Source: Protoeuglena noctilucae (taxonomy: Eukaryota > Chlorophyta > Pedinophyceae > Marsupiomonadales > Marsupiomonadaceae). Taken from it: DNA of 64,000 nt. Shown here piece by piece: positions 1-64,000 of the stretch. The notes under the pieces were generated by a model. It was not told the DNA's origin and made no database searches. It saw only the letters and a program-made list of their open reading frames with translations. Position 1 is the stretch's first letter; each line of letters starts with the position of its first letter. The DNA is taken from the NCBI GenBank assembly GCA_958009085.1, contig OY253675.1, positions 434,001 to 498,000 on the forward strand, written 5' to 3'. The translations under genes and the position numbers were made by a program.

Positions 1-50
1 CACACCGCGACCCCTACCCACACGCACCCACCCCCACTCACCCCCCGCAG

Positions 51-3000
51 TTCCTACCTCCGTTGCCGCGCCATCCACGACCGCCTGCTCCGCACCTCCG
101 CCCTCGCCCACTGGGCCGCCCTGGCCACCTCCCAGAGACTGGCGCGGCTGAGTCAGGCCGCCGGGATCTCGTTTCACGCCAAGTCCTGCCAGCTGCGGTG
201 CTTTGCGGCCTGGAAGCATCTTCTGCTAAAGCGCAAGATGCTCGACGATCGGATGCGCGCGCCTGCGACTGTGACCATCGCAAACGCCACTATCCCCACC
301 ACCGCCACTGCCGGAGTTACACGGGGTGTGGCGCGTGGCACCACCACCACCACCACCACCGCTGTCATTGCACGCGGCAGGGCAGGGACTGTGGTTGATA
401 AGGGTGCGACGATCGCGGATCCCAGTGGGGGTCCGCTGCCCCGGCTGGGCGACGCCATTGGACGGGGGCTGGGGCGCGTGGCGGGGCGGTTCGAGGCGGC
501 GAGGGTGCAGGTGAGGGGTCACAGCTGTGGTGGTGAGCGTGCGGGGGTGCAGGTGAGGGGTCACAGCTGTGGTGGTGAGCGTGCGGGGGTGCAGGTGAGG
601 GGTTGCTGCCGTGGCGGCTGGGAGCATACTCGCATTTTACGTGGGTCGCTACATGTGTACACATCTGCCCACATCGTAGCTCCACTCATCAACCCCACCC
701 CATGTTAACATCCACCCCCCTCTACCACAACTCAGATCCATCAGTGCAAGTCCCTGCTGCGCCGCCTGGCCCCTCACCTGCGCTTCACCGCAAGCGGTGA
801 CGATGTGCAGTGGGCCGCCTCCGTCCACGCCGTCCGCACCGCCCGGGCAACCGCCGAGCGACAGCAAGCATCGACACAGTTACCACAGTTACCGCGTGAC
901 AGTGATGGTCGCAGTGGGGGTGGTAATGCAAGGGGAGTGGGGGCTACGAGAGCGGTAGAGCTGGGGCCTGTGCCGGAGGCGCAGCGGCTGGGGCTGGGGG
1001 AGGCGGGGCAGCGAAAGGCGATGATGAGGGCGATGGGAGTGGCGCAAGGAATGGGTGGGGGAGGCAGTGGGGTGGCTGGGGGGGGTAGCGATGCGGGTGC
1101 GGGTGGGGGTGCGGGTGCAGGTGTGGGTATAGGTATGGGGACAGAGGTGGAGGTCAGTTTGGGGTCTGCGTTGGGTGCGGCGGAGGGTCGCGATGCGCCG
1201 GCGACGGTCAGTGGGACGTTCGGGGGGGTGTCGACGGTGGATGGGGTGCATGCTGCGCAAGTGCATGGGTCATTGCCCGGCATCCCCGCTGGCTTGGCGA
1301 TACCTGAGATGTTCCAGGTGAGACCTGAATGCTGCACTGAGTCAGGTTAAGTGCCCGGCAGTCAGTGCGACACTGCAGCTATCGAGAGAGCACTCGCAGC
1401 ATTCATAGTTAATTAGATAGTGTTGCCAGTAAGTCTCACTGACTTGCAAACCAATCAATCCCCTTATCTGCCACCACCGCCGCAGGTGGACACGGAGCCC
1501 GGCTGGGCCCACCTGGCCCGCATCCTGCAAAGCGTGCTAGACACCATGATAGCAGCTGGCGGTGCCTCATCCGCCACCCACATCGTCCGGGGAATGCGGG
1601 ACGTGGCTACAAGCAGCCAAATTGGCGACTCGCTTGCCCTGCGTTTTCTGGCGGAGGCGGCGGTGTTAGCAGCCAGGACGGCGGGGGCGGGAAGGCCCAG
1701 GCACGCCCCCTTCCGCCCCACCCTCGACCGCATCGCAAATGCGCTGCGCGCGGAGCTTGCGGCCGCGACGCCAATCGCGGGAGCAGACGCGGTGTACACA
1801 GCTGCCACCGACACCGCACTCACCGCCACTCGCGTGGCTGCCGCCCTCGCCGCCACCGCCGCCGCCCGTCTGGCCGAGGGCGTACCCGGCCGCGATCCCC
1901 AGAACGTGCTGCGCCGTCCCCTGTCGCTTTCGGTGGAGGAGGTCGCCCGGCTGGAGTCCGGACTGACACGGGTGTCTGACGCGCTGTCTGGCGTTTCGCC
2001 CCCGCGTGACCCGGGGGCCATCCCGGGCGCCCTGCGGACCGCCGCTTCGGCGCTGCGGGGCTTTGCGCTGGAATTGGCGGAATGCGCCGACCGGGCGCGG
2101 GGCTGCGAGGTCGCGATGCGGCACGAGGTGGGGGCGTTGGGGGAGGTGGGGGCGGCAATGGCGGCGGCGGCAGATGGGGCGTTGACTGCGGTGCGGGCGC
2201 GCGCGGGGACGCTGCGATCGCTCGCGGGAGCAGGGGCGGGGGCGGATGGGGATGGGGAGCTGGTGCGGAGGCTGCGGGAGGAAGAGGGCGTGCATGCGGG
2301 GCGGGCAGAGCGGTTGCAAGCGCAAGCGAGGGAGCTGGACGAGATTGCTTCCGATGCTGTGGATCTTTCCATGGCTGCGTTCGAGGCCAAAGTGGAGGGG
2401 CAGGCGCGGGTGAGGAGTGTTGGGTGCTGGGTGCTTGGGTGTGGTAGCAATGTGGGTGTGGTGGCAGTGTGGGTCATTGTGTTATGACTCGGTTAGTGTT
2501 ACGAGTGTTACCATCGCTAGCACTCTCAACCGTGATAACAATAATAACCTTGCGCTTTTTAACAACACCCCCCCTCTCCCCCCCCCCACACACACAGGTA
2601 GCAGACATGGTGCGCAACCGCCCGCGCCCCTCCCCGCCCCTCGCCCCGCCCCCGCCGACCCTCCCAGAGGCAACGGCAGCGGTGCAGAGTGCACAAAACG
2701 AGGAAACGGAGGCTTTCCGAATGGTGGAGGAGCTAGTAGAGCGCAGGGCGGGGCTGCTGGCTGAGGCTGAGGTGGCGTTGGGAAAGGCGAGGGCGGCGGG
2801 GGCGGCGGCAGAGGTGGCGGGGCAGATGGGGGAGTGGCTGGGGGCGGTCAGCACGCGCCGGGAGGCGTTAGCGGGAGAGCTGTCCGCCCGCGCGGCATTG
2901 GCGCAGCAAGGGCTGGCAACAGCGGTGGAGGCGGCCGAAAGGGCGGGGCGGGAGGCTGGGGCGTTGGCAGCGGCTGCGGGGGTGGCGGCTGACGCAGCGG

Positions 3001-6000
3001 CTTGCGCGGCGCTTCCCTGGGGCGACTTGGATGCGTGGCGCTCTGCAGCTGCGGAGTTGCCGGAGGAGGGGCCAAGGATGGGGGCGTCGCGATTGCGCGT
3101 GTTAGAGCTGAGCGCGGCAGCTGAGGGGACTGCCAGGCGGGCCTGGGGCGACAAGCGGGGGTGGCGGCATGCGGGATCTGACGATGAGGATGAGGATGAG
3201 GGGGATAGTAATGGGGTGCGTGGGGTGGGCTGGCGTGTGGTGGCGGACTGCGATTGGACGGCGTTGATGGAAGTGGGGTTCGCGTGGGGGGACAACGCTT
3301 CGTGGGGGGAGGGGTCGAGGTTCCACCCGGAGGTGACTGACTGATTGATTGGTTTGTTGATTGGTTGACTGATTGATTGGTTGATTGGTTGAGGCTGATT
3401 GACTGATTAATCGGATCGACGTACACAATGCAATCGACCCAACCTTCTATTCAATCCCATCCCCATACCCCACCACCATCGCAGGTCAACCGCAGCCACG
3501 TCTTCGGCATCGACGCATCGGAGCTCCTCATCTACCCCCCCATCGTGCATTTCTACAATCGCTTCGGCCGATCGTGCTCTGCGGAGGAGGCGGGGTACGA
3601 GCCCTACAAGTGGTGGGAGGAGGGGATGAGGGGGGGGGATGGGGTGCTGGACTTTGGTGAGCGGTGTTGGGGGGGGGTGGTAGGGGTAGTGTGGTATGGA
3701 GATGGGGTAGTGTGAGAGGGGTGGTGGGAGGAGGGGATGAAGGGGCACTACTTCACCTCACAACTCACCCACCCCTCGTCTACTATTCCAATTCACTACC
3801 CATTTCCAAACCCCACCCCACCCATCCCTCCCACCCCTCACCCCCAGCCCTCGACCATTCACCGCCCACCATCTACCCACTCACCACCCACTCACCCACC
3901 CATCTCCCATCTCCCCACCCCCCCAGCCCCCCCCGGCACTCGCGGCGCCTCCGTGCGTGGCGGCGCCCATCTCCTCGACAGCCCCGACGACAGCGACTCT
4001 GATAACGAAGATAATAATGATAATGATGATAACGATTATTGCATCATGCCAGTCGGGTCGCGCGGTGGCATCCTGCACGACCTGTGGAGGGTGCGGCTGG
4101 ACTGCGCGCCGAGGACGGCCACGGGGCAGGCGCGGCTGTACTATCTGAGAAAGGTGAGAGGGAGAATGGGTGATAGTTTGATGAATGATAATGTCAGGGG
4201 TGATGGTGTGGTAGTAAGACAGGCGCAGCTATGGGGCAGGCGCGGCTGTACTATCTGTGGAGGGTGAGGGGGGGTGATGGGGTGATGTTTATGGTAGGGT
4301 GTAATTTTGCTTCTTGCGATTGTGAGGCAGTATCTATGGCACATACCAACCACCTTCAACCACCCTCACCCAAACCCACCCATCCCCTTCTCCCCCCTCC
4401 TCCCCCCCAGCTCGCCCGCCGGGCCCTACAAGCCATCGCCCTGTGGCGCGTGCACTGCCACCGCGCGTCGGACATCGCAGGCTCCCTCGGCCGCCGCGCG
4501 CTGATGCGTCGAGCGTTCGACAGATGGCAGGAGTGGCCGGGGGTGGCGAGCGATGCGGCTCTTGCGTTCCGGGATCGCAACCTGGCCGCCAGTGCGATGC
4601 TGGGGTGGGCCCTGTGGATGCACTACAGGCGAGTCACTGTCTATGTGTGATTGGAGATGTGCAATAACTGGCAGCGAGTGCGATGCTGGGGTGGGCGCTG
4701 TGGATGGCGAGGGTGCAGAGGAGGGTGCAGTGACTGGGATCGTGCTGTGCAAATTACTGTCACTGATACCCATACTGGTATCCGTATTGGTGTCGGTATC
4801 GTATCGGTAATGGTATTGGTATTGTTACTAATACCAATACTGATATTGATCACTCCCCCCATCCCCCCAGGGCCGCCAAGCTCTCCGCAATCCTCGAGGC
4901 CCAGTCCTTCTACCACCGTCACCTGCAATCCACCGCATTACTATCGTGGCAACTATGGCTGGAGCGGCGCAGGGAGCTGCGGGAGAGCTACGAGCGGGTC
5001 GTGGCCGCCAGACACCGAGGGCGGATGCGAGAGGCATTCGGTCACTGGCACGCGATGGCGGCACAGCGCGCGCTGCTCACGCGCGTGTTCACGCGAATGC
5101 AGGAGGCGTGGGAGGGCGTGGGGTGGCACCCGGAACACCACTACGAGTTCGATCTCATGCAAAGGGTGATGGGTGCGTGGCGGGAGAGAGCGGGCGAGGT
5201 GGTAGCGAAGCGGACCGGGGCAGCGCGGGAGGCGGCGGCGGAGGCGTACCGATCCGCGTCGCTCGCGCACCGGGCGATGAGCGCGCTGCGGGCAGCGGGC
5301 GGGGAGGCGCGGGCGCGGGGGCGGCTGAAGTCCCGGGTCTTCCGTGCGTGGTGGGCGGTGGCGGCGGTGGAGGCGCTGGAGGGCGGCGGGGCCGGGAGGA
5401 GCCAGCTGCGCGCGGCGGGGTACGCCAATGAGGGGCAGTACGATCGCATACGGTGCGTGTGGGGTGTGGGGTGGGATTGTTGGGTGGTTTATGGGGATGG
5501 AACTGTGGTGGTTGGCTGTGGGTAGTTTATCTATCAAATAGATATACGTTGTCGATCTGGTAACGCAATGTACCTCTCCCATTCCCGCAGTCGGCTGCAT
5601 GGGGCGTTTGGCGCATGGCGGCTGCTGTCGCAGGTCCGGTCCCGGCCGCTGCAGCTGGCGGCTCTGCTGTGGAAGCAAAAGGTCATGTCTGCCTTCGCAT
5701 TGGGGTGCCGAGCGTCGCGGGAGGAGGACGATTCGCGATTGCGGCCCTTTTTGGAGAAGTGGGGCGGACGGCGGCCGTTGAAGCGGGCATTCCGGGTATG
5801 GCGTGCCGTTGCCAGGAAACTCGCCAGGCTCAGGTGAGGGGATGCGGTCGTATTGCTAAGCGATGATGAGACGATGAGACGGTGAGGATGGGGCGGCGCA
5901 TTTGCAGCTTGGCTGTGGTGGTGGTGGTGGTTCCGATGCAGCAATGGCGACTCACGCAATGTGGATGACAACAATTATCGTTATCATCGCTTAGAGCATC

Positions 6001-6841
6001 GCTCAGCATTGCCCGGTTCCCTTCCGCAGGCGCCGCGAGTTCCTGGCGGCGAGTCTTGGGAATGAGGCGGCCAAGCGCCGGGTGCTGAGGGCGTGGAGGG
6101 GCGCAGTGGACATGGATGCGGCTGACGTGGCGCGCGCGAGGGCCGCGGCGAGGCTCTGCGATCGACTGAGGAAGCGCAGGGTGCTGCGCGCACTGGCGGA
6201 GGTGAGAGCTGGCGTGTGTTGCTGCATCGTGCTTTGCGCAGGGTGCTGACTCGATGACCGCACCGTTGCAATTGCGATCGCCGGCCCTGCAGCGAGTGTG
6301 TAGATACGAGCTGATAGCAATTGTCAATCGAGAACGGGTGCAGGGCGATTTGATTTCAATTTCCATGCCGTTGTTGCTGCCGTTGCTACCCCCGCAGTGG
6401 TCCATCACGTCTGCGAAGGCGCGCCTGGACACGCTGCTGCACGGGCGCGCGCCGCGGGGCAATGCAGACGCGGATTTGCAACAAGAATGGGCGGGGTCGG
6501 GGCCGGGATGGGAGCCGAGGAGTCCGCCAAGGACAGGGGAGACCATCGCGTACAAGGACGCCCTCGCTGCGCTCGCTGCGGTGCGCGGGGGCGGGATCGA
6601 GGGTCTGCGGAAAATCGGGTACGATCTGGGATGGGAGACGGAGGGCGCGGAGCCCGGGCGGACGCTCTGGCGGGGCGTGCTGCCCCGGCCGCCCTCCGCG
6701 GAGCTGGACGCGACGGACGTGCGGCTGTTGGTGCGGGCCATGGCCGCGTGGAAACTTTGGGCTCGGAACTGGAGGTTCGGGGCGGAGGCGCCGGCCGCGG
6801 GGGCCGCGGTCGCCGCCACTGCACCCTATATCGCATGCTGA
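51..6841 (+). CDS. Sfi1-like centrin-binding repeat protein, 5' end outside window
   Basis: About 1,585 residues are visible in 11 exons (51-510, 736-1317, 1486-2409, 2598-3332, 3485-3656, 3927-4153, 4411-4628, 4871-5452, 5591-5833, 6030-6201, 6398-6841); all junctions keep frame and the stop is TGA at 6839-6841. Helical segments with a Trp in a regular context recur: LRCFAAWKHL, RRAFDRWQEW, MLGWALWMHY, LLSWQLWLER, MREAFGHWHA, VFRAWWAVAA, LHGAFGAWRLL, LKRAFRVWRA, VLRAWRGAVD, MAAWKLWARN. This pattern is typical of Sfi1-type repeats, which bind centrin at centrosomes, basal bodies or spindle poles. Residues from exons 2-4 are Ala/Gly/Glu-rich and probably coiled coil. Exon 5 encodes a non-repeat block (HVFGIDASELLIYPP onward). 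The intron at 4629 starts with GC. The first base of exon 51-510 completes a codon from an upstream exon. The family assignment rests on the repeat pattern only; another centrosomal helical protein is possible. Confidence 0.72.
511..600 (+). repeat. 42-bp tandem repeat carrying a splice donor
   Basis: A 42-bp unit (gtgaggggtcacagctgtgg...gcgggggtgcag) occurs at 511-552 and 553-594 and begins again at 595. Each unit ends in CAG and the next begins GTGAGG, so three identical donors lie at 511, 553 and 595. The unit is 14 codons long and has no stop, so using the later donors would insert 14 or 28 residues in frame. Confidence 0.9.
4231..4268 (+). repeat. Intronic copy of exon 3927-4153 end plus donor
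   Basis: The segment repeats, with a few changes, the last bases of the exon ending at 4153 and its GTGAG donor (4119-4158). The shared core is ggggcaggcgcggctgtact followed by atctg. It lies about 110 bp downstream, inside the intron. Confidence 0.9.
4671..4711 (+). repeat. Intronic copy of exon 4411-4628 end
   Basis: This intronic stretch repeats the end of the exon that stops at 4628 (4587-4633), sharing agtgcgatgctggggtgggc and the following ctgtggatg, then GGCGAG. The original also has a GCGAG donor, so the copy may include a second GC donor. Confidence 0.88.
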
Positions 6842-7190
6842 GGGTTGCGATTGGTAGCTGGGAACGGTTCCGCGGACGGATGAACTGTCGCTGTGTTATG
6901 CTTGAAGTCTTGTTGAAATCGTGACGAGTGCGAAAGTGCGGCGCGCGGCCTCGGCGAGTCAACTGGCGCTGCGTTCACTTGCGACGATGCGGGAGGGCAG
7001 AACTCCTTTCGCGCGCATCCCCGTCCCGCAGTGGCGGTAAAATTGCATTCCTAATACCTTACTCGGCCTTTTTCTCCACCCGGCACCGTGTGCGGATTCG
7101 ACGCGGCCGGGTGCAGCTGCATGAGACGCGCTTGAGAGGGTGATTGGCCCGAAGAGCGAGCCGCGCGACCCCCTCCCCGTGCATGAGAGG
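6842..7190. other. Intergenic region between Sfi1-like gene and GT31 gene
   Basis: This 349-bp stretch separates two genes on the + strand. It must hold the 3' UTR of the first and the promoter and 5' UTR of the second. I see no ORF or RNA gene. Its right end carries the first copy of a 51-bp duplication that spans the next start codon. Confidence 0.6.
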
Positions 7191-7235
7191 ATGATTGGTC
7201 TGAAAAGCGAGCCGCGCGACCCCCTCCCCGTGTCG
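7134..7235 (+). repeat. 51-bp tandem duplication over the GT31 start codon
   Basis: Copies at 7134-7184 and 7185-7235 are about 90% identical (both contain agcgagccgcgcgaccccct followed by ccccgtg). The first copy has GTG where the second has the ATG start at 7191, and both share one reading frame (MIGLKSEPRDPLPV; the first copy would read IGPKSEPRDPLPV). Confidence 0.92.
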
Positions 7236-8895
7236 ACGAAACCTTTCGCGGAGCAGGGGAGGTGGAGGCGAGGCTGGTGCTCCTGGGAGGCCGCCCTCGC
7301 CGCGCTGGTCGCCGTGCTTGGCGCAATCCTGACGCTGCGCCTCGTCCTCGTCGCTCCGCCTCCAAGACCGGCCCTCGTCGAGCTCACGCCGGCGTATTTC
7401 GACATGTCGGACCTGCAGCGCCACGCAATGACCAAGCCCGGGCAGCGTTTCCTCACGCTCACGGACTTCCTAACCGAATGCGCGGCGTTCCCGGGATGCA
7501 TGCTCCCCGGACACCCCTCGCTGGCGGGCGACGAGGTCTGGTATATCGGCATGACGGGGTCCACGAGCAAGGACGAGCGCCTGGGCCCTCTCATGGCCGG
7601 ATGGGGTAACGCCCTGCCCCGGCTGATGTTCTTCGCGGACGTCGCGGATCCGAACCTCCGCGTTTTCACCTTCCCTGCCATCGAGGGCTTACCCACCTGG
7701 CAAGACGCCCAGGTGGGACATCATACCTGGGCGGGTATGTAGATGGTCGCGAGACTGGCAGCAGAATGAATGGAGACAATACCCCTTCTCTATGACGTGT
7801 CCGCAGCACCGACAGCCCCGCGCGCTCCAGTGGCTGTTCGAGGAGCCTCAGTTCACAGCTTATGACGTGGGTCGCGCCAAGTGGTTCGTGTTTGTGGACG
7901 ATGACACGTGGGTCAACGTGGAGGCTCTGCACAAGACGCTGTCCAGGTGAGTGATACGTGTGCACTCATGATGTGTGCATGTATTGCAATGTTGGCATCT
8001 GAGGGTTATGATGTGCTCACCAGGACAGGGCTTTCAATCGGTCGGTCCGCTGGCGTCGTGCTGCGTAACAGTACCATTGGTACTAGTACTGTTTTCCTCG
8101 CAGGCTCAATTGGAACACGCGCCTTGCCATGGGCTACGTCTGGCACGAGGTGTACAGCGACATGGACCACTTCTCGGGGGGTGCAGGCGAGTACTCGAGT
8201 GCCTGCATTGCATATGCGATAGATCATAGCACAAGTGCTAGGTACATACCACGCCATAGCAACTACAATCCCAGCATCGCAACACAGGACGTGCTGTGCT
8301 TTGATGCGCTGCGCTCCCAGGTATCGTGCTGTCGGCGCCGCTGGCACGTGAGGTGGCGAGGCGGCTGTACCGGGAGCCCGGGTGTATGCCGGAGATCATC
8401 AACGGGCACGTGTGGAACGACGGTGAGGATTGTAAGCATGTCGCACTATACATGCATGGCAGTATGCGTTTTATGGAATGCGTGAGTGGCGACTGTGCGT
8501 GCACGAGAGCATATTTGAATCACCCAACCCCCCCAGCACCGACACCGTTTTTTCCCAGATTCAAAAGATGGATCCCCTCACCTCCCCTCTCCTCACCTCA
8601 CCTCCCCTCACCTCTCCCTCCCACCCCAGTGTTCCTGTCGACGTGCATCGCCTCCATCCCCGGCTCCACGGTGGTCCACAGCACGAAGTTCCACGCGTCT
8701 GCTCTCGAGGAGATGCTGGGTTCGAACCACATCGACCCCGGGAAGGTCTTTGACGCCTTTACTTTCCACAAGGTCTTCGGCGACCGGCACGCCATTCTGA
8801 CGTCCGTCCAGCGGGACTGGCAGGGAGGGGGATACCCCGCGTCGCAGGGCATTCCGTTGGAGCACGTCGACATGCTCAGGTCCTTCGTGCCGTGA
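7191..8895 (+). CDS. Fringe-like GT31 glycosyltransferase, type II membrane protein
   Basis: Exons 7191-7712, 7807-7946, 8104-8186, 8321-8422 and 8630-8895 give 370 residues. A basic N-terminal tail (RWRRGW) is followed by one membrane segment (about residues 35-56, AALAALVAVLGAILTLRLVL), as expected for a Golgi type II enzyme. The metal/nucleotide-sugar motif is FVFVDDDTWVN (near residue 195), and the Fringe signature FSGGAGIVLS spans the exon 3/4 junction. That junction needs a GC donor at 8187 (GCAG|GCGAGT), supported because the conserved GGAGI is rebuilt exactly. Established for the family: Fringe-type GT31 enzymes transfer a sugar (for Fringe itself, beta-1,3-GlcNAc) to a glycan or glycoprotein acceptor in the secretory pathway; the substrate here cannot be told. 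ATG 7191 is chosen because the copy at 7140 is GTG. Confidence 0.85.
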
Positions 8896-9344
8896 CAAAG
8901 ACTGTTCTATATTGATTGTTTTATATTGACTGTATCAATATGGGTACCCATGCTGTGCGCTACCCTGGGGTGGGGTCCGTCGGTGTACAGATGGGTGGTG
9001 GTGTGGGTGGCGTGCATGATTGGTTGACGCGATACTATTATTGAGTTGAGCTCGTAGAAGAGACTCCATTTCTCATTGGCCACCGATAACGGCTGTTCAT
9101 TATATTGACTTCGCCCCATGTGCGCTTTCAAGCGAGTTGCACCAAAGCAATGGCAATGATAACAAACACATGCAAAGCTGTGACTGCAGCGCAAACTGCC
9201 CGCTTGGGCTGCGCAGCGACTCACTGTGTGCCCCAATGCTGCGCCCACTGCACCCCCATGCCACCCTCACTCCCACACATGCTGCACACGCACCCTCACT
9301 TCATAGCGCATGCGCCCTCCCTGCACAGCACCCTCCCTGCACCC
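8896..9344. other. Convergent intergenic region
   Basis: This 449-bp stretch lies between two genes whose 3' ends face each other. It starts A/T-rich (8900-8940, likely the polyadenylation region of the + gene). It then carries short imperfect repeats of cactgca and gcatgcg (9240-9370). I see no ORF or structured RNA here. Confidence 0.6.
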
Positions 9345-12300
9345 TCACTGCATAGCACACGGCATGCGCACGGCAGCCCCCTCCCCCGCCCCCCCCTCAT
9401 CCCCGTCCTCTCGCTCCCTCGCCCGCAACAGCGCTTGCAGTATCGCGGGGTCGAGCAGAGTGCTCAGGCCCAAACGACGGTGGCTGCCCTGCTTAGCGCT
9501 CTCCTGGTTGTGGCTCACCTGGGGGGAAGTGGGGGGGAGTGAGGAGTTATGTATAAAAGACAATTATTTACATCCGCAATAACCAATAAAATTTGCAATC
9601 ATATATAAGTATTATGATATTATTATGAGTTCACCACCACCACCCCTCCTTACTCTTACTTTGTACTTATCATCATCAAATCGTTCTGTTATTTATATCA
9701 ATATAGTAACAACAACACCCACTCACCAGCGTCTCAAGCGCGTTCGCGTCCACCACCGACCCCCCCTCCCCCTCCCCCCCCTCGCCCGCCCTCGGCGCCC
9801 ATATTCTGACGACGCTCTCGATGCCAGAAGTCGCCAGAACGGGGTCCACCGGGTGCGGCTGGCAGCAGTTGGCCACATCCGCGTCCGCAAGCAGCGCCGC
9901 CACCAAGCGACCGGACTGGGGGATAAGGGGGGTTATATAGGGAAAGGTATGATTGAATTATGGATAAGGGTTACTCGCGAGCAGGGCTGCCACCAGGCGA
10001 CCGGACTGGGGGATTGGGGGAGAGAGGGGATAAGGTGTGGGTGGATGATGGTGTATGACATGTGTGGGTGTAAGGGTGCTCAGGCATGTCAAATATCAAC
10101 CCTTCACACTATACACCCTCACGCTCACTGCCACCCCCACTGCCACCGCCACTGCCACCCCCACTGCTACCCTCACTCCCCCGCTCCCCACACCCCCACT
10201 GCTACCCTCACCCAATTGTATATACCACCCCTCCAACCACCCCCTCACCTCCGCCTCATGCAGGAACACAAACACAAACACCACCCCCACCACTCTCATC
10301 CCCACTGCCACCCCCACTGCAACCTCAACCCCACCACTCCACACACCCACACCCACAATCCCCTCCCCCCCCCCTCACCTCCGCCTCATGCAAGAAGACG
10401 TGCCCGCAGTCGGAGCAGCACGCGACCAATCGGTCGTCTCTCCCCACAAAGCACGCCTCCTTGATGTCCGTGTGCACGTTGCAGTGACCCACGTAGCGGC
10501 GGGTGAGGCGGGAACCGCCCTGGCTCAAGTCGCGGAGCCAGCGCTGGGGGGGTTACGAGAGACAGTAATAGATAGATTAGTTAATAACTGATTATGACCA
10601 GCTGATGTTGCCAGCGCTGGGAAGGGGGGAGAGGATAGATAGTAATGGAATAGTTGTTGATGAATACATTAATGATGAACACTTTCCAACTCACTAGCAC
10701 CCGCGACACCCATTTCAATACAACCAACCCCCACCTCCCTATCTCAATACAGCCACCCCACTCACCCACGACAGCCTCCTATCCGGCAACACCACCCCCG
10801 TCCCCCCCACCCCCTCCCCCCCAACGCTGATTGCCTCTCTGTCCGGCCCAGGGCCCCACCGCTGCCCAGACTCGTCCACCAGGCACTCCTCCACCCTGCG
10901 AGGGCGAATGGGGGATGAGACGCGGGTTTGAATCCCGGGGGAGGCAAGGGACTGTGCAAGAAAGCGACACACGGGGAACGGCAGAGCCCCCTTGCATGCC
11001 CGTCACCACAGCCGCGCTCACTGCCAACATGCCAGGCCCTCACACCTCCCTCACCCACACCCTCACACACCCACCCCTCCTACTCCCACACCACCCCCTC
11101 CCCCCTCACCCCGCACTCCCACCCCCTCCCCGCCCCTCCTGCCCCCTTCCCCCACCGCTCCCACCCCCCTCCTCATCATCACTTGAAATCCCCAGCAGCT
11201 CCCGCAACCGCCTCCGCCCCCGCTCCCCCGCACCCTCACTGTTACTCTCACCCCCATCACCACTCTCAATGCCACCCTCATCACCACCACCACCCTCACC
11301 CTCACTGCCATCCTCACCACCCCTGCCACTGCCACCCCCACTGCCACCCCTATCACCATCCTCACTGCCCCCCTCACTGCCGCCCCCCACAAACCTCGCC
11401 ACCACCCCCACGCTCCCCACAACGCGCTCCTCGTCCCCACTCCCCTCCTCCACCCTCTCCTCCACTTGCACTTGCACATCCAAACTCACGTAACTGCCAC
11501 TGCGACGATGCATGCCCCGGCTGCCCCTCCTATCACCTGCACCCGCACCCGTACCCTCACCGCCACCCTCACCCCCACTGCCACTGCCACCCTCACCCTC
11601 CCCCCTCCTCCTCACCACCCCCTCTGCTGCACCCCCACCGCCACTCCCACGGCCACCACCACCCGCACCCCCACCACCCCCACCCCTCCTGCGCTTTCGG
11701 TTCTCCCATCCCTGACTCAGCCGCTGGTCCAATTCCGCAATCTCCCCAATCATCGATGGGAATCGAACCTTGAAGTCATCGACCGCCTGACGGGCACTGC
11801 GGGTGGGTGGTTGGGAAGAGGGGAAGGGGTGGCAGTGGGGGTGGCAGTGGGGGTGGTGGGTGTGATGGTAGCAGTAAGGGTGGCAGTGAGGTCGTGGGTG
11901 GGCAAGGGTATGCTGATACACACTACTCACCCTCTCCCACACCTGATGGCCAGCCCCTAGGCATTACCCAGTCATCATCCTCAGTCATGCACTCCCTCGC
12001 CTGACCACCATCCCCAATGCAACCCGCATGCCTGCAACTGCTTTACCACCATTATCACCACCACTCATCATCCCCCTCACCTCGCCACCATCCCCAGCCC
12101 CCTCAGCGCCTGTGCCCGTTTAATATAAGGGCGGAAATACCCAGGCGCAGCGTCGATCGCATCCTCGGCATCCATCAGCGCAGAGAAGGCGTCGCCCGCG
12201 TAGTTGCGGTGGAGGTAGGCCGCGGCTCTGTGTGTGGGGGTGGGGGGGGTTGGTGGTGTGTGGTGGTCGTGGTGGTCGTGGTGGTGGGGATAAAGGGGGT

Positions 12301-14868
12301 GGTTGTGGTGGTTGTTGAGTGCGTGAGGGGGCTGAGGGGAGGGAGGTGCGGTGTGGGAAGCGTGCAACTGAGGGAAACACGGTAGGCAACCCCACACACA
12401 TACCCAGATGCACCCCCACACCCTCCCACACCCCCACCTGTTGTTGAGCAGCATGGGGTGCCCCGGTATCCCCTCCAAACACGCAGAGTACATTCCCACG
12501 GCCGCGTGTGGCTGCCGGCGGTGCATGGCCGCATTGCCATGGTCCTTGAATGGGAGATATCGAGAATCGCAGCCCTGCCACTGCGGGGGTCGAAGGGTGC
12601 ATAACAGATGAGTTGTCATGCGAGAGAGCGGGGGTCGCAGCCTGCCACTGCAAGTGTTGAGGTGGCATATCACAGCACATCACGATGCTTTCTTAAGGTG
12701 TGTACATGTCAACTATCACAGCCCAGCCATTGTCCCACACACACCCCTCACAACAACCCCTCACCGCTTGCTCGGCGTTTGAAAAGTCCCTCCCGTCATC
12801 CCACTGCACGCCTCCCTTCACACCCAACGCAGATGTAGATGCACCCAGCACAGATGCCGGCGATTGCTCGTGATGCCCATTTCCCTCCCCCCACGTCCTC
12901 ACAGCAGCTCCCCTCTCCATCCCCACCGCCCCATCCCCACCCCCGTCGCCAGTCACATCAAACGCATAAGCATGGTCGCCGTGATAGGTGGCCACCAATT
13001 GCGATCCTTTATTGGAAAAGGAGACGTAGGTGCAGTGGACGCGGGGGCCATCGCGACTCGACAGGTGGAGGTGGGTGGGGGCAAGGGCGAGGGTGGGGCC
13101 GGGGGCGGTGCGGGCGGCAGAGAGGGTGGTCTGCGGGGGGTTAAGGGAGGGATAGTGATGGTGATGTTAACGGTGATGGTGATAGTGATACTGATGGTGA
13201 TAGTGGGGTGGAAGTAATAGTAATAGTAATAGTAATAGTAATAGTAATAGTAATAGTAATAGTAATAGTAATAGTAATAATAAGCTGCAATCCCTCGCCG
13301 GCGACAGCTTCCTGCGATCGTAAACGCGCACGAACGCGTCCTCGCACCCCAGCGCCATCATGTGCGGTCGGGAGGGGTTGATGGCCAGGGATTTGATGCC
13401 GGTGACGAAGCGTGACCCGCGGCACTCGATCAGCACGTTGGGGGAGTGGGCGGGGTCGGACCTGTGAAGGGGGGGTTAAGTGGGGGTGGGGTGGCGATGA
13501 GGTAGGGGGTGAGGGAGGGCGTAAGTTGCTTAGCCTAGCCGTACGTTTACGTTTAGTATTCTCTCATTCACCCCAATCGCACATGCCCTTTCATAGCCCC
13601 TCGCCTGCCCATTGGCGTTCTCAGGTCGTACTGCCTCACGGTGCCGTCCTCGCTGGCACTCCAGAACAGGTGGGGCTCCATGGGCTCCACCTCCACCTGA
13701 GAGGGAGTGAGAGAGAGAGTGAGGGTCATTGTGAGTGATAGAGGGAGGGAGGGAGGGAGGGATGGTGAGCAAGTGACGGTGCATGCGAGTGACGGGGTGA
13801 AGGAGTGATGGCAGAGATACAACCCATGCACTGCCCATCCCCTCACCTGCTTGACGCGGTCGGCGTGGCAGCGGAAGGTGGTGGTGCGCCTTGACACGCG
13901 ATCGTGCATTGCAGCCGGGTCCTCGTGAGGCGCGGGCGCGGAGCGCGACAGGAGGCGCCAGGGGGCGTCGCGGGGGACCACGTCCAGCGTGTGGTGCGCC
14001 GCGGTGTTGTCCATGGCCCTGGGGAAAGCGGGAGGGTGGGTACTAAAGGGTGGGTGTTGGGGGATGGTACCGGTGGGTGCAGGTGATGGAGGTGAGTCGA
14101 ACGAGAACGCGGGGGACGAGTACAAATAGAGGCCTGCCTTGGGATGTCACGACACGTTCGTAGCTTCGATCGCGCTGCCTTAGAGTTGCTCCATCGAGCT
14201 GCCGAGGTCTGAAAAGCAGCGACTCACCCGGTGACGATCTGCGCGTTGCCCGTGCACGGCAGGAACTTGACGCCGAAGATGTTCATCGTATGGTCCGTGG
14301 CCATAATAATCCCCGAAGTGCCGTTGGTCGGGTAGCGCCTGCGGCGGACGCGGCGGGCGCGAGCTGCGCCCTGCGACCCGGCAACCAGCCCTCCCCGGCG
14401 CCCAGAGGCAGTCTGACCCGCTGCAGCGATGACCGATGCACAAACCTAACTGTACCTGATCATTACGCAGGTATCGTCGGAGCCGGACGCGAGGAACTGG
14501 CCGTCGGGGCTCCACGCGAGACGGTTGACGCACCCGTGGTGGCCGTACAGCACATCCTCCACGCACAGGCTCCGCGCGATGCCTGCGCGCGAGAAGAGTC
14601 GCTGTATAAGGTCATAGACGAGCTGCGCCGACGCGCGGGTCCAGGATTGCGACGGACGGGGCACGCGATAGGGTACGAGGGGCCAAGGGACCGGGGAACG
14701 TGGTTGAAGCCCAGCGCGGCACCCGTCTCCGACAATTGTTGCCCTGCAGGGCTCGAATCGATCGGGTCGAGACGGAGCCATCGCGCCTAGCGGGCACCCA
14801 CCCGGCGTGAAGTCCCCTCGGCCGCCCCAGCCGTCCGCCCGCAGGGAAGCCATCGCGTACTTGTGCAT
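9345..14868 (-). CDS. WDTC1: WDTC1-type WD40-TPR protein, likely CUL4-DDB1 receptor
   Basis: Exons in transcript order: 14868-14802, 14582-14456, 14338-14228, 14018-13847, 13696-13605, 13461-13299, 13130-12765, 12580-12438, 12227-12081, 11796-11110, 10895-10766, 10543-10379, 9915-9727, 9518-9345 (about 910 residues). N-terminal WD repeats include VLYGHHGCVNRLAWSPDG, HLFWSASEDGTVRQYDLR and MALGCEDAFVRVYDRR. TPRs follow at about residues 366-463 (KDHGNAAMHRR, RAAAYLHRNYAGDA). A Gly/Ser/Glu-rich linker (about 480-690) precedes C-terminal WD repeats with RYVGHCNVHTDIKEACFVG and NCCQPHPVDPVLATSGIE. Order and motifs match animal WDTC1 and plant ASG2, which act as DCAF substrate receptors; that role is inferred. 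Donors at 13604 and 13298 are GC. The first exon is the weakest part: 14868 is the ATG that gives a matching phase, but the N-terminus is not conserved. Confidence 0.88.
9981..10020 (-). repeat. Intronic copy of an acceptor plus exon start
   Basis: Repeats the WDTC1 exon start at 9891-9930, sharing gcgaccggactgggggat and the flanking gccacca. On the minus strand both read CCCCCAG|TCCGGTCG. It lies upstream of the true acceptor, so this is an acceptor-side duplication. Confidence 0.88.
10241..10266 (-). repeat. Intronic copy of WDTC1 exon end plus donor
   Basis: A 26-bp match with one mismatch to 10371-10396 (core cccctcacctccgcctcatg). On the minus strand this is the exon end CATGAGGCGGAG followed by GTGAGG, repeated 130 bp inside the intron. 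Confidence 0.9.
13212..13280 (+). repeat. Hexanucleotide microsatellite (AGTAAT)n in WDTC1 intron
   Basis: About 11 copies of agtaat run without interruption inside the intron between exons ending at 13299 and starting at 13130. They are immediately followed by TGATGG-type short repeats at 13150-13205. Confidence 0.95.
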
Positions 14869-15245
14869 GGCTGACTTTAACAGGACACCTGGCCTGACAG
14901 GATGGCACACATGCGACGCGACCACGCAGCAATTGAAAAGTGGGCCGTGCACAAGGAGCCCCGAGGACTGCGGGAGCTGCAGGATGGTGTCTAGCTCCTT
15001 TGCTTCGCCGAGGCCGCACTGTCGCGCGATGGCAGCCTGACTGGCGCGATGTTGGCTTGGGCGCTTCGCTGACACGCCGACACCGTCTGGCGCCAGACCA
15101 CCTCGCGAGCGCCCGCGGCCCGTCTTGCGACGCTCATAAGTTTAACTTACGCAGCTCAGCCACCCAGCGCGCTGCTTAGGCAATCCCGTCCGGCGCGGCC
15201 GGCCTCACCAGCATCGCACCTGAACGCCCCGTCTTCGCGAGCCGC
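14869..15245. promoter_or_regulatory. Divergent promoter region, WDTC1-like and unknown helical gene
   Basis: This 377-bp stretch separates two genes transcribed away from each other. I see no TATA box or coding potential. The location is the only evidence for promoter function. Part of the left side could be 5' UTR or an extra first exon of the WDTC1-like gene, whose N-terminus is uncertain. Confidence 0.5.
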
Positions 15246-16401
15246 ATGGGGGGAGAGGGCCCGGACGCCCGCGAACGATTGCGGGATGCCCTTGCGATGG
15301 CCGCGGCGTGCGCGGTTGCGGAAACCGGGCTCCTCGCGCAGCTGAGGGAAGTGCGGGAGCGGCAGGCGCTGCTGGAGCGCGCGGCCGCGTGGGCGGGCGA
15401 CGATGCGCGGCCCGAGGATCATCCCGTGACTATCGATTCCGAGGCCGAGAACGTAAGGCAGGCGTTCGCGCTGCTGCGCTTCATCCGCGGCGGGGGCATG
15501 CGGCGGGACGCCGCATGGGATGAGCACCGGGCGCTGTGCTGGGCCGCGCGAAGGCTTTTGAGCTCCAATGAGGCTGAAGTGGGAGACGCAGCCATCGCGG
15601 GAGCGATACGGTGAGGACAGCGCGGGACGCGCACCGATACGTGCGGCAACGTTTGGGATTGAAGTTGCCGACGTGCTTTCACCCTCTCCGCAGCTGCGTT
15701 GCGCCCCGCTGGGACGTCCAGGTCGTGTCCCGATTGCTGGAAGACCTGGTGGAGGACCTACGCAGCCACCCCGGGCCCCGGGCCGAGCGAGTGGGGGGGC
15801 TTATCACCGCACTGGCAGAGTGCGCGACGTCGCAATGGGTGCGTGGCGCTGCAGATGCAGATGCTTTGCCAGTCGAGGAAATTGGGCGTACATGCAGCGA
15901 TGTCTGCAAGGATATCTGGTTTATATACCTCGCAGGGCCTGGTGTTCCTCCGCTCCCTGTCCCTGCTGCTCCACGTGGCCGCAACACTGGAGGGTGGCAC
16001 ACCCATCCATGCACAGGCGACGGAGCTGGCCCAGTGCGGCCACGCGGCATGTCTCGTGCTGCGAGTCGCGCGGACGTATCGCAAGGACCAGTCCGTGGTA
16101 ACCAAACAGCAGGCGAGAGCGCTGGCAAGGGCGGCAGCAACGAAGCGTGCCACCCGGCTGTCCATTCGTACCTCGATTGATACAAAGCTTCTGCATCTAC
16201 TTACTCTCATGAATCCAATGTGTAGTATCCGACCATCGCCCGCAGTGCAGCGCGGCGCTCGACTGCTTGTCCGCCCTCAAAGAGCGAGGAGCAGAGCTGC
16301 CACCCTCGCTGGGCCTGTGCTCCCGTGCCATCGACATCATCTTCGCGGCGGCGGGAGACGTGCTGAGCCGGGCGTTTCCGGGCATGCCCGGCCTCAGTTA
16401 G
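15246..16401 (+). CDS. Uncharacterized all-helical protein
   Basis: Exons 15246-15610, 15694-15838, 15936-16097 and 16246-16401 join in frame to 275 residues, starting at ATG 15246 and ending at TAG 16399-16401. The protein is rich in Ala, Leu and Arg with hydrophobic heptad-like spacing (LRDALAMAAACAVAETGLLA, VVSRLLEDLVEDLRSH, FLRSLSLLLHVAATLEGG, CSAALDCLSALKERG). This suggests an ARM/HEAT-like helical fold. No catalytic motif, signal peptide or clear membrane segment is visible. A GC donor at 16113 instead of the GT at 16098 would add five residues. I do not recognise the family. It is convergent with the membrane-protein gene 127 bp away. Confidence 0.65.
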
Positions 16402-16528
16402 GCCGAGACGACCTGCCTCGCTCTGACTGCGGCATTCAAGCCACCCTGCACGGCGCACCGCAGCTGCACCTCTAGTCGCGCTGCGGCCCCGTTGTGAAGC
16501 GCAGGAGAGAAAAGGAAACTAATTACGA

Positions 16529-19500
16529 TCAAAACGGACTGTCCGAACTCTCCCGGTCGTCGTCCGCGAGCAGGTCTGGAGCGAACCCTGGGTCCGCTGC
16601 GCCCGCTGCGATCTCCCCGATGTCTTCCGTTTCCAGAAGCGGCGCCTCCTCCACGAGCGTGACGTCCAGATCGTCCTCGTCGCTGCCCTCCAGAATCTCC
16701 GATCCCTCGCTTCCGGAGACGTCCAGGTCGTGCGCCAGCCGGGAGGGCGCCGTCGACCGTGGCCCCGACCTCCGCATCGCCAGAAGCTGCGACCGCCCCG
16801 ACCCGGCCAGCGATGCGGGCTGCGATCGAACCGGCGACTCCTCCTGGAGACGCGCGAGCTCCTCCCGCTGCTCCCGCACGATCGCCTGCACGAAAACGAG
16901 CGATGTAGTTACCATCCATCAGCCGCGTGACTCATCGCCGCGTTGCCAAACAGCGCGTTGTAATTGCGCAGGTGATATGTCACGAGGTCGCAAACGCATC
17001 CGGACCGCCGCGGCCGCACGCCGCGGCCACCTGCACCTCGCTGCACCTCGCTAGACCACCTCACCTCGGCCTGCATGGTCATGGCCTGGCTCCTCAGCAC
17101 CTGCTCCCGCAGCCGCGCGACCTCCGACGACGGCCCCGCGCCCGCCGCGGACTGCGCGTAGAACCCGCCCCGCGCAGCCGCGTAGCTCCCCCCGACGCTG
17201 GCCGCATAGCTGCTCCTGGCCCGCCCACCCACGCTCGCCCGCCCCGCCACGCTCGCCGCCCCGCTGAACCTGCCCCTGGGCTGCGCCGCGAACGCCGGGT
17301 CCACGAACACCGGATTCCTCTCGTAGTATCTCCGCATGTCTTCCTCAGACTGTGATTAGGGGCGGGGGTGAAGGCAGGTGGGGTCGCATGAGTGTGAGCA
17401 GAGCAGCGCAAGTGTAAATGGTGCTGTTTCGCACTCCCCTCAACCCTAACATCTCTCCGTGAGTGCCGCTTAGCCCCTGCATCTTACCCTGTCATCCCTC
17501 ACCTCCCGGTAGATGCAGCTCTGATGCTATATCACATTCCCTCTCTCATCCCTCACCTCCCGGTAGATGCGGCTGAGTTCGACCCTCACCTCTCTTTATA
17601 GCAGCTGCACCTTACCCTCTGCATCTTAACCCCTCATCCCTCACCTCCCGGTAGATGCGGCTGAGCTCGGCGTCCGTGAGCTCCCGGAACTTGGCCAGCC
17701 CCATGGGCAGCCTCCCCATGATGTCCTTGACGAGCGCGGCCGCCAGTTTCTGCGCCTCCTGTTGCTCCAGCACCTCCGCGGGCGGCCTGGCGCGCTGGAG
17801 CAGCAGCACGAACACGCTCGACACCGCCACCGCGAACGACACCGCCAGAGCACGATCGGTCAGGAAGGGGCCCAGGTACGCGACTCCCATCAGCACGCGG
17901 TTGACTGTGTTGGCCTCGTGGGTGAGCAACTCCACCCGGCTCACGCCCATGCCGAACCAGCAGAGCGCGGCGACCGCCATGCACAGCACGAACCGGTGGA
18001 AACGTGCTTCGTCCAGGACGAGCCCCACCACGAGGGAGTAGGAGTAGAGGCTGACCACGAACGAGGAGCCGTGGTACATGGACACCCAGTCCTTGAAAAG
18101 GATATGGGCGCCACCCACCACGACCTCGGCACTCAGGATGCGGTACTGCTTGTCCTCGTCCATCAGCGTCAGGGCGGTCGCGACGAAGCACATGGCCGCG
18201 GAGAACGCCAGGGAGAGTGCACGGAGGAAGAAACGGTCCAGTCGGAATCGCCTTGCGTACCAGAAGACCTGGAGGGGGGCGGTGGCGAGGAAGTAGGCGC
18301 CACTGAGGGTCGACCAAAGGACATCTGGGGGGGGCAAGGGGAGGTAAAAGGGTTTGTGTGTGGGGGTTTTTATTCGGAAGGGGAGCGGTGGGGGTGGGTG
18401 TGTTGTTGTCAGGTGCGGTGCTTGCGTGTGTGAGCATCAGTTGGTGGTTGTGGATATGCTAATAAAACACTCCCACACCACTTGCCTGGGAGGAACTTGG
18501 CCCATCGTGGCTTGGCGTCGACCCATGCGGGCCGCACGGACAGCCACGTGAGGAGCGGCCCTGCGAGCTGGTAGGCTGCCATGGCCATGATGGCGCAGTA
18601 GAGGGTGAAGAGGGCGCTGGAGGGGAAGGGGAGGTGGGGGGCGAAGATGGCGGAGAACGCCACCACTGCGGGGGTGGGGGGTGGGGAGGGGTGGGTGGGG
18701 AGGGTCAGAGTGGGTGAGGGGCGAGCTGAGCGGAGAGCAGCATGGATGAGGATGTTATCAAAAGCGAGCACGGTGGACTGTGCGACTCCATACCGACACC
18801 CATACATGCCTGTCACTGAGTCCCGCACTCTGTCGCTACCCCTCACTGACATCTCCCTGTCGCTAACCCTATCGCTACCCCTCACCGACGTCTCCTGCCT
18901 GTCGGTGCTGCATCGACTCTACGCGGTAGTACCCGTCCTTCTCCCTCGCCTTGGCCTCCCGCTTGCCCCGCCAGACCTGGAGTGTGGGGCGGTCTGCGAC
19001 GGGGCGAGCGGTGGCTGAGAGCGTGAGGTTGGATCACAGGATGCACATGCATGGATAGTTGGGATAGGTGAGGTGTATCGAGCTTGGTTTGCGTAATGGG
19101 CATGCATGGGTGGGATGTACACGCCACCAAACACAAACAGAAACTAAGCCAGTCCCATTCATAGGTCTCACCTATGAGGTTCCACACGATGCCGACCCCC
19201 GCTGCCATGGCGAGTGCCCCCTTCCACCACGACGCGAGTGGCATGTTGGCCGTCTGCCACACCCACAGGTAGAGCCACGCGGCAGCGCAGTACTTGTACA
19301 CGTCGCGGTACGTGCGGGAGTTGTTGTGGCAGGGGTCCTGGGAGACATCGGGGGAGAGAGTAGAGAGAAATGAGTGTGGCGGATAAGAGTTGGCAGTCCG
19401 ATGCGCGTGTTGCAACTCTTGAGTTGCGCCGGCAGGGGCAACTGTCACGTGACCACAGGCAAAGCGAGCGCTGCATTCGACCCCCAACACAAAGAGGCAT

Positions 19501-21198
19501 ATGCCACCGCCATGATTCGATCCCAGATCCCTCAGGTCACCTGGGAGGAGAAGGAGGTGACCCAGGGCCCGACGGCCTCATGCCAGAAGATGAGGGCGCA
19601 GAGGGCGAGGCTGGCGACGCGGAATCTCAAATCGATGGGGGCAAACCCGGAGGCGGTGACCCAGAGACCCGTGGCCCAGTCGATGAAATGGTCGGGGCAG
19701 AGGAGGGAGAGGGGGCCGTTGAAGATGGCACGGTCCCTGCATGGTGCACAGGGGAGCCGAGCACAGCTGAGCAACAGCCAACATGGCATGGCCCCTCTGT
19801 TAACCACCTCATGGCACTACGCATGGCATGCAACTCCATATCACAATGCACACCACGCCAGTTCATCATATGTGACCTCGCACCTGGCCCCCGGCGCGAC
19901 CATGTCGGCCTCGACCTGGAACTTCCAGAAGGCGAGCCAGATGAGCAGCGTCACGGACTGGGCCAACGAGGAGAGCACGCCGCTCGAGTAGGCTCTCGCG
20001 GAGGACACGGCCAGGCCGACCAGCAGGACGTTGTGCTGGAAGGTCCGGTGAGTGCCTTTCAGAGCCAAAGAGAGGCCGCCCAGCCACGCCTTCGTGGTCA
20101 CCATGGACAGCAACGGGACCATGAGCAGCGGAAGGATCGAAGTGAGCGCCGAGAGCCAGCCGGGGACTGCAAGGGACGCGCAGCAGGGGAGTCGCAGCGG
20201 CGCTAGGTGCGACCATCGCTGCGCCGCGCGGAGGGCCGGGAGCGCGCGAGAGCCGACCAGATGGCGAGCTAATGCTGTGTCCTACATAGTGCACGCACCG
20301 AGGGAGAAGAAGACCGCGTGGATTTGGCCGGAGACCTGAGTGCTCCAGGCCCCCAGCTGCACCAAATCCGTCAGGCGCCATCCCGCGGCCAGCGCGATCA
20401 GGAGACATATACTCGCAGGCAGAACAAAGTACTTGAAGATCGCGGCGAGCCATCGCAGGACCAGGTCCACCAAAGGGTTCACGAGGACCCTCCGGCGCAC
20501 TCGGTTGCCCAATCCGTCCTGCGGCCGGGCGGGTCCGGGTTAGATGTTCCCAAAGAACAGCTTATCACGTGACATACCCGAAGTTGCCCGCCCGGACGCA
20601 TGCTGCGGCGGCTCTGCGCCCGGATGGACGCATGAGGTGAGCGCGTCCAGTCACTCGCCTCAAACACAATTTGGTCATCCTTTTGCACCATCCGGTATGC
20701 ATCATCGTCACTCCCGTCGGACGCCGTGTCGATGAGGCGGCAATCGGTCTGCGGGGCGCGGGGAGGGCCGTGCAGATGCGCGCTGCGTGTGCCGCGCCGC
20801 GATGGTGGGTATATCCGCCTGCGCCACGCACCACTTTGACCAGATGCCCGCAGTCGCTGCAGTAGGTCCTGTCCCCCGCCTTCCGCTGCTTCCCCCAGCA
20901 CTCCTCGCAGCGCACGTGGTCGTAGGCGCAGACCATCGGCTTCCGATCTCGCCGCTTCGAGTACCTCCGCCTGCGCAAAGAAACAGACATTCGCAATTGA
21001 AGCGCATCATAGAAGGTCCTCCGCCCCTTCCGCCGCGGCCCGCACGGATAGACCACGAAAACGCGACGGTCCTCGCCTGCACGAAGGGCAGCTCTCCTCC
21101 TCCCGCAGCATGTCTTGCGCGCGGCCGCGGCTCCCATTCTTGCTCGCGCGACCGGTCGGCGTGTGCAGATCCTCGCCCGGATCCTCCCTCCGCGCCAT
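16529..21198 (-). CDS. Uncharacterized polytopic membrane protein with N-terminal CxxC zinc-ribbon-like cluster
   Basis: Eleven exons (21198-21077, 20970-20832, 20518-20299, 20166-19884, 19736-19541, 19337-19172, 18993-18886, 18665-18486, 18324-17645, 17349-17065, 16885-16529) join in frame to 911 residues. Residues about 36-85 carry paired cysteines (ESCPSC, VRCEEC, TYCSDCGH), suggesting one or two zinc sites. About 13-15 hydrophobic segments follow to residue 650, for example KYFVLPASICLLIALAAGW, LYLWVWQTAN and LWSTLSGAYFLATAPLQVFW. Charged loops lie between them (WRGKREAKAREKDGYY). The C-terminal 230 residues are soluble: Ser/Gly/Ala repeats, a coiled-coil stretch (AIVREQREELARLQEE) and an acidic tail. 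GC donors at 21076 (rebuilds CPSCR) and 18485 (AG|GCAAGT) keep frame. Ima1/TMEM201-like inner nuclear membrane proteins also combine CxxC motifs with membrane helices, but I see no convincing match. Function unknown. Confidence 0.75.
17492..17575 (-). repeat. Two intronic copies of an exon end plus donor
   Basis: The sequence tcatccctcacctcccggta followed by gatgc occurs at 17492, 17546 and 17634. On the minus strand it reads GCATCTACCGGGAG|GTGAGGGATGA. The copy at 17634-17668 holds the real donor after residues ELSRIYRE; the other two lie in the intron, and the middle one is nearly identical over about 34 bp. Confidence 0.93.
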
Positions 21199-21489
21199 CA
21201 GAGCTGCTCCGCTGATGGGCGCCACCCACTAAGCCGCCCGCGCTCCCGGGAGCCCCTCGCTCGATCCAGGCCACGCGGCTGCACCCCAGCTCGCTGATGT
21301 CGCTCGCGCAGCACTCCTTTTTGAAACCCTCTTCACGCGTCATTCAAGTTGATCACGGATCGTCCCTTTAAGGCCCCGGAAGTCGCGGTTTCATGACAAG
21401 AGGGGGATGAACAGGCTACAACAAGCTCCACAGCGACGCGATTACGGTATCACGGCCCTTCTGACTCGGCAATGCGATCACTGACGGCG

Positions 21490-23903
21490 TCAGTGGCGCG
21501 CCCACCCTGCCTGCACGACCACTTCCTGGGCCATGCGCTCCATGTCGCCCAGCGAGGACACCGCAGTGCCCTGGGGCACCGGGAAGCTCGACTCGCTTGG
21601 CATGAGGCGAAGGCCCTTGAGCTGCGGGCAGCAAAGCGCGTTGCACGTTCGCTCGCATCCCTCAGCCCCAGCGCTGGGCGTGCATTGTGACGTTCCGCAA
21701 ATACCATGCATCCCGTCTCCCGCTCGCCTGCATCACGTGCTCCCTTCTCCTCAGCTCGCATCGGAGAGGGTCCTTGGCCAGCAGCACCGTCACCCGGCTC
21801 GTCTGCAGCAAGCCAAGCGGGTGTGTGCATAGTTAATCAACCTGTGCAGCTATGATCGACATGACACCTAACAACGTGTCCATGTATTTGTCATGCACAA
21901 ATGCCGACGTGTGCTCATTACACCTTCTTGCATCCACCACATCTCGCGCCCCGTCATCACGCCTCACCTCGACAATCTGCCAGGCCTGCGGGGATATCCC
22001 ATCCGCCCAATCCTCCGCGGCCGGCCGCCTCCGCGTGGCGACGGGCGCGGCCGGCGCCGCCACCTCCGTCGTCGCTGCCGCGTCCGACGGCCTCCCTCGC
22101 CCCGTCACCACCCCTTTGCCCTGCGCGCTCGCCGGCCTCCGCGTCGCGCTGCCCGCCCTCCGCTCCCTCACGCCCTTCCCCGCCGCATCTGCTTCCGCTC
22201 CCTCCGGCACCGTCGCTGGTGTGGCGGGCACGGCCGCTGGAACAGGCGCAGGTGCAGGGACCTCGTATGTGGGCTTGACGATAAACAAATCGTCTGGGAC
22301 GACCAGGAAGTCCACGGCGTAGTCCAGGGACCTCTGCGCGAGGACCTCGACGACCTCAGACGTGCTGGGGTCGGCCGCTTGGGCGGGGTCATCGGGGAAG
22401 GGCACGCGGAAGAGGCGTGCTGTGGGGCGCAAGTGCCCTGACGCGCGCAGGGGCTCCATGACGGCGAGGTAAGGGTGTAGGGGCTCCGCGGGGTCGTCTT
22501 CCTTGACAGCAGGGGCCTCCGCTGCGGCGTTGATCATGATGGAGGCTCCCTTGGCGGGACGCACCTTGCGCTGGCTGCCCTTGGGCTGCGGAGGAGGCAG
22601 GCGTGGATGGCGTGAGTACATCGCGCAGCGATGCGCGCGGAACCTGTAACAGCGAGAAGCAAGCGCTATTAGCTGACACCGACAAGCGCAGGTGTAGGTG
22701 CATAGCCACCCCCTTCACCTCAGGGCTTGATGGCTGGGGCGGGGCGGGCGGGGCAGGCCCATCAAACGCCACGTGCCACGCCTCCGCGCAGTCTCCCTTG
22801 CGGACCATGTACGTCAGCATGGACGCGAAGGCGACCTGCGAGCCGGCGGTGCCATCCACAGGGCACACCCACTTGGGCCGCTCCTCGAGTGCCAGCCCAG
22901 TCGGGCGCACCAGGCACACCGAGCACGAGGCGCTCCTGCGGGAGCTAGGCATAGCGCGTTGGCAATATACATGAATGAAGAACACAGAGAAAGGACGACT
23001 GCAGCGCAGCGAGCGGTGCAGCGCACCGGAGGAGCGTCCGTGCTAGGGTGGACATGCAGGTCGGCACGGGCTGGCCGGACGGGGACTGCCGGCCGTCGCG
23101 GGACTTGCCCTGGGCGCCCACGACGAGGATGTCCAAATGAAGGTCCTCGGCGAGGCGCATTAAGCACTCGGCGACGCCGCAATTGGGCGGTTTCTGCGAC
23201 GTGATGATCGACAGTCGGGAGATGACAGCGCCGGAACGGCACATCGCTGCGGGCTGCAAACCAGCCGATGGCCGTCTCATACCTCGAGGTACACAAATCG
23301 GTACGTCCCCTGGGCTTTCAGCCTCTTGCCGAGCGTCTCGACGTGGTTGGTAATCTTCAGGGCCTCTTTCATGCCTTCGTTGTACACATGAAGAACTGCG
23401 GGTAGCATGTGAAAGGACGTCATTGACACTTGCCATCGGGAGCGTCCAAATCGGCTGATACCTCCTCCCGCGAGGCATGCAGGAGATGCGAAGGCCCTCT
23501 GCGCGCAAGCTCTCGCCGTGGAGGAATTCTCGCTGGCTGCCCGCTGGACGCACGAACTTGAGAGCGACCTCGAAAGCCCTCTCCGACATCTTGCTGCCGT
23601 CGAAGCACACCGCCACGCGCGGCCCTGCCTCGCCGGCATGTCGCATGGAAAAGTCCCGCTGGGCATGCTCGACCGTGTCGAATGGCTTCATCTGGTCCGT
23701 GTATTTGATCTCATGCGGGTCGACGACATCTGCGGGGCCAAAGACGGCCGAGGCGCGCGATTCAGAGGCGCATTGCCGCACGGGGCCTTTGTGCCCTTTC
23801 GTGGCGTCCGCGCCTCCTCACCCCTCTCACCCTTCGCCGCGTCGCCATTCTGAGCCGATTGCTGCGACGCGCCCGACAATCTTCGGGAAATCCTTACCGT
23901 CAT
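21490..23903 (-). CDS. Universal stress protein domain protein with long C-terminal extension
   Basis: Start ATG 23903. Exons: 23903-23831; from 23729 to an unresolved donor near 23550-23410; 23395-23283; 23193-23027; 22935-22719; 22585-21968; 21802-21728; 21621-21490. The USP fold is recognisable as strand 1 and helix (RVAVCFDGSKMSERAFEVAL), strand 2 (VLHVYNEGM), strand 3 (YRFVYLE), the helix ECLMRLAEDLHLDILVVGAQ and the final LLRSASCSVCLVR. The ATP-binding G-2x-G-9x-G(S/T) loop is degenerate (GAQGKSRDG...STLARTLL). After it come about 300 residues unlike ordinary USPs: a basic segment (PKGSQRKVRPAKG), a Pro/Ala-rich stretch and a charged tail. The donor at 21727 is GC. One junction (after KFVRPA) is not settled, so that part of the sequence is provisional. 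Partner and role are unknown. Confidence 0.75.
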
Positions 23904-24458
23904 GGCGCTGTGTTGTGGCGGCCTATCGCGTCATCGACATTTCCCAACAACGCAGCCCCTCTGCTGGCCGCGACGGGCCTTTACGTGGCAAGAGTTGCGA
24001 CTGATGTTCTGAGGGCAAGGTCCACAGCGAGTCGCAGCTGTCGGAGACGAGCGCACGCACGGCACTTGCGCCGCCAGAGCTTGCAGCACGACCTGTGTCG
24101 TCGCATTTCACAACGCCCGACGACAACAAGGGCTGAGCTACACTGTGGGGCAACGCCTGATACTTCAAGCCGCTGTTAGGCATGCGTGCCACTCGCTGCC
24201 ACCCTTCACATGCGCGATGATGCTGTTTGCGCCATGGTGCAACCGACTGGCGTGAGGCCGAAGCACAAAACCAAGGGCAGGTACGTAAGGTGTACCTATG
24301 ACAGGTAGTTTACTGAGAGACACAACCCCGCCACTCCACTTCGCTCAACTCAGCCATGCCGCCCCATGCCACCTCTCACCAACCCCTCTCTCGTGCACTA
24401 ACCACTGACCCTACTCCCCTCAGCCCAGTCATGCACTGTGCCCCCTCTCCCTCCCTCA
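23904..24458. other. Intergenic region upstream of USP gene
   Basis: This 555-bp stretch lies between two minus-strand genes. It must include the 3' UTR of the PHD-GNAT gene on the right and the promoter of the USP gene on the left. I see no conserved ORF and no RNA-like structure. Confidence 0.55.
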
Positions 24459-27400
24459 TCAGTCCTCTCCGTCAGACTCACTGCCCAGCAGGCTCAGCAG
24501 ACGCGTCACCACCTCCGCCGCCCCCGCCCTGCTATCAGCATTGCGATCCACCACGCACACACCCGCCGCTGCCCCTCCATCACCACAAGCCACCACCCTG
24601 CTGTTGCTGTTCTCATCATCCCCGCACACACCCGCCACTGCATCCCCTTCACCATCGCCCCCACGCAAACCCCCTGCAGGCAACCCACCGCCCACCACTC
24701 GCGGCGCAACGCTATCAGTGCCCGTGCGGCCGTCTAACCCATCCATCCCGACATCCAGGTTAGATACAGCCATGACCATCTTATCCACATCACCCTCCCG
24801 ATTCATCGAGGCCACCTTATCCACCCCATCAACACCATCCAAGGCACCCACCGCTCCCTCCTCCCACCCCACCCCTCCCTCGTCCTCTGGCAACTCCTGA
24901 GTCAGTGGCAGCTCCTGAGTCAGTGGCAGGTCATCGTCATCAGCCACCGCCAGTATCTCTGCGCCCACCCCGACCTCACAAGGACCCTCCCTCACCACCA
25001 CACCACCCTCCGCCACCTCCAGCCCGTCACCCTCCCTTCCCACCACCCCATTATCACCCCCCCTCACCATCACCCCTCGCTCCGCCACCACGCTGCCTGG
25101 CGCATCGACCAACCCAGCGCAGCCCTCTACCGCCCCCTCGTGTACACCCTCTGCCACATCCACATGTACTGGGGTGCTCACTAACACCTCTGCAGTGCCC
25201 AAGTCATGGGGGCTGCAGGGGGGCGCAGGAGGGCAGAGCTGGCTGGCCCCAGTTTCAGCACGCAACGCCCCACCTGCCGCATCAGCCAACACTGCCCCCT
25301 CGCCACAGCCCAGCTCAGTAAGGCTAGCGGCAGTGGGTGCGACTGCACTAGTGACCTGTGCTGCACGCGGAGTGGCATCGGAGCCCGAAGCAGCGAGAGG
25401 GTCAGCGGCACATGCTGTGGTGTCATGCCCCGCCCTGCTGAGGGTGGCAGTCATATGCGAGGCGTGATCGGTATGAGATGAGATACTTAGCAATGCGAGG
25501 CGATCAGCCTCAACCTCAGCCTCTGCTGCACCTGCAACCGCATCCTCAACACCACCCGCACCCGCACCCTCACAGCCACCCGCACCACCACCCTCGCTGA
25601 CACCTGCACCACCCTCGACCTGGCAACCCCAGCCCCGGCCCTCCAGCAACGACAGACTCTCAGGCCCGTCCACTGGGCCGTCAACCATCGCATCATCTCC
25701 CACTGCCACTGACACTGCCCCAAACGCACCCACTGTCCCATCACATTCCATATCGTCTGCAGATGTCACCGCCTCGCACGCACCCATTGCACCACCAGCT
25801 ATCCAAGTCCCCACCCCACACGACCCACCCCACCCATCCACGCACGCCCCATCGCCACCCACCGCACCCTCATCCCCACCCTGCCCCACCGTCGCAGCAA
25901 CCCCACCCCACACCCCCATCGCACCCTCGCCCCCACCCTTCACCACCGTCGCAGCCACCGACACACAGCCCGGCCCCTCCAGACCCGAAGCCGCAGATAA
26001 AGAGTAAGGATCGATCGCTAACCCCACGCCCGGCACTCGCACCACTTGCACCCACCGGTTGCGGGGTACTATACCCCTCGTGCCAGAATGGGGTGGGTCA
26101 TCAATGGGGACCAGTGATGATATGCACGGGGTAGTAGGTGCTGCCATAGATGATGATGGATTGACCGTGGCTATCAGTGATGGGGCGAGCTTGGTTACTA
26201 ATGCGGTGCCACCCGCACCCACTATCGCATCGACATCCCCACGCACCCCTGACCCCACCTCGCGGCACATGGCCGCTGCGTCGACGTCGAAACGCCACTC
26301 CAGCGCCCCCTCGGTTTCTGGCAAGTCGCCCCCGCACACCACCACCGCGTCTGCCCACGCCCCTGCCACTGAGAGGGACACCGTTGCACCGCCCACCCAC
26401 CGCATCGCAAAGCCCAGCCGGCGCTGGCTCACAGCAACGCACGGGTCTATCACGGCATCGGCATTGGTCACGATCGGTCCCATGTGCTGAGTTGTGATGA
26501 CCGGGCCCATTTGCAGAGCGCCTGGGGTGTCGAACAGTGAAGCAGCAATGGTCGGGCAGCGAGTGTACCAGGGTGCAAGCCAGCAGCGCAGGGGAGTGGG
26601 GGACTGGTTACAAGGGTGCTCGGCGATGACAGCGGATGGGCTGCGGTGTGTGGTAATTGGCACGGCTGTCGCTGACGCGGCGATGCCAGAGTGCGTGTCA
26701 GAGACGTGCATGTTCGGCGCAACCCCACTTGCCGCCTCGTGCATGCGAGCGGGTGCGTGGATGTCAGTTGGTTGCTCCTGGCAACACACGGTGTCCACCC
26801 CATCCCTTCCCGCTCTCGCTCCCATACAGGCGGGCGCATTGGGCTGCTCCTGGCAACACCCCTCGTCACTCCCCACTCCCCCCCACACCCCGCCCATCAC
26901 CTCCCACACATCGGCTCTCCACACCAATCCACACAATGCCACGTCTGCCACCCCATCCACACCCAGCGCATGCAACAGCCCTGCCTCCTCCAGGCAAGTG
27001 ACACCGGGACCATGGGATGACTCGCCGAATGAGAGAGCAGTGTTGTTGATGTTGTTGTTGTGATCGGCATGCTTAGTGTTGTCGCATGCATCTTCAGCTG
27101 TTGGTAAGCTCGGCAGGGGCGGCACGAGGGTCGGTGTAAAGTCTGCGGGTGGGGAGGATGCGGCAAGGGTTCGACCATGGGAGTACGTATATGCTTACAT
27201 TTACTAGAACATGGACGTAATTCGCGTATGTGTTTGCTACTACATATATGTCGTGTTTGGTCATCTATCCCACTAACATGCCCACCCATCACTGCCATAA
27301 CACCCCCCATCTCACCTGGCACGCCCCCCCATATCGACGGCCTGCCGAGCAGCACTCTTGGCAAAGCAGCGACCGCACTGCGACCCCAGGCGAGTCCCTG

Positions 27401-30400
27401 GGTCACCGCAGCCACTGCCACCGCCGCACCCCGCACCGTCACTGTGGCACCCGGCGCAATGCCAGCGATGCTCAGTGGCGTGGTGATGTCTGTTGCAACA
27501 CCGGCTGCGGCCATGCCAGCACTGCACCGCGGCATGGTGCACTCTGTTGCCATTCCAGCTGTCGCCTTGCCAGCACCGTCAGCACTGCATGGTGTTGTGC
27601 TCGTGTTTGCCTCGTGACCGGCACTGCACTGTGCGCCACAAGCACAAGACTCTGCCCCACGTCCCTCTCCCACTGCCACGCCACCACCGGCCACCCAAGC
27701 ATTGCCGCAACGACCGCCCCCCACCGCCACCCCAGTCCCTTGCCCCATATCCCCCCCCACCCCACCATCACCACCACCCCGCCCCTCTACCAGCATCAAC
27801 AGCACTCGCCATGTCGCCTCTGCCACCTCATCCCCCGTCACAGGCGCCAATGCAGGCGACAACCACCCACTCCTCAACGCACCCATCGCTGCACTGTTAT
27901 CGCCACTGTTGCCATGCACCACCCCAGCGCTACCACCATTCCCATCCCCACCCACCATCGCACCCGCTGCCACCCTTCCCACCGTTGCCCCATTCACACC
28001 CTCACTCACTCCCCCACTCGCCGCCCCACCCACCACCCCGCTCGCCGCCCCCCTGCCCCTCACCCTCCCCCCCTCCCCCTCTTCATCCCCCACCAGCGGC
28101 AATGTGAGCAGCAGCGTCCCCTCAGGGTGCACCACCATCTCCCCCAGTATCTTGGCCTGCCGTGGGGTAGCCCTCTGGAATTTGAATTTCTGCTCCCACA
28201 TCGCATAGACCTTCTTGGCGGCGGGCACCACCAGTCGCTGCACGTGTAGGGACTTGAGGATGTCGCACAATGCGCGCATCAGGGCTGTCAGGTGGCCCTC
28301 GCGGCTGCGGAGGGTGGGGAAGGGGGGGTGAGTGGGGGTGTGGGTGTGGCAGTGTGGGTAGCAGTGTGGGTGTGGATGCGCAGTTAACCCTCTCCTTATC
28401 ACATCGATCCTCACCAGTACCCCTCCTTGGTGGCCACGCAACAAGCACTACAATTCCCCATAATCCCCATACATACAATATCAATATCAACTCTCACCGG
28501 TACCCCATCTTGGTGGCCACGAACGGCATGTCACACACAACCCCACAGTACTATACTATCCTATACTATACTACATACAGCACCGACCCTCACCGGTACC
28601 CCTCCTTGGTGGCCACGAAGGGCATTTCCGCAAACCTCCCCCCGTGCACCCTCACCACCCCCGCACACAGCGCGCACCCCCCCCTCCGCAACACCACCAC
28701 CCGAAACTCCCCCAAATCCAACTGACCCAACTCCGTGGGCTCCCGCGCGAACAGCACCGCCTCGGCCAGACTGACGCCGCCGACGCCGCCAGAATGGTCG
28801 TTGTCAGAAACGGGGGCGGCGATCAGGTCGAAGGACTCGCGGAAGATGGACAGCGCAGCGGCGACGGTGCTGCGGGAGGCGCGGCGGCTGGGGTCGTGGC
28901 GCTGCGGGGGGGGGGGGTTGGGGGGGTGAGGAGGTGAGACAGGGGTGAGTGGGTGGTGTGTGAGTGATACAGTCATATACTGGCCTGGTTAGAATCATTA
29001 AACTAGTTATATAGTATCTGTAGTTGCTATGATATACACAGATCTTATCCCCGCTCACCACGATCTCGATGGTGAGTTCCTCGCTCCATTCGATGTCCTG
29101 GCGCACGCCGTCCATCTGTGATGGAAGGAGGAAAGGGTGACAGTGATAGCATTGGGTGATAGAATATCATTACCACCATTTAGCCACACTGACATTACTA
29201 CCCTACCCTAACCCTAACCCATACTATATCAGTACTATGAACTCGCCATGTTCAGTCAGTCGTCGATCTATAACATTGCCACCATTCAGCAATTATCAAC
29301 ACTGGTCATATTCCCATATATTAACCACTCGCCTTGTCCAGGTAGTCGTCGATCTCCTCGCACCTCTCCCCGCACAGCCACTTGTCGCCACTGCCAATCC
29401 ACTCCTCTCCCCACCGCTCCCCCGTCTCCTCCTCCCAGCAACGCACGTGCACGCAGGCGCTGGGGGGGGGGTGGGGGGGACGTAAGAAGTGGTATTGTAC
29501 CTATACTTCAAAGTGTACCTATACTTCAAAGTGTCATTATCAGTATTAATATTAATGAAAAATGTGTTATTTTATCCCCATCTCCCCACCCGTCAGTCAC
29601 CTCTGGCAGCAGTCGCACACGATGAGGGCGTGGGGGTGCCACGGGTCGTCGCTAACGTGCTCCTCCCCGCACCGACCGCACGATAGCTCGCGGGTGCACC
29701 AGTCCTCGCGCTCAGCACGTTCCAGGAAGCCGGGGGGGTCGGGGGCGGGCCACAGCACTGGGGGAGAGTGGGGTGAGGGTGTGTGTCATTTATAGTGCTG
29801 TGGCTCATGGCTATGTCTGTCATGATATCGAATGTCTAGAATCAGATATGGAGATGGATGCTATGGATGCTATATCGTATGCCATTGAACTGGTATGCAC
29901 CCTCTTGCTCCCTCCCTCACCCGTCGCTTTCTCCTTCTGCCCTCCCCCTTGTCCCCTCCCACCCCCCCCCCCCCCCCCCCTGCCACCCCTCGCCCTCGGT
30001 GTCTTGCGATTCGCCGCCCTCTCCGCTGCCCTCTCTGCCGCGATCCTCTTGCGCTCCGCCACCATCGCCTGGTAACCAGGGCGGGGGCGGGGGGGCTGCG
30101 GATGGAAGGAGACGTGTCATTATTGTTGAGTTATAGTACAGTTATAAGTAACATTCATGGATATATTATAACTGCAAGCGTGAAAGGTGATTATCCAGCA
30201 CAGCATAAGTAGTACTGGCAACTCTTCAAGTAAACAGCACTACGGCCATCACCCAGGCATCACAATTCCAAGCCCCCCCCCAATCAATCACCTGCCCCTG
30301 CCCCCTGGCATGGTCCTCCCTGATCTCCTCATCCACCATGTGCACCGCAAACTCGTGGGGCGTCAGGTTGCGAATAATGGCAGCCAGTGCGTCCTTCTGA

Positions 30401-33400
30401 GCCTCGGTCATCCCACTCAGGTCCGCCTCTTGCATGATAGCTGGCCTGCCGTCGGGGCCTATCTGACTCAGGTCTTCCCTCATCTTTCGCAAGGGGTTGT
30501 TGACGGTGCCGTCGGGATTGACGCCCGCGTCGGCCCACATGCCGCGGCTGCCGGGGCGGGGGGGCTTGGCGGGGGTGGGGGTGGAGGTGGTGGTAGCGGG
30601 GGGGGGTGGTAGCTGAAGCACTGTTGGTAGATGAAGCATTGGTGGTGGCAGCGGCGGTAGCGGTGGTGGTAGATGTGGCGGGTGGGGCAGTGGTCGCTGG
30701 GGCGCCTGTGAGGGAGGCGAGGGTGGTGGTGGCGGTTTGTTAGATACTGCTGCAGTAGGTGCAATTATATTACAAAACAAGCAAGTTACGCCCATCTCTA
30801 TCACCATCGAGCACCCGTGGCACACGACACGGCCCTCGCACCCCACCGTCCGCACCCGCACCCTTGCCTTTGCCACTCGCATCAGTCGCTCCACCACCCC
30901 CACTGCCGGTCGCGTTCAAGGCAGCGCCGCCTGTTGCTCGGAGTGCACCGAGCTTGGCACCTGGCTTGGCCTTCCGTGGCACAGGGAAGGGAATGGCGAA
31001 GCCGTCGCGGTCTGCGAGGGAAAGGCGACAGCAGAGAGAGTCAGATGAGGAGATGCATTGAGAGAATTGCAAGCACATGGGACGATGAGAAGCAAAGCAA
31101 CTGCAATTGCGTTCCCTCTCAACGCCACCAATCGCATCACCAACGGTAGCATCAAAGCCCTACCCCACATGACCACCACAACCCCCGCCACCACCAGCAC
31201 ACAACCCCTCTCAATAACAACTCACCCCGCGTCGGGCTGCCCCGCCCCTCCCCATCCGCACCCATGCGCCCCATGCTTCCCCCACGACCGTCACCGCCGC
31301 TCCCCTCATCCTCCACAGCGTCGGGAATCGCATCATGCAACGCAGCCGACGCAGCCAGTAAGCTATCGGATCTGCTATTCGCCAAGCGACCAGTTACTGC
31401 CTCGGATCCCTGACGCCTTCCCTGTGCCGCACCACCGCAGGAGCCCCTGTCACCGCTGCCCAGAGTAACACCCACCCGATTGCCATCCCCACTACCATCC
31501 CTCTCCTCCTCAATCCCCTCAAACAGCAAGCTCGTGATCTCATCCACCGCCAGCTCACTCAAATCCACTTTGGACGCATCTCTAAGAATCCCAGAGCCAC
31601 GAGCATTCAGCACAGCACGTTTGGGACCCGAGTCACGTTCACGGGCATCCAGCGTAGCACGTTTGGCATCGGACGCAGGCCCGCGTGGGGTGAGCGAGGT
31701 GTTGCTCGTGGGTTGGGTGGGCACAGGGCGCTTGGCAGTGGTGGGTTTGGTGCGATTGGCGGATACAGCAGCGCCGGGGGGCTTGGTGGCTTGCGGCAGG
31801 GCGGGTGCAGCGGGTGTGGGTGCGGGTGCGGGTGTGGGTGCGGGTGCGGGTGCGGGTGCGGGTGCGGGTGGGGTCACCACAGCCGTTGCCGGCTTGGCTG
31901 CCGTGGGTGCCGCTGAGCTCTGTGCCGCTGCCCTGCCCTTCTGCATGGATAGCTGGGCAGCTGAGGGCCCTCGCAAAGCAACGCTCGCCCCTCCAGCTAC
32001 GGACTTGCGTGCCTTGTGTACCCCACCAGCCCCACCAGACACGCTCTTAGCCACACTCCCCTGCTTGCCAGCCCCCACAACACGCACATTGCTCTTCGCC
32101 ACAGCTCCAGACCCCTTACCCACACCACCCCTCTCTCCGGACCCAGCATGCACCCTGCCCCCCACCCCACCTCTCCCACCTCTCCCACTCCTCCCACCTC
32201 CCTTGCTACCCCCCCCAGCCCCACCAGCGCCACCCCTAGCCGCACCACCTCGCCTCTTCTCTCCCAGCCTCTCTGGCACCGACCCCTCGCCAGAAACACC
32301 GCCATTGTCACTGTCACTGTCACAATCGCTAGCACCCTCCCTCTCACTCTCCCCCCCACTGCCACCCACACCCTCCCAGCCCTCGCCAGCCCCGTCACCA
32401 CAGCCACCACCCGCACCCCCACTATCCTCACTCTCACTCTCACTCTCCGATGATGACTCACTTTCTTCATCTCCTGACCCCCACCCGTCCCGCGCCCTCG
32501 CCCCAGCCTCCCCCAGCCCCGCCCCCCGCCTCCGCTTCCGCCCCTTCGCCGCCAGCGCCGCCACCGCCTCCCCAGCCGCCACCCTGCGGCCCCGCCCCTC
32601 CTCCACCAGTCCCCCGATCCCCGCCTCCTCGACCAGTATCGCGTCTGTGCCACGCTTCCTCCTACGCTTGCGCTTATGCACGGGGCCCATGGGCTCATCC
32701 CCCATCTCATCCCCCACCTCAGGCATCACCCCCGCATGCACCCCACGCCTCTCCCTCCGCCTGGGCACGTCCACGACACCCAACAGCCCCGCCTCTTCTA
32801 CCAAGATAGCGTCCGTGCCACGTTTCTTTCTACGAGCACGCTTGGGCACATCATCCCCAGTACCATCCCCAGTAGCAACAGCACTCATCGACCCACCCAC
32901 CTCCCTCCTCTTTGGCACACCATCCCCAGCGCCCATGGACCCACCCACCCTCCCACGCTTAGGCCTATCATCCCCACTGCTCATCGACCCACCCAGCCTC
33001 CTGCGCTTGGGCACATCTATAGCAGCACCCATCAGCCCCGCCTCCTCAATTAGAATAGCGTCTGTGCCTCGCTTCTTCCTTCGCTTCTTCACCACACCGC
33101 CCCTGACGCCCCCAATGCCACCGCCACTGCCACCCCCACTGCCACCCACACCACCACCCCCACTGCCTTGCCCACTGCCGTCCTTACTGCCACGCCCACT
33201 GCCACCCCCACTGCCACCCCCACCGCCACCGCCATGCACCGATCGCTGTGGCACAGGCGTCGACCCATGCCCCCCAGACCTCCCAGCCACTCCAGCCTGC
33301 GGAATGCCCTTTGCACCCTTCTTGATCCCCATCGCACCCTGCACTGTGACGCGCCTCGCAGATGACTCCCCACAGCTAGATGCCTTGCTGCCCCGCCCCT

Positions 33401-34309
33401 TACTCAGCTTGGCACCTCCGTCCAGCACCCGCACCGCCGCACTGCCCGAGGGGCCCTTGGGCCCGCGAGCACGCGGCTGCTCGGCGTCACCGGCGCACTC
33501 CTCCGATGTTCTCCTCGACTTGCTGCCCTGCGTGCCACACGGCACCAGGTAACGGATCGAATCCTGCCAAAGGCCCCCATGCAGGGTTGGTGACATTTGT
33601 GCAGCTTAATGACGATCAGATGGAAACCAGTCAGCCCCGCATTACTGTCAAGGTATCATTACCAACCACTTAGGCAGGCCCGCCATCTGCAGACCCCAAA
33701 CAAACCCAAAGCCCTTGCGCTCTCACCGACCCTTCCGTCCGGGCTTGCGGCTGCGAGCCCCCTGGGCCGTCCGAGCCCGGCAGCGACCCGCAGATCGTCT
33801 TGGTCAGCTTGCGCCGGATGTACTTTGTGTTGTGGGAGGCCGGGTCCGCACCAAAGCAGCCACGCCACAGCGCCACCAGCTGCGGTGCGGGCGGGGATGC
33901 AGCGAGTCGCGATGCCGGTCGGACTACGCTCCTGTTTACAAAAGTATCCTGTTATTAGCAATAGTAAGCGTTCTCAACACTCGCCTTTGACCAGGAGGCG
34001 GACGCGATGTCTTCTGCAGACACTTCGCCGGCTGCAGGGACGCTCGGGCTGCGCTCCTGCGACGACCCGCCTTTCCCCGACGCACCATCCTCGTCCTGTG
34101 CATGCAAGATGCCGTGATGGAGGTAGGAAGAGCGAGAGGCGCTGCCGCGCGGGCCGTTTCCCGGCCTGCGCTTCCATCGATGCAGCACGCAGCTGTGGCA
34201 GCCGGCCTCTCGCCTCAACGCTCCCGGCGGGCTTCTTCGCATGTTGCTTTGGCTTCGTTGCGACCGATGCGCGGGGCGCCTTGGCCTCAGCGGATTTCTT
34301 CCGCGGCAT
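24459..34309 (-). CDS. Giant PHD-finger and GNAT acetyltransferase-domain protein, IDM1-like
   Basis: Thirteen exons (34309-34214, 34095-33985, 33879-33727, 33563-31226, 31011-30961, 30902-30292, 30095-29921, 29757-29601, 29459-29333, 29115-29059, 28901-28594, 28304-27286, 27142-24459) join in frame to about 2,628 residues. A PHD finger spans residues about 1196-1265 (LSCGRCGEEH, VCDCCQSACVHVRC, WLCGERC). A GNAT domain follows at about 1295-1440 (AALSIFRESFDLI, FAEMPFVATKEGYRREGHLT, LVVPAAKKVYAMWEQKFKF); the R-R-E-G-H segment is the acetyl-CoA loop. A Cys-pair segment (GRVVCHGCSMV, VTCLFCN) precedes the PHD. This order matches plant IDM1-type histone acetyltransferases linked to DNA demethylation; catalytic activity is inferred. 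The N-terminal 890 residues and last 1,200 are low-complexity. Donors at 34213, 33984 and 29332 are GC. The small exon 31011-30961 and the donor at 27285 are less certain. Confidence 0.82.
28409..28530 (-). repeat. Two intronic copies of GNAT exon end plus donor
   Basis: The real donor junction (28588-28630; minus strand GTGGCCACCAAGGAGGGGTA then CCG|GTGAGG) is repeated at 28409-28440 and 28493-28530 within the next intron. Shared core: tacccctccttggtggccac (28530 copy has one change). The duplicated residues, VATKEGYR, are part of the acetyl-CoA loop. Confidence 0.93.
29497..29532 (+). repeat. Perfect 18-bp tandem duplication in an intron
   Basis: gtacctatacttcaaagt occurs at 29497-29514 and again at 29515-29532, inside the intron between the two PHD-encoding exons. 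Confidence 0.95.
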
Positions 34310-35004
34310 GGCTGGGCCCCGCACCCTGGCTGACAACCGCCCTCCTCGCCCTGCGGGGCAGCGATGACGCCACCCCGATGATTTCTAGTATACAATTATC
34401 ATATTGCAAGTATTGCAGCGTGGCCCGTTGCGGCGCAAAAGTGCCAGCGGCGTGCAGAGGGCGAAGGCCGTTCAAACGCAGCGAGCGCCCTCCGTCTCGC
34501 CTGCGACGATCCGAAACCGTTTCCACTCTCCCCCTGGACTTTTCTTGATCAATCACGAACGCCTCGAGTCGATCGCGGCCCCTCAAGGCCACCTGAGGAG
34601 CAGCGACGCCCTGCCGCAGCACAGCAAGCACCAGCACCTGCGTCTAATCCCCAGCCGGCCGAGCGACTCCGCGGCGCTCGCCGCTCTGCACAGCCACACT
34701 ATCGTTCGCTTCGCTGTGCGCGCACTTTCGACCCTCTCTTCGCTCGCATGCTTCTGGCACGCACGTTCAAACCTGGCAAGAGCGCCTAGTCAGCCGCACT
34801 CACGGCTGGAGACCGTCACGCGTTGCTCTCCGCCGGCGTCTCGCTCATCCACCTCACTTCCTCCCTCCTCCCAGGCACCCGCAGCCGGCCTTGGCGTCGC
34901 CCGCCTCCGCGCCCTCGTCCGCCTTCGGCCACCAATCACTAAGGGCAGGTCGCGGGACGAAACACCATCGCGCATTCGCACTAAAACAATAAGCATATTT
35001 CACT
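34310..35004. other. Intergenic region upstream of PHD-GNAT gene
   Basis: This 695-bp stretch lies between the ATG of the PHD-GNAT gene and the stop of the phosphoglycerate mutase gene, both on the minus strand. Open frames here have no family features. It presumably holds the promoter of the PHD-GNAT gene and the 3' UTR of the mutase gene. Confidence 0.55.
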
Positions 35005-37972
35005 TCACGCATTCGCGCGCCCGCTCACCACGGCCTTGGCCTTGGTCTGCCCACTGGCGCCCGCACCCGAAGCGTCCAGCAGCGACGGCTTCATGTGCCC
35101 GGGGGCCTGGAAGCCCAGGAGCTCGATCGTCGTGGCCGTCACGTTCGCGAGGCCCGCATCCGGCAGGTCCTGGCGGAAGCGGAGGTGCTCGGGGAGGCCC
35201 TTGCCTCCGATGGCCACCGGCACTGGCGCCAGCGTGTGGGAGGTCAGCGGAATGGGCCCGTTCTCGTCCGTGAGCGCCTGCTGCGTCTTCTTGTCCCTCT
35301 GCACCATATCGTCGGCGTTCCCGTGGTCCGCAGTGACCAGCCACCTCCCATTGACGTCGTCGCAGCAGTCGAGCAGCTCTTTGAGGCACTTATCCACGAA
35401 CGCGCACGCCTCCACGGTCGCCTTGAGGTCCCCCGTGTGGCCCACCATGTCCGGGTTGGCATAGTTGATGCGGATCATGTTGTAGCGGCCCGACCGCAGC
35501 GCCGCGATGCCCGCGTCGGTAATCTCACGGGCCTTCATCAGAGGGGCCTCGTTGAAGGGGCACGTGTCGGATGGGATCTCGACGTAAGTCTCCAGCTTCT
35601 CGTCGAAGTAGCCGGAGCGGTTGCCGTTCCAGAAGAACGTCACGTGGCCGAACTTCTGGGGGAGGTGGGTGCGAGGGGAGGGGGGGTAAGGGGAGGTGGG
35701 TGTGATGGGGTGGTGTGTTGGGGGGTCGCGGGGGATGAGGGTTGTGTGTTAAGCCCCTATGATGCCCTGCGAGTCTCATGCATATTGTCACTGTATTTGA
35801 CCATTCATGTATGTCACATGTACATGAACCCCTCACCTGCGTCTCGGAGCACGCGAAGGTGGCGATGCCGTTCTTGACCAGGTACTGCCCCGACACGTTG
35901 GCGATGAGGGGGGGAGCCACCAGGAACTTGGAGGGGAGCTTCAGGTCACCGTCGTACTGCACAGGAAGAGACCAGGTGGAGTGAGGTGAGGTGAGGTGAG
36001 GGAAAGGGCTGGGTCAGGAGGGATGGGGAAGTGTAGAAGCGCGGCTATGCTTGAGGCTCGCCCGCACTGCACTCGCCATCACTCCCATGCCAACTTGCCT
36101 GCCCCACACTCCCTCGCTTCCCATCGCTCCCACCCCACCCCACTCCCACTCGCCTGCATCATCCCCGCGAACCGGATGTTGGGGAACCGCTTGCGGTCGA
36201 AGTGCTTGAAGTCCGTGTACTCCAGGGCCTTGGACATCTCCACCATGCGGTCGGCACGGAAGTTGAACGTCACCACCGCGTCGCCGTCCTGCACCGCGCC
36301 CACGGGGGTGCCTGACTCGTCCACTGGGGGAAGGGGGGGAGGAGGGGGGATGTGGGGCGGGGTTGGTGGTGCGGATGGGGCGCATCGGTGCAGGAAGTGG
36401 GGTACTGGTCACACACCCACGCCCATCACTCTGCCACGCTGTCTCTCGGCCACTCACCGATGACGAAGGGGTCGGGAGGTACTGATCCCACTACCACACT
36501 CACACCGACAATAGCACCCACACCCATCCCCACCACCACTCCTATACTCACCGATGACGATGGGGTCCAGGGTCCAGGTACTGGTCAGCCACCACACCAC
36601 AGTAACACTTACACCCATCCCCACCACCACATGGCCCCTCACCGATGACGAAGGGGTCCAGGTACTGGTCCGACACGGGCTTGTCGTGGCCGGGCTTGGG
36701 CTTCCGCAGCGTCGTGACGGCGTCCAGCGCCGAGGTGAACTTGTGCGGGGCCTCCCCCAGCACGTGCGCCTCCCAGCCGCGCTGCACGATGGCCCAGTCG
36801 GCCTCGTACCGATCCATCGTGACGTTCATGCGGCCGCCGCCCGAGGCGATGCGCGCGTCGCAGCCGTCGAGCTTCTTCAGGTCCTCCTCCAGAGCCTTGA
36901 CGAACTTGACCGAGGAGCCGTCCTCGACGTCGCGGCCGTCGGTGAGGACGTGGACGCGGATGCGCTTGGCGCCGTGCCGCACCGCGCCCTGGATCGTCTT
37001 GACCAGCTGGTCGTAGCGCGAGTGCACGCCGCCGTCGGACAGGAGGCCGATCAGGTGCAGCGTGTGCTCCGCAAAGCTCGGCTGGATGTGCTTCCACCCC
37101 TCGCCCTCGAACATGCTCCCGGTCTCGAGCGCAATGTCCACCAGGCGCGCGCCCTGGTCCACCACCTGACCGGAACCCAGCGCGTTGTGGCCGACCTCCG
37201 AGTTGCCCATGTCTGCGCGCGGGAGGAGGCCGCGCGTCGCGGGGAGCGGATGGCAAGCGCACGTCCAGCTACGCCGCCCTTGTTCCTCTCGCCTGCGTCT
37301 GAAGGGAGGCCCACGGCGGTCCCGTGCGCCTGGATCGTCCTCCAGCGGTCGGGCGCCGACTCCCGCAGCGCGTCCATCGTCGGCGTCTGGAGGCAAGGGA
37401 GCGCATCGAGCGGGTGACCCATGGGACACGCGTCCGCCGGAGATGCGGGCTCGGCGGCGCGCCCGTCGACGCTGATGCTCACCTCAGCGACGTGGATCGC
37501 GTTCCACTGGTCCTTGTTCACGTTCTCGCCCCACCCGTCCAGGATGACCACCTGCGCACGGGGCCGCCACCCAACCCGATCGCTCGCGGCGTCCCGATCC
37601 ACGCGGCCATCTCCACGAGGACCGAAACGAAGTCTAGCAAGCGGAGATGATTAAGGGAAGGCACAATACTGCGAGATGGGGCAGCCTGAGCGCCCCCAGT
37701 CGAAGGTCGGTCCCAGCCGAGCTCGTCTCGCGGGATGCGGTGATGGCGGAGTGTGACAAAACGTCATCGCATCGTAGGACACGAAGTTAACCCCGATGGA
37801 CCACGCAGAGCGCCGATGCTCGCCCAACATCCGAGTTCCTCGAGGAGACGGAGATGTTGCCATCGACAGCAGCGCCGAGCTGAAAGAAGATACATCGATG
37901 ACGCCGCCTCACCATCACGGGCCCATCCGGCCGCGAGATCGCAGGGTGCGCCTGCAGCTTCATGTCCGCCAT
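35005..37972 (-). CDS. iPGAM: 2,3-bisphosphoglycerate-independent phosphoglycerate mutase
   Basis: Seven exons (37972-37913, 37551-37483, 37386-37293, 37212-36643, 36323-36154, 35956-35837, 35655-35005) give 577 residues, close to the roughly 560 of plant enzymes. It interconverts 3- and 2-phosphoglycerate in glycolysis using two metal ions and a phosphoserine. The family residues are intact: VVILDGWGEN, the catalytic serine in DADMGNSEVGHNALG (spanning an exon junction), LLSDGGVHS, DGRDVEDGSS, VTFNFRADR, YANPDMVGHTGD and VTADHGNAD. No transit peptide is visible, so a cytosolic enzyme is expected. Two introns have GC donors: 37292 (GCAG|GCGAGA, needed to rebuild DADMGNSEVGH) and 36153 (CAG|GCGAGT, needed for GMMQYDGDLKLPS). 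ATG 37972 is the start that splices in phase to VVILDGW. Confidence 0.96.
36453..36588 (-). repeat. Two intronic copies of iPGAM exon 4 end plus donor
   Basis: The exon 4 end and donor (36638-36670; ctcaccgatgacgaaggggt) recur at 36453-36488 and 36547-36588 with minor changes and the same spacing to ggtactg. Each copy preserves the donor GTGAG on the minus strand. The copies are about 92 bp apart, close to a tandem array. Confidence 0.94.
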
Positions 37973-38182
37973 GGTGCCTCCGTTTCGAACCGTTTCCACG
38001 ATATACAGAGACCGATGGGTACAAACGACTCGATTTCATCCGCCAGCGGGGTCGGGGGGCCGCAAGGAGGCCTGCTGGCCCACCCTGGCGCGCTTTTCGC
38101 AGGATCGCTGTTTCGACGCAAATGAGGAGATGCCTGACCCTAGCTGTCGAGATGAATGACCATGGCGAATCTTGGTGCGCTA

Positions 38183-39487
38183 CTACTGCATCCAGGCGGT
38201 AAGCGCGACGCGGTGCGCGTGGGAGGGCAGCACGGCGTGGTCGACAGCCCCGCTCAGGAAGATGACGACCCTTCCTGCGATCGGTGCGACCTCCACCACT
38301 TGCTTCCCGTCGAGCACCATCTCGCGCACCGTGCCCTCCTCCGCCCCGTCCACCACGTCCTGCGTTCGCCGCGTCACGCTTCCCATCGCACGCTCGCGCT
38401 CCCAGGTAAACACACGTACGCCTCACCTCTCATGCCAATCCCGTCCTCGCCTGAGGCTTGGGCCGCCACATGCGCAGCTGCCCTCCGTGGCTCGGCTCCC
38501 ACGCGCTGCTCGTGTAGACGATTGCCGTCACGCGCCGCTGCTCCTCCTCTGTTCCGTCGTCCGGCAGCGCATCCCGGTGCTTCTCGTAGCGGGCACGCTC
38601 GGGAGAGTAATAACCCAACTGCGGATGGGTGAGGCGAACTAGTATAAGTGACCGGGACTGTCTATATGGCCCTGCAACCGCCAAGCACAACAGCAGCACT
38701 GTGAATCACCTGGTACTCTGCGTCCATTTTTCGGAATCGCATCACTTGATGCAAGTCGTCGTGCACGTCCCTGCGTAGGACGCACCGCTGGTTGACGTTG
38801 CAGCAGGGTCGCCGACCGGTACTCAGCGCACCGCACCACAAGCATGCCCTGTTGCACCTACCTGAAAAAGTCTAACGCCGCTGCGACCGCCCCGGTGCTG
38901 TCCTCTCTGTTCACAAAGACGATGCGGTCGCTGCGCGCCCCAAAGTCGGTGAAGGGCACCCCTGAATCGTCCGTGTTGCCCGGCAGCTCGGCAGCCAGCC
39001 GCTGCAGTTGGCAAAGAAAGACGCCGTCTCACGGAGCGCAACGCATGCACATTCTTCTTCGTCGTCGATGCCGACTATAAGGGCGCGGGAAACGATCGCA
39101 GCTGCCACGCACCAGCACGCCGTCCCGTGCCAGCTGCAGCCCCTGCTCGTACAAGCCCGCAGCCAGGTCCAGCGGGAAGACGCCGTCCAGGATCGTAAAG
39201 CCCTGGTCCCGGAGCTCAGCGACGGCGCGGCCCGTGAGCACTCGGAAGCCGTCGTGACGCTCCGGGGCCTCGCTGGTGAAGAGACGCCCGCACACGTCCA
39301 AAGGATTCTCCTGCGCGTCCAGATATTCCAACAGCTGCTCTTCCGTAACCTCGACGACCTCTTCCACTTCCTCGTCCTCTACTTCCTCTTCTTCGGAGCC
39401 CGCTCCCGAGTCTGCACGCTCCGCCGCCGGCGAGAGCCCCGCAGCGAAGCGCGCGATGCGGGCCGAAAGTGATGTATCGTCCTCCAT
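38183..39487 (-). CDS. 2OG-Fe(II) oxygenase, prolyl 4-hydroxylase (EGLN)-like
   Basis: Exons 39487-39113, 39001-38862, 38770-38710, 38618-38451 and 38359-38183 give 306 residues. The N-terminal third is acidic (residues 25-50 mostly Glu) and probably disordered. The jelly-roll core carries the HxD iron ligand in YEKHRDALPDD, the hydrophobic strand RRVTAIVYTSSAWEPSHGG, the distal histidine in GAVDHAVLPSHAH and the 2-oxoglutarate arginine in HRVALTAWMQ. This matches EGLN/PHD-type prolyl hydroxylases, which use O2 and 2-oxoglutarate to hydroxylate a protein proline. The substrate is unknown; in some protists it is a ubiquitin-pathway adaptor. The donor at 38450 is GC. The gene is divergent from the next one over 167 bp. 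Confidence 0.85.
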
Positions 39488-39654
39488 GACCGCGATTGAT
39501 CTGTCAGGTCAGGTCAGAGGCAGTGATAAAGCGGCAGGCAGGAAGGGTGGGGCAAAGAGGGGCGCCAGCAGAGCCCGTTTTCCCTCCCCATCCACAGCCT
39601 GCCCCCATGAAGTGGCAGTTCGGTGCTGCATCGGGCCCTCCCTGAGGTGGTAAG
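39488..39654. promoter_or_regulatory. Short bidirectional promoter region
   Basis: Only 167 bp separate the ATG of the oxygenase gene (39487, minus) from the ATG of the small membrane-protein gene (39655, plus). Both core promoters and 5' UTRs must fit here or overlap the genes. No TATA box is evident. Confidence 0.6.
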
Positions 39655-40632
39655 ATGCTCAGGCTGTCGCGCCTGGTGACGGGTGCCTGTCGGAGCCTGC
39701 AGGGCGGCACCGATGCAGGGTTGAGCACAGGACAATGCGCAGCGCTGGCGGACCGGGGCGTGTCCACAGCGGCTGCAGCGAGCCAGTCGGTGGGGGGCGC
39801 CTGGCAGCTCGCGCGTGCCCCTCCGCTCTGCCGCTTGATGCAGAGGCCGCCCAAACTCGTGCGGCCGCAGTGGAATGGTCTGGGCAGCGGCATCAGCGGG
39901 AACGCGAGCCGAATGGCCGACTTCCTGTACGAGAAGGAGGAGTTTCAGGAGAAGGAGAAGGAGCTCTCGGAGGAGGAGAAGAGCGCCAAGGCGGCGAGGT
40001 AAGCCGTTCGCAAGCGAACGCTCCCAGCCGCGCGCGCTCTGCGTTGTGTGCGCTCGTCACCCTTTCATCGCATCGCACGCAGTGACGCGGCGCTGGTGAT
40101 TCGCGCCTTCGCGTACGGGACCATCGGGGCGCTCGTGATTGCGGGCGGCACCATCTACGCGGTGCTGCACGTCACGCTGCTGATTGCGCAGGAGACGGGC
40201 GGCAGATTCCGAACGGGGCGGCCGGAGGCTGTCGACGGGCGATTCGGGAAGCTCAGCAAGTGGATCAGAGCCGAGGCGGAGCAAGCGGGGGTGGCGGAGC
40301 AAGCGGGGGTGGCAGAGCAAGCAGAGGTAGCGCGACCTGGGGCGGCACCAGCGTGGGTGGCGCGCGTGAGAGGCTCTGCGGGCGCTAGTGACCGGCCGAC
40401 TGGGCGTGGCGCGGGCCCCGTGTGGCGCTTGGGCAAGCGTCCGGACGTCGATGCCGGCGGCGGTGCTGGGGCGGTCGCAGCAGCACCGCCGCCACAGTCG
40501 CCAGCAGGGTCGCTGTCAGAGCAGCGGCGTCGTTTGTTGGATGAGTTGGACGCCAGTCACATCGGGGAGTGGAGCCGGGCCAAGTGGGCGAGGCGGAAAG
40601 AGCTGAGACGAGCGCTGGCGGAGATGGCATGA
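39655..40632 (+). CDS. Small single-TM protein, probably mitochondrial
   Basis: Exons 39655-39998 and 40083-40632 give 297 residues. The N-terminus (MLRLSRLVTGACRSLQGG) is basic, Ser/Ala-rich and free of acidic residues, like a mitochondrial presequence. A charged region (FQEKEKELSEEEKSAKAA) precedes one membrane span near residues 120-145 (YGTIGALVIAGGTIYAVLHV). The C-terminal half is Gly/Ala/Arg-rich with a short repeat (EQAGVA twice, then EQAEVA). The segment DAALVIRAFAYGTIGALVI has a faint resemblance to TMEM242 (mitochondrial, ATP synthase assembly), too weak to name it. Confidence 0.7.
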
Positions 40633-41270
40633 GCACAGCTGGGGTCGGGTGGTGTTTATAGTACTACGCACGGTCGTGGCAACAGGGTCCCATCAAATCG
40701 AGGCCGGTTGGCATCGCATGGCGACATCGGGTGAGTGCTGCGGGTTAAGCTCGGTGTGGTGCGTGGCGTTGAGGGCAAGTTGGCGGGGTGTATGCAATAT
40801 GTGGGAGGGAAACCGTGGCACGGTCGAGTGGCGGGGGCATGAGACGTTGCCCTGTCTTAAGGTTAAGTGCCACACATCAGCGGGCGCCTGTCATGCCCGG
40901 GCTAGCCTCCACCAGCGCGCTTCGGGTCGAGCCTCACCCCGGAGCGCTAGGGAGCAGCCACATGTGCCACATGCGCACGCAACTCGCTTGGATGGACACA
41001 TGCGCATGCGTCGATGAACACGTGCGTTGTAGCATGTGCAATGCATTGCTCATCTGACGAGCTTCGTTGCTGCTTCAAGCGGCGCATGTCTTTGCATGTG
41101 CCGCAGGCAAGGGCCCAAGCGCACCATCGGCGTGGGCACGTCCGTGCATGCAAGGTCTACAAGAGAGACTGTCAATATGGCGGCAGCCACAGCACGTCGT
41201 GAGTGCCACTAGATAGATAGCTGGTACTAGCGAGGCTCCATGCTATCTACAAGGCCGTGACACTGCCCTC
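40633..41270. other. Convergent intergenic region
   Basis: This 638-bp stretch lies between two facing 3' ends. It contains scattered atgcgcatg/tgcatgtg words and no ORF with family features, no tRNA-like arms and no repeat array. Confidence 0.6.
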
Positions 41271-44200
41271 TCACAAGTACGTCAGGCTGCGGTTCCCCAT
41301 CTTGAGATTGGTCTTCTTCTTGGCGCCCCTCTTCGACGCAGCCTCCAACGCGACACCCATGTCACGGGTCGGGTTGAAGCCCTGGCCCCTGCGCCCACCG
41401 CCACCGCCACCGCCACCGCCACCCCCACCCCCACCCCCACGCCCACGCCCGCGATTCGAGCCCCCCTCTCGCCCCGCCCCGCGCCCACGCCCGCCACGCC
41501 CCCGCCCGCCGCCTCTGGCTGCCTCCGCCCCCAGGGCCCTGGGCCTCCCTGCAACGAAACCGAGCGCACGATTCGTACTAAGCAAAAGTCGCTATGCAAG
41601 GGGTTTGGTGTTGGACGTTTGTCCAACTGATACACACAGAGCAGTCGCTAAACAATGCAGCTAAGGCAACTCTGCTTTGCAGAATTGCGTTACTGCCAAC
41701 AGCGCCCGCCGCCCACTCCCCCATGCCACTCACCTTGCTGCGACGCGCCCCCCTCGTCGTCGCCCTTCCCTCTCGGGAACGGCCGGCCCTCGTTGTCATC
41801 AATCACCGTTCCGATCTGTATCCCGAAGTCGAACGGCGTCACCTCCGCCGCACGGGCGCGCTTCCGGGCCGCACGCTCGCTCGCACCCCGTTGCTCTGCG
41901 GGTGGTACGAGGCGGGTGGGGTGGGGTGATGGACCACTACCTGTGGACGTACCAAGGGAGTTACCCTGACAGCCACCATGCACATCCCACATGCACCCCT
42001 TCTGCAGCATTCACCCCACGCGCACGCACCCCCTGCCGCTCTCAACCCACCCATATCCACCCATTCACCACATAGCATCATGCACCCCACATCCACCCAT
42101 CCACCCCACCCGCACGCACGCACCCCCTTCGGCCCTCAACGCCACCTCCACAAACTTCCTCTTGTCCTTCCCCCGCTCTGACCCCCCCGTTGAGTATCGG
42201 TGCTTCAGTGGAACGGGGAGGTAGTCCTCTCCCGCAAGCACCTCGGCCCCTGGACTGCCCGCACCCTCCGCCTGCATGGGGATGAGGCAAACACACATGA
42301 ATGAATTGTTACTATCAAATAGTGTATACCAAAAAGCAATGGTTGACCCACTTGGCGCATTGATGGGCGTCACTGCGCCACTGCAGTTGGGCTAGCGATG
42401 ACCTGGTTGCTGGCGCTGCCACCCACGCACCTCTGCCTGCCTCCGCATCCCCTCCACAAACGCCGCCACTGCCTCTCGCTGCCCCTCCGCCAGCTCCGTC
42501 GGCGCAGCAGCCACTGCTTCATCATCCCCCATCTCCTCGCCACCCCCATCCCCACCTCCCCCGTCGCCCTCGCCAGTCACGCCTCCTGACTCAGGAGTAA
42601 CTGAGTCAGCATCTGCAGCTAAGACCAGCGCAAAGGGCATGGCCATCGCCCCTTTCACCGCCGCCACCCTCGCGGCCACCCCCGCACTGCCAGGTGACAC
42701 AGACACAGGCACAGGTACTGCCCCAGAGCCACCCGCTATGGCACCCAGTACCGCCATGGCAGGCCGCGCAGTGCGGGTGGGTGGGGCACCAAACAGAGCC
42801 CCCATCGCACTGGGCTGCGCTGGACGCGTCACCACAGCCGCAGCCATGCTGGATGGTGCAGCGGCAGTGGATTGGGCCACACCAGCCGCCGCCCTACACC
42901 CGTTGTCGTCACCCCCACCGCCCCGCTCAGCATCAGCCCCACCGACTGCCTCTGTGACGCCGCGGTTAACGTCCGGCTGCGATGCGACATCCAATGACCC
43001 ACCCTTTGTATGGCTAGACACCCCCAGCCCTGTCCCAGTGACCCCAGACAGCGCCGCTGCCATCCGCGATGCAACCGGTGCAGGCCCTGTGATGGGCACC
43101 ACTACACTTGCACTCCCGGCACTGTCTGCATGTGCACCGCGACCCATCAGCCCCGCCATCGCACTCCCCGTATGTGCTGCCACCCCCACCGCCACTGCCA
43201 CCCCGCTCGCACCCCCACCCCTGACCCCTCCGCCCACAGTGCTGCTACCACTCGCACCAACACCCGCAGGTGCCGCCACGCCCGCTACCTCCCCCCCTGC
43301 GCCAACCCGCTGCCTTCCAGCCACCCCAGCCCCACCCTCCCGGTCCGCCCCCACCGCCACTCCCACCCCATCCCCTTCCTCTCCCTCCCCCTCCCCCTGC
43401 GCACCCCCCTCATCCTCATCGCCCCGCTCCTTGTCCCCCGCAGCGCCACCCTCGTCTCTGACGCCGTCTCTGGCACCCTCTCTGGCACTGACAGCTGTCG
43501 GAAGCAGCCCTGTGGTCGGGTCAGCCCCCAGGGGAGGCTCAGCCCCATTCACAGCCGCCCTCACTGCCGCTGCGATGTGCTCTGCGTGGCGCCGCGCGAC
43601 TGCGTTGCGGATCTTGGAGCCGGCAGAATCCAGGGCTTTGAGTAGCGACGGCACTGTGCAGAGGGAGGGGGGTGGGTGGTTGGGTGTAGGTCAGGTGCAT
43701 GGGGCAGTGGCGGGGGTGGAGGATGCATGGCACGCTACTTCATACAGCAGGATGCACAGTTAAAGAACTGTGGGTTCCGCACAGCCACTGCCACAGCACA
43801 CGCATGCGTCCACACCCCCCTACCACTACGCCCATCCTCACCGTCTGTCGGCACCGCCTTCGCCAGAGCCAGCAGCACCGCGCGGGGCATGATATAACCC
43901 AGTGAGTCATCCCCCTGCCGCCCAGTGGCGTCTCTCCAGGCAAAGAGAGCGGAGAAGGCCGCGATTTGGCGTCGGTCCAATGACCTCGCTGCAGACTCCC
44001 GACGCAGAGCGGCGACCCACGAGGTGGGCGTGAAGAGGGGCTTCTGCGGAAAGGGGGCGTGCGAGCGAATGAGGGGACTTGCAAGGGAGGGCAGGGGCAC
44101 CCTGCGTGCAACTGGTGGCGGTGCATGGGCTGGGAGCTTTGCAACAGAGACGCGCTTGCGTGTGACATGAGCCAGTGCTTCCACAACCAATCATCTCCAT

Positions 44201-46505
44201 GCACGTTCTAGGTAGGTCCAATCTAGCCTCACCTCGTACTTGAGGCTGCAGACACGACGCGACCGCTCGATCACGCACGCCAGGGCCGGGCTCGCTGCAC
44301 CCCGGTCGGCGACGGCCTGGACCGCAGGGGAGAGGGGCACCCTGCGGAGACGAGCAGAAGGGTGGGGCGGTTGCGTCAAGCATGCTACGTACCTGGGTCG
44401 GTGCAGCTTGGGTGAAGTGTGCTGCCAGGCTAGATAGCAGAGCCCAGAGAATCCAGAGCACTACAAAGCAAGTTGCTACGATTGCTAATCGCAAGAGTAT
44501 GACGAATGCTAATGTTCATCATGGCAATGCAGTGCTGCCACTCACCGCAGCTCCTCTGGGACCTCGTCCTGTCTCTCGGCCAGCTCCCTCCGCAGCGCGT
44601 CGTACACGTGGAGCAGGTAGTGGGTGTCCTCGCGCGCGTAGTGGGCCATCTCGTGCGTCAGCGGGCGGCAGCGCCAGTCGGCGAGCTGCAGAGCCTTGTT
44701 GGCGCGGACGCCGCAGTGGCGCTGCAGCAGGTGCGCCAGGCCGTGCGAGGGCAGGCCGAGGACGCGGGCGGCCTGGCCGGTGTCGAAGAGAGACACGACG
44801 TAGATTCCAAAGTCGCGCTGCAGCCACTGCACGTCCCCGTCGGCCCCGTGCAGCACCTTAACGATGCTGCCATCTGCAAACACGGGGCCCAGCGCCGCGG
44901 GGATCTGCCCGCGGAGGGCCAGCGCGTCAACCAAAAAATCTCGCTCCCACGTAGATATCTGCGGGCGCGAGAACGCGGGCGGCGGTCGAGCGAAGCAGCG
45001 CAGCGATGCAAATTGAGTTGCGGGGCCCTGCGAGCAAACACGACGAGATGCGACCGATTCTCACCTGGATGAGGCACGTGAATCCCTGGAACGAGCGATA
45101 CGAGTGCGCCTCCAGGTCCACCGCGATCTCCCGCTGCTGCGCGAGGTGCTGCGCCATCTCCGCCAGCGCGCTGTCGTTGTCCACCGTGACGAGGGGCGTT
45201 GATTCCAACGGAGCGTACGCCCGGGGAACCTGCGGGAGGGGGCGGCAATACCATTCGTTTGGTATGCACAAGACAATCGACCATCCTGTACGTGTAATTA
45301 AGGCAGGGCTGCGGGGCTGCCGGCGGCCCATTCGCGCCCAATCCTGGTAAAGGATGAGCCATCTAGTGCAGACTACTGAAACGAAACAGCTACAAATACG
45401 CAGCGTTTCTGTGCATCACGCCTCTCGCCTCGGGGATGGCGAGGAGGGACGCGGGCACGGCAGAGTCGTGGATGGCAGCGGCATATGGGTGAGGGTACCT
45501 CCCCTCGGCATCCGGTGCCAGGACGCGGCCACCGGGGGGCACCAGCGCCTCGTGCGCCGCGGACACGTCACCGCGGAGATACCAGGGGCGGGGCACTGCA
45601 TGGACAACAAAGCGTATCATAGCACGTTCTGGCCCCACCTCAGCTGCCATCGTTCCGCAGCAGTCACAGCGGGCGACAGAGCGATGCATGGGCTGACGCG
45701 GGTATGGCTAGTCAACGTGCAGCGGCGTTCGCCGGAACCCAGTCATAGATAGCACACGCACGCACCAAAGGGTTCCCGCGCGTTGTCGACCGGGTCTGGG
45801 AACGACTCCTGCGGCCGCGGTCCCGCTCCCAGCGCATCGAACTGCGATCCGCGAGGGGACTGCGGGCGCGGACCGACCGCCAGCAGCGACGCTGGCAGGG
45901 GGCTGCGCTTGGCAGTCGGCGAGTCCGCTGCTGCCGCTGCCGTGGGGCTCTCCGCGTCCCGCTTGCGCTTCGCGTTCTCAGCCCTGAGCTGCGCGAGCTC
46001 CTTCGCGTGCTCGTCGAGGCTGACGGAGGCCCTGTCGATGAGCCCGTCCATCAGAGGCAAGAAAACGTCGCTGTAGCTCGCGTCGCAGTCGCAGTCCTCC
46101 GCGTCCGCCTCCCCCGCTGCGCCGAGGAAATCACAAAAGTATAAAGTACTTCGTCATCGCTAGCTGACACGATGCAAGCGGCTCTCCAAGGTTGCCCGCG
46201 CGCGCAAGGGCCTGGCTCGACGTAGCTGCCCCTTCGTGCAGGACGCAGGCGCGATGAACGCGCTCACCGGCCTGGACGTTCTGCGATGTTATCCTCCCGG
46301 TGCTCAAGGACGGAGCGGCGCGCTCCGCCACGTTCAGGGCAGACGCGCGTAGGCGCTGCACAGCGTCCCGGAACGACGTGGCATTGTAGAGCAAATGGAA
46401 CCGCGAGCCGCCGGGGAGAGCCGCTTCCCGCGCCTTTGACACGGCCGCATTGGCGTCCAGCAGAGCCGCAGTCACGGCGTCCACCGGGGCCGCCTCGGCG
46501 GGCAT
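41271..46505 (-). CDS. RRP6: Exosome component 10 / RRP6 3'-5' exoribonuclease
   Basis: Eleven exons (46505-46268, 46116-45766, 45595-45429, 45229-45065, 44958-44546, 44341-44233, 44043-43842, 43653-42431, 42271-42124, 41895-41734, 41548-41271) give 1,151 residues. The N-terminal PMC2NT-like region (about 10-130) includes LLYNATSFRDAVQRLRASAL and VFLPLMDGLIDRASVSLDEH. The DEDD-Y nuclease (about 265-445) has IAVDLEAHSYRSFQGFTCLI, VLHGADGDVQWLQRDFGIYV, LFDTGQAARVLG, KALQLADWRCRPL and MAHYAREDTHYLL, with all acidic residues and the Tyr in place. An HRDC domain follows (DRRQIAAFSALFAWRDATGR, GYIMPRAVLLALAKAVP). Exon 8 is a 400-residue Ala/Gly/Val-rich insertion. The C-terminus has the RRP6 motif VTPFDFGIQIG and a Gly/Arg-rich (RGG-like) tail. 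It trims and degrades nuclear RNAs with the exosome. The donor at 45428 is GC. Confidence 0.94.
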
Positions 46506-46911
46506 CCCGGGCGGCCGCTGTGCCGCAGCTCGGGCGTCGCCCGCGTGCTGCGGCTCCGGATGCCTCGTGTGGGTGCGGCGATTGCTAGGGCAGCTTTGCG
46601 CGCGAATGACATCGACGTGTCCTGCCGGCGCGTCTCGGGGCCGTCCCCCTCTGGCGTATCGTCCCTGACAGCCCCAGCGCTCCAAGTCACGCCAGCCAAG
46701 GCCTTCCCTTGTATAGATTGCTGCCAGTGATGACTACTCGGCGACTTGGTTTCAGCTCTGACGTCGCCCTTAGCTCACCAGGCTGCTCCCCACCGACGCA
46801 CTTGTGTTGAGGCGCCCCCCGCGCCCGCCCATCGCGCCGTTCCCCTCTCCCCCCGGGGCCACAGCTTGATTGCGTTTCCCGCGAAACGCTGGCGCGAGCG
46901 TCGCTTCCACC
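46506..46911. promoter_or_regulatory. Divergent promoter region, RRP6 and unknown plastid gene
   Basis: This 406-bp stretch lies between two divergent ATGs. The RRP6 frame stays open for some distance upstream, so a further N-terminal extension is possible. No TATA box or other element is evident. Confidence 0.5.
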
Positions 46912-48223
46912 ATGCAGTCCACGCTACGGGCGTGGGGCGTGGGCCCGTCGGTTAGCAGCCACGGCGCCTCCCCGGGGCCATCGCGGCCGCCCTCCTCCCT
47001 CCGGACGCCGTTGCAAATGCGTCGAATGGCGTACGGTGCGCAGCGCGGATGGACGCGCCGGCGAGCTCCGCGCGGGCGCAGACCTACGACGGTCACCTCC
47101 ATCGAAGGATTGCCGCGCCGCACCGCGTCTGCCCATCCGTCGCCCGCAGATCCCGAAGTGCTTCCACCAGAGCAACCCAAATCCAGTCGCAGGGCGCCCC
47201 CACCGCCCAGGCGCGTGAGCCACCAGCCCTACCCTTCCACAGTTACCAGTCTCCCCACTCCTCCCCATCGCCCCGCGTTGCCTAACCCTGTCGCTCTCGC
47301 TCTCGACTGCAGGCCTCCAGCGCCGCCCCCGCCCCCTCCGCGCCTGGTGGACCGCCGCGCTGCCCTGGCCATCGCCGCGGGGGTCTTGGGCCTCTCTGGC
47401 CTACTCATGCTGGAGAACAGCGACTTCGACGCGCCTGGCCAGGCCCCGGCGAACCGCGTGTTCGGCATCGACGCGAACGGCACCAGGATCGAGAGGAACC
47501 GGCAGGGGACGTGAGTGGTGGGACATGGGTGGGGTGGGGAGGGGCGGGGCGTGCGTGTAGGCGTGCTTGACCTGGACTGGGTGACAGGCGCAGAGAGTCT
47601 ATGCAAGCGGAGCATGCATAAAACAGCGCTGGACTCTCGAGCAAGCTCATCTGTCTCTTTTGCTAAGAAACGTATTTGTGTGCGAGAGACCACTTGGATC
47701 GCACGTGCAGGGTCCGTGTCAAGTACTCTGCCAACGGCATCGAGTCCCTCGTTCACGAGGTGTACTACGACCCGTACCACGAGGGCGTCCTCATCCTCAA
47801 GCCCCAGGTGAGTTTTGTGGCTGCAGGTAGTCGGGCTGTCGAGGTCACACCTAAGCTTACGCTGCGGCTTGTGGTGCAAGCCCAGCGACCGCCCGCGCTT
47901 GTGCCTGACGTGCAGATGGACTTAGACGAGGGCGTGTTCATGTACATCGACACGGGAATCGTGGACATCGACCTCAACTCTCCGGACGACCTGCGCAAGG
48001 TGTTTGCCGGTAAGAGCCCAGCCGTCTGTGCGCCATCCTTCAGCAAATGTGGGCCTACGCTCGAGAAAGCATTGCGTAATACACTAACGTTGATGCGGGC
48101 GCAGGGGACCTGTGGCTGAGGAGGGCGCGGCCGATGCGTGCGTACGTGGACAGCATCAACGTGGACCCCAACCTCATTGGCACCGACAACGAGCCTCCGG
48201 AATGGCGAACGGGAGGCTGGTGA
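46912..48223 (+). CDS. Uncharacterized protein, probably plastid-targeted
   Basis: Exons 46912-47510, 47711-47807, 47916-48009 and 48105-48223 give 302 residues. The first 130 residues are basic and rich in Ser, Pro, Arg and Ala, like an algal transit peptide. A twin-arginine-like segment follows (DRRAALAIAAGVLGLSGLLM), which could be a thylakoid Tat signal or a membrane anchor. The C-terminal 110 residues look conserved and globular: VRVKYSANGIESLVHEVYYD, VFMYIDTGIVDIDLNSPDDL, YVDSINVDPNLIG and a final EWRTGGW. I do not recognise the family. The first exon may be longer than the true coding part, since alternative frames with plausible splices exist at 47040-47310. Confidence 0.68.
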
Positions 48224-48580
48224 GCGGTATATGAGCGAATAGGCGGTCCCCGCGTCGAGAGCGCGGCTTTCCTGCGCCGACGCCGTCGGTCTCGCAGCGC
48301 CAGCGTCGACCGTTGCGCTGCGGTCGTGAAACAGCAAGCGCGTGACGCCGATGATTAGTTCAATGCGGTTAGGCGATCGAGGTCATGTCGAGCTGCCCCT
48401 GGGAGTGAAGAGTCAGCAACGACGCGCTGAGGCGGTGCTGCGCCCGTCCTGCGCGTTATCCTCGCGCAGCTGGCCCACTGTCGTCGCCGACGCATCGAGC
48501 TTACAGAGTTGTGTCGCGCGAGTGCGAGAGCGCACTGCATCGCGCGCCGGTCGCGGCCAGCTGTCCGTGCGTCCGTTGCG
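48224..48580. other. Intergenic region upstream of Ku70
   Basis: This 357-bp stretch between two + genes holds the 3' UTR of the first and the promoter of Ku70. No ORF with family features, repeat or RNA gene is visible. Confidence 0.55.
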
Positions 48581-51500
48581 ATGGAGGCGATCGGCCAGAC
48601 GTACGTCAACCCCGATCTTGAGGGCGAGGATGAGATTGAGGAGGAGGAGGAGGCGGCCAAGCTCGCCACCGTCTTCCTGGCGAGCGGCGGGGCGAGCGGC
48701 GGGGCACAGGGGACGCCGTTGGTAGGTTGCACCTGCGAACTGGCCCGGATTCTCCCGCACCCGCAGGTGGACATGGCACCGAGCATGCTCCAGCCACGCG
48801 TGGAGAACTTCTCGTGGGCCGACATGGCGCTCCTGAACATCAGCCACCACATCACGCACGACGCCCTCCAGGCCCCCGAGAACATGCACGCCGTCGTCTT
48901 CTTCGGCGCCCAGGCGAGTTGTCGAGTTTATGAGTAACAATCGCGCATATCCGGGATTCCCGGAAGCACCCGGATGCCTCCGCCGGGACGGGCGAAGTAG
49001 TAAAGCATTTGCGCGAGTGTGCGTCCTCACGGCCCTCCGCCGCGCAGGTCCAGGAGCCCAAAGATGCGGACGAGGGCATTCACGTCATGTTGCCGCTGTC
49101 CCGGCCGAGCGTGGCGGGTCTCCGCAAAGTGGATCCCACCAACTTCGACTCCGACGACCATTTGCAAACCGCGATTGGCTCCGCGCCCACGCCGCCCCAC
49201 GGGTCGCGGATCCACTTCCTATCCGCGGCCGTCACCAAGGCCAGGCGAGCGCAATGCGGGTTTTTGTTTGGAGCACACACGCTGCTCCCTGCGCTTCGTG
49301 CTTTGCACCATGATAGCTACAGCACGTCTCGCTCTCCCCTCGCAGGCAGATGCTGGAGAAGCTAATTCGTTCCAAGGGCAAGACCGGCCCGCGCGTGGAC
49401 ATGAGCGTGTACGTCTACACGGACGACGACAACGTGATGGGCAGCGGGAGTGGTGCATTGGCGTATGCCAACAAAGCCAAGGGGGTTACCAAAACGCTCG
49501 CAGAGATGGCCGCGCAGGGCGTGCAGGTGAGTGGTGCGGTGTGGTGGTGTGTCTGTGGCATGGTGTGGTGGAGTGACGGTGCTGCTGGTCATACGGTCGC
49601 ATGGCATGTACTCCAATATACTACTAATAATTTAATACTATATGTAGATACTTGCGACACCATGTGTTCCCTGTTTACCCAGGTGGACGTGGCTCTCTTT
49701 TACGACGGCCCCTCCCTGCCCTCCACCGATGCATGGGACGACCTGCTGCCCGACGTTTCTGGCGTTTCTGGCAGCGCGGGGGGGTTAGGGCAAACGTCGC
49801 AGGCGACGGAGGGGTTAGGGACGCAGGCGACGCAGGCGATGGGAGTGCAGGGGGCGGGACATGGGGTGGACAGAGGGGCGGGGGCGATGGGGATAAAGGT
49901 GGCAGTGGATGGGCAGATGGATGGTCCATCCATGGACATGCCGACGGTCACGCCTTGGTCGAAGGAGCAGGTGCAGGCGCATATACAGGTGACTGCAGGG
50001 AGGGGTGGGGTTTGGGAGTGGTGGGGCGGCAGGGTGGCAGCGCAGAGATGAGGGCTGAACAAGCTTATTGACACCCCCACCGCTACTGCATGGCTTTGCA
50101 CAAATGCCACCCATATCTCTACCTCCACCACCGCAGGGCTTTGAGTGTGGTAACATCCGCGTGGCCCGCCGCAAGCGCGCCTACCGCACCCTTCCCCTCT
50201 GCATTGGGCCTGATGGGCCGCCCTTCATGGTGCGAGCCTACTACACGGTCAAGAAGACGCCGCTGCCGTCACCGGGTGAGTGATTGGTGAAGTGAACATG
50301 GTGATGGTAGTGGTGGTGATGTTGTGGTGCGTGCGTACTACAGGGTCCTGTCAAGAAGACCGCACTGCCGTCACCGGGTGAGTGGCTGGTCGATGATGGG
50401 GAGGAGTGGTGATAACGATAGCGATAATGATTATAAGTAATAGCATTTGATAATAATATGACTCCCTTCTCCCCTCACACTCAGTGTGGATCGACCCTGA
50501 GAACCGTGAGACCAGGCCGCTGACGAAGTTCGTGGTCAAGAGCACCACGCAAGTGATGGACAGGGAACAAGTGACGGGGAGGCAGATACGGTACGGCAGG
50601 GGAGAGACGGTCACGCTGCAGGTGAGGGGTGGGGAAGGGGGGCATGGAAAGCGATGGGGTGGCATACGTAAACAGCTAAAGCGGCTAGATTGTCAGTAAC
50701 AACCCACCCACCCCTACCCCTGATCTTCCCTCATCCACTCACCTCATCCTCACCCCTCACCCCCATCCCCACCCCCCTTACCCAAACGCAGGCATCTGAC
50801 ATGGCGCGTGCCAGAAACCCCGCCAAGGACGCGGGCGTCTCTGGCATCCGCGTGGTGGGGTTTATCCCCAGAGATGACCTGACAGCGTTGGATGAGATGG
50901 GGGCGGGGATGTTCCTGTACCCAGACACCAGCCTGGCCTCAGGTGAGGGGGGGTGGCTGTATATATATTGGTGATATAATGGTTATATTGGATTTGGTTA
51001 TCTATTGGAACCAATATAAAAACTAATTGGATATATATTGACTTGAGAAGTGGCTTGATGCCTAACGGCCACCCTCACCCCTGTTAACACCCTCACAGCC
51101 ACCCTCACTACCCCCGGTATCTATGACCCCCGCCTCTCACCCCGACCCGTTAACCCCCTCCTTCCTGCAGTGCGCAAGAAGCACGTCAGGCAGTTTCTGA
51201 CGCTCCACCAGGCGATGCTTGCGAGGGGGGTGGTGGCCGTGGCACTCATGGCCAGCCCAGCGGGGGGGTGAGTTGTTGTTATGTGTTTTGATGAGTTGTT
51301 GCATGTTGTGTGTTGTCGTTGTGTCGCTGTGCGTTACTGTATGTTGTTGTGTGGATGGTGAGGGGTGAGTGTGTAATTACCAACCACTACCACCCCCACT
51401 GCCACCCACCTTCACACCCCCCCCCCCAGTCTCTCCCCCATTGCCCTCATCCCCACTCGCGAGTCTTGGCTGGGCGATCCCGGCATGGGACTGCAGTTAG

Positions 51501-52608
51501 TGGGGGATGGCTTCTGGGAAATGACCACCCCCACGGCCAATCAACTGAGGGCGCTGAGGGAGATGCTGCTCAAAGCGGGGTACGTGCCGGATACGCACGA
51601 GGTGAGAGACTGTTGTTTTCTAATGAGTTATGTATAAGTATAATTATATTGGAAAGTATACTGTTGTGTGAGATGGTATGGGGCAGGCAGACACGAGGCC
51701 CTTAAATATCACCATATATTCAATCATTCAAACACAATCATTCTTATACTTTCTATTTGTAATCTTCGCAGCCATCCCCTTACTCGGTTCGTGCTGCGGA
51801 GGGACTGGTGGATCGATTGCGTCTGGGCAGAGAAGAGGACTGGCACACGGTGCAGCACGTGTTCAACCCGGTATTGCAGAGGCACTTCCAGGTAAGTCAG
51901 AAAGCGAGTAGAGTTATTTAATAGCTACAAGGTTGATTGCAAGGTTGCTTACTGGTTGTGTTGATACGCAGCTGTGGTTGTCGTCACAGTAATAGTTATA
52001 GTGACGGTCATATTACTATAATGAGTAATAATAATATCACTGGTATGATCATCCATACTTTAACCACTCCACCCTCCCAACCCCCCCAGGTGGTGCGCCA
52101 CGCGGCGCAGGGCACTCTGGCAGACTACGTGCCAGACAACCGCCAGGATCACACTCTGCCGGATCCGAGAATGGACGTGGCATGCGAGGACGTCATCGGT
52201 CAGTTCGCCAGGGCTTGTCAGTTGGGGGTGTCGGGTGGCAGGGGTGGTGGGGAGGGGGGCAGGGGGCGGGGGAGTGGGGGGGCGGGGGTGAAGAGGAAAG
52301 CGGAGGGGGAGGGGGAGGAGGTGGGGGAGGGGGAGGTGATGAGGTGAGGGGTGGGGTGGGGAGTGGTCATGGTGTCACTATGTAGCGGATGCAAGGAATT
52401 TGATGCTTTCTCACCCCACCCCACCCACTTCTTTCAACGCTTACACCTCCCCACCCCTACCCCCACCCCCCCCAGGCTCCACGCCGAGGGCCGTCTGTCC
52501 ACCCTGACCGTCCCATCTCTCAAGTCCTTCCTAGCGAGCAAGGGGCTGCACGTGACGGGGAAGAAGGCCGATTTGATCGAGAGGATCGGGAACTATCTGG
52601 CGAAATAA
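48581..52608 (+). CDS. KU70: Ku70 (XRCC6), DNA end-binding subunit for non-homologous end joining
   Basis: Thirteen exons (48581-48679, 48767-48913, 49048-49244, 49346-49526, 49683-49988, 50137-50275, 50485-50621, 50792-50942, 51171-51267, 51430-51601, 51772-51891, 52090-52343, 52476-52608) give 710 residues. The N-terminal alpha/beta (vWA-like) domain has TVFLVDMAPSML and MHAVVFFGAQ, then MSVYVYTDDDN and VDVALFYDG. The core beta-barrel includes VRAYYTVKKTPLP, GIRVVGFIPRDDL, MFLYPDTSLA and VVAVALMASPAGGL. The C-terminal arm has HVFNPVLQRHFQVVRHAAQG. A SAP domain closes the protein (LSTLTVPSLKSFLASKGLHV, KADLIERIGNYLAK). Ku70 pairs with Ku80 on broken DNA ends; Ku80 is not in this window. Three introns have GC donors (48680, 48914, 49245); the first has an unusual CTG|GCGAGC and is needed to rebuild FLVDMAPSM. 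Confidence 0.94.
50348..50389 (+). repeat. Intronic copy of Ku70 exon 6 end plus donor
   Basis: The copy matches 50250-50287, the exon end and donor at 50275 (gtcaagaagac..gc.ctgccg then tcaccgggtgagtg). It lies 100 bp downstream inside the intron and keeps the GTGAGTG donor. Confidence 0.93.
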
Positions 52609-53027
52609 CGATTGCGATGAATGGGGGGGTGATCATTGTGCGAGGGGATTGGGAACTACGTGGCGAAATAGTGAGCCAATTACTGTGGTTAATACTGTGG
52701 TCATTTCCATTCCTTCGTGTCTGCTTTAATGAGGCTTCTTCCCCTCGGGCGCGAGCATCGATGTCAGCAGCGGGCCTGGTCATGATGTCAAATCTTTCGA
52801 CACCCTTTCAAGCGACCCGCACTGCACCACATCCATGCCGACACGCAAACGAGCATCCAACAGCCATGTCTCCACATCAGACATGTCTGCAAGACAGTCA
52901 TAGATTTGTTTGACAAAAACACATGCCAGTACTGACACCATGGCAGAGCCTACTTTACAGAAAATCCTTTTCTGTGTAACTCACAGGTGTCCAATTCAAA
53001 CCGTGACTGAATCAAAGCGCCGTCCCG
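52609..53027. other. Convergent region with duplicated Ku70 stop-codon segment
   Basis: This 419-bp stretch lies between Ku70 and UTP21 3' ends. The Ku70 3' terminus (52580-52610, ggaactatctggcgaaataa) is repeated at 52641-52673 with changes, including the stop codon (TAA in the gene, TAG in the copy). The rest shows no ORF or RNA gene. Confidence 0.75.
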
Positions 53028-56000
53028 TCAAGCCTCGCCGTGCAGCTCCCCCAGAAACCCCGCCAGGCACCCCACCTCGTGCAAAAGCCCCCCCACGCGG
53101 CCCCAGCCCCGCCCCAGCTCGCCGCGCACCACCCGCGCCCGCCGCCGCAGCGCCCCGTGCGCCTGGATCAGCCCCGCGTGCGCGTCCAGCACCACGCGCA
53201 GCACGGCGTTGACCGCGTCAAAGTTGCGCTTTGCCCGCAGCTCGGCTTCCGCGAACGACAGCAGCGCTGCCACGCGCCCCACCTCCTCCGCCGTCGCAGC
53301 CGCCTCGTCCGGGACCTCCAGCGCGCGGATCTCCGCATCCAGGGCGCTCGGCTTCATCGACCGCACCGCAGCCACGGCGCTCGTGAAGTCCCCGGACCTC
53401 TCGCACCTCCGCAAAAGCGCGATGAAGTCCGAGTCGCCCCCACGTGCGTTCGTGCGCAGGATGCGCGACCCGGGCCCGCCGGCCGCGTCCTCGTCGCCGC
53501 TCTCGCTCCCGCTCTCCCCCTCGCGCTCCCCGCCCCCCTCCAGGTCAAACACAGGGTTGCGCCCCATCGCCGCGCCCGAGGCGGTCGGAAGGAAGAACGG
53601 CGCCTGGGCTGGCTTGCGGGGTGGCTGCACGGGCTTGCTGCGCTCCCGGATCGCGGCGAGGTCCGCGAGGGACGCCCACTGGGCTCGCGGCAGGAGGGAC
53701 GTGGTGACGAGCTCGGGCGCCACCGGCAGCGGCGTCCCTGCGTGCGTGAAAGGGCAGCGTTCTCGAGTGTTTGACGATGGCACACTGTGCAAACAATGCT
53801 CGCAAGCGTGCCACCCCGCCTGCTCGCCTGTCGCGGGGTCGACCCGCTGCCCCGCCTCCGCCTCCGCACCCATCTCGGTGTCCTCCTCCTCATCGCTCCT
53901 ATCCGTCTCATCACTCTCATCTCCCGCATCACTGGATGACTCCGCAACCTCCACGTCCGCCCCCGGTGCTGGCAGCCCGCACCGCACGGGCCGCTCGCTG
54001 CCCGCGCGCAGGTTGGCGGGGTTGCCGAACAGCGCCTGGTTGGACCAAAGATAGATGCCTCGTCGGTTGGCGTGCGTGGTGGCCAGGAGGTCCATGGTGG
54101 GGCTCAGCGACAGCGACGTCACTGCGAGAGGGGAGAGAGGAGGTGGCGGGTTCAGCGGGTGAGCAAGTGAGGGGAATGAGAGCGAGCGAGTGGGGGTGTG
54201 AGGGAGCGTGCCTTACCGGGTGCGCCCAGGACCATGACTTGCAGGCAGCGTGAGTTAGGCACGTCCCACGCCCTGACGTGGCCGTCCATGGCCGCTGACA
54301 GGAGCCACCGTGCGTCAGAGCTGAAGGCCATGTCGGTCACGCGGTCGGTGTGGCCTCGGAAGCGCCTCACAATCCTGCGGGTTAAAGAAAGCGCAAGGAT
54401 TGGTGCCGTGGTCGGGGAAAGCATTGGCAGCTACTGTTGTCGAGGCATGGGGGCCTAACAATACGCCATGCATTCATGGCGGAGGTCATGCCACCGCATG
54501 CACCGGCAAGCCACGGCGTCCCAGACCGTGATCCCATGGTCCTCCCCAGCCAGTGCCACCAGGGCGCTGTGGCGGTGATGGGCCATGCGCAGGACACTGC
54601 GGGGGCATGAAGAGACCAAGGATGGTGAGTAACTTGCCCAGCCCCAGCCCTGCTCTGTCCCACCTACTCCACACAGCCCAGGCCCAGCCCCTCGCCAGCC
54701 CCTCCTCTCACCGTACACCCACGTGAGCCTCGGCGATGAGCCGGCGTGACTTGAACCCCCACACCCGCAGGTAGCCGTCGGTGGAGCACGAAACGGCGTA
54801 CTGGTTGCACGCATCCGACGACACGCCCGTCACGGCCCCGCTGTGCGCGTTAGTCTCTGGCGTTTCGCCAGAATCCACGAACGATTTCAGCCCCGCGTCT
54901 TTCCCGTACAGACCCTGTGGGTGGTAAGGGAGCAGGAGGGTCGGCGCTGAGTGGCACAGCCGCGGTCGTCCCTGGCAATGCTAAGGTCTCCTTGTGTCAC
55001 AAACACGATAACAGGCAAACACAGCCCTGCGCCCTCGCCTTGCCGCGCTGGTACGCGCCCCGGTGCAGCCCCGACTGCATGTTGTAGCGGTCCACGCGAC
55101 CGGCGGCCGAGCCGACGAGCGCGAAGTTGCCGCAGGACGAAAGGCAGACAGCCGTCACAGGTGCGTTGGGCACAGGGTCGTCTCGGTCTCTCGGAGGCAC
55201 GAGCACCCAGTCACCCAGGCACCCGTCCCGCAGGCGCCACGTGTAAGCACGAGAGTCGCCCTCGTGAGCCGTCACGACGTTGGCCCAGTCGCGCTCCCGC
55301 ACCTGTGCCGCGTCCAACGCCACCACTGCGATGCGAAGATACAAGCAGTCTGGTTCATAACAACTGTAGTCACCGAGAAGCCCCAGCCATGGGCATTGTC
55401 ACTCAGCCAACCCCGGCCACCACCGCACGCACCTCGCGGCAGCTTGAGCTCCTCCTCCTTGACCCGCAGCCGCTTGGCACGCCTCCCCACGTGACCCTGA
55501 CTCAGCTCCCGGCTCTGCTGGTCCTGCAAAAGTGGCGCCGGGTTGACACTTGACCGCCCCACCTCAACCCCGCTCCCCACTGTAACAGCACGCCGAGCAG
55601 CTCGGCAAAACAGATAAACAAACAAGCCAGCAACCTTGCCTGGATAGCGCTGAAGAGTCGGAAGGAGCGGTCGTGTCCGGCAGAAAGCAGGCGCGTACCG
55701 TCGCCGTAGTGTCGCACCACGGACGGAGGGGCTGAGTGACCCGCACGGAAGCGCAGCAGGCGATGGGAGCCGTCCGCGTTGTCGAAGATCCAGTGCTTTA
55801 CTGCGAGGGGCGCATGCGCAGCAGTTGGAGATCCCGTGCTGCCCTGCTGCCTGGCTCTCGTGCGCGTCCTCCTGTGATGCCCCTGTCCCACAGGGTGGCC
55901 TGAGGGGCGCCTGGCCGGGCCAAGCGCTGCCCCGCGACTCACGTGCGTTGTCGGTGGCGGCGGACATGAGGACGGGCTCCCCAGGGAAGAAGTGGAGGCA

Positions 56001-57256
56001 GAGGAGAGTCCCGTCGTGGGCCTCCCGAATGACCCCACGAAGCCGGCGCTCGTCCAGGTCCCACAAAGTCACCACGCCCGCACCGCCGCCGGCCGCCAGG
56101 AGCGCCGGGCCGGGGCCGGTGCGGAAGCTCAGCGCCGTGACGGCACGGCCGGCGGCCGCCGCACCCGGGCCGAACCCCCGTGCCCCGACTCCCTTGTGCC
56201 CCAGCAGCCGGTCGGCCTCAGCCCCGCCGCCCGCCGCGTTCTCCAGTGTCATAATCACTTCGTCGAAGCGGAGGTTGACCACCACGCACCGCCCGTCTGC
56301 CAAGCCGACGCCGACCGTGTCGAGGGCGGGGGAGGGGGCGATGCAGCGAACCGCGGACCCCAACGACGCGAACTGCGTGAAAAGAGGCTAAACGACCGTG
56401 TGTTAAGTCCCCAAGCTGCGGCACTATGTCTGCGCTGGCGCCACCCATTACGCTCTCTTCAAGAAAAAGCCCCATCCCACGCACCTCGTACACTCGCTTG
56501 CCCGAGACGAAGTTCCACAGCTGCATGCGGCCGTCCCGCGCGCCCAGGACAACCTTGTTGACATACGTGTCCGGGTGCGCCATGCACGACGGCTCGAACC
56601 CCTCCTCCAGCAGCACCTCCACATCCGGTCCGCCCGCACCGGGCTCCTTCCCGGACACGTCCCAAGCGAGGAGGCGTCGATCGGAGCCGAGGGTGAGGAG
56701 GTAGTCCCCGATGACCATCATGTGCACGATGCGAGCGCCCGGGTGGGCCGGCAGGACCGGCAGGGCCTGGACGCGGCGGCAAACGCTCACGCTACCGTCG
56801 CGCAGTGCCGCGAAAGTCAGGTCGCCGCGCACGGCGAGGCCGTTGACTTCAGCGGGGAGCTGCGGCGGGGGCAGGAGCGAAGGGTTTGCGTGCCTCGCCA
56901 CGGAGGTGCAGCGAGCAGCGGTCGCGTGTCGGTGCAGGCAGGGAGAAACACCTGTGGCCCGATGAGCTTCAGCAGCATGCGACCCGCATCGTATATGTGC
57001 CACGCGCGGCCCACCGAGACGGTCACGTAGGTCTCCTGCGCAGGGGGGCCGTCACGCGGGGTCTCCATGATGTAACAGTCCTGACTTGGCATCTTTAGAC
57101 GACAAGCTACGTGCGACTGCAGCAAGCCGCCGGGTTTGACGCCCGCGCGCGACCCCGCGCGGTCACCTTGCCACGCCGCTGGACGGCAAAGGGTACGTCG
57201 TCGCTGACGTACCCCAGCGCCCGGAAGGGCCGGAACAGAGGAGCGGTCTCATTCAT
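53028..57256 (-). CDS. UTP21: UTP21/WDR36, WD40 protein of the small-subunit processome
   Basis: Eleven exons (57256-57167, 57035-56952, 56859-56485, 56372-55943, 55800-55640, 55523-55433, 55325-55039, 54914-54712, 54596-54495, 54374-54217, 54121-53028) give about 1,024 residues. Family landmarks run in order: FRALGYVSDDVPFAVQRRGK, YVTVSVGRAWHIYDAG, GSAVRCIAPSPALDTVGVGL, LRFDEVIMTLE, SAATDNALKHWIFDNADGSH, RSFRLFSAIQ, RELSQGHVGRRAKR, RDWANVVTAHEG, RIVRRFRGHTDRVTDMAFSS, RRGIYLWSNQALFG and ELVTTSLLPRAQWASLADLA. The C-terminal Utp21 helical domain occupies about the last 160 residues. It is needed for 18S rRNA processing in the nucleolus. GC donors lie at 55639 and 55038. A 90-bp in-frame stretch at 53742-53831, bounded by a GC donor and a CAG acceptor, may be a further intron; removing it shortens the protein by 30 residues. 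Confidence 0.93.
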
Positions 57257-57700
57257 GATGGCCCTGGACTGGCTCGGGGCAGCGTATAATCGGTCTCGAC
57301 GGCGCGCCCGCAAGGGGAGCAGCCGCCCTGGGGGCGGGACGACGGGAGGCCGCCCAGGACTCCGATGCCCCGCAAAGTGCGAGCGCCCACAACCTGGAGC
57401 AAAGATAGGATAGGTGGCTTACACGAAGACAGCACAGAGCGACGGTTTGCAAAGCTGCTGAGTCTTACGGACCTGGCGTGTGGTTTGGCGACGCCAGGAC
57501 AACCTATGCGCGCCCGCCGGTAGCATCAGCGGGTTGATGAAGCCTAGGAAAGCATTGCGTCGAGGAACGGCTTCTGGCGGGCTTCGTCTGGCGCTGTCAC
57601 AGCCAGAGCCTGCTCCTTTGTGCACCAGCCTCGCCAATCTCTCCCATTAGACCCAAGCATCCATCACATTGGCTGAGTACGTGAGATAGGGGAAGGACTC
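57257..57700. promoter_or_regulatory. Divergent promoter region, UTP21 and ALADIN
   Basis: This 444-bp stretch separates the ATG of UTP21 (minus) from that of ALADIN (plus). No conserved ORF or repeat is seen. Its position suggests a shared promoter for a nucleolar and a nuclear-pore gene. Confidence 0.55.
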
Positions 57701-59779
57701 ATGACCCCCGGGCCACCATCCCCTGCGGGGGGACGCACGCTGTGCGAGCAAAGTGGGACGATAATCGAGCGTCAGGCGAGGGATGCTAGTCCATGGCGAC
57801 AAGCGCTGCCGCCGCATTCCAATGGACAGAACCATCCGAGTTCCACGCTGTCGCCGCCGGAGATTGAGGCGCGGCGGAGGGAGGCGCGAAGAAATGCGGC
57901 GGGCTTTCTTGCTCCCTGCAGATCGGCGATTCCTCGGTCCCTTCCCTCCCTGATATTCTGCCGCTGGAGTACGTTTTGAGAACGGACGAGCTGCGGAGGG
58001 ACAGCGGTGAGCCTGGCAGGCGTCTGCAGCGACATGAGTTTCGCAGAGCCGGCAAGTGTTGGATTCGTCCTGATTCATCCTGCTTGTGGCTTGCGTCCCA
58101 CAGGTGCGCTGGCAGGGACACCGCACATTGGTGCCGGGGTCGAGAGGGAGCAGGCCGAGGATGGAGAGGCCACGGACGACGATGGGATGATCGCGGACGT
58201 CCATGCCGTACCCAAGGCTTCTGGGATTTGGGGGATCTGGGGCGGCGTCCGGGACTTTGCAGTGGACGGTGACGTGCTAGGAATCGCTCTGGCCACTGGG
58301 AGAGCTCACTGTCGTGCCCATCACGCATCACAGTCGATGCTCGCTTATGCGCTGCCTTAATCTCCGCCCCCGCAGCCGCCGGCGCGGTGGGTGTCGCCTG
58401 GGACACCGCTCAAGTCATGCTCGCCTCGCTGGGGATCTCGGACCCGCCGTGCCAGTCGGGGCCGGAGCACGCAGCACGTCTCGAAGACACGGTCGCCATC
58501 ACGGGGCACGGTGACCGAATCCCGTCGCCTGCAGCTGACAGCCAGTCCATTAGCCCGTGTAGCTGCAGATTTTTACAATTGCTAGGACTAGTCCACGGCT
58601 CACACCCAGTCCCTTTGCATGCAGATACCACCACGGAGGTTGCGGTCGTGGTGCGCTCGGGGCCCGAGTCGTCCCCGCGCGTGCGCGTCTTCCAGGTCAC
58701 CCTCGGCAAGTCCAATAGGGACCAAGAGCCCCCGCCGCCGGTAGCCGAGCTCTCCGATCCGGCCATGTGCGGCGCGACGTGCTGCCGGTGGCGCCCCCAC
58801 GGGGGCCGTGCGCTGGCCATCGGGTGCGAGGGCGGGGTGTGTTTGGCTGCTCTCTGCGGTCCCGACCTCGCGGGGAGCGGCGCGCAGAGCCAAGCCATCC
58901 CGCTGGGGGGCGCCGCTGTCGCTGGGGAGTCTGCGGCTGGGAGCTCCATTCGCTTTCTGCCCTCGGGCGCCGGATCGGGGGTGCCCGTGGTGTGTTTGGC
59001 CTGGTCGCCGTGCGGGCGGCTGCTGGCCGGGGCGCTCGCCAGCCGGCGGGGGCTGCGGGTGTGGGACGTCGCGAGGGGCTCGTGTGCGGCGCTGGGGACG
59101 GGGCGGCGGGCGGTGCGCCTGCTGCGGTGGTCGCCCGGGGGAGGGCGGCTCTTGGCGGGCCTGGAGGGCGGCACGCTGGCTGTCTTTGACACGGCGCGGT
59201 GGGGGCGGGAGGAGTGGCAGAGGGGCGCGGCGTCGGCGGGAGAGGTGGGCGGGGCGGCCTGGTCCCCCGACGGCGCCGCCGCCATCTTTTGCTTCGAGGG
59301 TACGCGGCACCTCGCGCAGCTGGCCTTCCTGGGCCCGCCGCCCTCGCTGGCGGCCCAGCTGGCGCCCCTGACTCCGCACGAGCTCAGTTACACGCTGCCC
59401 GAGTGGGGGGGCGACGGTGCCGCCGATTGCATCGGTGAGTCGCGCGCGTGCTTGCGAGGGCAGGTCGTGGCATTGGACGGAGCGCGAGTGCTGTAGCGGT
59501 GTCGCACCCGCAGTGGCCAGCTTGGCCTGGGACCCGTCCGGCAGGCGACTGGCGGTGGCGGTGCGGGGCAACCATCCGGCGGCGGGGCAGGTCGCGCTCT
59601 TCTCCGTGACGACCGGGGCCCTGATCCAGTCCCTGACGTTCGTGGGATGGGTCGTGCCGCCGCACCACGCCGAGGACCCTGCGGTAGCCGTGCAGTTCCA
59701 GGAAGGCGGGCAGAAACACGCCGTGCTCGGCGCGCTGCACGCGTCGGGCAGGATCAGTCTCTACCCGCTCTTCATTTGA
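57701..59779 (+). CDS. AAAS: ALADIN (AAAS) nuclear pore WD40 protein
   Basis: Exons 57701-57775, 57922-58006, 58104-58268, 58376-58510, 58625-59434 and 59514-59779 give 511 residues (human protein 546). The N-terminus fits the family pattern (SPAGGRTLCEQSG), followed by SLPDILPLEYVLRTDELRRD and SGIWGIWGGVRDFAVDG. The WD propeller includes ATCCRWRPHGGRALAIGCEG, VVCLAWSPCGRLLAG, GLRVWDVARGSCAAL, RLLRWSPGGGRLLAG, GGAAWSPDGAAAIFCFEG and VASLAWDPSGRRLAVAVRG, ending GRISLYPLFI. ALADIN sits at the nuclear pore and, in animals, also acts at spindles. The first intron needs a GC donor at 57776 (CAG|GCGAGG). The intron at 58511 is a multiple of three without a stop, so retention is possible. Confidence 0.9.
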
Positions 59780-59976
59780 AAGGAGAGCGAGCGACAACGT
59801 GCTGCACTTGAAACTCGCCAGAAGCTGCTTCTTTCAACGCAATGTGGCCATTGCGACAGTGTCAACAATTTCATTGTTAAGCGAGGCACATGTCGTCAGC
59901 TTTTGCGAGTGAGCAGGGGCCCCAGGTCCAGCGAAGCAAGCATTCACGGGCCGAGGTGTGAAGATGCTCACGCGCC

Positions 59977-61042
59977 ATGCGCAAAAACGCTTCTCAGTTG
60001 GATCTATATCAGTCTTCAAGTTCCCCTGCTCACTCCGCAAGCTCTCCTGTAGCGCAGCGGCGTCGACTGCAGGAGAAACAGCGGCTGGAGAGGTCGCGGC
60101 GCGCAGCGGCGTTGATGGCGGACGCTGCCGAGCTTTACCTCGTTCGCCACGGTGCGACGGACTGGAACGTGGAGGGGCGCATCCAGGGGCAGATGGAACC
60201 GGGCCCCGGCCTCAACCAAGAGGGCCAAGCGCAGGTGCGGGGCATCGCGTGACTCACAAAGGGTGGACCTGTCGTGACCCCTGCAATCGTCCAGCAAGAT
60301 GCTTCCCTCCCGTGCAGGCCTCGCAACTCGCCGAGCACCTGGTTGGCGCTGGTCCCTTCCACGCGGTCTACAGCAGCGACCTGCTGAGGTGCCGACAGAC
60401 CGCCACTGCGATATCGACCCAACTGGGCGACGCGGCGCCCCTGCACTTCCGCCCGGACCTGAGGGAGCGCGCATTAGGCGTCTTGGAGGGCCTGACGTGG
60501 TCTGAAGCGCGCGCAAGGCGAGTCTTCTGGGTCCATATGCGGTAGCGACCACTTGGCAAGCGAGAGATGACGACCTTACGCCATCGCGATCACACTGCCA
60601 CTGCAACCCACAGGGAGCCGGATGCATGCGTGGCTGCGGTGCGGGGTTCGGAGGACGAGGAGGTGCCTGGAGGAGGGGAGTCGCTTTGGCAAGTGCGGTC
60701 GCGCATCGTGGGGGCGGTGCATTCGATCGCGGCGCGGCATCGGGGGCAGCGCGTCGTGGTGGTGACGCACGGAGGTTGTTTACAACAGCTCTACTGCAGC
60801 TGCATGGGTGAGTGCGCGCGGGTGCCCGGGGGCCGCTCACATGCGCAAGCAGACCGGTGAATGACGGTGCACGTGCGCTGCAGGGAACTTGTACAAGGGC
60901 ACAGTGGGCAACTGCTCGCTGAGTGTGGCGGTGGCGGATGGTCGCGAGGTGCGGTTGACGCGGTGGTGCGAGGAGGGCTTCCTGTCGACGCCCAGCACAG
61001 CTGCGCACGGCGGGGGAGCGCGGGCCGGCTGAGGACTTTGCT
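59977..61042 (+). CDS. Histidine phosphatase family protein (phosphoglycerate-mutase-like)
   Basis: Exons 59977-60234, 60318-60517, 60614-60807 and 60894-61042 give 266 residues. The phosphohistidine motif is LYLVRHGATDWN. Other family residues are AVYSSDLLRCRQTA, FRPDLRERALGVLEG (the catalytic acid region) and VVVVTHGGCLQQLY (second histidine), with GNCSLSVAVADG near the end. Family members include cofactor-dependent phosphoglycerate mutases and many broad phosphatases. The short RALGVLEG form and the insert of about 20 residues favour a phosphatase (cobC/GpmB-like), not a glycolytic mutase. The iPGAM gene elsewhere in the window supplies that activity. ATG 59977 adds a 46-residue basic extension that may be a targeting peptide; ATG 60115 (MADAAELYLV) is the alternative start. 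The donor at 60518 is GC. Confidence 0.87.
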
Positions 61043-61944
61043 TTGTTTTGCCAATGAAGCTTCGTTGAAAAGCCCGAGCTGGTAAAACGAGGGCTGCTGA
61101 CGGAGCTGCACCGACTCGCATGCCCCGTCAGCGTGCTGCAGCTGTATGCCAGCCCTTCGTTGCACGCTTGAGCCTGGAAAGCGCCTCCTCGCCCTCCACG
61201 GTGGGTGAAAGTATCGGAGATCTGAAGACTCCTATCTCGGAGAACCCATTGCTTGGTCGCTAGGGCAAGCAGCTCCTCTGTCGTGCTCCTGCGCGCGCGT
61301 GCGCCAGCCTTGCGCATCCGTGGACCTTCTAGCAAAACCTCGCTGTTCGAGATCCCTTTCGGGACGCTGCGAGGCTGAACAAGGGCGGGGCCGGTGAGTT
61401 CGAGGACGTGGAGGGCGTGGGAGGTCGAAACGGCACGTTCAAATTCGAAATTCGATAAATTCGATCGACTGCGATGTCTCGACTCGGTTTCCGTCCCGTG
61501 GATTGCCGCGTAGACGTCCCTAGGGTGACGCTGGCAACCCCACCTCTCAGTCGCTTGCCCCGCAGATGTGCGAGCTCTCACACGTTCGCGGCGTCACAGC
61601 TGCTCCCATTCGAGAGCGGCCGGCGCTGAGGGGGTGGCAGGCGCGGCCCGGGCGCCTGGTGACGTGCGCGCCTCGTCACAGGCGAGGGTTGCAGGCCCGC
61701 GCGCGTCAAGCCAGTGGGTCTTCGCCGCAGCAACCCCCTCAGATCCCACTTCATGTTTGTATGCATCTCATCCGCCCGTGGACCAGCCCTTTGGCCTTCG
61801 CTATGACGCAGGTTCACTTGCCCGCGCGGCCCCTCGCCGTGCTCGTACAAGGGCAACAAGACGAGGGAGGCGCGCGCGGTCTCTGACGCGCCCGCGGAGG
61901 ACCGCGAGCCCAGGTCACCCCACCGCGATGTGCCGGTCCCCGGC
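61043..61944. other. Intergenic region, possible upstream exon of 2OG dioxygenase
   Basis: This 902-bp stretch lies between two + genes. A possible acceptor (gacgcag near 61811) opens a frame continuous with the next gene, so an upstream coding or UTR exon is possible but unproved. Short aaattcg repeats occur at 61440-61466. No RNA gene is seen. Confidence 0.45.
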
Positions 61945-62833
61945 ATGGCGTCGCTGGACGGCCAGGAACGACCCATGCAGGGCATGGTGGCTGGCGGTCT
62001 CTATTTCTCCCTCTACCAGTGCCCCGGCGTCCGTAGCTTCGCTTCCAGCTACGACCGTCTCCCCGCGGATCCCTATCGCGCCAACCAGTACCGCCGCTTC
62101 AACCGCCTGATATACCGTCCGGCGACGGGGGAGCTCCGAGCGGACCCTGACCCGCACTTCTACCAGAGCGCCGTGCTCAACGCGTACAACCGCGGCGACA
62201 TCCGCAAGTACCCGCCCATCGAACGAGAGACCCTCGAGCACCCCGGCTTCCGTGCGGCCATCGGGGCCTTCGTGGACCAGGCGAGTGATGGTGGGGCAGG
62301 GCGTGTGTAGTGCTAGTGGGGCTTGGTACGTGGAGTGCTGGTGGGTCCTGCCCTGCACCCCACGTGTGTGACGAAGCGTGCGCCGGCATTGCGACGGTGA
62401 TCCCTGCGCCTGGTTGCAGGTCCTAAAGCACGACCCCCAGCGTCGCGAGGTGGCGGAGGCGGGAGAGGAGCTCGACCCCATCTACGCCTTCATGATCCGC
62501 ACCGAGTGCGCCCCATCGGCGCCGGGGGTGTACCAGAAGGCCGTGGTGCCGACGCCCGAGGGAGTGCACCAAGACGGAATGGACTACGTCTCTATTACGT
62601 GCGTGGCGAGGCGGGACGTGACGGGCGGGGTGTCGTCGCTCTACTACGCCCGGGACGACCCCGCGCCTTTCGTCCAAATGGAGCTGCCGCCCGGCTTCAC
62701 CATGCTCCTGAACGACAGGATCATCTACCACCACGTCAGCAAGATCGAGGCGGTCGGGGGCGGCGAGGGCGGCTCGCGTGACGTCCTCGTGCTCACGCTC
62801 AACCGCCTCGACGGAGAGCGGCACGTGTGGTGA
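61945..62833 (+). CDS. 2OG-Fe(II) dioxygenase, PF10014-type
   Basis: Exons 61945-62280 and 62420-62833 give 249 residues from ATG 61945; the frame is open further upstream, so the N-terminus may be longer. Landmarks are GLYFSLYQCPGVRSFASSYD, YRRFNRLIYRP, the iron ligand HxD in PEGVHQDGMDY, the strand ITCVARRDVTGGVSSLYYA, and the distal histidine in LLNDRIIYHHVSKI. This matches the 2OG-Fe dioxygenase family that includes bacterial free-amino-acid hydroxylases such as L-isoleucine dioxygenase. A small-molecule or amino-acid substrate is therefore likelier than a protein, but that is inference. The single intron has a GC donor at 62281 (CAG|GCGAGT). Confidence 0.85.
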
Positions 62834-63216
62834 GCGCGGTGGGTCGGCCGAGAGGGGCCAGCATGCAGTTAGGGTAGCAGCAGCGTGAAAGCGAGGTCAG
62901 CAGCAGTAGTCCTTTGGTACATAGCGGCGGTAGGATAGAACGGCGGGGCGGCATCGCACGCCCGCCCACCTATTTCCTCTTTCCGCAGGCAGTAACTCTC
63001 ACCCTCCCCTTGTTGTGTCATTCCCCTGGCCAGCCGACCATTGCCACGCTCGTTGTCGTTCGAATGCGTCATCACTTTTGAATGCTACTCTATGTACGCT
63101 AGGTCCGCTTGCTCGCTCTCAGATGGCGTCGTCGCGCCTCTGGCTGCCCCGTGCCGATCGGTCGGCCATAACAGCACCGACCGGCCCACGCATTCGCATC
63201 GGCCCCACAAGACCCG
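62834..63216. other. Convergent intergenic region
   Basis: This 383-bp stretch lies between the 2OG dioxygenase and Derlin 3' ends. A short gcagcag run occurs at 62877-62912. No gene, RNA or repeat array is apparent. Confidence 0.6.
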
Positions 63217-64000
63217 TCAGTCCTCGTGCGCATGCGCCTCGCTCGCGCGGACGATGAGGGCGCCCGGGACGACCCGGATGGGCGGCGGGGCCTGGAGACC
63301 GTTGGGTGGCTGACCGAAGAGCACCCGAAGCACGTTGGGAGTCCGCATGAGGCGCATGGCCCCCGGGAACATCAGCGGGACGACGTCCTCGAAGTACCAG
63401 TAAATGTGCCTGCGGGCAGATGGTCGATGTGGGGGAGTTAGGAGCCATCGCTCCCCCGTCCATTGTGCCGTGCAGGGCGCAGGCCATCGCAGCGCGCCCG
63501 CACCCCGCAGCGATGCCGAGGAGGTTGGTGTAGACCGACACTCCGAGGAGGTAGTGGAACCCAGTCATGACCCATGGGAGCCACGGCGCTTGGAAGCTGA
63601 GGAGCCCCATCGCGTTGATCATGACGTACTTGTTGCGACGCGCCCACACTGCGGAAGGAAGGCAATTGCATGTGTCGGTCATCCAAGCGATCCAGTGACG
63701 CATATACCACCTAATCAAGCAGCTGGCGCGGCGGGAGGCGGTCGCGCGGCGCCGTGCGAGGGCCCTCACCGTACATGACCATGTACGCCAGCGCGTTGGA
63801 GAGGAAGAGCATGGGCTCGGGCACCAGGTGCGCAGCCGGGAGCATCATGGCGGCACCGACGAGGAGCATCCACAGGAAATCGGCGGGGCGGTTGCGGAAA
63901 TGGGTCTCTTCAAGGGACTTGAAGTACTTGAGGTCGAAGAACACGCGGAGGCCGAGGTGAATCACGTCCTGAATCTGCCGAATGTGGCCAAAATACAGGA
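63217..64000 (-). CDS. Derlin (Der1-like) ER membrane protein, 5' end outside window
   Basis: Three exons are visible: 64000-63770 (cut by the window edge), 63648-63504 and 63409-63217, giving about 189 C-terminal residues. Conserved Derlin segments are [76 protein letters not shown] and [15 protein letters not shown]. Derlins are rhomboid-fold pseudoproteases that help move misfolded proteins out of the ER for degradation. Four hydrophobic spans are visible in this part. The C-terminal tail ([14 protein letters not shown]) lacks an obvious SHP box for p97 binding. All introns seen here are GT-AG. Confidence 0.93.

Follow-up and report, generated by a model that had tools for sequence, protein, structure and literature searches.

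Introns of Protoeuglena noctilucae carry degenerate copies of the end of the adjoining exon together with its splice site, and these copies are probably the remnants of ordinary local tandem duplications that happened to span exon–intron junctions. They occur in the window (the whole 64,000-nucleotide stretch of contig OY253675.1 considered here) and also outside it, they show a tandem layout as a set, they occur almost exclusively in genes whose introns are long, and as a set their decay is near-neutral.

Sample and detection of local repeats

From a genome of 26.3 Mb approximately 334 kb was analysed, that is, the window and 27 further 10-kb tiles. Gene models were produced ab initio by a home-made gene finder and contain visible errors; some predicted genes are apparently in the wrong reading frame. 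Plain self-BLAST appeared blind to short-period repeats, and a diagonal scan was therefore used instead. For example, a 51-bp repeat at 7133 was found by TRF and the diagonal scan and is absent from self-BLAST.

The diagonal scan yielded 99 local direct repeats (71 after merging) with a score of at least 18, against 2 under a mirror-image null. Local matches in the self-BLAST of the window and 25 tiles were direct in 48 cases and inverted in 3, which is the orientation one would expect of local small tandem duplication. At the same score of at least 18, copies of exon ends were present in 12 of 457 introns, one of which (window 41472) is low-complexity and to be discounted, and copies of exon starts (acceptor side) in 6 of 457; swapped introns gave an expectation of 0.0 in both cases. 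Control segments from exon interiors gave 1/345 and 0/357. Two tiles added later (L034 and L035, with 43 introns) contributed 4 donor and 2 acceptor copies at a score of at least 16, two of the four donor copies (L034 3562 and L035 6335) being poor or repetitive matches. Copies thus occur in other tiles as well and are not confined to the window in which they were noticed.

A small number of matches are of low complexity or poor quality (window 41472, L020 1493 and L034 3562), as one would expect if chance similarity, low-complexity sequence or an assembly artefact lay behind the pattern. We attach practically no weight to this explanation, since the two nulls given above exclude chance for the strong set and the copies differ by substitutions, so that they are not simply doubled reads.

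Copies within the window

Eight introns with donor-side copies, in six genes, and two acceptor-side copies (9981 and 12635) had been described from the sequence. Alignment recovered degenerate direct copies at all eight and at both acceptors (Table 1), and the eight introns fall in six predicted genes. Three donor-side copies (18820/18859, 29241/29327 and 52573/52636) are absent from that first list.

Table 1. Junction copies in the window and the exon ends or starts that they repeat (numbers in parentheses identify loci)
Feature	Position	Strand	Evidence
42-bp tandem array across donor at 511	499–603	+	TRF, 2.5 copies, 98%
Original exon end before donor at 4154	4118–4153	+	gene model, alignment
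Intronic copy of exon end and donor (4231)	4228–4286	+	unit 110 bp; 81% over 59 bp, E 8e-11
Original exon end before GC donor at 4629	4582–4628	+	gene model, diagonal scan
Intronic copy of 4582–4620 (4671)	4668–4706	+	92% over 39 bp
Original acceptor junction, exon start and intron end	9886–9963	-	self-BLAST
Upstream acceptor-side copy (9981)	9976–10051	-	unit 90 bp; 76% over 78 bp, E 3e-12
Original exon end (10241)	10379–10399	-	gene model
Intronic copy and donor (10241)	10249–10269	-	unit 130 bp; intron flank p 0.005
Original exon start after its acceptor	12550–12580	-	gene model
Acceptor-side copy with own TTGCAG (12635)	12617–12647	-	unit 67 bp; 77% over 31 bp
Original exon end (17492/17546)	17645–17669	-	gene model, diagonal scan
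Intronic copy 1 and donor	17545–17581	-	unit 88 bp; 97% over 37 bp
Intronic copy 2 and donor, 142 bp from junction	17464–17520	-	86% over 57 bp
39-bp tandem duplication across donor of exon 18886–18993 (18820/18859)	18820–18895	-	81% over 37 bp
Original exon end (28409/28493)	28594–28628	-	gene model, diagonal scan
Intronic copy 1 and donor	28490–28532	-	unit 96 bp; 88% over 43 bp
Intronic copy 2 and donor, 179 bp from junction	28402–28438	-	92% over 37 bp
Intronic copy of exon end 29333–29355 and GC donor (29241/29327)	29241–29269	-	unit 86 bp; 86%
Original exon end (36453/36547)	36643–36676	-	gene model, self-BLAST
Intronic copy 1 and donor	36549–36592	-	unit 91 bp; intron flank p 0.005
Intronic copy 2 and donor, 185 bp from junction	36448–36491	-	self-BLAST, diagonal scan
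Original exon end, 48 bases copied	50228–50275	+	gene model, self-BLAST
Intronic copy and donor (50348)	50325–50390	+	unit 102 bp; 80% over 66 bp, E 3e-12
Intronic copy of exon end 52573–52599 and GC donor	52636–52670	+	unit 63 bp; 83% over 35 bp

The array at 511 supplies further donors at 553 and 595, and just ~8 bp of its 42-bp unit are exonic. At locus 4231 the segment repeated is 4118–4174. The copy at 4668–4706 is without the last 8 exon bases, yet GCGAGG still follows it. At 10249–10269, 21 exon bases are aligned with two differences, both of which are synonymous. The introns at 17492/17546, 28409/28493 and 36453/36547 possess two intronic copies each, with an ungapped core of 86–97%; the last of these belongs to a gene that resembles 2,3-bisphosphoglycerate-independent phosphoglycerate mutase. 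Part of the acceptor-side copy at 9976–10051 was miscalled as exon by the gene finder.

Tandem layout and source of the copies

Beyond the junction motif the intron flank is also repeated: among the 27 loci entering this test (two more were too short for it and 41472 was excluded) the similarity had p<0.05 at 11 and p<0.2 at 18, with a Fisher p of 5e-10. A head-to-tail layout of the whole unit, intron part included, is thus a property of the set and not of every locus. The flank is repeated at 29241–29269 (p 0.010), and at the acceptor-side copy 12617–12647 its similarity has a p of 0.34. Some flanks are less alike than an exon similarity of ~90% predicts, for example L032 2782 (p 0.50) and window 50276, the locus of the copy 50325–50390 (p 0.16). 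Flank similarity is missing (p >0.9) at three of the 27 loci, namely L021 5017, L035 3529 and window 52600, where the flank of the copy 52636–52670 is dissimilar (p 0.92). The copies at L021 5017 and L035 3529 are missing the donor as well, so that these two have the appearance of short templated insertions and not of clean tandem duplications. The single mechanism proposed in the sequence-only reading, tandem duplication across junctions, suits most cases. Two or three intronic copies are present in the introns at 28594, 36643, 17645, L027 8870 and L035 4968. Most copies are too diverged for their breakpoints to be read.

Two blocks were searched against the whole assembly and each matched its own locus only; for these two there is neither a distant source nor the dispersed family expected of an introner or transposable element. 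The same result bears upon capture from a diverged allele or paralogue, by which synonymous differences and unlike introns would be imported ready-made. This would fit L032 2782–3108, where two copies, one of a donor and one of an acceptor, surround an inner GT...AG stretch of ordinary intron length and the donor-side flanks are dissimilar, and it would fit the synonymous lean of the stricter copy sets described below. We think capture very improbable, however, as the two blocks have no second source in the assembly and the intron flank is significantly repeated at many loci, including the acceptor side of this L032 intron (p 0.015).

Donors and acceptors

The copies had been thought to favour donors. 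Strong copies within the window are distributed between donors and acceptors as 7:1 or 9:0. Outside it the ratio is 10:7 by exon-anchored alignment (one of the ten, L020, is doubtful) and 8:4 by ungapped scan, while a stricter exon filter gives 8:7 at a score of at least 16 and 7:7 at a score of at least 18. The overall figures are 17:4 by ungapped scan and 17:8 by exon-anchored alignment (p 0.11). Because it was the window that suggested a donor bias, the independent sample outside it weighs more. Weak similarities (score at least 11) outside the window were seen at donors in 32 of 164 introns and at acceptors in 16 of 164, with 5.5 expected for each, many of the weak donor matches being out of register with the splice site and some G-rich. 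Strong copies show a marked donor excess in the window and not outside it, weak ones favour donors outside as well, and a bias towards donors may exist.

A simulation in which duplications were placed uniformly and the exon copy was protected gave D:A:I:N proportions of 21:21:35:23%. The observed numbers were 8:4:7:1 in the tiles outside the window (p = 0.10) and 9:0:5:0 in the window (p = 0.0004), and intergenic duplications were below simulation in both (1 vs 4.7 and 0 vs 3.3, respectively). Per 1000 start positions donor-spanning duplications exceed intron-internal ones, at 0.72 vs 0.29 in the long-intron tiles outside the window and 0.91 vs 0.27 with the window included. The fitted intron model has a G-rich 5' half and a C-rich 3' half.

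One might read these data as donor-targeted mutation, with breaks or R-loops at G-rich intron starts favouring duplications at donors. The overall donor excess, the rates per start position, the weak similarities and the G-rich 5' halves would all agree with it. Selection against a new upstream acceptor would likewise give a donor excess with no mutational bias. Considering also the ratios of strong copies outside the window, their placement p of 0.10 and the many weak matches out of splice-site register, we regard targeting of donors as rather unlikely.

Long-intron genes

The near restriction of copies to long-intron genes, absent from the sequence-only reading, is a stronger pattern than the donor bias. 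Copy-bearing introns number 1/250 in compact genes and 25/283 in long-intron genes when they are left out of the gene's median intron length, and 0/244 and 26/289 when they are included. Short-intron tiles had 0 copies, where the rate of the long tiles would predict 22.9. The limits behind these comparisons (130 bp for genes and 140 bp for tiles) were set after the data had been seen; moving the gene limit between 110 and 150 bp left the contrast unchanged. The 26 copy-bearing introns have a median length of 292 bp, vs 162 bp for the remaining introns of the window and the long-intron tiles, in line with the earlier proposal that duplication lengthens introns. Intron length was uncorrelated with GC3 (rho -0.11, p 0.29).

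A more elaborate reading would assume two kinds of gene neighbourhood, with transcription-linked duplication in one and its being switched off or purged in the other, the process being strongest at G-rich intron starts, adding unit after unit across junctions and driving intron growth. We consider this an unlikely account; if it were true, decoy splice sites would arise continually through repeated donor duplication.

Decay and coding consequences

Differences between copy and exon are distributed over the codon positions as 32:34:65 for all 35 copies (p 0.57 against 1:1:2), which fits the expectation for a drifting copy next to a constrained exon. Three filtered sets lean further towards the third position than 1:1:2 (18:17:55, p 0.02; 13:8:45, p 0.002; 11:16:48, p 0.01) and a fourth gave 30:27:66 (p 0.24). 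This lean might reflect a degree of constraint acting on the better copies. The strictest set has 42 synonymous vs 19 non-synonymous codons. An impression that nearly all differences are synonymous came from a hand-picked set and was abandoned, the excess over 1:1:2 being gone in all 35 copies.

In 7 of 21 rows the unit length is divisible by three. Splicing at the copied donor is predicted to lead to a stop codon in 14 of 17 cases, a frameshift in two and an open frame in one; the in-frame, stop-free copy that one would look for in an alternative or mutually exclusive exon was thus seen once among the 17. One copy in L027 has an in-frame stop. Intact-looking donors are present in intronic copies, as would be anticipated if duplication leaves decoy donors behind; in a hand-made list of 26 copies, the majority retain the donor core.

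This retention, and the mostly synonymous differences of the strictest set, might be taken as signs that selection maintains the copies as alternative ends of exons or as regulated decoys for splicing. With the protein broken in 16 of the 17 cases, so few units divisible by three, the stop in L027 and a codon-position pattern for all 35 copies at the neutral expectation, we give such a function very little credence.

Proposed origin and relation to known systems

Under local tandem duplication, the reading that we prefer, one unit of ~40–150 bp would be set beside itself, at donors and acceptors alike. At a donor it would presumably be the first (upstream) site that remains in use, and the last (downstream) site at an acceptor, so that the protein would be unchanged and the extra unit would merely lengthen the intron. 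Selection would hold the exon copy and the intron copy would drift, and hence a stretch resembling the exon, in many cases with its splice signal intact, would long be recognisable. Intron interiors and coding-sequence ends are presumably struck by the same process. Accumulation almost solely in long-intron genes may mean that lengthening is tolerated there, or that mutations arise there at a higher rate.

Tandem genomic duplication as a source of new introns is reviewed in PMC3443670, which cites Gao and Lynch (2009); in that process duplication of an exonic AGGT creates a new intron. As there, splice signals are copied within a gene; unlike there, an existing junction is spanned here and an old intron lengthened, with none created. 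According to the gene predictions, the copies are located within introns, between coding exons, and cross a single pre-existing junction; no new intron was found inside a former exon. Introners and other intron-creating mobile elements, the topic of PMC9860276, likewise place extra splice-signal sequence inside genes, but the copies here are local and gene-specific, with no dispersed family for the two blocks searched.

By analogy, the molecular cause would most likely be the fill-in and end-joining of staggered double-strand breaks. According to PMC8355091, this makes small tandem duplications, which among short insertions (<100 bp) are the most frequent kind in the human genome, and analyses of human and plant data hint at break repair behind them. 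The duplications described there are, like ours, local, head-to-tail and tens of bases long; unlike them, the copies here are all old and decayed and many units measure ~85–110 bp. We found no earlier description of such junction copies in the literature, our incomplete coverage of which does not prove their absence, and the passages considered from PMC3443670 and PMC2809761 do not describe the pattern.

Tandem duplications that carry splice sites along would provide a concrete route to intron growth in a compact genome. The contrast between long-intron and compact genes makes it possible to test whether mutation or selection determines the length of introns, and the copies themselves may serve as a built-in clock and as a test of the choice that the spliceosome makes among near-identical donors ~100 bp apart.

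Sample and gene models

The genome comprises 26.3 Mb in 26 contigs, of which we analyzed about 334 kb (GC 62–70%), namely the window, positions 434001–498000 of contig C8, and 27 tiles of 10 kb from elsewhere in the assembly (numbered with the prefix L). Genes were predicted throughout by a purpose-written hidden Markov gene finder, with the same sequence as its training data, giving 557 introns flanked by predicted exons in the window and first 25 tiles and 43 in the two later tiles; its visible errors are among the features tabulated below. About one quarter of the predicted introns in the whole sample (145/600) have GC in place of GT as their first two bases, frequently within GCGAG, a fraction which the gene finder itself learned. 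On the sense strand, introns are throughout G-rich in their first part (fitted means G 0.43, C 0.18) and C-rich in their second (C 0.40, G 0.18). The chlorophyll a/b-binding family (PF00504) has 21 matches in the genome, one of which (801 bases read) matches LHC (chlorophyll a-b binding) proteins whose structures have been solved; its source is therefore most likely a green alga.

Additional copies, gene-model errors and duplications at other gene features
Location	Position	Feature
Window	18820	Further donor-side copy
Window	29241	Further donor-side copy
Window	52636	Further donor-side copy
Window	9979–10005	27-bp predicted exon, really an acceptor-side copy
Window	24176–34177	Gene with erroneous tiny exons
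Window	7127–7232	51-bp tandem duplication (about 90%) across predicted start region of gene 7191–8895; predicted start may be duplicated
Tile L023	7367–7484	Tandem duplication spanning predicted 3' end of coding sequence, stop-codon analogue of junction duplications
Tile L027	7966–8078	As in L023
Tile L032	2782–3108	Single intron with donor-side and acceptor-side copies flanking an internal GT...AG segment as long as an ordinary intron; we take the gene to resemble splicing factor PRP6

Copies of exon ends within introns

The sequence-only reading had described, in introns of the window, degenerate direct repeats of the preceding exon end with its donor, and rarer counterparts at acceptors. 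All eight of its donor-side and both of its acceptor-side places are real, each confirmed by alignment or repeat detection. For the 457 of 557 introns which passed length filters, we aligned the terminal 40 bases of each exon with the intron after it; copies scoring at least 18 were present in 12, one of them a low-complexity case (41472 in the window), the expectation from other introns of like length being 0.0. Exon starts compared with the preceding intron gave 6/457 at this score (again 0.0 expected from introns of similar length), and exon-interior control segments 1/345 and 0/357. Local direct repeats numbered 99, against 2 in a mirror-image null.

Copies are confirmed elsewhere in the genome, strong ones being found on other contigs in tiles L015, L021, L023, L026, L027 and L032. 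Tiles L034 and L035, added once the pattern was known and picked beside long-intron tiles, hold four donor and two acceptor copies at a score of at least 16, L034 3562 and L035 6335 being poor or repetitive matches.

Probable origin by tandem duplication

If a unit has been duplicated next to itself across a junction, the intron part past that junction is expected to be repeated too. This was observed at p<0.05 in 11 of 27 loci and at p<0.2 in 18 (combined p 5e-10; 41472 and two loci too short were left out), while in three of the 27 there was no intron-flank similarity (p >0.9), two of these also being without the donor. Some introns hold two or three intronic copies, and two blocks searched against the whole assembly matched only their own place. 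The simplest account of the copies is local tandem duplication of units of about 40–150 bp, plus a minority of less regular events; the mechanism proposed earlier, local tandem duplication across exon-intron junctions, is right in outline.

Genomes commonly contain small tandem duplications, which fill-in synthesis followed by end-joining can produce where breaks are staggered (PMC8355091). Exonic AGGT tandem duplication is an accepted route to new introns (PMC3443670; PMC2809761). Unlike that route, the unit here spans an existing junction, the old intron grows and no new one is formed, and the resulting copies accumulate within a single class of genes. No earlier description of junction-spanning, intron-lengthening copies was found in the literature searched, most subscription papers lying outside it.

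Donor and acceptor sides

By exon-anchored alignment (score at least 16, low-complexity exon ends removed) the window had a donor to acceptor ratio of 7:1 and the tiles one of 10:7, where one of the ten, in L020, is doubtful; together these make 17:8 (p 0.11). An ungapped scan gave 9:0 and 8:4, respectively, and with 20 bases required on both exons the long-intron tiles gave 8:7 (score at least 16) and 7:7 (at least 18). Among strong copies, the bias is therefore marked only in the window, from which the claim came. Weak matches (score at least 11) comprised 23 donor (6.5 expected) and 7 acceptor (2.8 expected) in 113 introns of the window, and 32 and 16 (5.5 expected each) in 164 introns of long-intron tiles outside it; with the window included, at least about half of the weak donor matches are out of register with the splice site, and some are G-rich.

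Uniform placement of simulated duplications predicts donor, acceptor, intron-interior and intergenic events at 21:21:35:23%. We observed 8:4:7:1 in the tiles (p 0.10) and 9:0:5:0 in the window (p 0.0004), counts which omit "mixN" loci touching intergenic sequence (three tile, one window) and three tile loci with exon on both sides, and in which some "interior" rows represent additional units of a donor array (L027, window 28403, L035 5038). The donor bias claimed from the sequence alone is a possibility, against whose flat dismissal the weak similarities count. A donor excess could also stem from selection, because a copied acceptor precedes the true one and would probably be used before it.

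Decay and coding use of the copies

Where the exon is constrained and its intron copy drifts, differences by codon position of about 1:1:2 are expected; all 35 copies scoring at least 16, low-complexity ones included, gave 32:34:65. Filtered sets gave 18:17:55 (p 0.02), 13:8:45 (p 0.002), 11:16:48 (p 0.01) and 30:27:66 (p 0.24), most of them leaning to the third position, perhaps because the best copies are somewhat constrained or because the simple model is in error. If the copied donor were used, 14 of 17 cases would gain a stop, 2 would be frameshifted and 1 would receive an open insertion. Because such use would mostly break the protein, the copies are unlikely to serve as useful alternative exon ends; the outer splice sites, we infer, must normally be chosen over the copied ones.

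Near-restriction to long-intron genes

For the window together with ten long-intron tiles, the scan found 17 donor, 4 acceptor and 12 interior duplications, and it found none of these three kinds in 17 short-intron tiles, where 22.9 were expected from the rate of long-intron tiles outside the window (Poisson probability 1e-10, which ignores clustering). Even at the weak level the 249 introns of the short-intron tiles showed no excess, with 6 donor (5.2 expected) and 6 acceptor (6.7 expected) matches. In the 88 genes that had three or more introns (score at least 16, no low-complexity filter), copies occurred in 0/244 introns where the gene's median intron length was below 130 bp and in 26/289 where it was above (p 1e-7), the 26 including 41472 and L020 1493. 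Because duplication in itself makes an intron longer, copy-bearing introns were then dropped from the median; the result was 1/250 versus 25/283 introns (p 2e-6), and the contrast persisted when the limit was varied between 110 and 150 bp.

There is partial clustering of long-intron genes by tile (ANOVA p 0.003). Intron length also differs sharply between adjacent genes, as in the window at 1–6841, 8960–14304, 41271–46505 and 48581–53010 versus 53028–61057, and in the first 25 tiles and window intron GC is lower in long-intron tiles (0.57–0.63 versus 0.63–0.69).

A locally higher mutation rate is a possible cause of the pile-up in long-intron genes, which we rank below relaxed selection on intron length, for example in regions of low recombination. 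We tentatively favour the latter, under which copies would be tolerated and accumulate. The near-restriction of the copies to long-intron genes is a stronger pattern than the donor bias, and is the part most worth following.
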